Source: Thuidium tamariscinum | Taxonomy: Eukaryota; Streptophyta; Bryopsida; Hypnales; Thuidiaceae | Length of the DNA: 64,000 bases | Assembly: GCA_947034885.2 (NCBI GenBank) | Contig: OX344758.2 | Span: 16,147,067-16,211,066 of the forward strand | Direction: 5' to 3' | Shown: one piece after another, positions 1 through 64,000 of the stretch | Position numbering within the stretch: the stretch's first letter is position 1 | Layout of the letters: each line of letters starts with the position of its first letter | Program-made: the position numbers and the translations under genes | Notes under the pieces: generated by a model | What the model was told of the DNA's origin: nothing | The model's input: the letters and a program-made list of their open reading frames with translations, nothing else | Databases searched by the model: none

Positions 1-1107
1 ACGTCCACTATCACCGACCATCCTTTCATCACCATCATGATCTTTATTGCGACATTGTGCCCGTTGATTTGATTGGCTTACACATTCGACACAGGAGGAA
101 TTGTACAAATTTGTACAGGAAAGACATTTTCCAAATGTGCTTCTACATTTCAAAAAGAACACATTATACAAAATTTGCATAAATGTACACAATTAACTGC
201 ATTTTCCTGATGTGCTTCTACATTTCAAAAAGAACGCATTCTACGAGATTTGTGTGAATATTTAAATTTGTTCACAAACTGTACTTTTCAACTACTCTCT
301 CACATTCCAATAAACACTAATTTGTGCATTTTAACCCCTCTTCAACATTTTGAACACTAATTTGTGCATTTCCAAAGCAAAACCTAGCAAATATGACTAG
401 AATCTAAGAAACTGCATCTGGTGACGAAGACCTATGTCTCTTCCTTGAACCCTTTCTACACATGAAACAAAACGCACATTTGGAGTTACAATAAGTTGTG
501 GAATTAACAAAAATTATAGAAAAAAAAAAATTAGGGAAGGTCGAACAGAGATCATACCCAGACGTGTCTAAACCTGCATTATGCATTGCTGTAGTACATT
601 CCTCACACCCAATATAGAAGGGTTCAATACAACCTCGCACCACAAGGTTGTTCCCTCCCTTTGAGCCGTCAGTGGTTGAAGTGAATGGGAGCGCCCCTGT
701 CGTGTGTTCAGACAATGCAGTGATTGAATTGATGGGGAGCGTCTCCATCCTACATTCCAACACATTGTATTATGAGTTTAGAATTTAGAAATACTTTGGT
801 GAATATACTAAACAAATATGAAAAGAATAGAAAGTCGAATGGAATAATTGAAAATAATACCCAATTGATATTGGTGCAGGAGGTATTGTTGTTGCTAATG
901 AGGTTGTTTTTGCTGATACAGTTGCTTGTGTTTGTTCTTGTAAGCTCTGAGCTGGACTCTGTAGAGCGGTGTTGTGTTCTTTGAAAACCTGATTGTCATT
1001 GCCACCTATTGGTGTAGAAGAATTTCTTCTCTCTTCTTTTGCCTCTTCATCCGAGGAAGTAAGTGCTGCACCAACACAAGGCCTTCAATTTAGTAAACTA
1101 AAACCAT
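1..1107. other. AT-rich region, no convincing gene
   Basis: AT-rich sequence with many copies of GTACAA/TTGTAC. An imperfect direct repeat of about 75 bp sits near 125-235, with the same 'atgtgcttctacatttc' string in both copies. Short open frames at 404-984 have no recognisable domain and look like chance frames. The density of GTACAA recalls the subterminal motif clusters of DNA transposons, but no terminus is visible in the window. Confidence 0.5.
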
Positions 1108-1360
1108 GTTCGATATCCATATCAAGTACAAACATTCAAATATGATACAAGTCGTAGTATAAGAGGTACAAACTTGTGCAATATGTACAAGTTCGGTATG
1201 CATATCAGGTACAAACATTCAAACATGATAGAGGTCGTAGTATAAGAGGTACAAACCTGTGCAATTTGTATAAGTTCGGTATCCATGTCAGGTACAAACA
1301 TTCAAACATGATAAAGTCACAGTAGTAGAGGTACAACCTTGTGTAATTTGTACAAACAAG
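1108..1360. repeat. three-copy 83-bp tandem repeat with GTACAA motifs
   Basis: Starts of the unit (GTTCGRTATSCAT) fall at about 1108, 1191 and 1274, a period of 83 bp. Each unit contains 'gtacaaacattcaaa' and 'tataagaggtacaaac'. It lies about 400 bp beyond the 3' end of the minus-strand RING-like gene. Confidence 0.75.
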
Positions 1361-1750
1361 TTGTACAAATTATACAATACAAGTACAAAAAAAAATATCA
1401 AAATACAACACCGCCTGCCTAAGTACAAACAACATGTAACCTAAACACAAAATGAACTTGTTACTGTACAACAAGTATATACAAGGGTTATCGAGTACAA
1501 AATCGGTAATCCCAAAACACCTTGGATTCAGAACATATCCAATAAGTTCCAGATCTGTACAAACTCAAGCAACAAAAGTGTAGACAATACAACCAGGTGG
1601 GCAAAAAGAAAAATCAAGTACAAATGAATCATCTCGTAAACATTTCTTGTACCAATCTACACGAAACATTTAAAACAGTGTACAATTGACAAATACACAA
1701 TACAATCTATACAACAACTATTACAACCTGTACAACTATTGCAACAAAAA

Positions 1751-3634
1751 CTACCTTTCTCCCAATCCCTTGAAAGCACAAACAACTTGAATATAATACA
1801 CTGTACCAATGAAGGGGGCAGAATACCAATCATAAAGAAGTTGTGTAATATTACCTTCAAGATCTTCCATGGCTTGGCTACGTTGTTGGATGGCAGTACG
1901 AAGTTTAGCTACGGCGTCAGTCCTAGCTGCTAATCCTCCAGTGATAGCAATGGCACACTCTGCTGTCAACTTTGTCCACTCTTCACTTCCACCTCCAGGA
2001 CGTCCACAGCCATGAACACCCCTAAACCCAAAACTCATGATCCATTCAATGGGTTGAACTTGCTTGCAACCCAAAGCACAACATTCTGTGCTATCAGTGA
2101 AGTTTACTAACGCACACCATGGGTGATAAAGGTGTTTGCAAGCCGTGACAATCATCTCGTAATGAGGAAAGGGAAAACCGCAAAAGGAGCAGTTAGCCAC
2201 TTGGATAGAACTTGCTCCATTGCTTGCTCCCCCTATGACGTAGACCAACGGTAATGGACGCAAGTGAAAACCACAAGATGCACGGCTAAGATAAGTATGC
2301 TCTTCCTTGAGAGCACAAACCAGCATTTGCGTTTTGAGAAGTTCGTTTTTTTGAAAGGAGAGAGTGCGCTCTAAAGTTGCGGCAGTCTTCTCCAACTTCT
2401 TCACTTTTCGGCATGCGGTCTGTACTAGCTCTTCATATGCCTTTGCCTTTTGCATCAACATCAAGTCCAGCGTTCCATCCTTGGTTGCTTCATGTACCTG
2501 TTTATAATACCTCTTTTGTTTAAGATTCATAAGCGCCACCATCCCCTTGTTTTGATTCACCTTCTCGATATGCTTTTCTAAAACCACCTTACTCTTCTGC
2601 TCATCATCCATCTTGGTCTCGAGCTCTAAGTTTGACACCGCCAACAATTGGCTCAAATACTCTAACCTGGAGTTACACTCACCATCCTCCAGAATTATTG
2701 GGCCCATTGAGCTCCCTTTCCCCTCACAAACCTCTGATTGCAGCTCTCGAGGATCCACATGAAGTTTTCGCCATGCAGTGCGCTCAGTCACCTTACCAGT
2801 GTCCTTCACCTTTGCCTTCATTTTATCCAACCTGATAAGGTTCCTCGCATGCAACTGCCGTTGAGTTTTGTTTGTTGCTTCCCCGTAAGCAGCCCAATTG
2901 ACCGGAATGTTTTCTTCTTCTAGAACAATTCCCCTCGCCATTTTGTGAGGAAGCAAGGTTCGCAGAGCTTCTCGTTGATAGAGAGCTTGTAAGAGCTCTG
3001 TGATCCTCTTGTGGAGCCTCAGAGACTTCACTTGATTCCAGTAATAGCCATATCGTCCCCCAGGTCCCACCGCCTTTCCAAATAGGGCCACACATTTTCT
3101 ATCATCAAACCGTTTGCCTTCCCATTTCGTTAAGTGATTGGGGAGGTACCCTTCGTCCTTGAATCCGTACTTCTCCACAAAATCAGCTTTTGTAAGCGCC
3201 GGTGGTGGATCGGAGAGCTTTTCCAACTCATCATCAGCATCGAACTCCACTTCCTGTGGAGCATCAGCGCCCTCCTCGCTGCCCTCGCTGCCGTTACTCT
3301 CTTCGCTGTCCTCGCCCTCCTCGTCGCCCTCGCTACCCTCGTTGTTGTAGCCCTCGTTGCCCTCTTTTTCTTGTGCATCAAGGACTAAACGTATCGTCTT
3401 TACAAAGGCTAAGCCTTTCCCTCTCACCATAAGTTTTGGTGACCCTGAGCCTCTACCTCTTCCCTCCACTGTAAGTCTTGGCGAGGCAGAACCTTCACCT
3501 CCTCCTTGCAGCACAAGTGTTGGTGAGCCTAAACCTTCACCTCCTCCTTGCACCGTAAGTCTTGGCGAGGCAGAACCTTTACCTCCCTTGTGAGGAATCT
3601 TAGAAGCAGAGCCTCTCGCTCTCAACTGAACCAT
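1751..3634 (-). CDS. RING-like zinc-finger coiled-coil protein, relative of the hAT-borne RING protein
   Basis: The frame is open for about 627 codons from the ATG at 3634. That ATG is chosen because it opens with a basic Gly/Ser repeat segment; the frame stays open further upstream without coding character. The N-terminus has four imperfect ~20-residue repeats (GGGEG..SP.L). An acidic Glu/Ser/Gly stretch and a conserved block with KRITELLQAL follow, then long coiled coil. A C-terminal RING-like finger has the spacing CSFC...CKHLYHPWC...C. The KR-TE---AL...MA...V-W--Y pattern and the finger resemble the larger RING protein at 17874-20117, so I infer common descent. RING fingers usually mark E3 ubiquitin ligases; that activity is inferred. 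A GTAATA donor-like site follows 'MEDLEG', so the last ~35 codons may be intron and another exon may follow. Confidence 0.65.
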   Translation of the reverse strand: MVQLRARGSASKIPHKGGKGSASPRLTVQGGGEGLGSPTLVLQGGGEGSASPRLTVEGRGRGSGSPKLMVRGKGLAFVKTIRLVLDAQEKEGNEGYNNEGSEGDEEGEDSEESNGSEGSEEGADAPQEVEFDADDELEKLSDPPPALTKADFVEKYGFKDEGYLPNHLTKWEGKRFDDRKCVALFGKAVGPGGRYGYYWNQVKSLRLHKRITELLQALYQREALRTLLPHKMARGIVLEEENIPVNWAAYGEATNKTQRQLHARNLIRLDKMKAKVKDTGKVTERTAWRKLHVDPRELQSEVCEGKGSSMGPIILEDGECNSRLEYLSQLLAVSNLELETKMDDEQKSKVVLEKHIEKVNQNKGMVALMNLKQKRYYKQVHEATKDGTLDLMLMQKAKAYEELVQTACRKVKKLEKTAATLERTLSFQKNELLKTQMLVCALKEEHTYLSRASCGFHLRPLPLVYVIGGASNGASSIQVANCSFCGFPFPHYEMIVTACKHLYHPWCALVNFTDSTECCALGCKQVQPIEWIMSFGFRGVHGCGRPGGGSEEWTKLTAECAIAITGGLAARTDAVAKLRTAIQQRSQAMEDLEGNITQLLYDWYSAPFIGTVYYIQVVCAFKGLGER

Positions 3635-3745
3635 TTTGTACAATTCTGCACCCCCAAAACAAAGTGTGATAGGATAGTATAAAATGTATAAAGGTTTGTC
3701 TACACCCAGAACAATAATGAGGGAAACAACATAAAATAGTGACAA

Positions 3746-6612
3746 GGAGATGCAACCCTAAGCACTGAGCATTTGTCTCGACATGAAAGAAAAGGAATGC
3801 AATGGAAAATTTGATGAAACCAAATATTGAAGGAGACATGCCGAGCAAACTTGCTGTCACCTACGACAGCAGTACAAAGTACAAACAGTACAAATCATTA
3901 GGAAAATTATGAACATAAAGAATGCCCCCGAGTTTTGGTAGTGCAAGCCTAATTCAAGTGGCCTAGATTGCCCTATAGTCTTGTCCTTCAACTTGACTTG
4001 AAACATCAATATCTTGTGTGATGTACATATTTGCTAGGACATGTCAATCCAAAAAAATATTGGGAAAAAGATACAATGCGTACTTCACAAGTTATAAAAT
4101 ATTTAATCATGCTTCAAACTTCTCTTGTTGTACACAATGGATAGGCTCTTCAATTAAATACAAGCTAGCATGGTACCACAAGTCACTTTCGTGATGAAGT
4201 AGAGCAACTCTCGGCCAATGGGAGTAGGGTTTCATATTCTAAAGCCATCATGATTGTTAGCATTCATCTTGAGCGGAAATAGGGGAATTGTCTTGGTCAA
4301 TAAATATTGAAGTACAATTAAAGCAATTAATCGGGGTCTTGAGATTTCATTTTAAGGGGCACTCTTTGGATTCATAATTTTCCTAATGTTACGATCCAAC
4401 GTGTAAACATTGTACGAATAGTACAATTGGGAACTAGGGTTTTCTCAATGCTCCTCAACAAATTCAAGCAGACCTGAAGCTTCTCTCATGCCTTCAAAAG
4501 GACCATAAGTAGAGAAAACTGTAAACAATGCCTCGGGTTGATCTTAAATGGATATAATTTTCTTCAAGAGGAAAAGTTAAAGACACCAGCTTGTACATTG
4601 TAATGAGACGTAAACTAGTGAAGGTGCATTGTAATCCATGAACTTTTGCATCGCAAGCGATGCAATTTTGAAGCACAACTCAAAAACTCAAAACCTCAAA
4701 AACTTAAGAATGGCTTTACTTGAAACAACGAGTTTGGTACAATTTGCCTCCTTTCTATCCACCCTATTTAACTATGGATAAATGTTGCGCACTCTCCTTG
4801 CAAGCTTTGACAGAGTTTATTGGACAAAATTGCCTCACAAAATGCTTTCATTGGATCCCATGGTCATCACAGTAGACTAGCAATGCTACTCGCGAACACT
4901 GGAACCAACGCATGTCCAGTCCTTGAATTGGGGTTTCATGCACGTGAATCCACCCTAAATCATTCATAGAAAACAACTCAAGTAAGATGGAGTTGCTAAA
5001 CAAGAAGCTATGTCAAAAACAACAAGCAATTCAAAAAAACAAAGGTAGAAGAAACCTACCAAAGGGAGATGATGCACAATGCAGAAGAAAATACAATGTA
5101 CTTCCTTCGAAGACTCCTTTGCCGTTCCTCCATAGCGCAAGCGCAACACATGCAAGTCTCCAATGGAAGCCAATCTTCACAATCCTAAACACAAAAGGCG
5201 CGAAGGCAACGCAAAACCAAGCTCATCGACAACAAATGAGGTAACATGACGGACTGAGTAGAGACTCTTGTGAACTATAGTACCGGTCCCCGTTTGAACA
5301 TGAACCGGGTACCACCGGTCACCTGCTTTACGGACTTGACCGGTTGCCATTGTATAACCGGTTAAACTTGTACCCACCAATCAATGCAAGGGCGCAAGGC
5401 ATGGCGTAAAATAAAAGTTGTCTTCACTCATCATCATTTTTAGAAATGACACATTAGGACCCTGAAAGGTCAATCAGTGTCATTTGTAAAATTCAATCAA
5501 TTATAACAATTATAATTTAAAGAAATATATGATTGTTCTTGTTGTTTTAATAAAAATTACAATGACCTTAAAAGAAAGAAAATGGATTCTAAGAATCTTT
5601 TATTAAAAAATAGACTTTGTTGTAAAAAGGTGAAAAAATATGGGTGTTTTGTGGTGTTAAAGAAAATGCATAACCAAAAAAGGGGAAAAAATGAATTATA
5701 GTCCCTCTATTCCACTACAAAGTACAAACCTCCTAAAATCTTCCCTTTGAGAAATTAACTTAATTGTTTTTTAAGTCATAGTGCTAGCAATACATGCATT
5801 GAAGAACAATTAATCCATCCCCCATATCTATGTAGAATGTTTAGTTTAGGTGCTATCATGTAGACATCCCAAATCCTTGTGCAAAGTATGATTTTTGAGG
5901 GGAATGCTACAAAGGGAGCAGGGAGCGATGAGCGGTGAGCGGTGAGCAGGGATTAGTGAGCGGGGACGAAGAATAATGAAAGAAAAATTGAAAAAATAGT
6001 TAGAATTCTTAAGAAAATTGCAAAGGAAAAAAAAAGGGGTGAATTTTTGGAAGAAGTTAGATGAAACGACACAAAAGTGGATGAAAAAAGTGGATGAAAA
6101 ACGTAGACGACAAAAGTGGATGAAAAAAGTGGATGAAAAAGGTGGATGGTTCATGAAAGCACAATTCAGTGAATAGTATGGCTGAATGCATTGCTGAAGA
6201 CATGAGAAACTTGGGTGAAAGTTGAAGAAGAGAGGTTGAAGAGCAAGGTGAAATGAGCAATTGGGTTCATAAGCAAACAACTCCTAAACTGAATTCATTG
6301 TCAACACTAGGTACACGAAACCTTGTTCATATTTATTCTTTCTTTATGATTTGAAGTAGCAAAGCTAAGCACTACAATTTAATTATTTCAAGTGGATTAG
6401 GGTTTAGTTCAAGAGAAGATAGAAAGGTGAGGTTTAGGGTCAATGTCATACCTTTTATATTACCAAATTGAAATGTTTTTGTTGAGCACAATGTAAACAT
6501 GTGTTGCACATTTATCCAAAAAGGTTCTCCAAGTGTAGGGTCAAAAAATCTTTATTGAAGTCAAAACTGAACAACATCCTAATTTTACTTCAATTTCAGA
6601 ATCCTACTTTCC
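3746..6612. other. intergenic AT-rich DNA without a recognisable gene
   Basis: About 2.9 kb of AT-rich sequence. It holds scattered GTACAA motifs (3880, 5710), a cluster of ACCGGT/ACCGGTT palindromes at 5283-5370, and a short tandem of 'aaaagtggatgaa' at 6069-6150. Open frames are short and domain-free. The 3' terminus of the MULE element may lie in the last few hundred bases, but I could not identify a terminal inverted repeat. Confidence 0.5.
6069..6150. repeat. short tandem repeat, ~13-bp unit
   Basis: The unit 'aaaagtggatgaa' recurs about six times with small changes. It is a simple microsatellite-like array without evident function. Confidence 0.7.
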
Positions 6613-7284
6613 TCACAAGTAATTCAGTATGCCACTCAAGAGTATTTGCTTCACTTCGTTGAAGCTAAGAGTGGCACAATGCATAAACAGATCTGTTGCA
6701 GGCTGTAGTTTGCAAATAATAGTGAAAATGAAATACAAGTGCTTACAATTTGCCCATGTTCCACATTTACCCAAGCACCTAAGTTTCATTTCCTTGAAAT
6801 TTGGACAAGTGCAGTCCGGAAATGACAAAATTGTCATCAAGTATTTTTCTGCCTTCGGCTCCATACCAAATGCCAATGAAACTATACACCCAAATCCTGG
6901 ATGAGGAACCATTGTCACTTTATCAATTCGTGCAACCAATGTCAAAGCAGAAGCACAATTGTTTTGGTGCTTAATTGTAGGAGATTTCGGGTTTCGACAG
7001 ACTACCTTCCCAACACGAGCATTTGGATGTTCATCCGCTGAAGAAGGAATAGGGTACGCCTCCAACAATTCTGCACTTGTTGTACCCCCGAACAATCGCC
7101 GTGGTGAAATAAGTTGACGCTGTGGAAGTTGAAAACCTGCGTTCTCAAGGGCTAAAATCTCAGACAGCAAAAGCTTTGTTCCGATTTTGACGGGCCAAAC
7201 ATCAGGAATTGCTGGTGGGATCGAAACCCATTTCCTTCGCATCCCCTTCACACATCGCTCAATGTCGTCATTGCAGAAAAAGAA
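6613..7284 (-). pseudogene. MULE transposase last exon with SWIM zinc finger
   Basis: The frame opens near 7284 and holds FFFCNDDIERCVKGMRRKW, then a SWIM-type finger C-x-C...C-x-H (CTCPNFKEMK...CKHLYFIF) about 40 residues before the stop. SWIM fingers sit C-terminal to the DDE core in MULE transposases, which matches the order here. Confidence 0.7.
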
Positions 7285-7311
7285 CTACATTTTATCACTA
7301 GTATTCTTCCT

Positions 7312-7622
7312 TTAATTCACCATCATACCTGTGTATGTTGGAGCTGCAGTAGCGACATTATTTTGAATTATCTGAGCAATACATTTCTTCTTCGTAAAAG
7401 CCTGGAGGGCAAAGCATGCTTTTGCTGATGTTTTTGGTAAACGAGCTATGTGCCATTTTGACTCATCACAAGCAGTCTCTTGAATTCCGGACACATGACT
7501 CGGTCTAGCGGTAGTCCTTGCTCCCAAATCGTCTTCGGTTTCCGTACAGTCTTCATCTTCGTCCTGTATCATGAGGGGCACACCCTCTAAAATTGGATTC
7601 AGAGAGTGCGTAGATGAATTGG
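7312..7622 (-). pseudogene. MULE transposase exon 2, 3' part
   Basis: Continues the frame on the other side of element C with an acidic segment (IQDEDEDCTETEDD) and a Lys-rich block (AFTKKKCIAQ). Possible donors GTATGA and GTGAAT lie at 7315-7330. The intron to the next exon is very short and its exact borders are uncertain. Confidence 0.6.
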
Positions 7623-7935
7623 TGTGGCAAGACATATTTTTGATCTTTCCATTTAAAGTCAGTATGGAGCGGAAAGTCGAAAATTTAGCAACCGGATTTG
7701 TTCAGGGAACGGGTAAGATCCAGAAGTAGTACCAGATAATGTTGTAGAGACCGGTGGCAGAATAATTCCGGTTTATTACGACGGAATACCGGAACGGAAA
7801 AATTCCGGACCCTACAGAACGGATTCTATCCGGATTAAGTCCCAGAACGGAACGGATGATTTCCGGACTTGGACCGATCGGATGGGAACGGGAACGGATG
7901 ATCAGGAACGGAAGACCGGATCCATTTCTGGAAAG

Positions 7936-7942
7936 TATATAA
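7936..7942 (+). promoter_or_regulatory. TATA box of element C
   Basis: TATATAA about 345 bp upstream of the ORF start at 8287. Elements A and B have an equivalent TATAAG upstream of their ORF, so a promoter here is likely. Confidence 0.5.
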
Positions 7943-8286
7943 GGCCTGACATTTTCAGTTGGCCCATTTGCTCTCAGGCGCTTCGTTGTGTGTTTTTCAA
8001 CCCTCAGCGTTTTCCGCCTTTTCTGTGAGTTGGTTTTCCGCGCGTGTTTGGTGGCGCAATTTTCTGTGACGCGGCTGTCAGTATTAGCAACGGGTGTTTT
8101 GTCAGAGCGGGCAGTTGTCAGCGGCGCGGGTTTCAGACTGTGCGCTGAGGCGCTGGTGTGTGGAGAGGAGTGTGTGTGTGTATGTGCAGGTGGTTATTAT
8201 GGGCAGATTACTTGTGATTGTGAGTGTGTGTGAGGAACGGGACGTGCGGCTAGGAGAGGAGTGAGGTAGTTTTCCGGATAGTTGCC

Positions 8287-9969
8287 ATGCCGCAGCTACG
8301 TCGGAAGAGAACCGAGTCCACTACACCCCCACCCTCAGGGATAAAGCTGAAGAAAGTAGTTCCGCTCATCCCTTCCACAGAGCCGGAGAAAAGCAACTTG
8401 ATGGCGGACTTAACCGCAATGGGGTGTCTAGGGTTAGCAGAGATACCCTGGGGTTTCAAGGAGGAGCGGATGGTGAAGGAGCTGAAGGGCAAGGTGTCGA
8501 ATCAGTTCGACAACACGGCGCGGGGAATGCCGCACAAATGGACGGAGGCGCACTGGAGGGCCGTATACGGGTTCAAACACCAGGGGCACGGACCGGCCGG
8601 GAAGAAGGTAGACTTCCTCCAAAACAAGTTTAGTGGCACCCCTCACCCGAAGGACGGATACCGGATCATGGACTGCAACGAAGACAAGCATAGGCACCTG
8701 TTGAAGTTTCTGCTTCCGGTCCTTCATCCGGAGAAACCAACCCGGATCACGATCGGCCTGGCCAACACCATTTTCGGTGCGCTGATCGGAGACCGGAAAG
8801 TGGACTGGGGCCGGATCATACAGGACCTGATCACCCGGTTACTGAAGAACCTCGGAGGGAGTAGGGCAACTCCGATCTCCCCCTACCTCTTCCACCTCTA
8901 CCACCATCTACAGCTCCTTTCGGATACGGAAGAGAAGACGTGGCACACCCAGAAGATAGTCTTGACGTACGGGGAGACGTCAACGGATGATGAGGAGAGC
9001 TCCGAGTCCGAGACAGAGCGGGAGGACTCGGATAAGGGAGAGGAACCGGAAGTTCCGCTCGTGAAGCGGCAGAAGACCACACCGCCGAACACGAGGGGAT
9101 CTCCTCCGGTCCGACACAATCCGGGAACGGAAGGCAGAGCAGGACCATCCGAACCGGGTCAGGCCGAACCAGCAGTAGAGGAAACGGATCCCAGTGATCC
9201 GTTCCTGCAACTGACGGAAATCCTGTGCAACATCCGAGCGGATTGGGAGGTCAAGCGGATCGTCCTGGAGAACATCGCGGGGATGGTCAATGGCAAACCG
9301 GATCATACTCTTCCGACCGTGGTAGGGAATTGCATCGCCTCGCCTGCGGATCTCGCCAAGTTGGAGGAGGAAAACCAGAAACTTCATGAGGAAGTTGACG
9401 GTTTGAAGGCGGAGCTCCTTGTTCTCAGGGACAACGAGGCCGCTACCAAGGAGATGGCGGCGGAGACCGTCAAATTGGCGGAGCACGTGAAGGCAACATT
9501 CGGGGAACCCGGATCGACTGTCATCCGGGCTCAACTGTTTGACGAAGAGGTGCACAAGGAGAAGAAACTATCCGGAAGCCGGATAGTCCGGATTCTGTCC
9601 GACTTCTCCGAAAAGGTGGAGACGACTTTGGTGAAGGTTCGGGAGGCGGCCGAACGGATGGAAGACTGTAGCCGGAGATTGACGGAAATTCCGGTCAGAC
9701 TCTCCGATCTGTCTCTACCAGATATTTCCGAAGGGTTGCCTCAGAGACCAGGGAAGGACAGGACGCCGCAATCCAAGAAGTCAGGGCGAGCGTCAACGGG
9801 CAACCGGGAGGCGGCAATTCAGTTGTCGGAGTCTCCTGCGAGTCCGGTTACTGGAGCTCCGGTTGCAACAGACGGAGAACGGAATCGGAACCTCACCGAG
9901 GTCTTCGAGCAGATCAGTAGGGCGGAAAGCCCGACTATAGGATCTAGGGTAGCAGAGCCGGATACGTAG
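8287..9969 (+). CDS. gag-like protein of element C (560 aa)
   Basis: Starts MPQLRRKR after a long leader. The N-terminal ~210 residues match the 698-residue protein of elements A/B in order and wording: MGC at the start, HPKDGY against NPKDGF, ANTIFGALIGDRKVDWG against ANTVFGALSGDRKIDWG, and SPYLFHLYHH against SPFLFHLYHS. An acidic Ser/Glu stretch, a coiled coil (~residues 350-410) and a Ser/Pro-rich tail follow. No zinc knuckle, protease, RT or integrase motif is seen. The layout (globular N-domain, coiled coil, charged tail) suggests a structural or nucleic-acid-packaging role such as a gag, but I cannot assign a known family. The frame is intact. Confidence 0.7.
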   Translation: MPQLRRKRTESTTPPPSGIKLKKVVPLIPSTEPEKSNLMADLTAMGCLGLAEIPWGFKEERMVKELKGKVSNQFDNTARGMPHKWTEAHWRAVYGFKHQGHGPAGKKVDFLQNKFSGTPHPKDGYRIMDCNEDKHRHLLKFLLPVLHPEKPTRITIGLANTIFGALIGDRKVDWGRIIQDLITRLLKNLGGSRATPISPYLFHLYHHLQLLSDTEEKTWHTQKIVLTYGETSTDDEESSESETEREDSDKGEEPEVPLVKRQKTTPPNTRGSPPVRHNPGTEGRAGPSEPGQAEPAVEETDPSDPFLQLTEILCNIRADWEVKRIVLENIAGMVNGKPDHTLPTVVGNCIASPADLAKLEEENQKLHEEVDGLKAELLVLRDNEAATKEMAAETVKLAEHVKATFGEPGSTVIRAQLFDEEVHKEKKLSGSRIVRILSDFSEKVETTLVKVREAAERMEDCSRRLTEIPVRLSDLSLPDISEGLPQRPGKDRTPQSKKSGRASTGNREAAIQLSESPASPVTGAPVATDGERNRNLTEVFEQISRAESPTIGSRVAEPDT

Positions 9970-11240
9970 GTATTAGGACTTTCCTATTTTTGTAGTTTTT
10001 AACTTAGGAACGGATCAGGAGGAAATCCGGTCCGGTTTAGGAACTTGGAGCGGGTTGGAATCCGTTCCGGTTCAGAAGTAGGTAGGAACGGATCCGCCGA
10101 GCGTTAATCGCGGCGGACTTGTATGGCGCTTTTTGCTTTTTTGCCCATTATTTAAGTCAGTCCCCTCGCGGTGGACTGGGAGTCTTTTCCTTTGCATTAT
10201 CTTTGTGTATTTTATTCTCTCTTGCTTTGCGTGTGTATCTCCCGAGTTTGGCAGGGCGGCGTGACGCGGAGTTAGGAAGGCGCAAGTGGTTTTGCAGGCG
10301 ACATTCTCCCTTTGGTGCTTATTTTCCGTGTCTGAGTATATGAGAACGGGTAGAGAAGAGTTGGGAGTGTAACTCTAGTGCCTCAGCGCTTCTAGGACTT
10401 AAGATTCCGGGTGAGAAAGCCGTTGTTAGGCTAGACGAGAGAGAGGGATTCCTTAATCGTGCTAGAGCTCCTGGGTGGGGAACCCAGTTGAGTGTCCGAT
10501 CTCCTGTGAGGTCTCACCGTCTTTGTGGCAAACGGAAGAGTTCTGGTTGACGTTGGAACGGACGGATACACTTGTAGCCACCTGGCTCCCCAGGAACGGA
10601 AAGTCGTGTCAAAGTCGTTGTAGTATGAGAAGATCGTACGGGGGATCTCTGTGTGACCTACAGTCCGGATCTTTGTCTGGATTGTTGTGAGGGATCAAAC
10701 CGGATCTGAAGTATTTTTAGAATTAACAGGTAGAAAGTGGGTCTTCAGCCACTATAAGTCACGGAAGGAGTGGTGGGCCTACCGCTCACAAAATCAAGCG
10801 GCGACCCCTCTGATGGTAAAACAGAGGCAAAACCAAACCGGATTGAAGAACGGGTGTGGACGGATCATCCGGAACGGATTGGTCCAGAGAGGAAACCAGG
10901 AGCGAAACTCGTTAGGGAGCGGATCCGTTGCAGTCTGACGGAACGGATAAAATCTGGGAAACCGGAAAAGTGAAGGAACGGATCCGTTCCGGACCAGATT
11001 GCTAGAATATCAGTTTTGAACGGGATAACGGGTTGTCGTCTCGGGTTATTTGTGTATTTCCGGTTCTAGATCTAGAACCGGATTATAGAGTTTTGGGAGC
11101 TGTCCTATCTTAATCGCTTAACTAAGCCAGATACTTCACAGAATCTCGCGGGTTCGATCTTTAGAGTCACTTAGTTATACTCTACAGTGATTTTTGTGAG
11201 TATAACAGGGAATTTACTTACCCTGTGTTGCGACAATTGG

Positions 11241-11691
11241 CTCTCCTAGATCTAGTTTGAATACGCGGATGTGAGAGGTTCACCTTGTCAGGTCTATGTG
11301 AATCGTGTTCGCAGCCTAGAGCCATGTCAGCTTTTCTTTTTTGCGATCCAAAGACCTCTTCACCTTCAAGATGGGGCTCTCGATTGATGAATTCTTCTAC
11401 ATCTGAAATGTTGGCAATGGCTTCAGTTAGCGGTTTTGGATTCCCAGTTCGCTCCGTCGATCGCTATGCAGCTTTAAGCAACAACTCTTCCTTGCCCGGT
11501 CCCGTTCCGCCCTGGTTCCCCTTGAGGTATTGGTAATATCTTACCATTTGAACAAAAGCTCTAACAAAGTCGTCCACCGTAGCAACGTACAGATCCCTAC
11601 CTCTATTTCCAGATTGTTGTAGCCATTTATTGTGTACAGTCTCGGCTAAGTTGTAGAAAGGCATTTCTGCCCGCTCGTTCAAAGATAGATC
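11241..11691 (-). pseudogene. MULE transposase exon 2, 5' part
   Basis: Starts after a TTGCAG acceptor in phase 0 with DLSLNERAEMPFYNLAET, a segment typical of the helical region after the MULE DDE core. An in-frame TAG at 11464-11466 is followed by about 74 open codons up to the target duplication of element C (ATTGG, 11236-11240). Confidence 0.65.
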
Positions 11692-12110
11692 CTGCAATGT
11701 CCAAGAACACACTGAGACCCCGAATAAAGAATCTGTCAAAGCGGTTCAGAAGCATGTCAATGATTTTTGGCAGTAGCCCTCTAAAGTATAGGGTCATTTG
11801 ACTTCTAAGTAGAACCCATCCTAGGTAGGCGCAAACGCGAGAAGGGCTCGCTAGTGGACTACATGGAATTGCATTTCAAAAGCAAATTTGAATGCGTCAA
11901 CCGGTAGCACAAAGTGCGATTGTTTGCAAGCCCTCTCCCCCAGTAGGGGTCTCTCGGTCCTGAGAGAGTGCAATCAGGGTAGAAGGTATGTAAAACTTTT
12001 CGCAAATCCAAGGAACTAAAAATTCACTGCTTGGTAAGTGAAGTGGAAGATTACAAAAATGTCTCATGAATGGCAAATTGCGGTTTTAGGGTTTAGGGTC
12101 GATAACATAC

Positions 12111-14252
12111 CAATTGTTGATATCCACCCCATTGTTTGTAGCAGAAATGCCAGAAGGCCAGCCACAACCCTAGACGCCGTAGTCCAGGTTCTGAAGTGGC
12201 TCCTGATGACAGCCACCATGCCTTGATGGCAAGATATCGGGTTTCAAACTCCTCAAGAGAAGTGGCACTCTTATATTGTTTGCATAATATTCGGTGTTGA
12301 TCTTGTAGGTCGCCACGAATGTCGGCTTTCGTATGCTTCTCCATGGACTGAGTCCAGTGGAACAGACAAGTCCGCTCCCTCTCTTTCATTGGTTCCGAGC
12401 TCTCTCCTGATCCGTAGACAATTCTAACTGCATTCCAATTCGCTTGAGCACTGTCCGCCATGAAGCCCTTGAACTACGGATCATGAACACCGTTCCTGTG
12501 AAGAACAGAATTTAAATTCCTCCAAAATAAAACTTGAGCCGCACAGTCTTCTGATTGCATATCACAGCACGCAACGGTCATTACATGGCAATAGGCGGAG
12601 TCATAGACATGGCAAGCCATGGTGGTCCAGCCTACAACACGTTTCACATGGTCAAACATGATCCACGCGTCTTCGAGGTCATTTCCTGGTTGCATACGCT
12701 TCACCAAGTCCACCCCACTACCCGGACCTAACTCAGACATCTTGAACACAAAAACCTTGTCTACATCAGTTCCTTGACCAGGGAACTTGCTCTCCTGAAT
12801 GAATGCCCAAGTGCTGGCGCCTCTTAACTTTGTTATGCTATCGATGACTCCAAATCTCCTGAGATACTTGAATGATGCTACCTCATTTCGGATACTTGGA
12901 GAGCTCAAATACTTGCACTTATCTAGTACGGGAACAAGTTCATCGAACTCAAGCGTCTTTGCCTGTTCGCCTTCCACCTGCAGGATGAGGCCGCCGAGTA
13001 GATTCTTTGTAGCCTCCAAAACAATAGACGAATTCGTGGCGGAGGGGATTCGCTCCAGTTGCTCTGAAATTAGCGATTGAGATTTCTCTTGCATGTCGCG
13101 CAGTTCACCATCCTTCACTGGGTGTTCGTGCTTTCCAAGATGAACAAACGCTCGGGACATATTATCTCCACCAAAGACGTAATACACTCGAACATTGCAG
13201 CGCGCAATACAACTGGGAGGCTCCTTGCAGACCTTGCAAAGAAGTGTCAACCTTGCTAGATGTTTTTCCCCAACTGCAAGAGGAGAAGGTGACACGCCTT
13301 CCCATTCCATCTCATTCACGCTTTGCAATCGGTGAACACGGCCAAGGAATTCGCAGCTACTATTTGTGCAACGAAGATGACTAACGCAGACTGATGTTCG
13401 AAACAGCAGGCCCGTGCGGTTCACAATATTCGTTGTAGCAGCTTTGGTCCACACATGTCCGTCATGCCGCCTATCCATTCCATACATTTGCTTCGATTGG
13501 GATGAACCCTCCAAGCTCTCCACAGAAGGCAACTCAAAAATAACATCACCATTGAAATTGGACGGCAAAACCGGGAGCCTACGAATGACGATTACATTAT
13601 AATCAATTCTAGATAGTACGTTCCTACAGCCTTTCAAGAGACTCAATCCTCTCAAGTTATCGATCACAGACGTAGCGTACCCAATCCTTTGGAGGGAATC
13701 TCCCAACACCAATGCTGGCGCACCTTTCTCAGTTGGAAGGGTAGACACAGAAGCAGGGAATGGTACCGTAGATGGAAGGGTAGGTGAGTGGCCTTCTGAA
13801 TCAGAGCTCAAGAGATTGAGTTCAATGGACCCCGGTTCTTGCTTCGGGCGCAGCAAGGGAGGTGTTTGGAAGGAGGAAGAGGAAGACCTATTCAAAGAGG
13901 AAGCATTTTTGGACCCGCACTCCACAGAATCTATTATGCCATAAGCTCTATAGCTTCCCGGTTTCAAGTGCCAACAAATATTCTCCCCTGAGGACGACGG
14001 AAGGTGCCCCACGCTATGAGTAAGAACACCAGAGTCTTCAGCCACAAACTCCTCATCCACATGAATTGAGTCCGGTCTAAATTTAAACCTCAAACCTAGT
14101 CTAGTTGCGGACACAGAAGCTAAACCATCTTCCCCGACAGGGAAATACACCGGTACGCCATCATCTGCTGGCCTCATGACCACCATATTTGAGAAGTTGT
14201 CCATGACATAATCTACGGCGGCCGACTCCAAGCAAATGACCGTCCAATCCAA
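12111..14252 (-). pseudogene. MULE transposase exon 1 (zinc-finger region and first half of DDE core)
   Basis: 592 codons run from the ATG at 14252 to a TAG at 12474-12476. The same frame then continues with FKGFMADSAQANW to the splice donor after 12111. MULE transposases keep this block contiguous, so the TAG is probably a mutated CAG. Cys pairs near 'CTNSSCEF' and 'CKVCKEPPSC' look metal-binding and recall the GCM/WRKY-type fingers of some MULEs; that link is tentative. A Ser-rich linker separates the N-terminal part from the finger. Confidence 0.7.
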
Positions 14253-15667
14253 TCCAATTGATACTCACACAAGTCAAAATTCAATCTAAAACCTCTGAAG
14301 CAAAGTGCGTGAACTGACGACTATAACACGTCAAGAAAAACAAAGAGAAAGAACTTTCACAAACGAAAAGAATCCATACAACGACTAGCCTGCTAGGAAC
14401 AGACAATTCGAACAATTTGAATGTTTTCAACCAACCAAGCTTAAAACGAGGGTTATCATCAAATAGGCTGCCGCCACCAAGAAGGCAAAGGACAGTATCC
14501 ATTTATGAGAGTCTGTCATCAACACTAATGGAGATACAAGAAGCCGCCAGAGATTCTGAATAAGTACCATCCAGGCATCTGGAACATTCGATGTGCAGAT
14601 CTGACAAAAGAATTAAATCAGGATATTACTAATATGGGCAATTTCATTAAAATGGCAATATTCCAGTATAGTGGCATTCCATTTCATTACAGTGGCACGG
14701 CATTCGATTAGAATGGCACGGCATTCGTTTATAATGGCGTGATATTCCCTACGAACGGGACGGTATTCCATTAAAATGGCGTTCCTGGGTGCACTTGAGG
14801 TGGGTCCATGGAGGAGTGTGTCGTGTTCCGAGGGGTCGGACGCGAGGAGGGAAACAAAAGTAGTTGTGAAGTCACTATGCATTTGGGGGGGGGAGGAAGG
14901 GACATGATTGTAAAGGACGATATAGAGAGTGGTTTCCAAGGCAACCTTGCATCGCACGGGAGTCCATCGTCCCGAAGTCAACATACAAAGCAACGATGGA
15001 AGAGACGTTGATTTGAGCTTCACCTTTTTGAAGGTTCTCCATAAAAGTTTGCGCTTGACCCACTACGAATCAAAGTAGTTTGTACTTCAAAGTTGTCGAA
15101 ACAGTACGGCACTGGGAATTTGACCAAAGCTAAATTGGTTGGTCAAAAGTGTGTATGGCCACAAAATGAAGGTTGGCAAATCCGAGTTCAAAGATATGAA
15201 TGTAGCTACCTTGGAATTCCTTTCTTTCAGAAGACTAGGGAATTTGGAAAACCAAGCCTCCCATGTATTGCCCTCTCTCGTCAAAACATTTCTGTATATG
15301 ATGTGATGCATGATTTTATAGATGTGGAAAACAACAGGATAGTAAGGGTACACCCCAATCATTTCTTGATCGTCAATTATGACAACTTCACAATACGAAT
15401 AGTGATTACGCCCATTTTCTTGTACTACATACCTTCAAAGTACCGTCGACATTCGCCACGATCTCTGGCTTCTTCATCCTAAAAGTGTTTCTTAGTCTGT
15501 AGTCCCCTTTGTCATTGGAGAAATCTGAGAGCTCCATGTCTTTGTTGTCTTTGTTTTTTGTTGTTAGATTTAGATGGCACAATATCTATGTCCAGCTTCC
15601 TTTGCAGTGTCCCAAACAGGATATGCCAAAGAGTATGGGGTACTAATTTTCCTGGAATACTTGGGAA
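14253..15667. other. sequence between MULE gene and giant hAT
   Basis: Holds degenerate repeats at 14630-14795 and an open frame at 15093-15482 (129 codons, no recognised domain). The immediate left flank of the hAT insertion has only short frames. I see no gene I can name. Confidence 0.45.
14630..14795. repeat. imperfect tandem repeat 'atggcacggcattc'
   Basis: Five to six degenerate copies of a ~25-35 bp unit containing ATGGCRYGRYATTC alternate with short A/T-rich spacers. They lie about 400 bp upstream of the MULE start codon, so they could be part of that element's end. Confidence 0.5.
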
Positions 15668-15675
15668 GGTACCAC
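15668..15675. repeat. left target-site duplication of giant hAT (GGTACCAC)
   Basis: Identical to the 8 bp directly after the right end at 32462-32469. Eight base pairs is the length made by hAT transposases. Confidence 0.9.
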
Positions 15676-15683
15676 CAGGGTTG

Positions 15684-16105
15684 CTTCCGTCGCGTCACGT
15701 CCGTCCGTCAGGATGTCCGTCCGCTGACGTGACGGGGAGCCGAGCGTCCGTCAGGATGAAATTCACGACAGAATCCGCGACAGAGGATGAAAAATCGTGA
15801 CAGCGGTCGTGGACGGCCTGGAAGGACGTGCTCGGTGGACAGTTCCGATGGACGGTCCTGGCTGACTGGACAGCTTGGATGGACACTCTAGGTTCTGCGG
15901 ACGGTCCGGATCCGGTGGACGGTTTTAGGGGACGGCCCCGATGGACAGGACGTCCAGTGGACGGCCTGGACGGACGCCTCCAGATCGACGGTCTGGGTAC
16001 GGTCTACGCTTGGGAAGGACGGCTTGGATTGAGAGGAAGGTTGGACGGCCTGGCCGTGCCGTCGACGGTCAGGATGGACGGCCTGGGCTCCGTGGACTGG
16101 AACTC
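15684..16105. repeat. GACGG-rich subterminal array at left hAT end
   Basis: Many irregularly spaced copies of GACGG/CCGTC, often as GGACGGCCTGG or GGACGGTCC, begin within a few bases of the left terminus. No gene start is next to it, so here it may serve as a transposase-binding subterminal region, as short repeats do in Ac/Ds. That role is inferred. Confidence 0.8.
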
Positions 16106-16229
16106 TTTATTTGTAAGACTTAAAAGTCTGAGTTCATATTCGCAATCAAAATTTTCTCATTAGTCTATGAGGTTTAACCATCTCTCAAAAAATAATTTCC
16201 CATGGTTTTGTATTTTAGGCCTTCCATAG

Positions 16230-17510
16230 TCTAAATATAATATATATTCTGTATTTAAAAAAAAGGTTTTCGTGGTTTGAATCAAAAAAAAGGAAATGGT
16301 TTGAATGAAAATAACGTTAATGGTTTGGAATTGTGAATAAAAAAAAATGTAAAACTGGTTTTGAAAAAAAATGTGTTAATTGTTCGAATAAAAAAATTAT
16401 GGAAATGGTTTGAATAAAAAAAAACGTTAATGGTTTGAAATGTTGAATGAAAAAAAAATATAGAAAGGGTTTGGAAAAAAATGTGTTAATGGCTCGACCA
16501 AAAAAATTGGGAAATGGATTGGGAAAAAAATGTGATTAGGGTTTGACTAAAAGAAATATGGAAATGGGTTGAAATGTTGGAAAAACAAATTTAGAAATGG
16601 TTTGGAAAAAATATGTGTTAATTGTTTGACTAGAATAAATATGGAAATGGTTAGGGTAAAAAAATGGCCAAGTTTTGAGTAAAGAAAAATGGTAATGGTA
16701 TAGGGTGTTAGAAAGAAAAATATAGAAATGGTTTGGAAAAAAGATGGGTTAATGGTTCGACTAAAAAAAATATGGAAATGGTTTGAATCAAAGAAAAAGA
16801 AAAAGGAAATGCTTTGAATTAAAAAAAAGTTAATAATTTGAAATGTTGAATACAAAAAAATATAGAAATGGTTTGGAAAAAAAATGTGTTCATGTTTCGA
16901 CTAAAAAATATATGAAAATGCTTCGAATAAAAAAAAATATGGAAATGGGTTGAATAAAAAAAAAGGCAATGGTTTGAAAGGTTGGAAAAAAACTTATAGA
17001 AAGGGTCGTGAAAAAAAATGTGTTAATGGTTTGACTAAAAAAAATATGGAAATAAGTTGGAAAGAAAATGTGTTCAGGGTTTGATTAAAAATAATATGGA
17101 AATGGTTTGAAAAAAAAAACTTTCATGGTTTGAAATGTTGAATAAAAAACATTTAGAAATGGTTTGGAAAAAAAATGTTAATGCCTTAATGGTTAAGGCT
17201 CAAATTGGAAATAGTTTGAATCAATAAAATGGGAATGCTTTGAATAAAAAAGAACGTTGATGGTTTGAAATGTGGACGACAAAAAAATATAGAAATGGTT
17301 TAAAAAAATGTGTTCATGGTTCGACTAATAAAAATATGGAAATGGGTTCAATCTAAAATATGGAAAGGGTTTGAATCTAACAAATGGAAATGGGTTAGGG
17401 TAAAAAAATGGTTATGGTTTGACATGTGGAAAAAAAAAATGTGGAAAAATGCGGTGGGAAAAACTTGGGTTAATGGTTTGATTAAAAAAATTCGAAATGG
17501 TGGGAATCAA
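16230..17510. repeat. A-rich minisatellite 'gaaatggtttgaataaaaaaa'
   Basis: More than 30 degenerate copies of a ~35-45 bp unit built from TATGGAAATGGTTTGAAT followed by an A-run, some with AATGTGTTAATGG. The complementary form appears at 22890-23330, so the two arrays are inverted relative to each other and enclose the RING gene. Confidence 0.85.
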
Positions 17511-17873
17511 AAACAAAAGCATATATACTTGTGGCATATGTAAAAAATAGAATTTTGGAAATTTTTAAAAGTGAACTTACAAAATCTACTTTAAGTGAAA
17601 GTATGGCATTGGATTTAAATGAACTTGTTGCACATACATTTCAAGCAAACGTATTGAGTATTCTTTTCATTTGTTCATGGTTAAGTTTTCAGTTTAAGTG
17701 TTTAACAGACAATACAGTTGTACGAGAAAAATGAAAATGCTTCATTGCCCAAAAAATGTACTTTTGCAACATGAGCAACAAACGCTCGTAAATGGTCGTC
17801 ATAGCCAAATACTATTTACAATACTAATATACTATACATCCGTCTAATGGCCTAACTCATCACCAGAAGGTAT

Positions 17874-20117
17874 TCAACTTTGTTCTGGTTCTACAATGCC
17901 TCTGCCTATACTATTTCTCAAAAAATCTTGCAATCCTTCTCTAGATTGCAAACTGTTCAACGTAGCCACTACGGTCCGATCATATCGATCGTGCAAGTAG
18001 GAAGAAATGGTTGACAACATTTGCACCTCATTGAACGTAGTGTCTTCGATGAACCTCATTTGTGCCTCATGATCCATGTCTTGGAGTATTCCGATAGGAT
18101 TTCCACTGGAGTCAAAAACCACATTCTCTGGATGTGGTTGGCGCACGAACTCTTGTCGGTCCAAGTCCCAATGGCCACCAGCAAGTTGGCCAAAAAATAC
18201 TCGCCGCCCTGGATCGCCCGCACTAATCAGCTTCTTGCACACCTCCGTAATCTCCGCATCATCGTTCCACGGAATGTCTTGCACGCTGCGCACGGCGAGG
18301 TGTCTACTGTCATGGCCCCACTTCCACATCCATATCATGTCATTACCCCAACTCCCTCTATTCTCATCGCCAGGCAAGTTCTCTTCGTTCAACTCGAAGT
18401 GTGGGGGCATGTAATCCTCCAACCCAAATTGGACGTACAACCGCCGGTGCAAAGGAGCCTTGCATTGTGCGCACCGCTTTCTTGTGACCATGTGCGGAAT
18501 GAGACATCCGGGGTGGTACATATGTCCACACGTTCCAAGGCAAAATCCACCCTCGGGTCCAAACGGTTCCATGCAAATCGTGCACGTCGTTCCATCCTTC
18601 ACAAACTCGGGAACTATGGGCCACAGTAAGGGGGCATTGCCTTCTCTATCCACGGGCTCGTATCGATATCTCGCGGTGTTGAATTGGAAGTCTAGATGCG
18701 GATGCCCGTCCCAATCAATGCTTGCATTATCGCGATTTTGGGGCAATGTAACTGGAAACATATCCTCCAGTCGGGCCCACGATGTCAAGCCAAAATAACA
18801 TTGGCTACCATCTCTAAATTGTGCAGCTATTCTCCTGACTTCACGCTGCAGTTGTGCGACCTCGTTCATAGCCAAAGTGCATGCCAATCTCATGTTGCTC
18901 ATGGCAAGCAACTTTTGCTCCCTCGTAGTTGATGTTTGTTGCAACAATCTATCCTTCATGGCATTTACAAATGCCAACTCGTCCTGTAGTCCCTCCAAAG
19001 CCGCTGATACAGTCTCCATGTTGGCCTTGGCCTCATTGCACTCGCCCTCTGCACGCTCCGCTCGTGCCACAAGGGCATCGTATGCCACGCGCTCAACGCT
19101 TATGAACTCTTGGCCCAATGCATCTGTTGATTGGGTTGCCGCATTTGAACTCTCACCACGAAAATGTGGTGTTGGAAATATACCACGAGGCCGCACCCGG
19201 CGCACCGTCAACGGGTCAGCTGGCTCAATTAGACCATATGTGGCCCGCTCCACGACCTCATCCAATGGTGGAGTGCCATCCGTGCTTTGGCGACGTTCAC
19301 GTTCAAGCAAGTCAATGTTACTTGCTAGTAACTTAGCATTTGTTTCCTCCAAAGCCTTCACTCGTGCGTTGTGGGCTTGTACCTCCATCTCGTGCCTTTG
19401 CTCAGCTTCTGCACCATCCTCACGCAGCTTAATCACCAATGCACGTAATGCCTCTAATTCCCCATTTGCTCCAAATACTTCATTAATTGTCATGGTCGGG
19501 GGAATTGGGTGAATGGCGAGTGGCATGGGCTCGCTTGGACCGGCAATGGGCGCCTCCAATTCAGGAGCCACCGGATTTTGTTCGTTGGCGCCTTGAGGTG
19601 CATTGTCGACCTCCATGGGGTCCGCGGCCGCCGCTTCGTCCCCTTGTGCCCCAGCCACTCCTTCGCCCTCCAATTGCACTTCAGGATTTGGTGGAATTCT
19701 ACGGCTTTTAGCAGGGAAACGGCCGCCTCGTTGTTTTGCCGGATACGTGTTCCAATCCACGTCCTTGCCCAAAAAACCCTCCGCATACGCCATTTGACAC
19801 AATGCGAGGGTCCCATCCTTCTTCAAGAGGGTCCCCCAAAGTGCCAATGCCACCTCGGTCAACCGCTTCTTGAACGTTGGGTGTACGCAATACTTGATCA
19901 ATGCAACGCCAGATCGCACTTGCGTCTCATTTCTCTCCCGTGGAAAATGGCGGTTGATGTGGGCCCAGTCCACGTATCTCTGACATGTGGTGCGGGTCCA
20001 TGGCTCAAGCGCCTGTTCCCACCCGTGCCCGGCCAAAACTTCTCCAGTGTTGAAAGTCACCCAGTCTACAGTGCTCCTGTTCCCACGACGCCTCCTGTGT
20101 GGGGGGTTCACCTTCAT
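17874..20117 (-). CDS. RING-finger coiled-coil protein carried by the giant hAT (747 aa)
   Basis: The N-terminal ~120 residues form a basic/aromatic block ending with the KKRLTEVALALW...DVDWNTYP pattern shared with the 1751-3634 protein. A Pro/Glu/Ala-rich linker (~135-215) and coiled coils (~220-290 and ~350-440) follow. A RING-H2-type finger lies at ~512-555: CTIC, CGTCGHMYHPGC, CAQC. The last ~190 residues include a Trp-rich part and a helical tail. RING fingers recruit E2 enzymes for ubiquitin transfer; an E3 role is inferred. The frame is open and undamaged. An overlapping upstream frame (20259 down to ~20060, beginning near MALNPGEMV) also looks coding, so the true N-terminus could lie there through splicing or a frameshift. 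A TATA box and GACGG array sit upstream. Confidence 0.75.
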   Translation of the reverse strand: MKVNPPHRRRRGNRSTVDWVTFNTGEVLAGHGWEQALEPWTRTTCQRYVDWAHINRHFPRERNETQVRSGVALIKYCVHPTFKKRLTEVALALWGTLLKKDGTLALCQMAYAEGFLGKDVDWNTYPAKQRGGRFPAKSRRIPPNPEVQLEGEGVAGAQGDEAAAADPMEVDNAPQGANEQNPVAPELEAPIAGPSEPMPLAIHPIPPTMTINEVFGANGELEALRALVIKLREDGAEAEQRHEMEVQAHNARVKALEETNAKLLASNIDLLERERRQSTDGTPPLDEVVERATYGLIEPADPLTVRRVRPRGIFPTPHFRGESSNAATQSTDALGQEFISVERVAYDALVARAERAEGECNEAKANMETVSAALEGLQDELAFVNAMKDRLLQQTSTTREQKLLAMSNMRLACTLAMNEVAQLQREVRRIAAQFRDGSQCYFGLTSWARLEDMFPVTLPQNRDNASIDWDGHPHLDFQFNTARYRYEPVDREGNAPLLWPIVPEFVKDGTTCTICMEPFGPEGGFCLGTCGHMYHPGCLIPHMVTRKRCAQCKAPLHRRLYVQFGLEDYMPPHFELNEENLPGDENRGSWGNDMIWMWKWGHDSRHLAVRSVQDIPWNDDAEITEVCKKLISAGDPGRRVFFGQLAGGHWDLDRQEFVRQPHPENVVFDSSGNPIGILQDMDHEAQMRFIEDTTFNEVQMLSTISSYLHDRYDRTVVATLNSLQSREGLQDFLRNSIGRGIVEPEQS

Positions 20118-20438
20118 GGGTTACCATCTCCTGGTTTTCTACCACTGGGGGGTGATTTCCAGCAATTACCACCTCCTGGTTCTCTGCCATGGGGGGGTTC
20201 TCTACATGTAGTACCATCTCTCCAGGGTTTAAGGCCATAGTACCTGCACACAATGCCACAACACGGTATGTATGTACAGATGACTATGCTCTGCCTCTTG
20301 TTGCGTGAGGGCAACTGGAATGTGGCAAAGCAATAGCCAAATGCTTGACTTCCTCCCGAATTGCAATGCAAAGCTTTTTTCAAGCTAGGACAGAGCAACT
20401 CAAGAGAGAAAGCAAGGTTAATTGTGGCTGAATTTGGG

Positions 20439-20445
20439 ATTTATA
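20439..20445 (-). promoter_or_regulatory. TATA box of the hAT-borne RING gene
   Basis: TATAAAT on the minus strand about 320 bp upstream of the start at 20117, with the GACGG array beginning about 65 bp further upstream. Confidence 0.6.
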
Positions 20446-20504
20446 CTCCCCATTACCAAGCCTCGTTAGGAGTGTTAATTTGTGTCTAATCACATCGCCA
20501 TGCA

Positions 20505-20905
20505 CCACCTGGAGCCGTTGATGCGAACGGCCATCGACGGCTGGGGCGTCCAGGGAGCGTCGACGGAGGTTCGGGAGGCCGTCGACAGCTTCGGGATGAC
20601 GTCACAGAGGCCGTCCACAGGTCCGGCGCCGTCAACGAGTTTGAAAACACTCATGAGTTCGAAAATCCATAATTACTCCGCCGAATTGCAAATTCGATGG
20701 CCCAAAATGGCTCTTCATGACGGCCTGCCCGTGGTCTTGGACGGCCACTGTTCCGCTGTGGACAGCCTGCCCGAACAGGTCGACGCTCCGGCCCGCAGCC
20801 AAATTCATTGCGGACGGCCTGCCCAGGTCCTGGACGGGCCCGTGTTGCTGGACGGATTTCTGGACGCCCTCCGTCCCCGTGACGGCCTGCCCAGGTCCTC
20901 GACAG
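20505..20905. repeat. GACGG-rich array upstream of the RING gene
   Basis: Units such as GTGACGGCCTGCCCAGGTCC and GGACGGGCCCGT recur. The array lies immediately upstream of the TATAAAT box of the minus-strand RING gene and continues at 21141-21300 beyond a nested MITE. Confidence 0.8.
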
Positions 20906-21140
20906 CCAGGGAGGACTGACCCCTCTATTGCCCCTCCGGAGGGTAAATGTAAAAAATTCCCCCCTATTTTGTGTCGATTAAATTTTAGATTTCAACACGT
21001 CCCCTAGCTAAATCGAGGTCTCTGATTCCAAATAAGAATTCAGAATTTGCAAAAAAGAATTTGTGTGAAAAATAAAAGAAATTCCAGGGTTTTCTACAAG
21101 GGTAAAAAAGGGGCAATAGAGGGGTCAGTCCTCCCTGGCC
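20906..21140. mobile_element. MITE with 29-bp perfect terminal inverted repeats
   Basis: The left end (20906-20934, CCAGGGAGGACTGACCCCTC...) is the exact reverse complement of 21110-21138. GTCCTCGACAG directly precedes the left end and recurs 2 bp after the right end, so the target duplication is about 9-11 bp, as for Mutator-type elements. The interior is AT-rich and non-coding. It interrupts the GACGG array of the RING gene. Confidence 0.75.
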
Positions 21141-21300
21141 GTCCTCGACAGGCTCGTCTTCCTGGACGGTTTTAGGGACGCCCTCCGTCCCCGTGACGGC
21201 TTGCCTAGGTCTTGGACGGGCCCGTCTTCCTGGATGGTTTTCTGGACGCTCTCCGTCCCCGTAACGGCCTGCCCAGGTCCTGGAGGACCCAATAGGTGGG
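21141..21300. repeat. GACGG array, continuation after the MITE
   Basis: Two to three further copies of the unit CCGTGACGGCYTGCCYAGGTC with GGACGGKTTT. They resume the array phase interrupted by the MITE at 20906-21140. Confidence 0.75.
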
Positions 21301-22889
21301 CCCAATATATACTGAATTTCAATTTGGCAGGTGGAATCCAATTAGATAGCCAGGATCCAATTACGCAATTGGTATTCATTTAGGCAGTTGAGATGCAATA
21401 AGCTGTAAGACAGCAGAATTTTAATGTGGGTGAACTGGTGAAGATTGCCAATGCAGTACCTGTATACTGTAATTTTTATTGGAGCTCAGTGAGTTAACAT
21501 TCATAGCTTGCATTTCTTTTTAAAAAATTTTGGGATTCATTCATGGTTGTGACAAGTGTGTGACTCATTCAGATCTTGTATTTCTTTTTAAATTTTTTTG
21601 GGATTCATGATTGTGACAAGTGTGTTAGCCATGTATGCATGGTAGGAGGCAAAGATTGCACTTATTTAAATTAAGAGTTGATTTGCCTTTTTCGTGTACG
21701 TCTTTAGATGAAAATATTTTTAGTTTATTTTTCAGTCAAGGAGAAATAGATGAGGAATCTAATACAAGTTGTTTCATATTTTTTGGAAGAAAAATTGAAT
21801 TAATTATTAATTTTCAAACACAATTTGTCATAGGACCCTATTTGTGATCAGTAAGCCTTGAAAATCTATACATGCACAATTTCTAAAAGAATCTAGTTTG
21901 GTGAATAAACTAGTAATGCAACATGTAAAAAATGGTTTGAAATGGTTTCTAAATGTGTCCCTTTCAAAAACTGAAATGAATTCTTCAATTAATCATTATT
22001 GCAAAACAATTTCACATTTGAAAGAAGGTAGTTTAACAACCATTTTTTATTTTGAATAAAATTAGTAGACACCTATAAGTACACTTAGTTACGATTGAAT
22101 CCATTGTAACTCTAAAACCATCCATTCATATAGTAAAAATCAAATCTTAGCATGCTTCAATATAATCCACAATTAGTTTCCTCATAATGAGCTTTCCAAT
22201 TCAGATTTCAGACCCTCCTATAGTCCTATTAGGCAAATAAAAAAGCCTGCATAGTTTATGAACCTCCATGTGAGCTTCCTACCATAATAGTTGATTTGAG
22301 AGCAAGAGGTCCTTGAACTTCTTCATTTTAGATGTTAGAATGGATTTGCAGACTTACTGATACTTGTGTTTTTAAACACAATCGGCTTATTAAATTCCCT
22401 AAGTTTTCTTATTATATAAATGAATGTGAATATGCTCTTGTGCCTTTAAATTGGTTTTAAATATTGCATTAATTAGGATTGTATACTATAGTCTAATTTC
22501 TCTATTGTGTGCTTTGTTTTCTTATAAATGGTGAAATATAAATAGTTGTAGCTTTGATTTTTGATTTTCAAACTCTTTAGTGGCATATAGATAGCATATG
22601 CTGTGCGTTTCACCATGTTCTTAGTTCATCAAAATCCTTGAAGCTCACATGTTTCCTTGTATACAATGTTTTTGATCTTCTCAATATTTTGTAATTATGA
22701 AATGTAGAAAAAAAATAGGGTGTTCAAAAATAGTCCTTCAAAGAATTTACAAAAGAAAATAGGGTACTCTAAAATACACTCTGGTAGCTTTATTTCTACT
22801 AATAGGGAGGGAAAAATACATGAGAAGGACATAAATACCCCCCCATTAAATACCCCATTATCGCACGTGGTTACCAAAAGATAAAGGGG
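21301..22889. other. AT-rich interior of giant hAT, no gene seen
   Basis: About 1.6 kb of AT-rich DNA with only short frames. A short direct repeat 'catttctttttaaa' occurs near 21508 and 21577. I see no domain or promoter. Confidence 0.5.
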
Positions 22890-23330
22890 GTGAACCCTCG
22901 AGTCTGTTATTCAAACCATTCCCATTTTTTTTATTCAAACCTTTCCCATTTTTTTTATTCAAACCATTCCCATTTTTTTTATTCAAACCATTTCCACATT
23001 TTTTTCCAAACCGAATCATTTCCATATTTTTTAAGTCGATCCATTAACCCATTTTTTGGTCCAAATCCCTTCTATATATTTTTGCCCAACACCCGAAACC
23101 ATTAACGTTTTGCTTTATTCACACCACTTCCATTTTGGGGATTCAAACCTTTTCCCTATTTTTTTTTAATTCAACCATTAACACATTTTTTTCCAACCCA
23201 TTTCCACATTTTCTTTATTCGAACAGGGCTCGACAATTTCTTTCCAAACCCTTTCTATATTTTTTTGGGGTAACTTTTTTAACCCTTTGACGTGTTTTTT
23301 TGGTTCAAACCATTAACACACTTGCGGAAT
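22890..23330. repeat. T-rich minisatellite, inverted partner of 16230-17510
   Basis: Copies of TTTTTTTATTCAAACCATTYCC are the reverse complement of the A-rich unit at 16230-17510. The first three copies, near 22910-22985, are almost identical. Confidence 0.8.
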
Positions 23331-24543
23331 TCTAACTCTTTCTTCTAGGGTTTATCATACACTTCGGCAAAGAGAGGATTAGAGCAGTTTAGGGTTCCGC
23401 AGAAGAGTCTGAATTCTGAAAATTGGTTGGTGCCCACTAACGGAGTCTTGCTTGCCAGTGCCCCCGTCCTAAACTCCTAATTAGTGCTCGCCATTCACTT
23501 ATACTTTCATAACTCATAGTTTCATAACTCATAAGTAGAGTACATGACTACATGACCAGAATATTATGCAATATAGTAATATACTAATATGTACATGTAG
23601 TACTAATCTAATTTCCTAAAAAATACATGCCTAGTCGGATGGCTCCCGAATTTAAAATTGAGAAGTTTAAATCCCTACATATCCGTAGGGCAACTTCTAA
23701 AATTTAGGGTCCATCACTTCAGCCATTCTCGATATGAGATGAAGCACTGGAAGGCAATGTAAAATTTTAGCCGTGTACATTACACACTACCCACCAACAA
23801 GTTTAGGATCATCCAATTCTGCCATTGAAACGAATTTTGCATAATATAATCAAGCATACCAAATGTGGATTTCACATAAGTCAAATTCAGTATTTGGTGA
23901 ATTGTTTCATTCAAAACTCATGGTTGAGCATGATAATTGATTATAAAACATTGGTGATGAATTAGCATTAATTTGCAAAGAGGAGATATGTAGGAAACAT
24001 CCATATGCACATCTTTCATACCAAAAAACATCCTAGATTCCTAGTAAGTTACAACAATATAATTGGGTTGAAGAATTCAATTAGGCATTTTATATGACCC
24101 CATTTTGTAAAATAGATGTATGTACGCTTGAATTAGATTTAGGCAAAGTCATTGTACGGAAATGATTTAAGTTCCTCAAGGAGTTATAGTGTGACCATCA
24201 AATAGCAAATGCTAATTAAGCCGGATTAAATTATTAAAATGAGCTCCTATTTCCTAAATTTACGGGGGAGAATGAAATTAGATGGAAAGGGAGGAAGTAG
24301 AGCTTTTTGACGACACAACTGAGAACGGATACGCATCAACCGAAGAGGTATGTGTTTAGACTAGAACCAATAAGTTTAATCATTTTATGTTATTTCTTTT
24401 ATTTACTTCAAAATTTGCAAAATTAGATTGATGCTAGGAAAATAAAGATCAATTACTGAATACAAATTATAATGCACTTCTTAAGTTATTAAATTACTAA
24501 ACTAGACATTTTACCCTCATTTACGCAAAAGTAAAAAGGAACT
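23331..24543. other. AT-rich interior of giant hAT, mostly featureless
   Basis: No long frame. One candidate small exon is listed separately at 24282-24347; otherwise nothing recognisable. Confidence 0.5.
24282..24347 (+). CDS. possible small exon (22 codons) before a GTATGT donor
   Basis: ATGGAAAGGGAGGAAGTAG... encodes an acidic 22-residue stretch (MEREEVELF...) ending at GAG followed by GTATGTG, a good 5' splice site. No downstream partner exon is identified, so it may be chance or a relic. Confidence 0.2.
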
Positions 24544-24578
24544 TAAACCCTAAACCCTAAACCCTAAATCCTAAAACC
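24544..24578. repeat. interstitial plant-type telomere repeat (CCCTAAA)n
   Basis: Three exact CCCTAAA units followed by degenerate ones (ATCCTAAAACC). It lies inside the giant hAT about 230 bp before the GACGG array of the kinase-like gene. Such telo-boxes also occur in plant promoters. Confidence 0.8.
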
Positions 24579-24774
24579 TTCGGTTGGGCAAGGGCTTTAG
24601 GCTAGGTTTTTGACCTTCTCAAAATTCAGTGTCAGCCCTTAGATGGGCGGTTTCTGGCCTGTTACCTTATTACCTTGTAGAGGAATTTCAGTTGCATGAG
24701 GCCTGCCATTAAGTCTTCGTTGGCATCTTCACCGCCCTGTGCTTCCCCGACGATCCCCTTAATGGTTCAGCATT

Positions 24775-25200
24775 CCCGGGACGCCCTGTGGGGTCGCGTG
24801 GACGGCCTCGTTCCACGACGGACCCTCGAATTCCCAAGACAGCTTGTGCGTCCTGTTGACGGTCTCGCAATTCCTCGACGGTTTCCTAGACGGCTTCGAA
24901 ATTCCCGGGACGGATGGGTGCGTCCCGTCGACGGCCTCATCGTCCTCGACATTCCCCTCGACGGCTTCCCAATTCTGAGGACGGCGAGCGCGTCCCCTCG
25001 ACGGTCTCGCAATTCCTCGACGGTCCCCACGACGGCTTCGAAATTCCTGGGATGGATGGGTGCGTCCCGTCGACGGCCTCATCGTCCTCGACATTCCCCT
25101 CGACGGCTTCAATGCGTCCCCTCGACGGTCTCGGAGTTCCCGACACCCCTCGACGTCTTTCGAGTTCCTTGGACGGATCGGCCGTCCATGCGACGGCTCG
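24775..25200. repeat. GACGG-rich array upstream of the kinase-like gene
   Basis: At least two copies of a ~140-bp higher-order unit (GACGGATGGGTGCGTCCCGT ... CGACGGCTTC) with many CGACGG and TCCTCGACGG motifs. The array ends a few bases before the TATATAA box at 25209. Confidence 0.85.
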
Positions 25201-25208
25201 CCAACGAC

Positions 25209-25215
25209 TATATAA
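25209..25215 (+). promoter_or_regulatory. TATA box of the kinase-like gene
   Basis: TATATAAGG lies directly after the GACGG array and about 200 bp upstream of the ATG at 25411. A short 5'UTR intron (25358-25409, GTGAGT...TTTCAG) follows, ending one base before the ATG. Confidence 0.7.
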
Positions 25216-25410
25216 GGTGGGCCAGGTCCCCCACTCTGCACGAGTCTCTCCTGCTCTGACGGTGCTCTCTTGCCCTGGATTGGTTGCAGTCCTTGCTTGG
25301 GAGCGCGGGTGCTTGCGAGGAGGCTCGGTTGAGGAAGGGGGGATAGTTTTCACATTTGTGAGTACTGAACCCTAATTCCTTGGTTTTACCATCGCATATT
25401 TTTTTTCAGA

Positions 25411-27072
25411 ATGGACGGGCGAGGTGCGTCGAAGCGTAAGGTTGATGAGTGGTTTTCAGGCATCGGAGATCCTGTTGGTGAGCAGTCTCCAGAATCCATT
25501 GACTGCGTATCAGAGGCAGTATTGGCCGGAGAAGGGGTCGGTGGTGCGGCTGGAGGAGAATCTTCGGGGGCCAAGAAAAAAAAGAGCAGGCGGAGGCACA
25601 AGGCTACGAATACAGACGACTGGCCAAGGAAGGTTGCGACCAGGAAAGTGCAGGAAGTGGCATTGGATTTTCTGGAGCAATATACGATTGCTCAATTGAA
25701 TACGACCTACGTCTCGCGTGGATTGCAAGGGGTGGAGACAATTAAAAAAAAATTCACCCACATGTTTTGGACAACAATGGGCGAGGATGAGTGGCTTGAA
25801 GATCGCACAAAGGAACACTTCTGTCGTTGGCTTGACGAACAAGTGCAAACTTGTGTTTTCAACATCGCCCAAGTCGCCGCATCGGTAAAGGGCTTCAAAC
25901 GAGATGTAGCGCCGAAGCAACAAGCATTGCATTTGTTGCACAAAAAGGTGTATTGGTGGCATGACGCAATGCGAGCGCTGTCTTCCAGCAATATCCGCTC
26001 TGCCCCATGGTTTCAGCAGAGCCAAAGCTTGTCCCTAGGCCAAGCGGGTGCGGGAGGAGTGGTATTTCTTGAACGAGGAGTGGTGGTGGTTCCATTGTCA
26101 GGCCACAACAAACAAGGGGGGCACGGGAGGGTGCGTAAAGTGAGCCTCCAAAATTCAAGGCACATTCCCCCCACGATGGAATTGGCGGGCAAGACAGCCC
26201 TATATGTGGATCAATTGAAGAAGTCGCGGGAGAAGTTGTCCATCGAGGCTTTGGTTTGTCCATGTAATCATCCAGGGGTCATAAAATTTTTTACTATAAA
26301 TGACATGACCATGGAGTGTTATTCTCAATGGTGGAATGGAGGAACATTGGGAGCCATGTTCGCATTGGACCAGAAAAACTGAGATTATGTTGAGATCGGG
26401 GAGCTTGCCTACCATGCAACTCCACAGACGATGCAAGAAGCCAAAAGACTCTTGGCTTATCGTAGAAACCGCACCGAGCTTGCATGGGCGTTAATTTGCA
26501 TCGTGGATGCGGTGCAACAATCTTCGGTGCTCCACAACGACATCACGCCAGAAAACATCATGTTGCATTTTCCGAATGATGATGGGCGAACAGTGTGGAT
26601 TGGGCTATGTGATTGGGGAATGGCTAGTCGTATCAATGAAGAAACCCATTCTTTGTACCAGTTTCAATGTGCAAGCCAAATGCGGGCTACACGTCAGAAA
26701 CGTTGGTGGGTGGCCTCTGAATTGATGTATGTTCCTGGAGAGGCGGGCACTTCGGTATCCCCCACTCGTGCAGATGGGGCACCGTGTGTTAGTATACATA
26801 CAGACGGATATGCTGTTGGGAAGCTTGCGGAGAAGATATGGAAGAAAGACCGCGAAAATACGGAAATGCTTCCCGACCATACAGCGTTTGGTACATTTCA
26901 AGCCACATTGGGTGAATTGTGCAAAGAGGACCCACTACAACGACGCACGGTTACGTACGCCGTGGGACGAATTACTGGCGCCCCCTTATTTTGGACTCCA
27001 CCCGTGGATTGCTACCGCGAGGCCCGCAAGGAGCAAGCACTTCTACAAGAACAAGCAAGGAATGAAGATTAG
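25411..27072 (+). pseudogene. protein-kinase-like gene carried by the giant hAT, interrupted by one TGA
   Basis: One frame of 553 codons with a single in-frame TGA at 26380-26382. The first ~200 residues are a basic N-terminus (KKKKSRRRH) and a domain I do not recognise (EVALDFLEQY, HMFWTTMGEDEW). The C-terminal half resembles a eukaryotic kinase: LHNDITPENIML stands for the HRD catalytic loop with Asp and Asn kept, CDWGMAS for DFG, WVASELMY for APE, and HTDGYAVGKL for the alpha-F helix. The Gly-loop and VAIK lysine are not clear. Kinase activity is plausible but unproven. The TGA can come from CGA by one C-to-T change; if functional, the first product (323 aa) would lack the catalytic loop. 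The TATA box and GACGG array match those of the other two hAT genes. Confidence 0.7.
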
Positions 27073-28600
27073 AGAATAGTATTTTAGTGGCAATGTAATC
27101 GTAGACGTACCTTAGTACTTGCTTTTACCACAGTATAGTCCACGAACTTTGCGTCACTGAATTTTGTACTAACTCCTTTTTGAAATAAATATATGTAAAT
27201 CTTTTTGTTCCATTCGAGTATGATTCCGGTGAGTGGATTTGTGAGTAGTTCTGTCCCTTCGTAAATTTTGGACTGAATGCTATGTTAACCCCTAAAGGAC
27301 CACGGCCGTTTTTCAACCCAAAACCACTCAAAACTGCCATTTTTGTTCCATTCATCCATGAAAAACAAAAAAACTAAATTTTTAGAATCTAACCATAGGA
27401 TCTTGAACTTTACTTAACTAAGATGATGTGGTGAAAATTTCATGAAGTTTGACCGTATAGATAGGAAGATATGAGCATTCAAAGTTGGAAAACAAAGTTT
27501 TCTTAAACACTAGTTTGCAACTTCAAATGACTTTGTCCTCCATTTATGTAATCTTTTTGCACTATAGACCTTGAATTAAAATTTTTTTATTGAGAAATTG
27601 AGCTAAGAGCTTAGGAAAAAAAATTCACAAAATAAAGACTTTTTGTCATTCTTTAAAAAATTGTCAAGTAGATGTAGGTCCAAGATTGAAAGAAAAACTA
27701 AATTGCAAATATCTCATAGATGGAATTGAAACACAATAATCCCAATGGTGAGATTGTTCTAGAAAACAAAATCAACCTTGTCCAACAATTTTTTTTTTTA
27801 AATTGTGGAAATTGCATTCACAAATGAATCCTAGAAGTTATTTTTTCAAGAAGATGCTTAGATTGCCCGAAAAACAAGATTGTTCATAACTTTCACATTA
27901 CTAATCCAAATGGAATGAATCAAAGCTTTACTTGTAGACAAAAATATAATCTATAAGAAAAAAAAATTATTTTTTTAATTTTGAAGTTTCTGTAGATTTT
28001 TTTTCTGCCCGGCAACATAAAAATAATGTTTATGATGGCATAACTTTTGCTCCCAGTCACCAATTGAAAAAAAATGAATATTTCCACGGAGCTAATCAGT
28101 TTTTTTATCTTATGTGAAAATTTCAATAAAATTCATTAAAAATTGAAGTCACAAGTACCTGCCCTAATTCTTAAAGTTCCCCGAGGGGACTCTTGGTCCT
28201 TTAGGGGTTAATTCAGTACTTTCAATCATTTTCTCCATATTCCAGATTACATTTGTTTTCTTGTACATGGCAAAATCCATAATGATCTCAAAATATCCAA
28301 GCATGTAGGTAACTAGCTTCGAAGAATGAATCCAAATTTAAGAGTATAGAACACATGGCAAACGACAAAGCAAATATTTCCATTTCTTGGGACAAATATG
28401 CATAAATGGATCCGTTGTTGCGTTGTAGAATTTGTGACATGTGAAGATAAAAAAATTCTACCCATGCGCGGATGCGCCCTACATGAGCACAGGAAGCATG
28501 GGTAGTATTTATAATTAATGCCGAATTTCACATGCAAGGTATTCAGCCTTACACAATATTACATAAGATGACATGGAGACATTTTTTTCCCTAGATGCTC
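27073..28600. other. AT-rich spacer between kinase-like gene and hAT tail ORF
   Basis: Contains the piggyBac-like MITE at 27289-28207. Otherwise AT-rich DNA without a recognisable gene. Confidence 0.5.
27289..28207. mobile_element. piggyBac-like non-autonomous element (919 bp) with TTAA duplication
   Basis: Both ends begin CCCCTAAAGGACCA reading inward (14-bp inverted repeat) and are flanked by TTAA at 27285-27288 and 28208-28211. TTAA targets and CCC-starting ends are typical of piggyBac. The interior is AT-rich without coding potential. A related left end appears at 63670. Confidence 0.85.
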
Positions 28601-29491
28601 TCAACGTCTTGCACGTGTACGATTAAGAGCCATGCTCCTTGCAGCAGCCTCTCGCGTGGTTGCTTGATTGTCTTGAGGTGTAGGTGTAGGACCTCTACGA
28701 GTCCCTCTATAATCACTATCTCCCGGAACTTCACCATCTTCACCTATACTAGGACCCATGGATTCATCATCATGATTGGACGTTGCCCTACCGACTTCGC
28801 TTGGTGAGTTGTCAGGGTTGTCTGAGCCTTCACCTACTATAGAAGCCAATCTGTGGATTGTTCGCCCTCCTACTCCATCTCCAACGGTATCCACACTGGG
28901 CCCCGTTGGTCCAGGGAGAAGACCTTCGCGGAGAAATGGTATACTCGCCGCTTCTTCCCTTCTTAGCCTTCTACGTGTTCTTCTACTCACTTGTTCATTG
29001 GTAGGGCCTTCTTCACATGGCCGCGGGCGTCGATTAGTAGTGCGTGTAGGCGGTGCAACGGGTTGTTCTGAGGATGGAGGTGCATTCCTTCGCTCGGTCA
29101 TATTTAGAGTTGGGAAGAGACTGGCCAATCGTGTACCGACTGATGGAGTTTCTTGGTTGGGGCAGACTCTAGAAGATGAAGGCCGTGCTGAAATTTGGAC
29201 GGGTGGATCATCCAAGCTAGGCGCTTGTGGTCGCACGCTGATCGTGTCTCGACGCAATGTGCGAAAGTCTATCTCGACACCAATGGGGGATCTGTGGCTA
29301 AGAGTGTTCCGCGCCACTCGGGGATCTGTGGCAACGACCTCATCTTCGCCTTGTCTTTCTACCACAACGACATGTTCATGTCTCCAGGTACGCATTTCTT
29401 CTTCAATCGGCCCTATAACCGGCGAAGGTGGGGCTTCAACCCCTTCGTTTTGATTTCCACCACTTGACCCCGCAATCGATGTACGTGGCAT
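28601..29491 (-). CDS. tail ORF in frame with the hAT transposase (296 aa)
   Basis: Directly follows the TAG stop of the transposase in the same frame and starts with ATG (MPRTSIAGSS). It is a disordered Arg/Pro/Ser-rich protein with a basic cluster (RRTRRRLRREEA) and no known domain. Either it is a separate downstream ORF, or it was the C-terminal tail of the transposase before a CAG-to-TAG change at 29492-29494. The lack of any gap favours the second view. Confidence 0.5.
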   Translation of the reverse strand: MPRTSIAGSSGGNQNEGVEAPPSPVIGPIEEEMRTWRHEHVVVVERQGEDEVVATDPRVARNTLSHRSPIGVEIDFRTLRRDTISVRPQAPSLDDPPVQISARPSSSRVCPNQETPSVGTRLASLFPTLNMTERRNAPPSSEQPVAPPTRTTNRRPRPCEEGPTNEQVSRRTRRRLRREEAASIPFLREGLLPGPTGPSVDTVGDGVGGRTIHRLASIVGEGSDNPDNSPSEVGRATSNHDDESMGPSIGEDGEVPGDSDYRGTRRGPTPTPQDNQATTREAAARSMALNRTRARR

Positions 29492-31735
29492 CTATGACGG
29501 ACTGCCATCATTTCCTCCGTTGTCATTTCCATCCTCATCTCCCCTGTGGTCATTTCCATCATTATCCGCGCCATCAAAGTCAAATACGGACTCGTCAATT
29601 AGGGGACCCCTTTCTTGCCTTTCACCCAAAGGCCGAAATGGTGGATCATCATCGCCATTGGAACTGTCGTCTGAGTCATCGTTGTTAGCGTCTGACATAA
29701 CCGAACCACGATCCAAGCCATCTGATTCGGTTGTCATGGAATCTTCGGACAACATGTTCTCAGTGTACCATTGTGCTGCATCCGCCGCACCCCTTTCCCT
29801 GAGAGTCCTCGAATTGGTATAAATGTAAACCAATTCCTCCGCGTGCTCAGATGTCAATCTGTTGCGAGACTTGCTGTGGACAAATGAATACATGCTCCAA
29901 TTGCGTTCGCATGATGATGCGGAACATACTTGTACGAGGATCCTTCTTGCAATAGGTGCAAGCGTATGAGCACCGGCTCCGAGAAGATCCCACCATTCAT
30001 GCGGCTCCAAATTCAAAGTATTCACATCGAGAAGTCCAGCGAACATGCCTCGGCGGTCTCGAAAGGATTGGTACTCAAACAAAGCGGCTGCATATCCCAA
30101 CCCTCCAACTGCCAATTTGCGTAGTACTCTAAGAATGGCCTCCTTTGCCTCGTTATCGTCTATTAGTATAATTTCATCAAGGAGGAATGGATTGAGCAGG
30201 GCAGTTGTGTAGTGCAAATCGGTCTTCGTCAAATCCCATCGTTCGTAAAACGCGTATTCAGCACGGTCCGCATAATTTGCCTCCAATGAAAATGGTCGAT
30301 TCCTCAAAGCCAAAACATGCTTTTCTAGCTTCTTCATCACGATCCATGCTTTGCCCATGACCGGATGTTTTCCATCAAACTCTCGAAGAGCCACCAACAC
30401 AGGCTCTACCATATGCACAAAGTTGAGACACCTCCTCCAGAACTCGTCCTTTCGAACCCTACGTCGAACCTTTTTTGCCTTATTGTGTATTGCAGCGTTC
30501 GAGGACCTCACATATTCGTTCCACTGCGGATCATGAACTGTAGATTCCACGGCTTCCTTGACCTCGGCCAAACGCTCGATCATGAGGAACATGGTCGCAA
30601 AATGTGTCTCAATGGGATTCTTCAACATGAGGTTAGGAGAATGTCGTCGGAAAATGGCGAGTGGCATGTGATGCGTGCGAATGAATTTCACAACTGATTT
30701 TGCTTTCTTCACCATTTTGACCACCCAAAGTTGCTTGCCCCAATCTTCAAGTAGAAGGTCAAGTGCATGCGCGGAACAACCTTGGAAATATAGGTGAGGG
30801 AATTCGCGAGTAATTTGAGTACCAGCCAAACGCATGTTTGGCGCATTGTCCGTACAAACTTGCACCACATTCTGTCCCCCCACCGCGTCAATGTAATCGA
30901 TCATGCGATTAGCCACATAAACAGCGTCTTTGCTTTCGCCTGTAGTGTCCACCGATCCCAAAAATACTTCTCCACTCGTGCACGACAACATTACATTGAT
31001 CAATGGCCGATGGATGACATTGTCCCATCCGTCAGAATATATAGTGACACCGTACTTGTGGATAGGCCCCCTTGTCTTCTCCGCTACCAGTGCAGCCACT
31101 TCCTCCTTTGTTGATGTCATGAGCTTCGTACGTATGGCATTGTAAGGTGGAGGTTTGTAAAGAACTCTAGACTCGGAGGTTGATTTCACGGCATCCACAA
31201 AAGCGGGGTGTCTCACCACATTGAATGGGATATTTGCTTCGTAGAAAAACTTCGCCCACTTCTTGTCTAGTACTTGCTTTTTGGATGTGTCCATCCCTTC
31301 TTGTACGGATAATTGCCTCAGCGGTCGACTATGGGTCGAAGAAGGGACAGGCGCCTCTGATGATTGAACTTGAGAATTTTGGCCCAAAGTATTTTCTCCC
31401 CCTCCACTAATTGAGATTGAAGCATTGGGTAGTTCTTGATCACGTACCACCCTCGTTGGATTCGATGACGGTGATGTCACTTCCACATCATGTTCCTCTT
31501 CGTCTTCGGAGACCGTAGGAACATTCCCCCCACAATTGAAAAACATAGCCTTCACTGCTGCACTGGCCTTGTTGCACATTCTCACTCCGGGGAGGGTGTC
31601 ATTTCGTCTATAACCCAAGTGGAAAAGCAAGCGATCCTTGCGGTAACTAATCTTCGTTTTGCAGAACTTGCATTCCACTTTCCCATCCTGTTGTAGCTTG
31701 TACCAGGGTTCCCATTGTGTCCTTCCCCCTCCCAT
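29492..31735 (-). CDS. hAT transposase (BED finger, DDE/RNase-H core, hAT-C dimerisation)
   Basis: The ATG at 31735 (MGGGRTQWEPWY) is chosen because a BED-type zinc finger starts right after it: W..WY, CKFC and FHLGYR..., about residues 8-65. The catalytic core shows SDGWDN (first Asp), CTDNAPNM (second Asp), CSAHALDLLLEDWGK and ETHFATMFLMIERL. Near the C-terminus ASSCERNWSMYSFVHSKSRN is the hAT dimerisation motif, followed by RLTSEHAEELVYIYTNSR. The length (747 aa) is normal for the family and the core has no internal stop. Upstream frame continuation to 31846 probably includes an intron, since a TTTGTGCAG acceptor lies near 31775. It would mobilise the 15676-32461 element. Confidence 0.9.
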   Translation of the reverse strand: MGGGRTQWEPWYKLQQDGKVECKFCKTKISYRKDRLLFHLGYRRNDTLPGVRMCNKASAAVKAMFFNCGGNVPTVSEDEEEHDVEVTSPSSNPTRVVRDQELPNASISISGGGENTLGQNSQVQSSEAPVPSSTHSRPLRQLSVQEGMDTSKKQVLDKKWAKFFYEANIPFNVVRHPAFVDAVKSTSESRVLYKPPPYNAIRTKLMTSTKEEVAALVAEKTRGPIHKYGVTIYSDGWDNVIHRPLINVMLSCTSGEVFLGSVDTTGESKDAVYVANRMIDYIDAVGGQNVVQVCTDNAPNMRLAGTQITREFPHLYFQGCSAHALDLLLEDWGKQLWVVKMVKKAKSVVKFIRTHHMPLAIFRRHSPNLMLKNPIETHFATMFLMIERLAEVKEAVESTVHDPQWNEYVRSSNAAIHNKAKKVRRRVRKDEFWRRCLNFVHMVEPVLVALREFDGKHPVMGKAWIVMKKLEKHVLALRNRPFSLEANYADRAEYAFYERWDLTKTDLHYTTALLNPFLLDEIILIDDNEAKEAILRVLRKLAVGGLGYAAALFEYQSFRDRRGMFAGLLDVNTLNLEPHEWWDLLGAGAHTLAPIARRILVQVCSASSCERNWSMYSFVHSKSRNRLTSEHAEELVYIYTNSRTLRERGAADAAQWYTENMLSEDSMTTESDGLDRGSVMSDANNDDSDDSSNGDDDPPFRPLGERQERGPLIDESVFDFDGADNDGNDHRGDEDGNDNGGNDGSPS

Positions 31736-31948
31736 TGCTTCCACTGGTTCTTCACTTGAAACTGCACAAACAAAACAGGTTAGTATTCTGTTTGGATGTG
31801 ATGTGGAAATAACACTTACTGCTTTCACAACAAGTGTTCCTCCCACACACTCTTTTTGGACTTCACTCTAGTGCAATGGCTGTGTGCCAACCAGGTCATA
31901 AGAGCAGAGATCAACAAGGAAAAGTGACCTTCAAATACACGGCTTGTG

Positions 31949-31955
31949 CTATATA
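31949..31955 (-). promoter_or_regulatory. TATA box of the hAT transposase gene
   Basis: TATATAG on the minus strand about 215 bp upstream of the ATG, immediately next to the GACGG array at 31975-32395. Confidence 0.6.
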
Positions 31956-31974
31956 CTGTGAAGGCCTAGCAGCA

Positions 31975-32395
31975 GTCGTCCAGTCGACCGCCTGGACGTT
32001 GGCGCACTGTGGACAGCCGCGGACGGGACGTCGTGGCTGTCCCCGCAGACGCTCTGGCCGTCCAGTGGACGTCCCGCTGTCCAGACGACGGCTTGGCCGT
32101 CCCCGCAGCGTGGACGGACTCTGGACGTCATGACCGTCCGCTGAACGGAAAACTGTCGAGGCGACGGCCTGGCCGTCCCCGCTGCGTGGACGGACTTTGG
32201 ACGCCGTGATCGTCCGCTGAACAGAAAACTGTCGAGGCGACGGCCTGGCCGTCGCGCCTAAACCCTAAAGCCGCGGACGCTCTGTCCGTCCACGTGACGG
32301 CCAGTCGTCGAGGCGGCCGACAGGCCGTCTGCACGTTGTCGACGGACTTCATCCGCGCTGTCGACGACGCCGTCAGCATTCGGGACGGCCTCTGA
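31975..32395. repeat. GACGG-rich array at right hAT end and upstream of transposase
   Basis: Contains a direct repeat of about 68 bp (GGCGACGGCCTGGCCGTC...CGTGGACGGACT) and many GGACGG/CCGTCC motifs. It lies between the right terminus at 32461 and the transposase TATA box, so it can serve both end recognition and promoter function. Confidence 0.8.
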
Positions 32396-32461
32396 CGCGT
32401 CCTAACGCGTCATGACATCCCGACGGGAAAAGCCCACGTCACGTCAGGATAGACAACCCTG

Positions 32462-32469
32462 GGTACCAC
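32462..32469. repeat. right target-site duplication of giant hAT (GGTACCAC)
   Basis: Directly follows the terminal CAACCCTG and matches the left copy in all 8 bases. Confidence 0.9.
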
Positions 32470-32750
32470 TGTGAGTAAGGTAGTCCTTGTTGCAACACCT
32501 ATCTACTTCAAACTTCGATTGAAGATTAGAAATGTTAGGTTGGTGTTGCAATTAGAAGAGGGTTGCTTTGTAGAACATGGATTTCAACAAACCACGCCTT
32601 TGCTAGAATGTGGAGAGCAAATACCCCCATCCAATAATTTTTGCTTCATTGTAAATAATGAAATATGAAGGAAGACTTAGAAGTGCAAAAAAGGAAGTCA
32701 GGCCTCGGAATTTTAAACGTTGTACTTTCTATTTCACTGAAAACGCGCGT
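32470..32750. other. right flank of giant hAT
   Basis: Short open frame 32471-32668 (65 codons) without recognisable domain. No continuous frame with the left flank was found across the target duplication. Confidence 0.4.
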
Positions 32751-35661
32751 ACTTCCAATGGGGGTACATGTGATGTATGCCCAATAGCTCCAATGAGCTC
32801 CTTCCTTCAGTCAATGTGTTTTTCTCTTTTCCAAAATGAACTCTTCGTCTCGGACAACACCGACATCCCAAATTGAGATGGAACCGTGGGAATTTGGGAT
32901 TTCGGTGATGTGTAAGGTGTGGAGTTCATCTTGGAGGCGAGGAAGATGGATTGATGGAAGGAAGAAGCTCATTGGAGTTATTAGACATGCGTGTTTCCCT
33001 TCTTCAATCATGTCTTTGTTCTTGAAGCTTCCTTTAGTCTTGGAGGCCGACGTCATTGTAATATTTCACTGAAAATGCGCGTACTTCCAATGGAGGTGCA
33101 TGTGATGTATGCCCAGTAGCTCCAATGAGCTCCTTCCTTCAATCAACGTGTTTTCCTCTTTTCCAAAATGAACTCTTCGTCTCGGACAACACCGACATCC
33201 CAAATTGAGATGCAACCGTGGGAATTTGGGATTTTGGTGATGTGTAGGATGTGGAGTTCATCTTGGAGGCGAGGAAGATGGATTGACGGAAGGAAGAAGC
33301 TCATTGGAGTTATTAGACATGCGCGTTTCCCTTCTTCAATCATGTCTTTGTTCTTGAAGCTTCCTTTGGTCTTTGAACGTAGCTATGCAGCAGACGATGT
33401 TGCCTCACAATGTCCTTCATTGTCAAGAATGAAGTCGTTTGGGATCCAAGTATCTCGGGCCCAAATTGACATTGACATGTATCCTAATGCATTGCAATGC
33501 TCAATTAGGCATTGTGAACTAGGATCCCATCAACACTCAAATGACGTGGTGTGATTATGCCTTTGCGACTTGGAGCTTGGCCCTACACGTTGCAATTTGG
33601 AATGTATGCCCGATAGCTCACATTCGCTTCTTCCTCCAGTCAATCCATTGTCCTCACGTCCGAAACAGAGTCTTGGCCTTGGAGAACCCCAATGCAAATC
33701 CCAAACAGAAATGTAGCGCGTGCTCGATGCGAGGAATTTTCGAGCCTTCACTGGAGAAAAAAGTGAACCTGAGCTTTTGGACATGCATGCTTGACTTTTG
33801 GAAGAAACTCATCCCTTCTTCAATCACGTCTTTATTCTTGAAGCTTCCTTTGGTCTTTGAACGTAGCTATGCAGCAGACGCCGTTGCCTCACAATGACCT
33901 TCATTGTCATGAATGAAGTCGTTTGCGATCCAAGTATGCCGGACCCAAATTGACATTGAAGTGTATCGTAAAGCATCCCAATGCCAAATTTGGAAGTGAG
34001 TAACTTGGTTCGCTAACGCACTCAAAGGACGTGATTTGTGATGTGTCTCCTTTGTGACTTTGAACTTGGCTTTCCATGTTGCACAATGTCATGTATGCCC
34101 AATAGCCCAGATTCACTTCTTCCTCCACTCCATCTTTGTCCTTCACCTTCCAAAAAGAGTCTTTGCCTTGGACAATACCGACATCTCAAACAGAAACACA
34201 GCATTTGAGTTCGGGATGTTGGTCTTGTGCAAGGTAAGGAGCTCGTTTGGGAGATGAGGAATTTTCAAGGAGTAGAGAAAAAGGTGAATCTAAGCTCCTG
34301 GACATGTATATTTGACTTCTTCAATGTCTTTGTTGAAGTTCGATTTTGTCTCGCGACCTAGCTTCGGAGTGCACGTCGTCATTTTGGAATGTCCTTCATG
34401 GTCATGCTGTGAGTCGTTCGGGGTCCAAGTGCCCAATGCCAAAATTGGCATTCAAGCGTATCATAATGCATCCCACGGCCCAATTTGGAAGTGGGTACTT
34501 CTACATAGCGAAATGTCATGTATGCCTAATAGCTCGGATTCCCTTCTTCCTCCAATCTATCCATTTTCTTCACATTGGAAACAGATTGTTTGCTTTGCAC
34601 AATACCAACATCTCAAATTGAAACACAGCATTTGACTCAGGGATATTGGCGTTGTGCAAGAAAAAGAGTTACTTTCGGAGGTGACGAAATTGGATACGAT
34701 AGAAGAAGAAGTGAACCCGAGCTTTTGGACATGCATGCTTGACTTCTTCAATGTCTTTGTTGTTGAAGTTTTTGATTCGGTCTTGGAGTGTAGCTTTGGA
34801 ACGCAGGTCGTCCTCTTCTAGTGTCATGTTGTGAGTCGTTCGGGAACCAAGTTCCCAACGCTCAAATTCGCATTGAAATGTATGCGAACGCCCATGCCCA
34901 ATTTGGCAGTGGGAACTTGGCTCCCTAACGCACTCATTGGACGCGGTTTGTGACGTGCCTCGAGTGTGACTTTGAACTTGGTCTTCCAAGTTGCAAAATG
35001 TCATATGTGCCCAATAGCTCGGATTAGCCTCTTCCTCTAGTCATTCTTTTTTGCTCACCTCCAAAATTCACTCTTTGCTTTAGATAATAGCAATATCCCG
35101 GACAAAAAGACACCTCTCAAGTTTGGGATTTCGGTGTTGAGCAAGAGAAAGAGTTACTTTCGGAGGTGAGGAAAACGGATACAGTAGAGGAAGAGACAAT
35201 TCCTAGCTTCTGGACATGCATGTTTGACTTCTTCAATATCTTGGTTGTTGAAGTTCGATTTGGTCTTGGAGCCTAGCTTTGGAGCGCACGTAGTCCTCTT
35301 GTGGTGTCCTACATTGTCCTGCAACGGGTCGTTCGGGAACCAAGTCCCCAACACTAAAATTTACATAGAAATGTAATCCAATGCATTCCAATGCCAAATT
35401 TGGCACTGGGAACTTGGCTCCCTAATGCACTCATTGGACGTGGTTTGTGGTGTGCCTCCTCTCTAACTTTGAACTTGGCCTTGCATGTTGGGAAATGTCG
35501 TGTATGCCCAATAGCTTGGATCTGCTTCTTCCTCCACTCGATCCATTCTCTTCACCCCAAGAACTAACTGTTCACCTCGTACAAGACCAGAATCCCAGAC
35601 TCCAATGCAACCTTGACACAGTTCATCACTTGTTTGCAGCATGTAAATGCGGATGGACGTG
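32750..35661. repeat. satellite-like array of diverged ~0.33-0.5 kb units
   Basis: The landmark GYCCRATAGCTC recurs near 32778, 33108, 33607, 34096, 34526, 35008 and 35505. Each unit also has 'cgacatcccaaattgagatg'-like, 'ttctttgttcttgaagcttcctttggtctt'-like and 'catgcatgcttgacttctt'-like blocks in the same order. The two first copies are ~95% alike by eye; later ones are much more diverged. No unit has a conserved reading frame. Confidence 0.8.
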
Positions 35662-35666
35662 ACCTC

Positions 35667-38600
35667 TGTCGTAGCACAGGAAAGCACAATTCCTTCTCTA
35701 AGGCTTTAGAATGCACTAAATTAGCCTTAAAGTGACTCGTGTATCGTTCCCAAGAGATTTGGTCGAAAGTTGACGAAAGACCGGAATACGTTAGTGGTTA
35801 TCACAACAAAACCCAAGCAAAAGACTGATCCGGTCTTGGTCTCCAACGTTCCTAAGATTTCCTTGGACCTGATTACCAGATCAATCCTTTATCCTTCCAA
35901 ACTAAGTCTATCTATCTATACCTGTATGTTCACCACCTTGATGCTTACGCTCACTAGATATGGGACTAAAGACCGGATACTAGTAGCTGGTCCAATCCCT
36001 AGTATAGTAACCAAGTGTAAGTTTAACCTCGATAACAAGAGGGATCTGCTTGTTTGGGCGTTTAGGAAGGAAGCTTACTCCTACCCTTCAAGTTTTAAAG
36101 TGTCAGAAGTTCCACTTATGAGTAAAAAGAAACTACTACTACAAACAGACCGGAATACCTCACAACTGGACCAGGACTAATCCGACCCAGCAGGTCACGC
36201 AAGCACTCCTGCCTAATCCTAACAAAGACTACAACGACGGAAGAACCAGTTAGTCTAATCCCTGGTAGAATAAGGGCGGTAGCTTATACAAGAGAGCTGA
36301 ATTTCCTCACTTAGTCCTTCTTTCTTCTACAGAGACCGGATCACCATTCAGTTGGCATTTGGCCGGACGCTCCCGATCTCAAACCCAGACTCTACAAGTG
36401 TCTATCTCTATCAAATACTCCCTAGACCTGTTTCAGAAAGCACTGTGGGATCCTGCACAAATTCCCTATCAAAACCAAATTCACTTTAAGTCCAGAGACC
36501 GGATAAACTGACCATCCGGGCACACACTTATCCACACAAGGTTGCAATCCTAACCATCACCATAAGACTTTGACAAGGTCCCATGCACACAGTCCACTTC
36601 AGAGTGAATCAGAAAAGGTTCTGACTTGTATTTGCAACACAAAAACTTGTGAAAGTAAGATAACATAATGCGCGCCCGGATTCAATTACGAACCGGGTTT
36701 AAATACTAAACTGCAAGAAAATCTAAAAGTGCAAATGGAATCAACACTAGCCGCCAAGAATGCCACCTCACATTCCTCTACAACTTGGATAGGTTGACTT
36801 CCACAAAACTACAAAAATACCAACAAAATAGGATCACAGATCCTACATATCTGGATCCGGTCTAAGTTCAAAAGTTCCTAACCTAAATATAACTTGGTTT
36901 AGCCGCCTTCCTATCTACCTGTAATTAATGCCCCCTATTTCCTCGCCTTCTTGAGAGGCGACGCACCTTTCCGAGCTGGCTGCTTCTTCGGAGACCGGTA
37001 CATCTTGATGGGCTTGGGTTTCGGTTTGGTCTTACCCCGCGCCCTGGCCCTGGTCTTCGTGGTCTCTGCCAATGCCTGGTCCGCATCTGAGTACTGTTCC
37101 GACTCATCACCGGAGTCGGTCTCTTCCTCCGAGTCCTCATCTTCCTCATCTGACTCCTCTTCCTCTTCATCCCGGGCCTTCCGCTTCACCTTGGATGTCT
37201 CCGCGGTCTTCTTCTTGAATCCGGTGATGGGCGGGTGGTGCACTATCTTGCTTTGCGGGGTCTGCTCCCCCACTCTCTCGGCAGTCCGGGCTGGTCCCTG
37301 GCTTGGTGACCCGGATCCAGATCCGGTCTTCAGTATAGAGCGGACCTGCACCGTTGCCTTCGCTTCCCCTCCGGTCTTTGGTTGTGTGATGACCGTGGGT
37401 GATGACTTGCTTGGAGAATCATCCAACAAGGTGATGAACTTGGTCTTCTCCCTTGGTGGTGTAGTTCCCCGGATTATCTCCCTCAACACAATCGGCTCGG
37501 GTTCCGGCTCCTTGGTCTTCTCGGGTTGAGAAACCCTGGGCTCTTCAATCCGGGCCGGTGGGACAGATTCCTCCTCCACTGCGTCGGTCCTGGTTCCCTC
37601 TTCCTTCGCCGGTTCATATATGCCGGCTTCTACCTCGACAGCTGCTAGTGGTGGCTGATCCTTCGGTTGTTCCTTCTCCATCTTTGGCTCTTCCGGTCCT
37701 GAGACTGGAGCAGAACTAGCTTGGACCTCCGTGACTACTGACCGCCACTTCTCCAGCGCTGCCTCCATTTTCTTGTTGTAGGCCACCAGAGCTGTAAGCA
37801 TCTGAGGACCCACCATCTTGCCTGCTTCCAAGACCTTCCTGTCGAAAAGCATGGCTTTGTTGACGACTTCACCCGGATGCGTGATGAACTCTCGGATTTC
37901 TCCGAGTGTGTTCCGGGCCTGCGTGGTGAGGCGTCTCTCTTCATCCAGCTCCTCCTGAGTGTGATGGAGCTCCCTCCTCAGGGCTGAGACCTGATTTGTT
38001 AGCCGGAGTACCTCCTCTCTGTCCCGACTATCATGAGCCTCCTGAATCAATTCTCCCAACACCTCCATGATCTTGGAGGGGGGAATAGAGCCTAAGGCTT
38101 GGCTTATGGCCCGTAATAACCCTCTCTCCTCTAGGTGGTGCTTTCTGAAATCTTCCAGGTCTCGCAGGATCCTTAGCAAGGGATCCTGTTCCCAGACCGG
38201 ATCTAACCTTTGGGCTTCCCCGGCTACTACAGGGGTTTCTAGAGGTGGATCCTCTCTTCCTACCTCTAGAACCTCCTCTACTTCTTGTGTGCCTCCTTGA
38301 TGCCCCTCCTGACTCTCATCCTCGGAGTCCTCCTCATCTTGGTCATTTTCCGCTTCCGGGTCTGCAATCTCATACTCTATCAATGCAGCCCCTACCTCGT
38401 AAGCTTCCATCTCCTTCTCTCTCAAGAGGTCTAACGAATGATACAGATGAAACAGGAATGGTGAAATGGGAGAGGGTTTAGATTTCCCAATTCCTTTCAC
38501 CATTCGGTCCATCCGGTCCCTCATAACTAACCCCCAATCTATCTTCCTGTCTCCCGACAGTGCACCAAAGACAGTGTTGGCCACGGTGACCGTAATCCTA

Positions 38601-39583
38601 CTAGGTCTATCCGGGTTCAAGATCGCCATCATGAACCGCAGTAGCCTCTTGTGTCTAGCAGACACACACTCTGCTACTGTAAAGCCGTCCTTCGGGTTGG
38701 TGGGCCTGCGGAACTTCCCTTGGTGGAATTTGTCCGTCCGGGTGCCCGTCGCATCTCCTCCTTGCTCGAAGGCGTACACCTTGCGCCACATCGCTGCACT
38801 CCACTCCTTTGGCAGCGCCCGGACCGTCCCTTTCCACTCGTTGGTCTGGCCGGCCAGTAGCTCCTCCACCATCGCCTCATCCTTCAGGTTCCAGGGGTGA
38901 GCTATGAACCCCTCGCAGCCCATCTGCCTGAGGTCTTCCTCCAGCTCCCTCTTGTCTTGTGCGTCAGTTGGCACGACCGGATTCACATTCCGGAAGGCTA
39001 GAATCCTTCCTTCCTGCACCTCTTCTGCCATCTCTCACTTGACGCCTACACAATCTAGGCGCGGTCCAACTTAACTAAACCTCCCGCGCTCAAGAACCTG
39101 TCAGCTAGCGTAGTGCTATTCGCTCAACTATGTACCAGACCGGATTGACAGTTTATCTATCCCTTCTCTCTGTCTGTAGACCGAATACTCTATCTCTGGC
39201 CGGAAACCCTTTCTCGAACTGCGTGCAAGAAAGTGGCAGGACCTGGCCCTGCTTCCCTGGTCTTATACTTTTTCCCCCGGCATTAATTACTGACCGTTAG
39301 GTTTAAACCAGTCTGGTCACGTGGGAGAGATCCCGACGATCTCTAGACTCGGTAGCCACTCATTACCTATCCGGTCTCGGTCGCTAGGTGGGCGGAATCC
39401 GGGATTTCATACGCTGTCCCTTAACGTAGTTTCTGGTTTACGGTCTAGGGTCTTCCGGTTTCCGGTCTTGGTCCCAATTATGTGTAGAAACTAAGAAAAA
39501 AAAAAAAAAAAATGGGGATTGAATAGATCCCTCTTCCCGTATTTTGCTTATAAACCTGCTTAGGTGAATTCTAAGTTGCCACA
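35667..39583 (-). mobile_element. element A, TGT...ACA gag-only element (3,917 bp), minus orientation
   Basis: On the plus strand it begins TGTCGTAGCACAGG and ends GTTGCCACA, flanked by perfect 5-bp repeats ACCTC at 35662-35666 and 39584-39588. It is a nearly identical inverted copy of element B (same length, a few single-base differences noticed). It is inserted in the satellite-like array. A TATAAG box lies on the minus strand at about 39262-39267. Confidence 0.9.
36935..39031 (-). CDS. gag-like protein of element A (698 aa)
   Basis: Starts MAEEVQEGRI and is intact. The N-terminal ~210 residues form the conserved domain shared with element C (ANTVFGALSGDRKIDWG, SPFLFHLYHS). An acidic segment (~230-260), a helical/coiled-coil middle (~300-420) and a long Pro/Glu/Lys-rich disordered part follow. 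The tail has an acidic run (EEEEESDEEDEDSEEE) followed by a very basic end (KTKPKPKPIKMYRSPKK). No enzyme motif is visible. A role in packaging or chromatin binding is suggested by composition only. The protein appears identical to that of element B. Confidence 0.75.
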   Translation of the reverse strand: MAEEVQEGRILAFRNVNPVVPTDAQDKRELEEDLRQMGCEGFIAHPWNLKDEAMVEELLAGQTNEWKGTVRALPKEWSAAMWRKVYAFEQGGDATGTRTDKFHQGKFRRPTNPKDGFTVAECVSARHKRLLRFMMAILNPDRPSRITVTVANTVFGALSGDRKIDWGLVMRDRMDRMVKGIGKSKPSPISPFLFHLYHSLDLLREKEMEAYEVGAALIEYEIADPEAENDQDEEDSEDESQEGHQGGTQEVEEVLEVGREDPPLETPVVAGEAQRLDPVWEQDPLLRILRDLEDFRKHHLEERGLLRAISQALGSIPPSKIMEVLGELIQEAHDSRDREEVLRLTNQVSALRRELHHTQEELDEERRLTTQARNTLGEIREFITHPGEVVNKAMLFDRKVLEAGKMVGPQMLTALVAYNKKMEAALEKWRSVVTEVQASSAPVSGPEEPKMEKEQPKDQPPLAAVEVEAGIYEPAKEEGTRTDAVEEESVPPARIEEPRVSQPEKTKEPEPEPIVLREIIRGTTPPREKTKFITLLDDSPSKSSPTVITQPKTGGEAKATVQVRSILKTGSGSGSPSQGPARTAERVGEQTPQSKIVHHPPITGFKKKTAETSKVKRKARDEEEEESDEEDEDSEEETDSGDESEQYSDADQALAETTKTRARARGKTKPKPKPIKMYRSPKKQPARKGASPLKKARK

Positions 39584-39588
39584 ACCTC

Positions 39589-40350
39589 CACTTTCTCATG
39601 AGCATGACTAGCAATGCCTCTACTTGATTTTGGATACTTTGAAGTTCAAGTGATCCCTGCCACATTCCTCATTTAGAATGTTGTCTTTGAATCTGGAGTT
39701 GGATGTAACTTCTTCCTATCTGCTATTGAGTGAAGTTGAATAATGGGCAAGCCTTGTTTGAAGCCAATTCTACGAACTTAAGTTTAGACCCTACAAAAGA
39801 TGTTCGTGAGAATGCCAAGGTGACGCTCCCTCGTGATTTTGAAAGATGTGAATTCCTTTGTGCTGTGAACTAGTCCTACACACAGGTCCATCCGAGGGGT
39901 GCAAGCTTTTACGTTGTTGGGCGAAATCGAGGAACTGCATCTCTAGCGTCCATGCACATTGAATCCTACGGACCATGGATCCACCATGTGAAGGTTGCAA
40001 TGGAGTTGGGATTTGGGTGTTGTACAAGGTGAAGCGTTAGTTTTGGGAGTGAGAATGGATTGATTGGAGGAAGAAGTTAACCCAAGCATTCCGGCATGCA
40101 TGGTTGACCTCTTGGATGTCTTGCTTCTCGAAGGTCGACTTGGTATTGCAACCTCTCTTTGGAGGGCACGTTGTCTTCTAATGATGTGTTCCTTTGTCAT
40201 ACAATGAGTACGTTTGGGAACAAAGTTATCACTGCTAAAATTTACCTGGAAGTGCGTGACCCTAATGCATTTCGAAGCCAAATTTAGCAGTGGGAATTTG
40301 GTTCCCTAACGCATGCATACGACGTGGTTTGTGATATGTCCTCTCGGGCT
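39589..40350. repeat. satellite-like array, continuation beyond element A
   Basis: After the second ACCTC copy the same blocks resume ('ttgggatttgggtgttgtacaagg', 'gcatgcatggttgacctcttggatg', 'gcagtgggaatttggttccctaacgca'), showing that element A split the array. Confidence 0.7.
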
Positions 40351-40861
40351 TCCGACTTCGCCTTTCACATTGCAAAGTGGATTGCACCAGCATCTGCAGA
40401 GGTGATCGACACAGTAGAGCATCAGTTGTAGGCATTGATGATTTTCTACAACGAAACTTGGCACGCAGAACCGGAAACTAGGGCACATAGTGTTGGACAC
40501 ATGTACAAGGTTCTACGGGCAAGAGGGTGGTTAGGGTGTAGGATACCATCTTCCATGGTCCGCGACGTTCCACGTGCGTAGCTGGCACTGTGGACGCTCA
40601 TGACATCGCAAACCCTCGTGCTCATCGCCGTTCGTCGCCATTTGCCGTTTGTAAGGTAATGGCGAACACGAGGTGTGCCAACTGCAGATCACCCCCCAAA
40701 TGCATCCCTCGGTCCAGACTCCAGAAGCAGGTGCACTAGTAAGTTGTGACCAGCGGCGATGGCTTCCTTCAGTGGACGCAGTGCAATGACTGTTTTGGAT
40801 GTTCACGGACCGAACATTGCACTCTTGTCGACCTTGAATGTCGACCACATCATCGATCACC

Positions 40862-40977
40862 CCTGAATTTGCTCTGACGTGGTTGCCTCCATACAGGAAG
40901 AAAATGAGCAATCGTGAGTGTCGCTGCATTTCATTCTCTTTGTGCACGGAGGCACCCGTGTCAAGGCAAATTCAGGG
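40862..40977. repeat. inverted repeat (hairpin) 1, arms ~45 bp
   Basis: CCCTGAATTTGC... at 40862-40905 is largely complementary to ...GCAAATTCAGGG ending at 40977. Weaker similarity extends the palindrome to roughly 40650-41100. Confidence 0.75.
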
Positions 40978-41778
40978 TTCGTCAACGACGCGAACAGAAG
41001 CCATCGCCACTGGTCACAACCTATCAGTGCCCGTGCTTCCCTAGTCTTGACCAAGGGATGCGGTCGGTGGATGGTCGTCAACTGGCACACCTCGTGCCTT
41101 CCAGAATCGATGTAGACTTCTTTCGCTTGTCCATGCTCCGAAGATCGCTAAACCACGTGCGAGGCAACTCCACGTGAGACATTCGCCATCTGCAAGGTAC
41201 CTCGACCTCCGACAGGCTAGGTGGTTGCCAAGAAAATGGAACCCACATCGCCGTCCGACGCTCCACCCACATGAATAATGGCAGTCCACTCTAGGAATGG
41301 AAGGTGCCGCGTGAAAGCGAGCGTGGATCCGATGGGCTGACAACCACTTAGCCTGCCAGAGGCCGAGATACCATGTACCTTCATCGTGTTCGGCTCCTGT
41401 AACGTTGACGATGCTGCATGCTCGGCTGAAGACAAGACCCGACAGTCTCCGCGTTGGTGGGCACGGTTCAGAACGCCCGTTCTAAACCGAACGGAGCGCG
41501 CGGGCGAAGTTCCCCCTCAAAATCCCACGTTCTCTTTCGTCGAGCATTCGTCGCCGTCCCTGCGGACCTTCTTTCGGGGGTTCCATTCGAGCGTCAACGT
41601 GCGCCATTTGCAAGATAATGGTGGACCCAAGATGTGGCAGCTGCCAACCACCCCCCAAATACATCCTTTGGTAGAGACTACAGGAGCACGCGCAAGGAGT
41701 TGTGACGACAGGCGATGGCTTCCTTCAATTCATGTCTTCGAGTGAATGTTCTAGACGTTCACGAATAGAATACTGCGT

Positions 41779-41930
41779 CGTTCACATCATCGATCGTCCC
41801 TGAATATTCCCGTACGTCACTGCCTCCGTACGCGAAGAGAGCGAGATGTAGGAGTCACTACGACCCATTCTCTTCATGTACGGAGGCACCATCGTCACGG
41901 AAAATTCAGGGACGATCAATGACGTGAACG
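41779..41930. repeat. inverted repeat (hairpin) 2, relative of hairpin 1
   Basis: The left arm GTTCACATCATCGATCGTCCCTG is matched by CAGGGACGATCAATGACGTGAAC on the right; TGCCTCCGTAC pairs with GTACGGAGGCA. Its outer arms (41600-42110) repeat the hairpin 1 arms, about 930 bp away. Confidence 0.75.
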
Positions 41931-42131
41931 ACATTTATGGTCGACGACAACGCAACATGTTGTCCGTGAACGCCCGAAAGAATCATTGGAATGCATCAAT
42001 TGAAGAAAGCCATGGCCTAGCGTCAAAACTACCGATCCCCGCACGCGCTTCCGTAGTTTGGACCGAAGGATGCCATCGAAAGATGATCGGCAACTTCCAC
42101 ATTTCGTGCCCTCCATGAACGTTGCAAAATT

Positions 42132-42523
42132 GTTTTGCTTGGTGCATTGGAGCCAACCGTGCCTCCGTGTACCCATGCACACGATTCCAAGGAAGCTCAA
42201 GTGGTAGGAATGAAGTGCAAGTCATCGGGCGAGCAGGTGGAGCTCTGTTCCCTGGAACCATGTGCACGGGCACACCGAGACATGATTGGGATGCGCCTGT
42301 CGTGTTCGATAGTTGTCTCGTTGACGATGCCGCATTTTCCTGGCCGTTCCATCTTCCTTGTTTTGCTTGGTGCATTGGAGCCAACCGTGCCTCCGTGTAC
42401 CCATGCACACGATTCCAAGGAAGCTCAAGTGGTAGGAACGGAGTACAAGTCACCGGGCGAGCAGGTGGAGCTCTGTTCCCTGGAACCATGTGCACGGGCA
42501 CACCGAGACATGATTGGGATCGG
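42132..42523. repeat. tandem duplication, period ~229 bp
   Basis: TTTTGCTTGGTGCATTGGAG at 42132 and 42361 starts two copies that agree at nearly all positions for ~160 bp. Each copy is itself partly palindromic (CATGCACACGATTCCAAGG against CCTGGAACCATGTGCACGG). Confidence 0.85.
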
Positions 42524-43889
42524 ACGTCTTGACAACGTAGGCCATGCATTCTCTTATCCTGAAAGGTGGAGAGTGCGATAAGAAGTGAGAGAGTGAAGGA
42601 CAGGGATCAAATCGTGCTACATAGAAAGAGAAAGAAACAACGGTGGTCGGAAAAGGGACATGGCCCATGGCATAGTGGGTGTGGATTCATTCCTCAAGTG
42701 CAACTCACGAAGGTGTTCCTTGGGAACCCTAACTCCCTCCGCCATTCGTGGGAGTGTTCGGAGCCCATCTCTGAATTTGGCATGACCGGATTGACCGCCC
42801 TACACCCGAATGGCCGTGACATGGAGCAATCCACTCCCATATGTGTGAAGGGTGCATTGGGGCTCGGCTCGCACGATGATAGTTAGCCCCGACCGACAGG
42901 GAACGCGCAAGCTTTGACAAGTCGTTTCGTATCCGAAACCACACTATCACGTCCATAGGAGCCCCTCCATATGAAAGCGATTGTGGAGCGTCGGACACGA
43001 ATGACGTGCTCCCTATCGATCGGCGTCAACAAGGATTGCACGAGTGGAGTCCAAACACACCCTTCATACGCAGGGTAGTAGATAGCTCCGGGTTCAGGAT
43101 CGAGGTAGATGGTATAGTCCTCTGGGCGAACGCCTCCTTGGTGGCCTACAAAAGGACATCATGCAACATCCAGGAGGTCGCGAATGATGCGTGCTGCGTC
43201 CTCCAATGAGGTGCGGAACGGTGCCTAGAAACTGTTTGCCGACGCTCAGTCCGCGGTGAAGTCATGAGAGTGACTACCCGAGTGCGTGCAAGCGTGCGTG
43301 GGCGCATCTAATTCAGCCTACACACTACATTTAAAGTTCCATCCGTCAATTGACATCGACATCCGCGACGTCATGGAATGGTCCGCCATGTCATGGGATG
43401 GGGACACCCAGCCCGCCGCTCGAGTTGAAGCCGACGGTTTAGAACGCGTGCCCTGAACCTCTTCCAAGCTGCTACCAACATCAGAAGGTGCTCCTCGGTC
43501 TTAACCGGCAATCCACGCACCTGCGGACGAGAAGCTCACACTCAGAAGGTTTCCAACGGCTCGGAGGACATATTCAGACACGGTAGACAACGACCACGAA
43601 GGTGGAGGGACGCACGGAGTCCCGGACTTGGACCGCAAAGCGTGAAGGCGACGAAGGAATGCATCTGGTCTTGCAAAGGACGAAAAAGGCACGCACGAAA
43701 AAATGGATGGTTCAGGGAGCACAGATAGGACATTCAATCGATGTCGAGGGAGATGTTCAATGGAATGCTCGCCCCTCGTCGTTCGGAGAGGGCTCCCAAC
43801 GCATGTGAGGTGTCGTTGAAGCTCACTAACTTGCTCGGTCCTCGCGTGACCCCTTCGTCGATGCACATGGGGACCAATCACGCCCTCCC

Positions 43890-44410
43890 GTGCTTGTTGT
43901 GCAACGCTCCCAGGAAGCGAGCAGAACAGGAACGATGTGCGGCAATCGCGAGTTTCAAAACGTCTCCGTTCCTCAAATTGGCCATGGTCATCCATGTCGA
44001 GGACGCTCGCGGCGCTAGCCATCATCATCTTCATACTACGGTGGAGCCCGACAGTGAGAATGGGCGACGCCGCCGTGGGCACACATCTTCCGGCATCTAC
44101 AGAGAAGTGTGGGCCACGAGGCCGACGTCTGCGGGCGCATCACCGTGGACCGATATGCCCTTTTCGTCGCTGACACAACTCCGTGAATGCCGAAAGCTAT
44201 GTGCCGATGAGTGCGTCCCTAGTTGTCAATGCCAGGCACCAGCACAGTCTGAAGATGATGATGGCTCTCGTTGCGGACGTGGAAGAGAAAGAGATCGCAG
44301 GCCTTGCCAATGTTCCCCCGAATCGTGCGCGCGGACGCGGGGGCTGCTAACACCGTCGCCGCCCGTTCTGGACCTACTTCCTGGGAGTTTTGAACAACAA
44401 GCACAGGAAG
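43890..44410. repeat. inverted repeat 3, centre near 44130
   Basis: GTGCTTGTTGTGCAACGCTC at ~43892 is largely complementary to the CTGGGAGTTTTGAACAACAAGCAC block at ~44382. Weaker pairing extends outward to about 43700 and 44500. Confidence 0.55.
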
Positions 44411-44579
44411 ACGTGCTTGGAAATCGGGATATCATCTCGTGCAGGGCGAGAATGCTGCGCGGTGCTCCCGGTAACGCCGGGGGTGCTCCCGTTCTTGCCA
44501 AAGGAATCACATGGAAGAGGACAGCCCGTCCAAATGTCGGCCTGGTCCACCAAGTGCAACCTTGCGTCTCCCCGTTTGA

Positions 44580-45310
44580 ATGTCGCCATATTCAAGGTAA
44601 CTCCACCTCTGGCAAGGAAGATGGTGGCCAACGGCATGGACTGCACTTCTCCATCCAAACGAGACTTCCAGAGCAACGGAGATCCAATGCACTGCCTACC
44701 AACTCCATTGCCAAAGGCGGAATTGCCGCTGAAGTTTTATTGTCCAGTCTCCACGAATCCGCCTAATCGATGCAAATCGGCAGCAAGTGGTCTTCGTGTG
44801 GTCGACGAACAATCCAAGCCCGCCATTCAGAACGCGCGGTCCCACCTGCAGAGCCACATGCTACGACCATCATGGGATGGACATGCATGGTTTAGAATGC
44901 GCGGCCTGAAGAGTCCCGAAGACCAGCGGAGTAGAGGCTGCGCAGACTGAGAGGTCGTCAGAAGTGCATCTCTGCTCACCGCGAGCGAAGGCGGACAAGA
45001 AATACGACATTCGATACATACATAGATAGAAGCCATCGTACAAAGACGAACCTACAACACACATCGTCCGACAGCGTCATTGGAATGCCCACTTGATCCA
45101 CCGACTAGATCTTCGCGTCTCCTCGTCCGAAAGTCGCCCAATTCAAGGTAACTCCACCTCTGACGAGGGAGGTGGTCGCCAACAGCATGGAATGCACCTC
45201 TCCATCCAAACTTTGCTTTCAGAGGAACGTAGATCCGGCCAATGCATGGACAACCATCTCCCTCACCAGAGGCGGAGTTGCCGTTGAAGTTTCCTTGTTC
45301 TGAGTGTCTC
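44580..45310. repeat. direct repeat, two copies ~550 bp apart
   Basis: TTCAAGGTAACTCCACCTCTG occurs near 44591 and 45143, followed in both by GGTGGYCGCCAAC-like and CTCCATCCAAAC blocks and ending in GGCGGARTTGCCG. Similarity is perhaps 75-80% by eye. Confidence 0.6.
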
Positions 45311-45709
45311 CACGAAACCGCCTTGTCGACACAGATTGGCAGCAAGCTGTCTTTATGTATTCGACGCATAGCACTCCAGGGAAGCGAACGCAATGGCTAT
45401 CACATTATCAGGGGCAACATTAGGCACCTTGGCAATGATTTTCGTACGACCGTGGACGTTTGCCTCCACGTTGTTGGGGCACGGAGGAGGTGCAAACTTC
45501 AACGGCAGTGGAGCATTGTTCACGTCCGAGAGGCTCATGACGTCGATCAAGCGTCTTCCTCTTCGCATCGACAGTGGATCCCGGGAGCGATAATAGGGTA
45601 TGTGACGGTGGGCAGACGTCTATCGACATTCGTGGATCTGTGCGTGCAACAAGGACGACGGTCGCGCGGACGCGAACTTGATCGAGTGCAGCATGCAGCG
45701 ATTGGGCAG

Positions 45710-46071
45710 GATCCCATGCAAGTCTTCCATCACCGCCCCCCACTTTGTTGTAGGAGACGTGGAGCTGTCCCATTCAATGGGTATGAAGCTCGACGTCTGG
45801 AATCCAAGCGCGGGACGCTCCTCGGCCATCCCCGACGAGGCGAGCAAGTTCACATGCGTCGGTCCACGTTCGACACCGCACAATCACATCCGAAGGTAAT
45901 TGTGCGGCACCGGACATAGACGACGCACTTGAACTTGCCCGGCCACTCGGTGCCGAGCTGGCGAGTGGTCCGCCTAAGAAGTCGAGACTCCGAGTTTCAT
46001 ACCCATAGAACAAGGCTGCCCCGCGTTGCAAAATGGAAGGCCATGACGGGAAGACTTGCATAGGGTCCCTC
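45710..46071. repeat. inverted repeat 4, arms ~180 bp, centre near 45896
   Basis: The left arm GATCCCATGCAAGTCTTCC...CCGCACAATCACATCCGAAGG is mirrored by TAATTGTGCGG...GGAAGACTTGCATAGGGTCC. Pairing is strong near the centre and outer edge. Confidence 0.7.
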
Positions 46072-46805
46072 GTTGCGGAGGATGACGGACACGGGCGAGG
46101 CCAACGTGGCGAGGCTAACGTGTTTTGGGTTGCCCGCCGCACTCCGTGAGAGCCGCCAGATACGTGCCGATGCCAACGTCTCCTATCGTCCCTACGGGGT
46201 TCCACCAGGAGGCCATCATGACGCCGACTGTCCCTACGAATACCTTCAAGTTTGCAAGCCGACAAACGCCGACCAGATATGCAAATCACGGATTGGCTTC
46301 CTCGGAGTGCTCTGCAACGACCAAAGTAAGACGTGTCTGGGATATGATCTCTACAATGAAGACTCGTCGGGTGCGATGCTCATTTCATGTTATTGTCGCT
46401 TGAGCGCGTGACTGGAATTGAGGAGGCGAGAAAATGCACTCGTAAGATCTAACGTCCACCAATGTACGATCCACGAATCAGGCAAAGAGGTCTACGAGAG
46501 GGCAAGGAACATCTTCCATACAACTACGCAACATGCAACAGCCAAGATGGGTGTTGCACTCCATTGCGTTTTTTATACCATGGATAATGTTAGAACAACG
46601 GGTCCCTAGTCAAATGTAGATGAAAATGTATGTCAAATTAGTGATGCAAACGAAATGCAAAGCAAATCACAATATTGTCATCATAAGTGCATCCACGTTG
46701 GAATGGTGACGAGGTTGCATGTCCTACTGAACGCTAAGGGGGAAACACTACTAGGTACACAAGACAAGGATATAAAGAGTCCACGAGGGGATCCCAGTTT
46801 CTTCG

Positions 46806-47309
46806 TTGATGCACGGTTTGCGGTGGAGTCATGATTACGACAGCCCGAGACCATGGGAGTGTAAAGGGGTTGAGGCTAGTCATCCTATGTTGAATTTGAT
46901 GCGAGAAAGTTTTTTGCCGACATCGTCCGTTGCGATGTCCGTGGACGAGGATACGGCGCGACAGTGGCGACTCCCTCCGCGAAGGAGCCCACGGTTCAGA
47001 ACGCGCGGCCTGAACCGCACGCCGCCCGCGAGCCTACACGGGAGGACATCCACAGATACGGTGCGAGTCGCTGCACCTGCGAGAGTCAACGATCAGCTGG
47101 CGCTCAGTACCCCTTCCGAGACGACCCACATATTCCAACGTGCAATAACAGAACATCCCAGTGGACTCGGAGACAAGAGACTGAAGCCATCCAGCAATCC
47201 ACCATCCCATGCAGAAGATCCAAAAGGAAGGACGAGCGGACGAGGTGCAGAGATGGAGAACAAACTCGAGGAAATCTTCCAATGGAGGGGGAATTTCTTC
47301 AGAGCTTGA
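46806..47309 (+). CDS. possible exon of an uncharacterised protein
   Basis: 167 codons with a charged, partly helical C-terminal end (AEMENKLEEIFQ) and one palindrome copy at 46995 inside. An overlapping frame (46964-47761) is equally long and ends with an acidic, plausible C-terminus, so the true coding frame or splice pattern is uncertain. No domain recognised. Confidence 0.3.
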   Translation: MMHGLRWSHDYDSPRPWECKGVEASHPMLNLMRESFLPTSSVAMSVDEDTARQWRLPPRRSPRFRTRGLNRTPPASLHGRTSTDTVRVAAPARVNDQLALSTPSETTHIFQRAITEHPSGLGDKRLKPSSNPPSHAEDPKGRTSGRGAEMENKLEEIFQWRGNFFRA

Positions 47310-47788
47310 ACAAAGTCCTAGACCGCCTGAGTGGAGGACTCTTGACCGCAACGACGACGTCATCGAGAAGCGTACCTGGGTATTTTTTTTACCGTAGGGC
47401 CGATTCTTGCGTACCATGCGCGCGGCAGGAGCGGTGCACGTCCGCGTGGTCGTCCTTCAAGGAGGAACCGACATCGCGTCGTCCCCGGTGTCCTGAGGGG
47501 CCGAGCAGCCTTCGGAGGAGCCCACCCCTTTCGCCATTCGCGTCCGGCGCCGCTTGGAGCGAGCGGCCATCGCCACGCCCTCCGGCACGCCCCGGTCACC
47601 CCCGACGTATATGCGTCGTCGGATCTGCACAAGCATCACGTTTTCCTCAAGGGATGAGTGACCACTCTCCTCTTAAAGAAAGGACCGCTCCCGTCCGCAT
47701 TGTAACTTCCGACGAAGTCCAAATAGTCCAAGACGAGATCACTGTCCCTCGACCGAGCTAACTTGACTACTCTCATTCCCAGTTCCGT

Positions 47789-48568
47789 CTAGGTCCAGGG
47801 TCTGTCGAGCCGTCCGAAGTAAGGGGGGGTTTCCGACAGGTATTGGGACACGCTCCGCCCGGATTCCAGGAGGCCTGCCAGGTACGGGCGCAGAGAGCAG
47901 TTGAGGAAACTGTCCGTCGCGCTGCCAATTAAGGTCAGAGGGAATATGGCGTTGTGAATGGGGTTGAGGATGGTGCTCTCCGGGCTGGACTCGATGAGCA
48001 GGGTGTTGGTCGCGTTGGCCCTGAAAACGCTCGCGCGGAACCTGGGGTCGCCCCAGACGACCTTGTGCAACACCTTCAACCGCAGCAGCCCCCCGGGATG
48101 GTCGGGAAAGGCTAGCCAGGTGTTCTTCTCAACCTTCTTGTTGACAAACGTGTCCGCCGGGTGCGCCGGGCAACCGAGGAAGGGAAACTCCGGGAACGGC
48201 GGGCACTTGCAGGTCCACCACGCGCGCCTCTCCACCAAGGTGGTGCAGTCCTCCATGGTGAGGATGGACATCGTATTGACGTCCTTGTCCCGAAAGAGGA
48301 ACTTCACCACGGGCCTTGCGACGTCCCCCGGCAGCCGGGTCCAGATGCCCACGCGGAACCTCTTGGACAATCCGCTGAGGAAGTGGCGCACCTCGGGTCG
48401 ACAGTACAGGGCGTACTCCCCGAAGACGTGACGGCGCGCGGGATCGAAATCCGCCTCGGAAGGCTGCGCGACCGGGGTGACGGGGGCACGCGGAGCGGCC
48501 GGAGCCGGACCGACGTGCTCGACGTGGCACAAGACCCCCTCCACTTCCAAGAGGACGAAATAACTCAT
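47789..48568 (-). CDS. FCP1/NIF-like HAD phosphatase domain protein (259 aa), catalytic Asp replaced
   Basis: The start MSYFVLLEVEGVLCH is the place where NIF/FCP1-type phosphatases carry DLDGTL; here the nucleophile Asp reads as Glu (LEVEGVL). RPEVRHFLSGL...VGIWTRLPGDVARPVV matches the next family block (RP...FL...IWT). 'TLLIESSPE' could correspond to the later D(D/N)SP motif. The domain fills the whole protein. FCP1-like enzymes dephosphorylate Ser/Thr, classically on RNA polymerase II; with the Asp lost this copy may be an inactive relative. It is convergent with the frames at 46.8-47.8 kb and has palindromes ~200-280 bp upstream. The frame is open and undamaged. Confidence 0.6.
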   Translation of the reverse strand: MSYFVLLEVEGVLCHVEHVGPAPAAPRAPVTPVAQPSEADFDPARRHVFGEYALYCRPEVRHFLSGLSKRFRVGIWTRLPGDVARPVVKFLFRDKDVNTMSILTMEDCTTLVERRAWWTCKCPPFPEFPFLGCPAHPADTFVNKKVEKNTWLAFPDHPGGLLRLKVLHKVVWGDPRFRASVFRANATNTLLIESSPESTILNPIHNAIFPLTLIGSATDSFLNCSLRPYLAGLLESGRSVSQYLSETPPYFGRLDRPWT

Positions 48569-48880
48569 GCGTGAGAGGCGAGGGGAAGGGATCGCCGGGG
48601 GTACCGACGGTGGTGCCTGCGCATCCGAATGCCCCTCCCCTTGAGTAGGGATTTCTAAAACGGACGAGGTGGAAGAATAAAACGAAGACGCAATTGCAGA
48701 CGACGGAGACGGCCCACCATCACATCGAAGGCACGAAGACGCGACACATTGCCAAAGGCGTGCAGTCTAGAGCGCGCGTTCTAAACACAACACCCGTCGT
48801 GCGATGCAAGCCGCAGACGCATGCAGTTTAGAACGCGCGGCCTGAAACATCCCCCGTCTACGTGGGCATCGTGTCAACAC

Positions 48881-49456
48881 TTACAAACTACCCGGGGAGG
48901 AGTATGGGAGGACAAGAACGGAGTGCGGGTGGGAGTGGGGAGAGGCATTGTGGCTCACCTTCGTCGGCGCGTCCGCCGACGTCGTGTGGATTGGAGGGGA
49001 CTCGTGAGCATTAATCGACGGAGCGAGCTGCGGTTCCGCTGTAGGGACGACCCGTGCCGTTTCTTTACTTTCTACTTCAGGAGGCACCGCTTCGAAGGTG
49101 GCAGGAGGGATTGTCATCCAGGGCCTGTCGACTTCTTCCTCAAACGGGGATGTGGGCGAGCCATCCAATGCGTGCGAAGGTGCGGTCATCCAAGGTCCCC
49201 CGGCGTCGACCTCCACCGGAGGGGGCGGAAGGACATCCGCAGCGACGGGGGTCCGCAAAGCGTTGTCCACTTCCACGTCACAGGGGCTGGGTGGAGCGAC
49301 GTCCACGGACAAGGAGAGCTTTTGGGGGGCTTGGTAGTGTGGGGCTTCGTCGGGGCCGGTCAGGTGGCTGGTTGGGATTCTTGTCGGATCGAGCGTGCCA
49401 AGGGAGTGCAACGGGTGTGGATGCGGGGGCTTCACGAGGAGGTTGGTGTCCATCAC
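48881..49456 (-). CDS. possible Pro/Glu-rich protein or exon (191 aa)
   Basis: Disordered sequence with a repeated VD..(G/R)PWMT motif (AGGPWMTAP and DRPWMTIP). It lies upstream of the phosphatase-like gene on the same strand and could be a 5' exon of it. No known domain. Confidence 0.3.
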   Translation of the reverse strand: MMDTNLLVKPPHPHPLHSLGTLDPTRIPTSHLTGPDEAPHYQAPQKLSLSVDVAPPSPCDVEVDNALRTPVAADVLPPPPVEVDAGGPWMTAPSHALDGSPTSPFEEEVDRPWMTIPPATFEAVPPEVESKETARVVPTAEPQLAPSINAHESPPIHTTSADAPTKVSHNASPHSHPHSVLVLPYSSPGSL

Positions 49457-49859
49457 AGGAGCGTTTGGACCCTGGACTGAAAAAGCATACGAGCGTAACT
49501 ACATTGTCCAAAAAGAACTGTGAGGACGCGACGCAAGGGAAGTGACGACACCATCGACAATACAGAGCACACACACACCACGAAAGCCATGCGCGTCACC
49601 AAAGCACGCACGATACAAAACCCAAAAAATCACGTCTCATATATTATAAGAATGCACCATATTTACAAGATGCGAGGTGCACAACAAATCAATCACAACG
49701 TCCGCACATGCCCGGGCCCAATTAACATGTCTCAAAATGGATGCCAGTGACTAAATGCCTAGAAATCCTATGCATAAAAGAAAGAGCCGCTACGACTATG
49801 GCTCCCGCGGCTCTCTAGGACTCGCCGGGACGACCTTCGACCGGCTCGGCGTAATGCCC
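49457..49859. other. spacer without recognisable gene
   Basis: About 400 bp between convincing frames, with a short CA run near 49570. Nothing recognised. Confidence 0.4.
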
Positions 49860-49882
49860 TCACATAGCGTCCGGGCTAACTG

Positions 49883-50592
49883 ACAAAAAGGGAGCTATGT
49901 GGGGGGTTACCCACCGCGGGAGTCTGATCCTGCCACGTCGGAGATCCCACCGTGACGTGCTCCTCCAGCAGCACCTGCGACTGCTCTTGACCGTGTGGGG
50001 CCTGCACGACGGGAGGTTATTGCTCAGTGAAGTTAGGAAAGGACTCCTCAACACTCCCCCAGCGATCATCAAGGATGAAGGGGACCTCGTCCTCTTGGTG
50101 CGCACGAGTCAGGAGTTCAGGAACATGCACACTAGGAAACTGACTGAGCGCCAGATCATCCACATCGGGATTGGGATCGAGATCAGTACTCACCGGAGGC
50201 GTCGTCGGGATTCTCATCGCCATCTGCCGGAGCCCCGAGGCAGCGGAGGCCATCGCCGATTCGGAGTTGGTCGTGGACACCCCGGACACGTTTTGGAGCT
50301 CACTCACACGGTTGGGACTCGGAGCGAGAGCCACGGTGATTGTCACGGGCACTACCCCGAGGTTCCTTGCGTGCAGTTCGGACTTCATGTACTCCACCTC
50401 CGCGGCTTGCTTCTCCAATCTGGCAATCAGATCGGTTGCCTGGGCCGCCTTCATCTCCGCATCCTTCCGATCCTGCTCCTCCTTCTCCTTCATACGGGCC
50501 TCCCACTTCGCCTCCCGCTCCGCGTTCTTGGCCCTCTCTACCTCCTCTCTCCTCTCCCTCTCCTTCTCCTTTTCCACCCACTCCTTCTCCCA
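49883..50592 (-). pseudogene. ParB-like gene, C-terminal coiled coil
   Basis: Same frame after the TAG: EKEKERERREEVERAKNAER, a highly charged single helix, then a Thr/Pro-rich part with VPVTITVALAPSPNRV and an acidic DDLALSQF. A TAA at 50017-50019 follows FTEQ; a Gln-rich continuation (VVQAPHGQEQSQVLLEEHV) runs to TAG near 49883. Confidence 0.45.
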
Positions 50593-50595
50593 CTA

Positions 50596-52260
50596 CTCCC
50601 TCTCCTTGTCGAATTTAGCTTGCTGGCTCTTCTCGTACTTTTTGCGAGCGGCTTCCATTTGCCTCTCGATCACCTCCATCAAGGCCTCCCGCACTTCGGG
50701 CTTCACGTCGGGCTTCTCGTCGACCTCGGAAGCCCCCAAGGACGAGCGCACCCCCCCGCTCGCAGCGGGCTGCGGCCGTGCTCCGACATCCGGCTTCGAG
50801 TCGGAGCTCTCGCCGGCGTTCACGTCCGCACCCCCCGAGGACGACGCTCCCCGCGACGCAGCAGCCGCCGCCTTCCTGGCCTTCTCCGCCGCTTCCTCTC
50901 TCGTCTTCATCTTCGCCTCCAGTTCGTCGTCGTCGAGGTCATCGAGGTCGATGACGGTCTTGGACTCTTGGTCCATCCGAAACTTCGTGCTCATCTCCCG
51001 GTGGTGATCGATGTAGGCCTACTCTGCCGCGGTCGGAGTCGGCAGTTCCGAGGCGAGAGTGTCGATTCCGACCTGCACCATCACGTGCACTTTGAGTCTC
51101 TCCACCGCCGTCGATCCGAGATGCTTGGCCTTCATGTTCGCCACCATTCCGCAATACCTGTCGACCTTCATCTGGAATGTCAAATCGTTCGCCTCCGGGG
51201 CAAAATCAAGCAGCCCGTCCCTCACAGTGGCCAGTTTGAGCAGCTGGCTCTTGGAGAATGCCTTCTTCATGAAGTCGAGGTCCAACTGCATATCCTGGAT
51301 TTTAATTCTGGCCCGAGCAGTCTTCGAGGCAACCGTCGGGTCAGGTTCGACGTGGCTGAGCAGGGGAGGGCTCCGCGACGGAGGACGAGGGGGGGGCATC
51401 GCCTCGGAGTCCGCTTTAGAGCGCGCGGCCTGAACCCCGTCCATCACCCGGAGTGGGAGGTGAGACTGCGGTTCAGGGCGCGCGGTTTGAACCACAGGCG
51501 ACACGGAAGTCGACAGGGCCGGCTCGCTCCCGGATGCACGACACGGGGACCGAATCCCCAGGACCTGGGGCGAGAGGACGGCCGTCGGAGTCGCGAAGAG
51601 GATCCTCGCGGTCGCATCTGCCGGAGGGGATGCGCCTGCAATCGGAGACCCTGACACCGGATCAGACCGCGCGCCCCGAACCGAAAGCACAAGGGACGGA
51701 GGAGAGTCCTCTATGTGCAAATCAGACCGCGCGGCCTGATTCTGCCTTCTCGGTAGTGACGGCGGTGCGTGCATCTCGGAGAAGAGGTCAGCGGCGTCCG
51801 GGGATTTGGACGTCCGTCCTTTGGGCTCGCCAAGGCGCACGGGAGAATGCTCCTCATCTTCGGATTCAGACTTGTCGGAGCGTTCATCCGAGTTCCCCGA
51901 CTCCTCTCTGTCGTCGTCCACCGCGGGGTTGGACGCGCCCACATCGGCCGGCTCCTCACCCTCCAATGTAGCGTCCCTCTCTTCGTCATCCTCGTCATTG
52001 TCCTCCTCCTCGTCCTCTTCCTCGCTGTCGGACTCGGACTCCGCCCGAACCGCCGCCGTCAATCCCTCGGCCGTCACAGGCACACTCTCTCCTCTACGGA
52101 GGTGGTCGGGAGCCATGCCGTCGTAGTTGTACCTGAGGGCGGGTGGACCGTGGACCAGTACGTCCGGCCACATCTCGGCTCCCCGTCGGTTGTGTACCGA
52201 ATGCCGATGCAAGCTGTTCGCCGTGTTGGAGATGAACGCCACGGAGCTCCGGCACAACAT
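50596..52260 (-). pseudogene. ParB-like gene, acidic and Ser/Pro-rich exons
   Basis: Starts after TTTCCAG in phase 0. A long acidic stretch (EEEDEEEDNDEDDEE) and Ser/Pro/Arg-rich linkers carry four palindrome copies (51415, 51472, 51661, 51721) in frame. A helical block (KKAFSKSQLLKLATVRDGLLDF) ends at TAG 51019-51021, after which the frame continues with an Ala/Lys-rich helix (EEAAEKARKAAAAA) to TAG 50593-50595. Confidence 0.45.
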
Positions 52261-52346
52261 CTGGAAACCACAAGTGCAAATCAGTCCGTGTTCACATTTC
52301 GATCAACGGAAGAGGAAATCATCAATCTGCAGAGATCGAAACTCAC

Positions 52347-53732
52347 CGCGCAGGCCGAGACTGCCTTCGCTCCTGCGAAGACGAGCATGACGGTCCCTTG
52401 GTCCCTGCAGAACTTGTCGATGAAGCGCAAGTAGACCTCGTATCGCAGCTCCTTCATCGACTGGACTTGCAGGAAATCGTGACGGCACGTCTCCCGTTGC
52501 CTATACATGGGGACCTTCGTCTCCAAGATCGCGTCCTCCTCGGCCGACAGTGGTGGAACCACTCCGTTCCTATCCACGAGATGGGAGTTGTAGAAGGAAA
52601 TGTCGGATCGCTATACGCATTCCACAATCACGATGTCCTTCAAGGCATAGGTGGGCTCCCCCTTCGCACATCTATACTCAACACTGCGGCGGAGACGGTG
52701 ACGAGGAAAGAATGTCTTCAATATGTGATCCACCGCGGGAGCCCTCTCCGCGCCGTAAATGATCATCCAAGTGTGCACGCGTTTGGACATGTAATCCTCG
52801 GACACCTTCTTCACTTGCTCCAGGATGATGTTGTAGCCGTAGGTGACCTCCGTTTTGTCGATCTTCGGAAACAGGCGCAAGTCCATGATTCCCACCTCGT
52901 AGTACTGGAGGAGCACGGCACCCTTCTTCACGCTGAACCACCCCTCAGGGAGCTTCCTGGACAGCTGCAGGTGGAAGATTGACTTCGGATGGAGCCACGC
53001 GCAAACTGAGGCGGACGCGCACCTACTCACGACATGGAATCGCCTCGCGTTGGCTGCCACGCGCTCGTATAGCACGACGAGCACCGGGTTAGGAGCGTTA
53101 TCCTTGCTGACTCCCGATTTGCACTCCTGCTTCAGGTACTCCTCTCCCACACACTCCATGACCGCCATGTGAAAGCCATGTATGCACAGGGCCGCCTTCA
53201 GTTCCTTCCATCGGGTGGGATCGAGTTCGCTGGACTCGTTGAAGACTCCCTTCGCCGCGGGCACGTTCTGCCCAGCCACTTGTGCCAAGATGTCGACGAC
53301 GAGCTTCGTCTTGTGCTTCTTCCGCGTGGACCACATGGCGATGGCCACGGCCGAGCACCAGAGCATTGGCCTCTTCATGTAGATCTTGGGAGGGACTTGC
53401 ATCATCTTGCTCGCAGCCTCCCCCACGGCCAAGTCATCCAACCCTAGTAGGGTCCGCATCTGGTTCTTGTTGAAGGGCGGCAGCTTCGTCGCTTTGGAAT
53501 TGCCCCCCTCGGTATCCAACTCGTTGTACATGCAGCCGTGGTCGATGTTGTACAAGGTGCCCGACTCGTGCTTTTCGAAGAGCTCCTTCCAAAGGGCCCA
53601 AGTCTCATTGGAGGCCATGATGACCCTACGCTCCCCCAATTTGTCGAAGTCCACAATTGTCGTCTTCGCTCCGCTAGAGGTTTGCGAAGTCCCGGTCGAC
53701 TCGAAGCTCTCCTCGCACTTGGCCTTGAACTC
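52347..53732 (-). pseudogene. ParB-like gene, central exon
   Basis: Begins after TTTCGCAG with EFKAKCEESFES and runs in one frame to a GTGAGT donor at 52346, crossing one TAG (52611-52613). Contains a helical region (LGLDDLAVGEAASKMMQ), WCSAVAIAMWSTRKKHKTK, a basic KTFFPRHRLRRS and the methyltransferase-like VMLVFAGAKAVSACA. A second, small GTGAGT near 53030 might mark another intron. No named family. Confidence 0.5.
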
Positions 53733-54153
53733 CTGCGAAACGACAGAGACACATCAGAAACCATGTTCAGAGCGCGCACCCTGATCCATGTCCGCTCAAA
53801 AAAACAGCACACGAGATCGCAGCACACCCTCATCTCTCTCCATGGAGGACCAGTCGCCTCCAACAAACCGTGTCCCGGATTCAAGAGGCAAGGCTACAAG
53901 GAAACCCACATCAGAACGCGCATTCTGAAGTGTCTCGGGCACTGAACCTACGACTGCAGGAATCGAACAAGTCCTTGACATCACAATTAAGATGCACGTC
54001 GGAGAATCCAGACCGCACGGTCGGATTCGACCCCGACTAGTAGCGATGACCTGGCGGAGATCAGCAAAGGAAATCCGAGGCCCGGACTTCGTCTGCTATA
54101 ATAGGGTGGGGCAGATCAGACCGCGCGGTCTGAATTGGAAGGTACGATCATAC

Positions 54154-54239
54154 CTCGTAGGAATGGAAATCTTCGCTCTGACTCGTCTGCCTCGTGTTCT
54201 TCCTGAACTGCATCGGCCGGCCGGCGCTTTCCCAGATCT
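54154..54239 (-). pseudogene. ParB-like gene, exon remnant beyond element B
   Basis: 28 codons from the target duplication to a GTATGA donor, in the same frame as the sequence on the other side of element B. This shows that the insertion hit an exon. Confidence 0.6.
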
Positions 54240-54560
54240 CCCTGTGTGGCAACCTAGAATTCACCTAAGCAGGTTCTTAAGCAAAATACGGGAAGAGGGA
54301 TCTATTCAATCCCCATTTTTTTATTTTTTTTTCTTAGTTTCTACACATAATTGGGACCAAGACCGGAAACCGGAAGACCCTAGACCGTAAACCAGAAACT
54401 ACGTTAAGGGACAGCGTATGAAATCCCGGATTCCGCCCACCTAGCGACCGAGACCGGATAGGTAATGAGTGGCTACCGAGTCTAGAGATCGTCGGGATCT
54501 CTCCCACGTGACCAGACTGGTTTAAACCTAACGGTCAGTAATTAATGCCGGGGGAAAAAG

Positions 54561-54566
54561 TATAAG
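54561..54566 (+). promoter_or_regulatory. TATA-like box of element B
   Basis: TATAAG about 235 bp upstream of the ORF at 54797, at the same place in element A and comparable to TATATAA in element C. Confidence 0.5.
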
Positions 54567-54796
54567 ACCAGGGAAGCAGGGCCAGGTCCTGCCACTTTCT
54601 TGCACGCAGTTCGAGAAAGGGTTTCCGGCCAGAGATAGAGTATTCGGTCTACAGACAGAGAGAAGGGATAGATAAACTGTCAATCCGGTCTGGTACATAG
54701 TTGAGCGAATAGCACTACGCTAGCTGACTGGTTCTTGAGCGCGGGAGGTTTAGTTAAGTTGGACCGCGCCTAGATTGTGTAGGCGTCAAGTGAGAG

Positions 54797-56893
54797 ATGG
54801 CAGAAGAGGTGCAGGAAGGAAGGATTCTAGCCTTCCGGAATGTGAATCCGGTCGTGCCAACTGACGCACAAGACAAGAGGGAGCTGGAGGAAGACCTCAG
54901 GCAGATGGGCTGCGAGGGGTTCATAGCTCACCCCTGGAACCTGAAGGATGAGGCGATGGTGGAGGAGCTACTGGCCGGCCAGACCAACGAGTGGAAAGGG
55001 ACGGTCCGGGCGCTGCCAAAGGAGTGGAGTGCAGCGATGTGGCGCAAGGTGTACGCCTTCGAGCAAGGAGGAGATGCGACGGGCACCCGGACGGACAAAT
55101 TCCACCAAGGGAAGTTCCGCAGGCCCACCAACCCGAAGGACGGCTTTACAGTAGCAGAGTGTGTGTCTGCTAGACACAAGAGGCTACTGCGGTTCATGAT
55201 GGCGATCTTGAACCCGGATAGACCTAGTAGGATTACGGTCACCGTGGCCAACACTGTCTTTGGTGCACTGTCGGGAGACAGGAAGATAGATTGGGGGTTA
55301 GTTATGAGGGACCGGATGGACCGAATGGTGAAAGGAATTGGGAAATCTAAACCCTCTCCCATTTCACCATTCCTGTTTCATCTGTATCATTCGTTAGACC
55401 TCTTGAGAGAGAAGGAGATGGAAGCTTACGAGGTAGGGGCTGCATTGATAGAGTATGAGATTGCAGACCCGGAAGCGGAAAATGACCAAGATGAGGAGGA
55501 CTCCGAGGATGAGAGTCAGGAGGGGCATCAAGGAGGCACACAAGAAGTAGAGGAGGTTCTAGAGGTAGGAAGAGAGGATCCACCTCTAGAAACCCCTGTA
55601 GTAGCCGGGGAAGCCCAAAGGTTAGATCCGGTCTGGGAACAGGATCCCTTGCTAAGGATCCTGCGAGACCTGGAAGATTTCAGAAAGCACCACCTAGAGG
55701 AGAGAGGGTTATTACGGGCCATAAGCCAAGCCTTAGGCTCTATTCCCCCCTCCAAGATCATGGAGGTGTTGGGAGAATTGATTCAGGAGGCTCATGATAG
55801 TCGGGACAGAGAGGAGGTACTCCGGCTAACAAATCAGGTCTCAGCCCTGAGGAGGGAGCTCCATCACACTCAGGAGGAGCTGGATGAAGAGAGACGCCTC
55901 ACCACGCAGGCCCGGAACACACTCGGAGAAATCCGAGAGTTCATCACGCATCCGGGTGAAGTCGTCAACAAAGCCATGCTTTTCGACAGGAAGGTCTTGG
56001 AAGCAGGCAAGATGGTGGGTCCTCAGATGCTTACAGCTCTGGTGGCCTACAACAAGAAAATGGAGGCAGCGCTGGAGAAGTGGCGGTCAGTAGTCACGGA
56101 GGTCCAAGCTAGTTCTGCTCCAGTCTCAGGACCGGAAGAGCCAAAGATGGAGAAGGAACAACCGAAGGATCAGCCACCACTAGCAGCTGTCGAGGTAGAA
56201 GCCGGCATATATGAACCGGCGAAGGAAGAGGGAACCAGGACCGACGCAGTGGAGGAGGAATCTGTCCCACCGGCCCGGATTGAAGAGCCCAGGGTTTCTC
56301 AACCCGAGAAGACCAAGGAGCCGGAACCCGAGCCGATTGTGTTGAGGGAGATAATCCGGGGAACTACACCACCAAGGGAGAAGACCAAGTTCATCACCTT
56401 GTTGGATGATTCTCCAAGCAAGTCATCACCCACGGTCATCACACAACCAAAGACCGGAGGGGAAGCGAAGGCAACGGTGCAGGTCCGCTCTATACTGAAG
56501 ACCGGATCTGGATCCGGGTCACCAAGCCAGGGACCAGCCCGGACTGCCGAGAGAGTGGGGGAGCAGACCCCGCAAAGCAAGATAGTGCACCACCCGCCCA
56601 TCACCGGATTCAAGAAGAAGACCGCGGAGACATCCAAGGTGAAGCGGAAGGCCCGGGATGAAGAGGAAGAGGAGTCAGATGAGGAAGATGAGGACTCGGA
56701 GGAAGAGACCGACTCCGGTGATGAGTCGGAACAGTACTCAGATGCGGACCAGGCATTGGCAGAGACCACGAAGACCAGGGCCAGGGCGCGGGGTAAGACC
56801 AAACCGAAACCCAAGCCCATCAAGATGTACCGGTCTCCGAAGAAGCAGCCAGCCCGGAAAGGTGCGTCGCCTCTCAAGAAGGCGAGGAAATAG
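54797..56893 (+). CDS. gag-like protein of element B (698 aa)
   Basis: Intact and apparently identical in sequence to the protein of element A; the one base change I noticed in the coding part (C/T near 56852) is silent. The same domain order applies: conserved N-terminal domain, acidic patch, coiled coil, disordered Pro/Glu/Lys part, acidic run, and basic tail ending in PLKKARK. This is the only long ORF of the element on the sense strand, so mobilising functions must come from elsewhere or be of an unrecognised kind. Confidence 0.75.
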   Translation: MAEEVQEGRILAFRNVNPVVPTDAQDKRELEEDLRQMGCEGFIAHPWNLKDEAMVEELLAGQTNEWKGTVRALPKEWSAAMWRKVYAFEQGGDATGTRTDKFHQGKFRRPTNPKDGFTVAECVSARHKRLLRFMMAILNPDRPSRITVTVANTVFGALSGDRKIDWGLVMRDRMDRMVKGIGKSKPSPISPFLFHLYHSLDLLREKEMEAYEVGAALIEYEIADPEAENDQDEEDSEDESQEGHQGGTQEVEEVLEVGREDPPLETPVVAGEAQRLDPVWEQDPLLRILRDLEDFRKHHLEERGLLRAISQALGSIPPSKIMEVLGELIQEAHDSRDREEVLRLTNQVSALRRELHHTQEELDEERRLTTQARNTLGEIREFITHPGEVVNKAMLFDRKVLEAGKMVGPQMLTALVAYNKKMEAALEKWRSVVTEVQASSAPVSGPEEPKMEKEQPKDQPPLAAVEVEAGIYEPAKEEGTRTDAVEEESVPPARIEEPRVSQPEKTKEPEPEPIVLREIIRGTTPPREKTKFITLLDDSPSKSSPTVITQPKTGGEAKATVQVRSILKTGSGSGSPSQGPARTAERVGEQTPQSKIVHHPPITGFKKKTAETSKVKRKARDEEEEESDEEDEDSEEETDSGDESEQYSDADQALAETTKTRARARGKTKPKPKPIKMYRSPKKQPARKGASPLKKARK

Positions 56894-58153
56894 GGGGCAT
56901 TAATTACAGGTAGATAGGAAGGCGGCTAAACCAAGTTATATTTAGGTTAGGAACTTTTGAACTTAGACCGGATCCAGATATGTAGGATCTGTGATCCTAT
57001 TTTGTTGGTATTTTTGTAGTTTTGTGGAAGTCAACCTACCCAAGTTGTAGAGGAATGTGAGGTGGCATTCTTGGCGGCTGGTGTTGATTCCATTTGCACT
57101 TTTAGATTTTCTTGCAGTTTAGTATTTAAACCCGGTTCGTAATTGAATCCGGGCGCGCATTATGTTATCTTACTTTCACAAGTTTTTGTGTTGCAAATAC
57201 AAGTCAGAACCTTTTCTGATTCACTCTGAAGTGGACTGTGTGCATGGGACCTTGTCAAAGTCTTATGGTGATGGTTAGGATTGCAACCTTGTGTGGATAA
57301 GTGTGTGCCTGGATGGTCAGTTTATCCGGTCTCTGGACTTAAAGTGAATTTGGTTTTGATAGGGAATTTGTGCAGGATCCCACAGTGCTTTCTGAAACAG
57401 GTCTAGGGAGTATTTGATAGAGATAGACACTTGTAGAGTCTGGGTTTGAGATCGGGAGCGTCCGGCCAAATGCCAACTGAATGGTGATCCGGTCTCTGTA
57501 GAAGAAAGAAGGACTAAGTGAGGAAATTCAGCTCTCTTGTATAAGCTACCGCCCTTATTCTACCAGGGATTAGACTAACTGGTTCTTCCGTCGTTGTAGT
57601 CTTTGTTAGGATTAGGCAGGAGTGCTTGCGTGACCTGCTGGGTCGGATTAGTCCCGATCCAGTTGTGAGGTATTCCGGTCTGTTTGTAGTAGTAGTTTCT
57701 TTTTACTCATAAGTGGAACTTCTGACACTTTAAAACTTGAAGGGTAGGAGTAAGCTTCCTTCCTAAACGCCCAAACAAGCAGATCCCTCTTGTTATCGAG
57801 GTTAAACTTACACTTGGTTACTATACTAGGGATTGGACCAGCTACTAGTATCCGGTCTTTAGTCCCATATCTAGTGAGCGTAAGCATCAAGGTGGTGAAC
57901 ATACAGGTATAGATAGATAGACTTAGTTTGGAAGGATAAAGGATTGATCTGGTAATCAGGTCCAAGGAAATCTTAGGAACGTTGGAGACCAAGACCGGAT
58001 CAGTCTTTTGCTTGGGTTTTGTTGTGATAACCACTAACGTATTCCGGTCTTTCGTCAACTTTCGACCAAATCTCTTGGGAACGATACACGAGTCACTTTA
58101 AGGCTAATTTAGTGCATTCTAAAGCCTTAGAGAAGGAATTGTGCTTTCCTGTG

Positions 58154-58981
58154 CTACGACACCCTGCAATGCTTGATCGTGGCGGGCACCGAAGACAGAA
58201 ATGGAGCGAGCTCGTTCTCCGAGTTGCACATGGAGGACAGGGTGTGCAGGTGGTGCGACTTGTCCGACCAGACGATCTCGCATGTCCACTTCTGCAGCCA
58301 GGCTTTGACGGACTCGTCGTCGACCGTCGTCTCCCCCGACAAGATCTCTGTCGCAGCCTTCCACGTGTGCTGGCCATTGATGATTTTGAACTTCCCGGCC
58401 GTCGTGCACTCCTTCCAGTCCTTCGGTCGCGTGGCCGTGTCAGGCATCACGGTCAGGATCTGCTTCGTGTAGTTCACGAGCACCATCCGCTTCAGGACGT
58501 AGAGGACGCCCTCCGTCTCCAAGGGCCTCACAATAATCCCGGAACTCGATTCCACGTTCGTCATTTTGTTCACGTCCAGCTCGAAGTACTTGCCGCGCCC
58601 GAAAATGTACATGTAGGACGACAGTTCCTTGAACGCCTTGTTCGCGTTGACCTGCGCCTTCAGCCGACCCTTGGTGTTCACATCCGCGCTTCTCTTGGAG
58701 TTCGATTTGAAGTCGATCTCCACGGTTATCTTGTCCGAGATGGAGGACGGGTCTAATGGGATCGTATCTGGGTTTTCCGTCCACTCATCGTTCACCTTCT
58801 TCACGGCCACTGCGTGCGCCTCGACCTCGCTCATCTCCATGGGCTCCGTGCACGCTTCCTGCGTGGAAGAACTCGGAACCGCCGTAGCACCGTGGCTAGA
58901 GGAGCTTGGCGTAGGGTTCGCCTCATGGGACGTGGAGCATTGCGCGACTTCAGCTGCTCGAATGGACGGGCTCAAGGGTCC
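58154..58981 (-). pseudogene. ParB-like gene, part with INGQHTW motif
   Basis: Continues the frame with a Ser-rich linker and then a folded domain (ITVEIDFKS, YMYIFGRGKYFELDV, IIVRPLETEGVLYVLKRM, KIINGQHTWKAATEIL). GQH followed by two Ala is characteristic of ParB/sulfiredoxin-fold proteins, which bind or cleave DNA or use nucleotides. It ends artificially a few codons into element B; the reading frame resumes at 54239 as EIWESAGRPMQF. Confidence 0.5.
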
Positions 58982-59872
58982 CTACACGGCCTCGTCAGGG
59001 ACGGGATCTCGCCTCTGCTTTCGCCACCGCTCCGCTTCCGCGGCGTCATCCTCGCTCTGCACCGCGGCAGGCTCGGACTGAACCTTCCGCTTCTTCGCCA
59101 ACTTCTTCGGGCGCGCGGTCGGGGCGGTACGGGGGGGTGGAGCGGCCGTTGCGGTCGGCGCCGGAGTGGCGATGATCCGCTCAGCTGCGGCACGGGGAGG
59201 GGGAGTGGCCGCTGCGGTCGGCGGTGCTGGGGTGCTCCGAGTTGGTTCGGGTGCGGCAGTTCTCGTGGCGGGCCGCGCGGTGGATCGTGGCGCGGATCGA
59301 GGGGCGGCTCGCGAGGTGGCACCCGCCACGGCGGACTGGGGAGCGGCGCGAATTCGAGTTTTGACCGTCGGCGTCGACCCGCTCCCCTTCTTGGCCTTCT
59401 TGCTGTTGCCGCCGCCCTTGTCTTCCATTTCTCCCCTCTCGGCCTGTGAATCAAACCCCGAGTTCAGTCTTGACGCATGAAGGGTGTTCGCGTCCGACAT
59501 GAAGGTCTGGATGACCTTCACGGTCTCCACAAACCTACCGGACTGTGCATCACACCTCATCTGGACGTCGCGCATCAGGTACTGGTAGGCGGTCGGGACG
59601 TTCTCTAAATGCTCTACCATCCTACGCGTGCAGAACATCATCTCGTCCTCGACACGGATGACGATGACCCCGACTTCGTTGTTAATGGAATTGGCCACGT
59701 CCAGAAGGATGCCCTCACGCATCACGTGAATGTTGATGAGAATCACATTGTTAAGCGTCTTCCAGCGTGTCCCGTCTGAAGACGTGAACCCTATTTCGAG
59801 GCCGAAGGCAGGCGACCCCATCTCGTGACTCAACTTCACAGTCCACAGTCCTCTCCTCGAGGATATCCGCAT
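58982..59872 (-). pseudogene. ParB-like gene, N-terminal part (296 codons)
   Basis: MRISSRRGLWTVKL start; a structured first ~120 residues (NNVILINIHVMREG, IVIRVEDEMMF) of unknown family. A long Ala/Pro/Thr/Arg linker with repeated TAAPPPR-like words and a nuclear-localisation-like PKKLAKKRKV follow. Ends at TAG 58982-58984, after which the same frame continues. Confidence 0.5.
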
Positions 59873-60006
59873 CGGGAATTAGTCTTCCAGATGCGGTTTC
59901 CAGTTCTCGTGGATCCTGGTTGGCGGGATTTCTTCTAGGTAGCCCCGCAAAGTGGGGTTGTTTTCGACAAAGGCCCCCATCTGACTGTCCACAAGAAGTC
60001 GAACGA
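59873..60006. other. upstream region of the ParB-like gene
   Basis: Short spacer between the start codon at 59872 and the first palindrome of the dense cluster. No clear TATA box seen on the minus strand. Confidence 0.3.
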
Positions 60007-61046
60007 ATTAGACCGCGCGGTCTGAACTACCAGAAGCATGCATTTCACAGTAGGCGATGGAGAATGGCACGAGATATTCAGACCGCGCGGACTAGTTCGT
60101 CACATCGTCCGTAGGGACGATCACGATTCGCTCTCTTTAGGGTTGAAGCCGCTCTAGTCGATTCTGCTGTTTACCATTTGTGCCCCATCCCATTAATTCG
60201 TGCTTACGTCTGGAAGGACGGTCAAGTGGCCTTCCCTACGAACTTACACACTCGAGGGCGACTGGTGCTCTTCTCTATCGTACCCTCTTTCATGTGGTTT
60301 AGACCGCGCGGTCTAAACCTCGAAATCCATCCAAGTCGCGAGGTCCTACTGTGTTGGGGGCTCCTTATTTGATTATCAGTTTTCTTCCCACGACGAGGTC
60401 AGAATTGGAGAAGCAGGTTTCATGGTTTTTGGTTCAGACCACACGGTCTGAACTGCATGGTCTTCGCGCATTTCAATGATGGATTACTCTCATGGTCCTA
60501 GGCATGGCACTGACCCGGAGCTGCAGACCGCGTGGTATGAAGCCTGGGGTCTTCTTATTTTAGTCGAGTCAAGGTTTGTGGCTGGGATTATCGAGTGTCC
60601 ATTTTTTAATTTGACTAAATCTACCCTCGTCGTCTCTGCATTTGGTTCAGAACGCGCGTTCTGATCCTAATGTTCATTTCGGAAATTCTGGTCATTTTGG
60701 ATGAATCCTCTTAGCATTTGTAACGGAGGATTGGTTCAGAACGCGTAGTCTGAAGCTTAGGGGCTTAGCATTTCTGTGGAGTCACGGCTTCTATCTGCGG
60801 TCATGTTTCCTTTGATAATTTCGTTCTCGTGGGCATTGGTTTTATCCACATCTACTTTAGAACACGCGTTCTGATCCTCATATTCATTTGAAGGATTTCA
60901 GCATTTCAGGACCCACTCTGTATTTCTATAGGAAAATGGTTCAGAACGCGCGGTCTGAACTTCAGGATCACTTGCGGGACTCTAATCCGCCAATGAATCC
61001 GGATCTCTCAGCTAGCTGCGGAATGGTTTAGAACGCGCGCTCTAAT
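60007..61046. repeat. dense cluster of ten 20-bp palindromes
   Basis: Ten of the 25 palindrome sites lie here at spacings of about 70-220 bp, mostly 85-135 bp. The DNA between them shares no obvious sequence. The cluster lies upstream (5') of the long minus-strand gene, so it may be its control region or a subterminal region of an undelimited element. Confidence 0.85.
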
Positions 61047-61329
61047 CCGTGAATTAACTTATTGCGATCTACCATGGCCGCGCGGTTATAGGACACTCTT
61101 GTTGCGACAGGCGTGCAACACTACTGCAGTTTGTGTCCATGCACATTCTGAAACAAACACGCTGAGAGAGCAGACCTAGAATCTGCAAGCTATCTAATTC
61201 CGCATTTGCATAACAAATGCAATGAACGGACGGAAACCTATTATAGCAATCAATTGACCGAGAGAAATGGAACTACACAATCTCCGAACACTAAACCACC
61301 ATCGTGCTAGGCAACTCACATTTCGAACA

Positions 61330-61640
61330 CTCAAGCAGTAGAAATTGAAAACCCTGATTGAACGGATACAACATCGAGACATAATGCACCATCCTGCTCG
61401 CCAACTCCCCCAATAACTGAAATTGCGAACCCTAATTGAACTAATACAAAATCGAGACACAAGCACCATCCTACTCGCCGACTGCCCCTTACCAATTCCC
61501 CCAATGACTCAAATTGCAAACCCTAATTGAACCAATACAAAATCGATACGCAAGCACCATTCTCGTCGCCAACTGCCCCTCGCCAGCTCCCCCAATAACT
61601 CAAATGGAACCCTGAAACTACATTGAACAAGTGAGGCTGC
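61330..61640. repeat. tandem repeat, ~80-90 bp unit
   Basis: AACCCTRATTGAAC recurs near 61350, 61429 and 61520, with a degenerate copy near 61608, together with 'caagcaccatyctcgtcgccaactg' and 'ccaataactcaaat' blocks. Confidence 0.75.
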
Positions 61641-61683
61641 AAAGAAGAACGAACTTACCTCACAATTGATTCGGCGTGGCGCT

Positions 61684-62322
61684 ATGGATTCGGCGATCCA
61701 GTCGCCCACACGACGCAGCGCGGCAACGGGAGAAGGCGGCGCTCACATCGACTCCCTCACGCACGCGTCCAATGAACAAAACCGTGACCTACCGAAAACA
61801 CCGATGCCTCAAGAGACTCCCCTGTGCACGCTCATACTCCACAAAATGCGGAAACACAACAAACAAAGAGAAGCGCACGCGGCAAGAAGACACAAAAAGA
61901 GGGAAAGCAACTCAGATTTCTCACGGTGCAGCAAGGAGACAGCGCGCGGAGAGAAGAAGAGGAAAACAAAAAACTCGGAAATGAGCGCCGGACCCCGACC
62001 CCACGCAGATGACGACCACCCGATGCCAGCAGGTTCGGCACGGCCCTCTAGGTTTGGGCCGAACCTAGACGTCGTGGAGAAAAAACCGAACCTCCCCGGA
62101 GCTACAGTGGCCGCTCAAGCCTGTCGCGAAGCTGGTCAACGTTACCAGCCTTTTACTTTTACTTTTTCAGAACGTTCCAAGATGGTGAAGCATTGTAATT
62201 TGACATTCATCCATCTTAAAACACTTTCCAGTCATATTCAGACACTTTCTCATGCAAATTTGGAAACTTCATCCATATCTTTAACAGATTTGGAAAATGT
62301 CAGGCAAAAAAATATTATTTGA
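61684..62322 (+). CDS. doubtful ORF, basic low-complexity protein
   Basis: About 212 codons from the ATG at 61684, rich in Lys/Arg/His in the middle (KRKTKNSEM) with no known domain. The base composition change near 62130 suggests that the end of the frame runs into unrelated AT-rich DNA. It may be chance. Confidence 0.2.
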   Translation: MDSAIQSPTRRSAATGEGGAHIDSLTHASNEQNRDLPKTPMPQETPLCTLILHKMRKHNKQREAHAARRHKKRESNSDFSRCSKETARGEKKRKTKNSEMSAGPRPHADDDHPMPAGSARPSRFGPNLDVVEKKPNLPGATVAAQACREAGQRYQPFTFTFSERSKMVKHCNLTFIHLKTLSSHIQTLSHANLETSSISLTDLENVRQKNII

Positions 62323-62436
62323 AATGCTGGAATGTGGCCACTCAGTGTCGGGAAAGAAAAAGGCTGCTCGTGATCCCCCAATCTGGAAGACTCTTGTCGA
62401 AAATGGAGGATGTCTGGAAAATCGTCAATAACGGCT

Positions 62437-63009
62437 ACTCCCTCCGTCCCAAAATGATCTTCATGTTGGCGCTAATCTGTTGGCCCAAAATGATCTTGTT
62501 GCCTTTTCCAATATGAAAATTAGTCACATTCAGATTGTAATTCTTCTCCGAGACTAGCAAATGAAACTTCAAGCAATAATTTCCCTTCCATTTATAAAAC
62601 CATCAATCAAAAGACAAAAAAAATCACTAAAGGGGTTTATCAACACTTTTTGTTTGTATTTCTTGCATCTCTTTCACTGTTGCCGACTTAAAGGAGGTCA
62701 ACCTTTCGTAGCTGGAACAAAGGTTCACACATGGTCATAGGCCTATATTAATCACCCACAAAATAAAAACCTCAAATTAAAAATTCAAGTGCCTACTCTT
62801 GCTTCTTGAAAATGCATCCGAAATTCTACTTTTCTGTACTAAAGAATTACACTTTGGAAAAGGCTTTTGAAACTCAAAGTTTAAAAGATACTAACTTAAT
62901 GAGTGAACCACACTTTGCTTACAAATCCAAAGGACACTTTAAAATGTCATTTTCGGCATTAATCCATAATATTTTGTTAGATACGAAAATCATTTTGGGA
63001 CAGAGGTAG
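62437..63009. mobile_element. Stowaway-like MITE (573 bp) with TA duplication
   Basis: The left end CTCCCTCCGTCCCAAAATGA and the right end read inward (CTACCTCTGTCCCAAAATGA) match at 18 of 20 positions and are flanked by TA at 62435-62436 and 63010-63011. CTCCCTCCGTCCCA with TA targets is the signature of Stowaway (Tc1/mariner) MITEs. The interior is AT-rich and non-coding. Confidence 0.85.
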
Positions 63010-63011
63010 TA

Positions 63012-63665
63012 TTTGGCATATTATTCTAGAGCTGTGATACAAATGACAATTGCAAACTACTGTTATTTACAAATTCATTTGCTTTGCGTAAAGTAGACAC
63101 ACTGTTGCTATCACCTATTTTTTCCACAAATTTGGAAACTCAGGAAGTAGTAGTTACTAAAAATTCCTCCACAATTCAAATAAAAAAAAAAGACTTCCAT
63201 ATGTTCAGTATTGTTTATTAGATTGGGTTTGAAATGAAGGTCTCTTGAGACGGTAACGTAGAAATGTTCAACACATTTGCCTGTAATCCCTTAAAAATTT
63301 CTACTATTACAGAACTAGTGAAAATGAAAATGGAACCAACACAAGTGTCTTCATTGGAATGAACATGAGATTGAATGATTGCATTTTGTAAACTACAATT
63401 AGGATGATTGTTGATGACAACCACAATTCTAATCCATCATCCCTTCGTTTTGGGATTTCCAAGATTTGATGGCGTTGATATAATTATAGAGGCTGATTGC
63501 ACAAAACACCTAGCGGTTTCGTTGCATTTACATTTTGGAGCACTAGAGCTTTTCATGTAGGAATCCAATGCCAAAAAAAAATTATTTCTAAAGATCATGA
63601 CAAAAATTGAGTTTATTCTTTTTTGAAAATTTTAAAATTCATTTCATATTAAAAAGTTGGTTTTG
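63012..63665. other. AT-rich DNA, nothing recognised
   Basis: Short frames only, no repeats of note. Confidence 0.4.
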
Positions 63666-63669
63666 TTAA

Positions 63670-64000
63670 CCCCTAAGTGCTCAAGTGACCATTTTACGGT
63701 CGTTGTCCAACTTTGGGCAACATTTTCGGGAAAAAAAAGAATTTCAATTTTTTTTTTCCAAAATTTCAAAATATTGGATTGTGTTTCAACATTTGCATTC
63801 AAAACTAAGATCTATACAATCAAACAGAAGGTATAGCTAAAAAAAGAGAAATAGCACAAAACGTCTAAAATTACTTAGGGTTGAAGAAGTCACTATTTGG
63901 GGGAAGTTTTCATGCTCTTGTTCATTATTTTTTTTTTTTTTGACAAATAAATAAATAACACAATTTTTACGTATGATAAAAAATTTCAAATCCTAAAAAC
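63670..64000 (+). mobile_element. left end of a piggyBac-like element (runs out of window)
   Basis: TTAA at 63666-63669 is followed by CCCCTAAGTGCTCAAGTGACC, similar to the CCCCTAAAGGACC end of the 27289-28207 element. The AT-rich interior has the same 'acggtcgt' / 'acggccgt' and 'caacccaa' / 'caactttggg' style start. The right end lies beyond the window. Confidence 0.55.

Follow-up and report, generated by a model that had tools for sequence, protein, structure and literature searches.

To our knowledge, there are few plant elements for which transposon self-recognition and the escape from silencing are understood in detail. In CACTA/Spm, the element-encoded TnpA binds many short subterminal repeats in its own element, and bacterial ParB-parS systems have palindromic sites near the ParB gene. 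VANDALs are Mutator-like elements. For the VANDAL/VANC system of Arabidopsis, the excerpted text of the source describes a short motif enriched in the noncoding parts of one transposon family, both in introns and upstream of genes (PMC5735166). According to the same excerpts, the motif is multiplied by tandem repeats that vary between copies, its type differs among related families, and the VANC21 motif, YAGTATTAY, is arrayed in a single orientation (PMC5735166). In Ectocarpus, the transposon Sola1-1_Ec32 encodes a ParB-like/DNA-methyltransferase accessory protein, and its authors suggest, in the excerpted text, that such accessory proteins bind their own transposon (PMC12477816).

We compared these systems with a locus of the moss Thuidium tamariscinum, contained in a stretch of 64,000 bases (64 kb; hereafter, the window). 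The segment at 41467–61046, in which an earlier note had described 25 copies of a 20-bp palindrome, belongs to a DNA transposon that is multi-copy, measures ~52 kb, has inverted ends, and carries genes for a DUF7869 transposase and a ParB-like protein. Copies of this element are present on many contigs and align over the full 52 kb. The binding of an own protein to many short repeats, which is predicted here, would be shared with CACTA/Spm, but the TnpA sites are subterminal and the ends of the moss element do not begin with CACTA. As in bacterial ParB-parS, there are palindromes near a ParB-like gene, but the element is eukaryotic and chromosomal, the site sequence is different, and the homology is weak. 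Similarly to the VANDAL/VANC system as excerpted, the moss element has a motif that is enriched in its family and multiplied in tandem in noncoding DNA (detected with TRF in two of the five copies). In contrast to that system, however, this motif is a palindrome of 20–24 bp rather than a single-orientation YAGTATTAY, some palindromes lie in a reading frame, the transposase is of the DUF7869 type, and Pfam recognized no VANC-like protein in the element. Sola1-1_Ec32 is likewise a large eukaryotic DNA transposon in which the ParB-like gene and the transposase lie on opposite strands, but its transposase is Sola-1 rather than DUF7869, it has a methyltransferase domain whereas none was detected in the g490 protein or the ParB-like stretch of the moss element, and binding sites are not named in the excerpts (PMC12477816).

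The copy of the element in the window (W) extends from 14636 to ~30.6 kb beyond the right window edge. Its left terminal inverted repeat, identified by inverted-end comparison, is at 14636–14664 on the plus strand, and the right one ends outside the window at W 94560 (C10:16241626). The left end of another copy, E2, and the right end of W gave a 36-bp inverted match (97%). Terminal inverted repeats were found at both ends of these two copies; E1 and E3 yielded only the right-end repeat, and no end was found in the part of E4 that was examined. The two copies with both ends had no clear target-site duplication. The ends read GGGCAATTTC or GGTCAATTTC and have their own degenerate repeats of ~21 bp; because they do not begin with CACTA or CACTG, membership in CACTA (EnSpm) was rejected. 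The transposase matched PF25273 (E = 5e-38), and in the transposase pieces scanned, Pfam gave only DUF7869 above the threshold and no MULE transposase. Conserved Asp/His motifs occur in the transposase alignment, and the order of strands and helices in a predicted model (pLDDT 71) is one that we read as RNase H-like. A sequence search of solved structures gave no relatives of the transposase or of g490. DUF7869 was not mentioned in the open-licence papers searched, and among those papers no title or abstract on giant transposons of mosses, bryophytes, or plants, or on ParB and transposons, was recognized as describing this element.

The left part of the element contains one or more nested insertions (~16.8 kb; 15676–32461), which are absent from E2 and include a hAT transposase ORF (29492–31846, minus strand). 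Nested at 35667–39583 (minus strand) is an unrelated element of 3.9 kb that contains a 698-aa ORF; a second copy of it is inserted in the ParB-like gene of W at 54245–58164 (plus strand). Four further frames lie on the minus strand: an NLI-interacting-factor-like (NIF) phosphatase-like open frame (47789–48766; PF03031, E = 5.1e-10), with a dN/dS of 0.40–0.93 (0.93 in one comparison); a proline-rich ORF, PRO (48881–49498), with a dN/dS of 0.27–0.70; g745 (50017–52302), a 745-codon open frame in E2 that has two in-frame stops in W; and g490 (52341–53744), a conserved protein with a 490-aa frame in E2 and six homologues (41–50% identity). A methyltransferase had been suspected by eye from the C-terminal motif of g490, but this had no profile support: no DNA methyltransferase domain was found in the seven members of the g490 alignment (Pfam, PHROGs, PADLOC, and PDB sequences). 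Weak matches were to ARD in two of the seven (E = 0.0068) and to a Myb/SANT-like domain in one (E = 0.028). Viral contigs contained no relatives of g490 or of the ParB-like protein, nor the exact palindrome.

The main part of the ParB-like gene (58163–59980, minus strand), which encodes an IINGQHTWKA motif, is split by the second 3.9-kb insertion from its 3′ part (54151–54324, minus strand), which was located by tblastn of P0004 and overlaps the edge of the insertion. In W, this gene has two in-frame stops, at codons differing from those of the two stops in E2. The assignment as ParB-like is based on weak profile matches to phrog_723 in 7 of the 15 members (best E = 0.0077), and 3 of the 15 matched instead a Tet-like 2OG-oxygenase (E = 0.027). 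In the ParB-like stretch, Pfam found neither a ParB domain nor a DNA methyltransferase domain, and the fold model (pLDDT 40) was too poor to use.

The consensus of the palindrome, TTYAGAMCGCGCGKTCTRAA, is 20 bp long and mirror-symmetric. With ≤ 5 mismatches, 25 copies were present at 41467–61046, as in the earlier note, and 27 in the whole window; with ≤ 3 mismatches, there were 22 matches in the window, every one of them within 41467–61046, whereas 0.01 was expected from shuffled sequence. The palindromes had been described as confined to one segment, which holds inside the window but not genome-wide, where the exact 20-mer occurs 198 times per strand in 363 Mb (reversed-pattern control, 0). 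Nor does it hold within the same transposon copy, which beyond the right window edge has nine more sites with ≤ 4 mismatches: eight in a second cluster at W 74660–83102 and an isolated one at W 66987, which has four mismatches and may be due to chance. The palindromes belong to the transposon family and are not specific to this segment. The possibility that they are fragments of a larger dispersed repeat was partly borne out, in that the whole segment is such a repeat, but no unit longer than ~24 bp was common to the palindromes; the only longer duplications were local tandem ones (123 or 210 bp), present in two copies. The half-site logo showed strong constraint, with information running 1–2 bp past the 20-mer on either side, for a constrained span of 20–24 bp. 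Compensatory changes between the arms were weak: among the four pairs left free by site selection, three matched slightly more often than shuffled pairs (p ∼0.04 each) and one did not. The arms vary largely independently, with pair 7/14 being A and G in 10 of the 47 sites and pair 6/15 being A and C in 9.

Five dispersed palindromes of the window (41467, 43438, 44826, 44891, and 46995; 41467–47014) have no recognized gene directly downstream. Two are on the 5′ side of the NIF-like frame (48766–48846), four are inside g745 (51415, 51472, 51661, and 51721; 51415–51740), and four lie upstream of g490, in the interval that separates it from the ParB-like gene (53766, 53910, 54007, and 54115; 53766–54134). 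An array of ten lies upstream of the ParB-like gene (60007–61046), the nearest 26 bp before the ATG, and its tandem duplications vary from copy to copy. In E2, three element genes have 17 of the 34 palindromes in the ~1.1 kb preceding them: 11 are upstream of the ParB-like ATG (nearest, 26 bp), four are 50–399 bp upstream of the conserved g490 sequence, and two are 69–130 bp upstream of the NIF-like open frame. With half of the palindromes placed in this way, their reported occurrence on any background was too loose a description. On the downstream side of the NIF-like gene, five palindromes have no recognized gene after them. Four of the 34 are inside ORFs with low dN/dS, i.e., genes under selection, and the four inside g745 are all in one reading frame.

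On contigs C1–C3, exact palindromes were found within 60 kb of all five close transposases and of none of the 14 scored distant ones; among the copies scored, clustered palindromes are restricted to one transposase lineage. On the same contigs, 26 of the 47 exact palindromes were away from the listed close transposases, and 21 of these 26 were also away from the listed ParB-like genes and are solitary. The suggested linkage to the ParB-like gene was supported, with ParB identity itself a matter of weak profile matches: a listed ParB-like gene was within 60 kb of 24/30 close, 3/7 intermediate, and 36/53 distant transposases, and of 4% of random positions. A ParB-like copy with 51% identity (C3:41870649) is accompanied by exact palindromes at 41870521, 41872947, and 41881474. 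ParB-like genes also accompany the distant transposases, which have no exact palindromes on C1–C3, so the protein would need a changed site there. At locus L029, where the transposase has 69–76% DNA identity and the only match elsewhere is 94 bp long, there are 10 palindromes (≤ 4 mismatches) in 10 kb vs. an expected 0.03; the palindromes persist where noncoding DNA hardly aligns.

A dimeric DNA-binding protein, as originally proposed, is still the best reading of the palindromes: the half-site is strongly constrained, and in a diverged element, five sites have both sides of the outermost pair changed, from T..A to A..T. On balance, we consider it somewhat probable that they are dispersed, promoter-concentrated putative sites for a dimeric protein encoded by their own transposon, which would mark its genes in an anti-silencing or transcriptional role. 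We infer the protein binding, the identity of the binder, most likely the ParB-like protein as the leading candidate, and the outcome in anti-silencing or transcription control. An element-encoded dimer, possibly this protein, would occupy the many dispersed palindromes, and its occupancy would mark the element's own genes, keeping them open for transcription or shielding them from host silencing by DNA methylation; the array before the ParB-like gene may be autoregulatory. By analogy with VANC on VANDAL transposons, the protein on its palindromes would mark the promoters of the element. For the ParB-like accessory genes of algal transposons, as presented in the excerpted source (PMC12477816), this would supply a concrete hypothesis about binding sites. 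The family offers a defined, long symmetric motif, few candidate proteins, and related families of which some have the motif and others do not, and self-recognition is therefore directly testable. A further-reaching version, which we regard as unlikely, is a giant plant transposon lineage combining a DUF7869 transposase with a ParB-like protein that would load at dozens of parS-like promoter palindromes and spread as a shield against silencing. If true, it would be a eukaryotic, transposon-borne counterpart of ParB-parS serving self-recognition.

CAMTA-type factors recognize CGCG boxes, and the CGCG-rich core and the position of half of the E2 palindromes upstream of genes are consistent with a host transcription factor of this kind, which the element would exploit for its expression. 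This is quite improbable, given that the constraint of 20–24 bp far exceeds a 6-bp CGCG box, that exact palindromes are scarce (198 in 363 Mb), and that the clusters seen belong to one transposon lineage. We also doubt strongly that the DUF7869 transposase recognizes the palindromes as internal sites, comparable to subterminal transposase-binding arrays; although clusters track the transposase lineage, the ends bear the degenerate ~21-bp repeats of their own, and even the outermost E2 palindromes are ~7.5 kb from either end. The ParB-like profile matches, the palindromic sites, and the array adjoining the gene would fit a literal ParB-parS-like partition or clustering system, in which a protein loaded onto the palindromes brings element copies together or spreads along these, but a chromosomal element has no need of partition and the ParB homology is weak, so this is very unlikely.

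Two other explanations were rejected. A 20-nt palindrome can fold, and several are in 5′ regions, but an action as RNA hairpins in transcripts, e.g., in processing or small RNA production, has very little to recommend it, because the independent variation of the arms would break a hairpin and not a dimer site. It is just as hard to credit that the palindromes are tiny mobile repeats spreading within GC-rich DNA: solitary exact copies exist (12 on C1), but among the aligned copies there was no clean presence/absence difference, no E2 palindrome being cleanly excised from another copy.

With the palindromes masked, the CpG observed/expected ratio was 1.01–1.12 in five palindrome-rich stretches and 0.43–0.82 in the palindrome-free middle of E2, a contrast that is confounded by GC content and coding, because the ratio reached 0.96 in transposase exons lacking palindromes and 0.92 in a left stretch with few of them. 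The palindromes showed no strong CpG decay: CpG positions within sites differ at 3.5–8.2%, and other positions at 3.9–6.7%. The palindromes were no more conserved than their surroundings in four of the five regions tested; a difference was seen only in the array that precedes the ParB-like gene, where palindromes differ at 6.0% of positions and spacers at 10.0%, and 8 of 1039 shifts do as well.

The earlier note had described a cluster of a 20-bp GC-core palindrome, and this clustering was confirmed: with ≤ 3 mismatches, TTYAGAMCGCGCGKTCTRAA occurred 22 times in the window, always at 41467–61046, where 0.01 matches were expected. With ≤ 5 mismatches, there were 25 matches in this segment and two more elsewhere in the window. 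When 150 sites were pooled over five element copies, with orthologous copies of one site counted separately, the half-site information was high between TT and the CGC core, with some also carried by one or two outer bases (R-G), so the palindrome unit is nearer 24 bp. Compensatory change between the two arms was slight. Among 47 sites, three of which, close to the left end, probably match by chance, pairs 1/20, 3/18, and 7/14 exceeded chance slightly (p ∼0.04 each) and pair 6/15 did not, these four being the only pairs that the site pattern leaves free.

The palindromes lie in a transposon. In the genome (363 Mb, 19 contigs), four further clusters on contig C2 (E1–E4) and the right neighbour of the window align with the window far outside the palindrome segment, and inverted repeats bound the common unit: GGGCAATTTCGTTAAAATGGCGATATTCC at the left end of E2 and, at the right, its complement with one base changed. 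Both ends were found in E2 (∼52 kb end to end) and in the window copy, and only the right end in E1 and E3; no clear target duplication was found at the ends. With coordinates extended rightwards, the window copy runs from 14636 to 94560 because of nested insertions. It contains three copies of a 3.9-kb element (35667–39583, 54245–58164, and 74832–78750, the last being 832–4750 of locus L026), each matching an E1 copy at ∼99% identity and carrying a 698-aa ORF; one of these insertions breaks the ParB-like gene. Another nested insertion holds a hAT transposase ORF of 784 aa (29492–31846) with DUF659 and hAT dimerisation domains. Degenerate direct repeats of ∼21 bp (TGGCACATGGAATA...), which differ from the palindromes, occur at both element ends (14636–14800; 400–560 of locus L028) and are possibly transposase sites. 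At 62436–63011, a unit of 576 bp whose ends are inverted (TACTCCCTCCGTCCCAAAATGATC...) resembles a plant Stowaway MITE. The stretch 7623–11235, 97.5% identical to E4 24831–28433, which directly adjoins the palindrome array of E4, is probably another dispersed repeat.

The transposase gene falls beyond the window, close to the right end of the element, in pieces at about 86138–86707, 87574–89160, and 93085–93399. Its product carries PF25273/DUF7869 (E = 5e-38 in E2), and the conserved Asp/His motifs, together with a structure model (pLDDT 71, pTM 0.74), suggest an RNase H-like core. The two relatives with organism names come from mosses, Ceratodon purpureus and Physcomitrium patens, which marks the host as plant-like. 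On the opposite strand, within the window, are the ParB-like gene, the open frames g490 and g745, a proline-rich frame, and a NIF-like phosphatase frame. Relative to E2, in comparisons that are non-independent because all share this copy, pairwise dN/dS was 0.18–0.38 for the three transposase pieces, 0.23–0.49 for the ParB-like gene, 0.42–0.47 for g490, 0.40–0.68 for g745, 0.27–0.70 for the proline-rich frame, 0.40–0.93 for the NIF-like frame, and 0.63–0.81, 0.27–0.73, and 0.92–1.07 for three other long frames. The ParB-like frame has two stops in E2 and two in the window copy, at different codons.

A 275-aa stretch of the ParB-like protein has 14 relatives, most of which contain the motif IINGQHTWKA. 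Seven of the 15 members matched phrog_723, a ParB-like partition protein (best E = 0.0077). A Pfam search of the members gave no ParB match, the first member matching nothing, and three members matched a Tet-like 2OG-oxygenase (best E = 0.027). A structure model of this stretch was too poor to inform the assignment. We regard the putative assignment to ParB as likely. Contigs of equal length yielded relatives of the ParB-like protein, of g490, and of the transposase (338,987 bases for P0012, P0019, and P0024; 53,922 bases for P0010 and P0020), and we take each length to represent a single contig.

The positions of the sites fit a role as dispersed, predicted dimer-binding sites for the element's own protein, used at its promoters. 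Among 34 E2 sites with ≤ 5 mismatches, 11 occupy the ∼1.1 kb preceding the ParB-like ATG, the closest ending 26 bp before it; four lie 50–399 bp upstream of conserved g490 sequence and two 69–130 bp upstream of the opening of the NIF-like frame, the starts of these two genes being frame limits with putative start codons. A further eight precede the first recognised transposase frame by 2.5–7.0 kb, and five lie downstream of the NIF-like frame, where no recognised gene follows. The remaining four fall within g745, all in one frame, so these four may have a protein-level cause. In two of five copies, the array that precedes the ParB-like gene contains tandem repeats, which are unlike each other (210 bp in E4, 123 bp in E3). 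In the aligned regions, no copy lacked an E2 site through clean excision.

In the array preceding the ParB-like gene, differences between copies amounted to 6.0% in palindromes vs. 10.0% in spacers, a difference matched by 8 of 1,039 shifted placements; in the four other regions, no such difference between palindromes and surroundings was found. A stronger sign of constraint comes from the diverged locus L029, whose transposase shows 69–76% DNA identity and which elsewhere aligns over just one 94-bp stretch. It has 10 sites (≤ 4 mismatches) in 10 kb, where 60 simulated sequences averaged 0.03, and five of the 10 have A at the first position and T at the last, a two-sided change. With palindromes masked, CpG observed/expected was 1.01–1.12 in segment B and the palindrome-bearing stretches at 43.0–56.8 kb of E2 (window orientation), 0.92 in the left stretch, which has few sites, 0.43–0.82 in the site-free middle, and 0.80, 0.96, and 0.85 in site-free stretches that begin upstream of the transposase and reach the right end. 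Transitions at CpG relative to those at other C/G positions gave a ratio of 1.1–1.8 in palindrome-bearing stretches, 1.6 on the left, 2.0–3.2 in the middle, and 1.8–2.3 on the right. This footprint is only suggestive of less methylation around the sites, because the stretches also differ in GC content and coding density.

An element-encoded protein, with the ParB-like protein as the leading candidate, would bind as a dimer at the palindromes and act at the element's promoters. The nearest working model is VANC on VANDAL transposons, with a short motif in the noncoding DNA of one family, multiplied in tandem repeats, and motif density important for binding (PMC5735166; PMC10398659). The nearest anatomical precedent is the accessory ParB-like/methyltransferase protein encoded by the Ectocarpus element Sola1-1_Ec32; its gene and the transposase gene lie on opposite strands, and the authors suggest that it binds its own transposon (PMC12477816). 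The DUF7869 transposase family differs from both, the palindrome is unlike the VANC21 motif, and no methyltransferase was detected in g490 or the ParB-like stretch; we therefore claim membership in neither.

Across the genome, the exact 20-mer occurred 198 times per strand (reversed-pattern control, 0), and the 14-bp core with two mismatches gave 3,238 matches vs. 1,250 for the control. Among the 90 of 758 transposase candidates that were scored, 30 had ≥ 86% identity, seven 70–85%, and 53 < 60%. On contigs C1–C3, which the exact-site list covers throughout, exact sites lay within 60 kb of 5/5 high-identity vs. 0/14 low-identity scored transposases; a comparison by eye placed no exact site near any of another 14 distant listed transposases there, and the 74%-identity transposase of L029 had inexact sites only. 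Among the 140 of 357 ParB-like candidates scored, a listed gene lay within 60 kb of at least 24/30 high-, 3/7 middle-, and 36/53 low-identity transposases, vs. 4% of random positions. The transposase and the ParB-like gene, neighbours in all three classes, are therefore an old pair, and the palindrome, which tracks high-identity transposases, marks one branch. Within this branch, the palindrome is also found around C3:41870649, a ParB-like copy with 51% identity. On C1–C3, 26 of 47 exact sites were away from any listed high-identity transposase, two of them in E4 and three beside C3:41870649; the other 21 (12 on C1, e.g., C1:5432863, 10243122, and 18648685) were also near no listed ParB-like gene, and some could be due to unlisted copies. 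A second DUF7869 family, 48–51% identical to the E2 transposase, is apparently larger (911 first-look candidates with P0051 as the query, 62 scored). Many of its members have stop-free frames of ∼950 codons; for 36 of the 53 scored, a listed ParB-like gene lies at most 60 kb away, typically near 15 kb.
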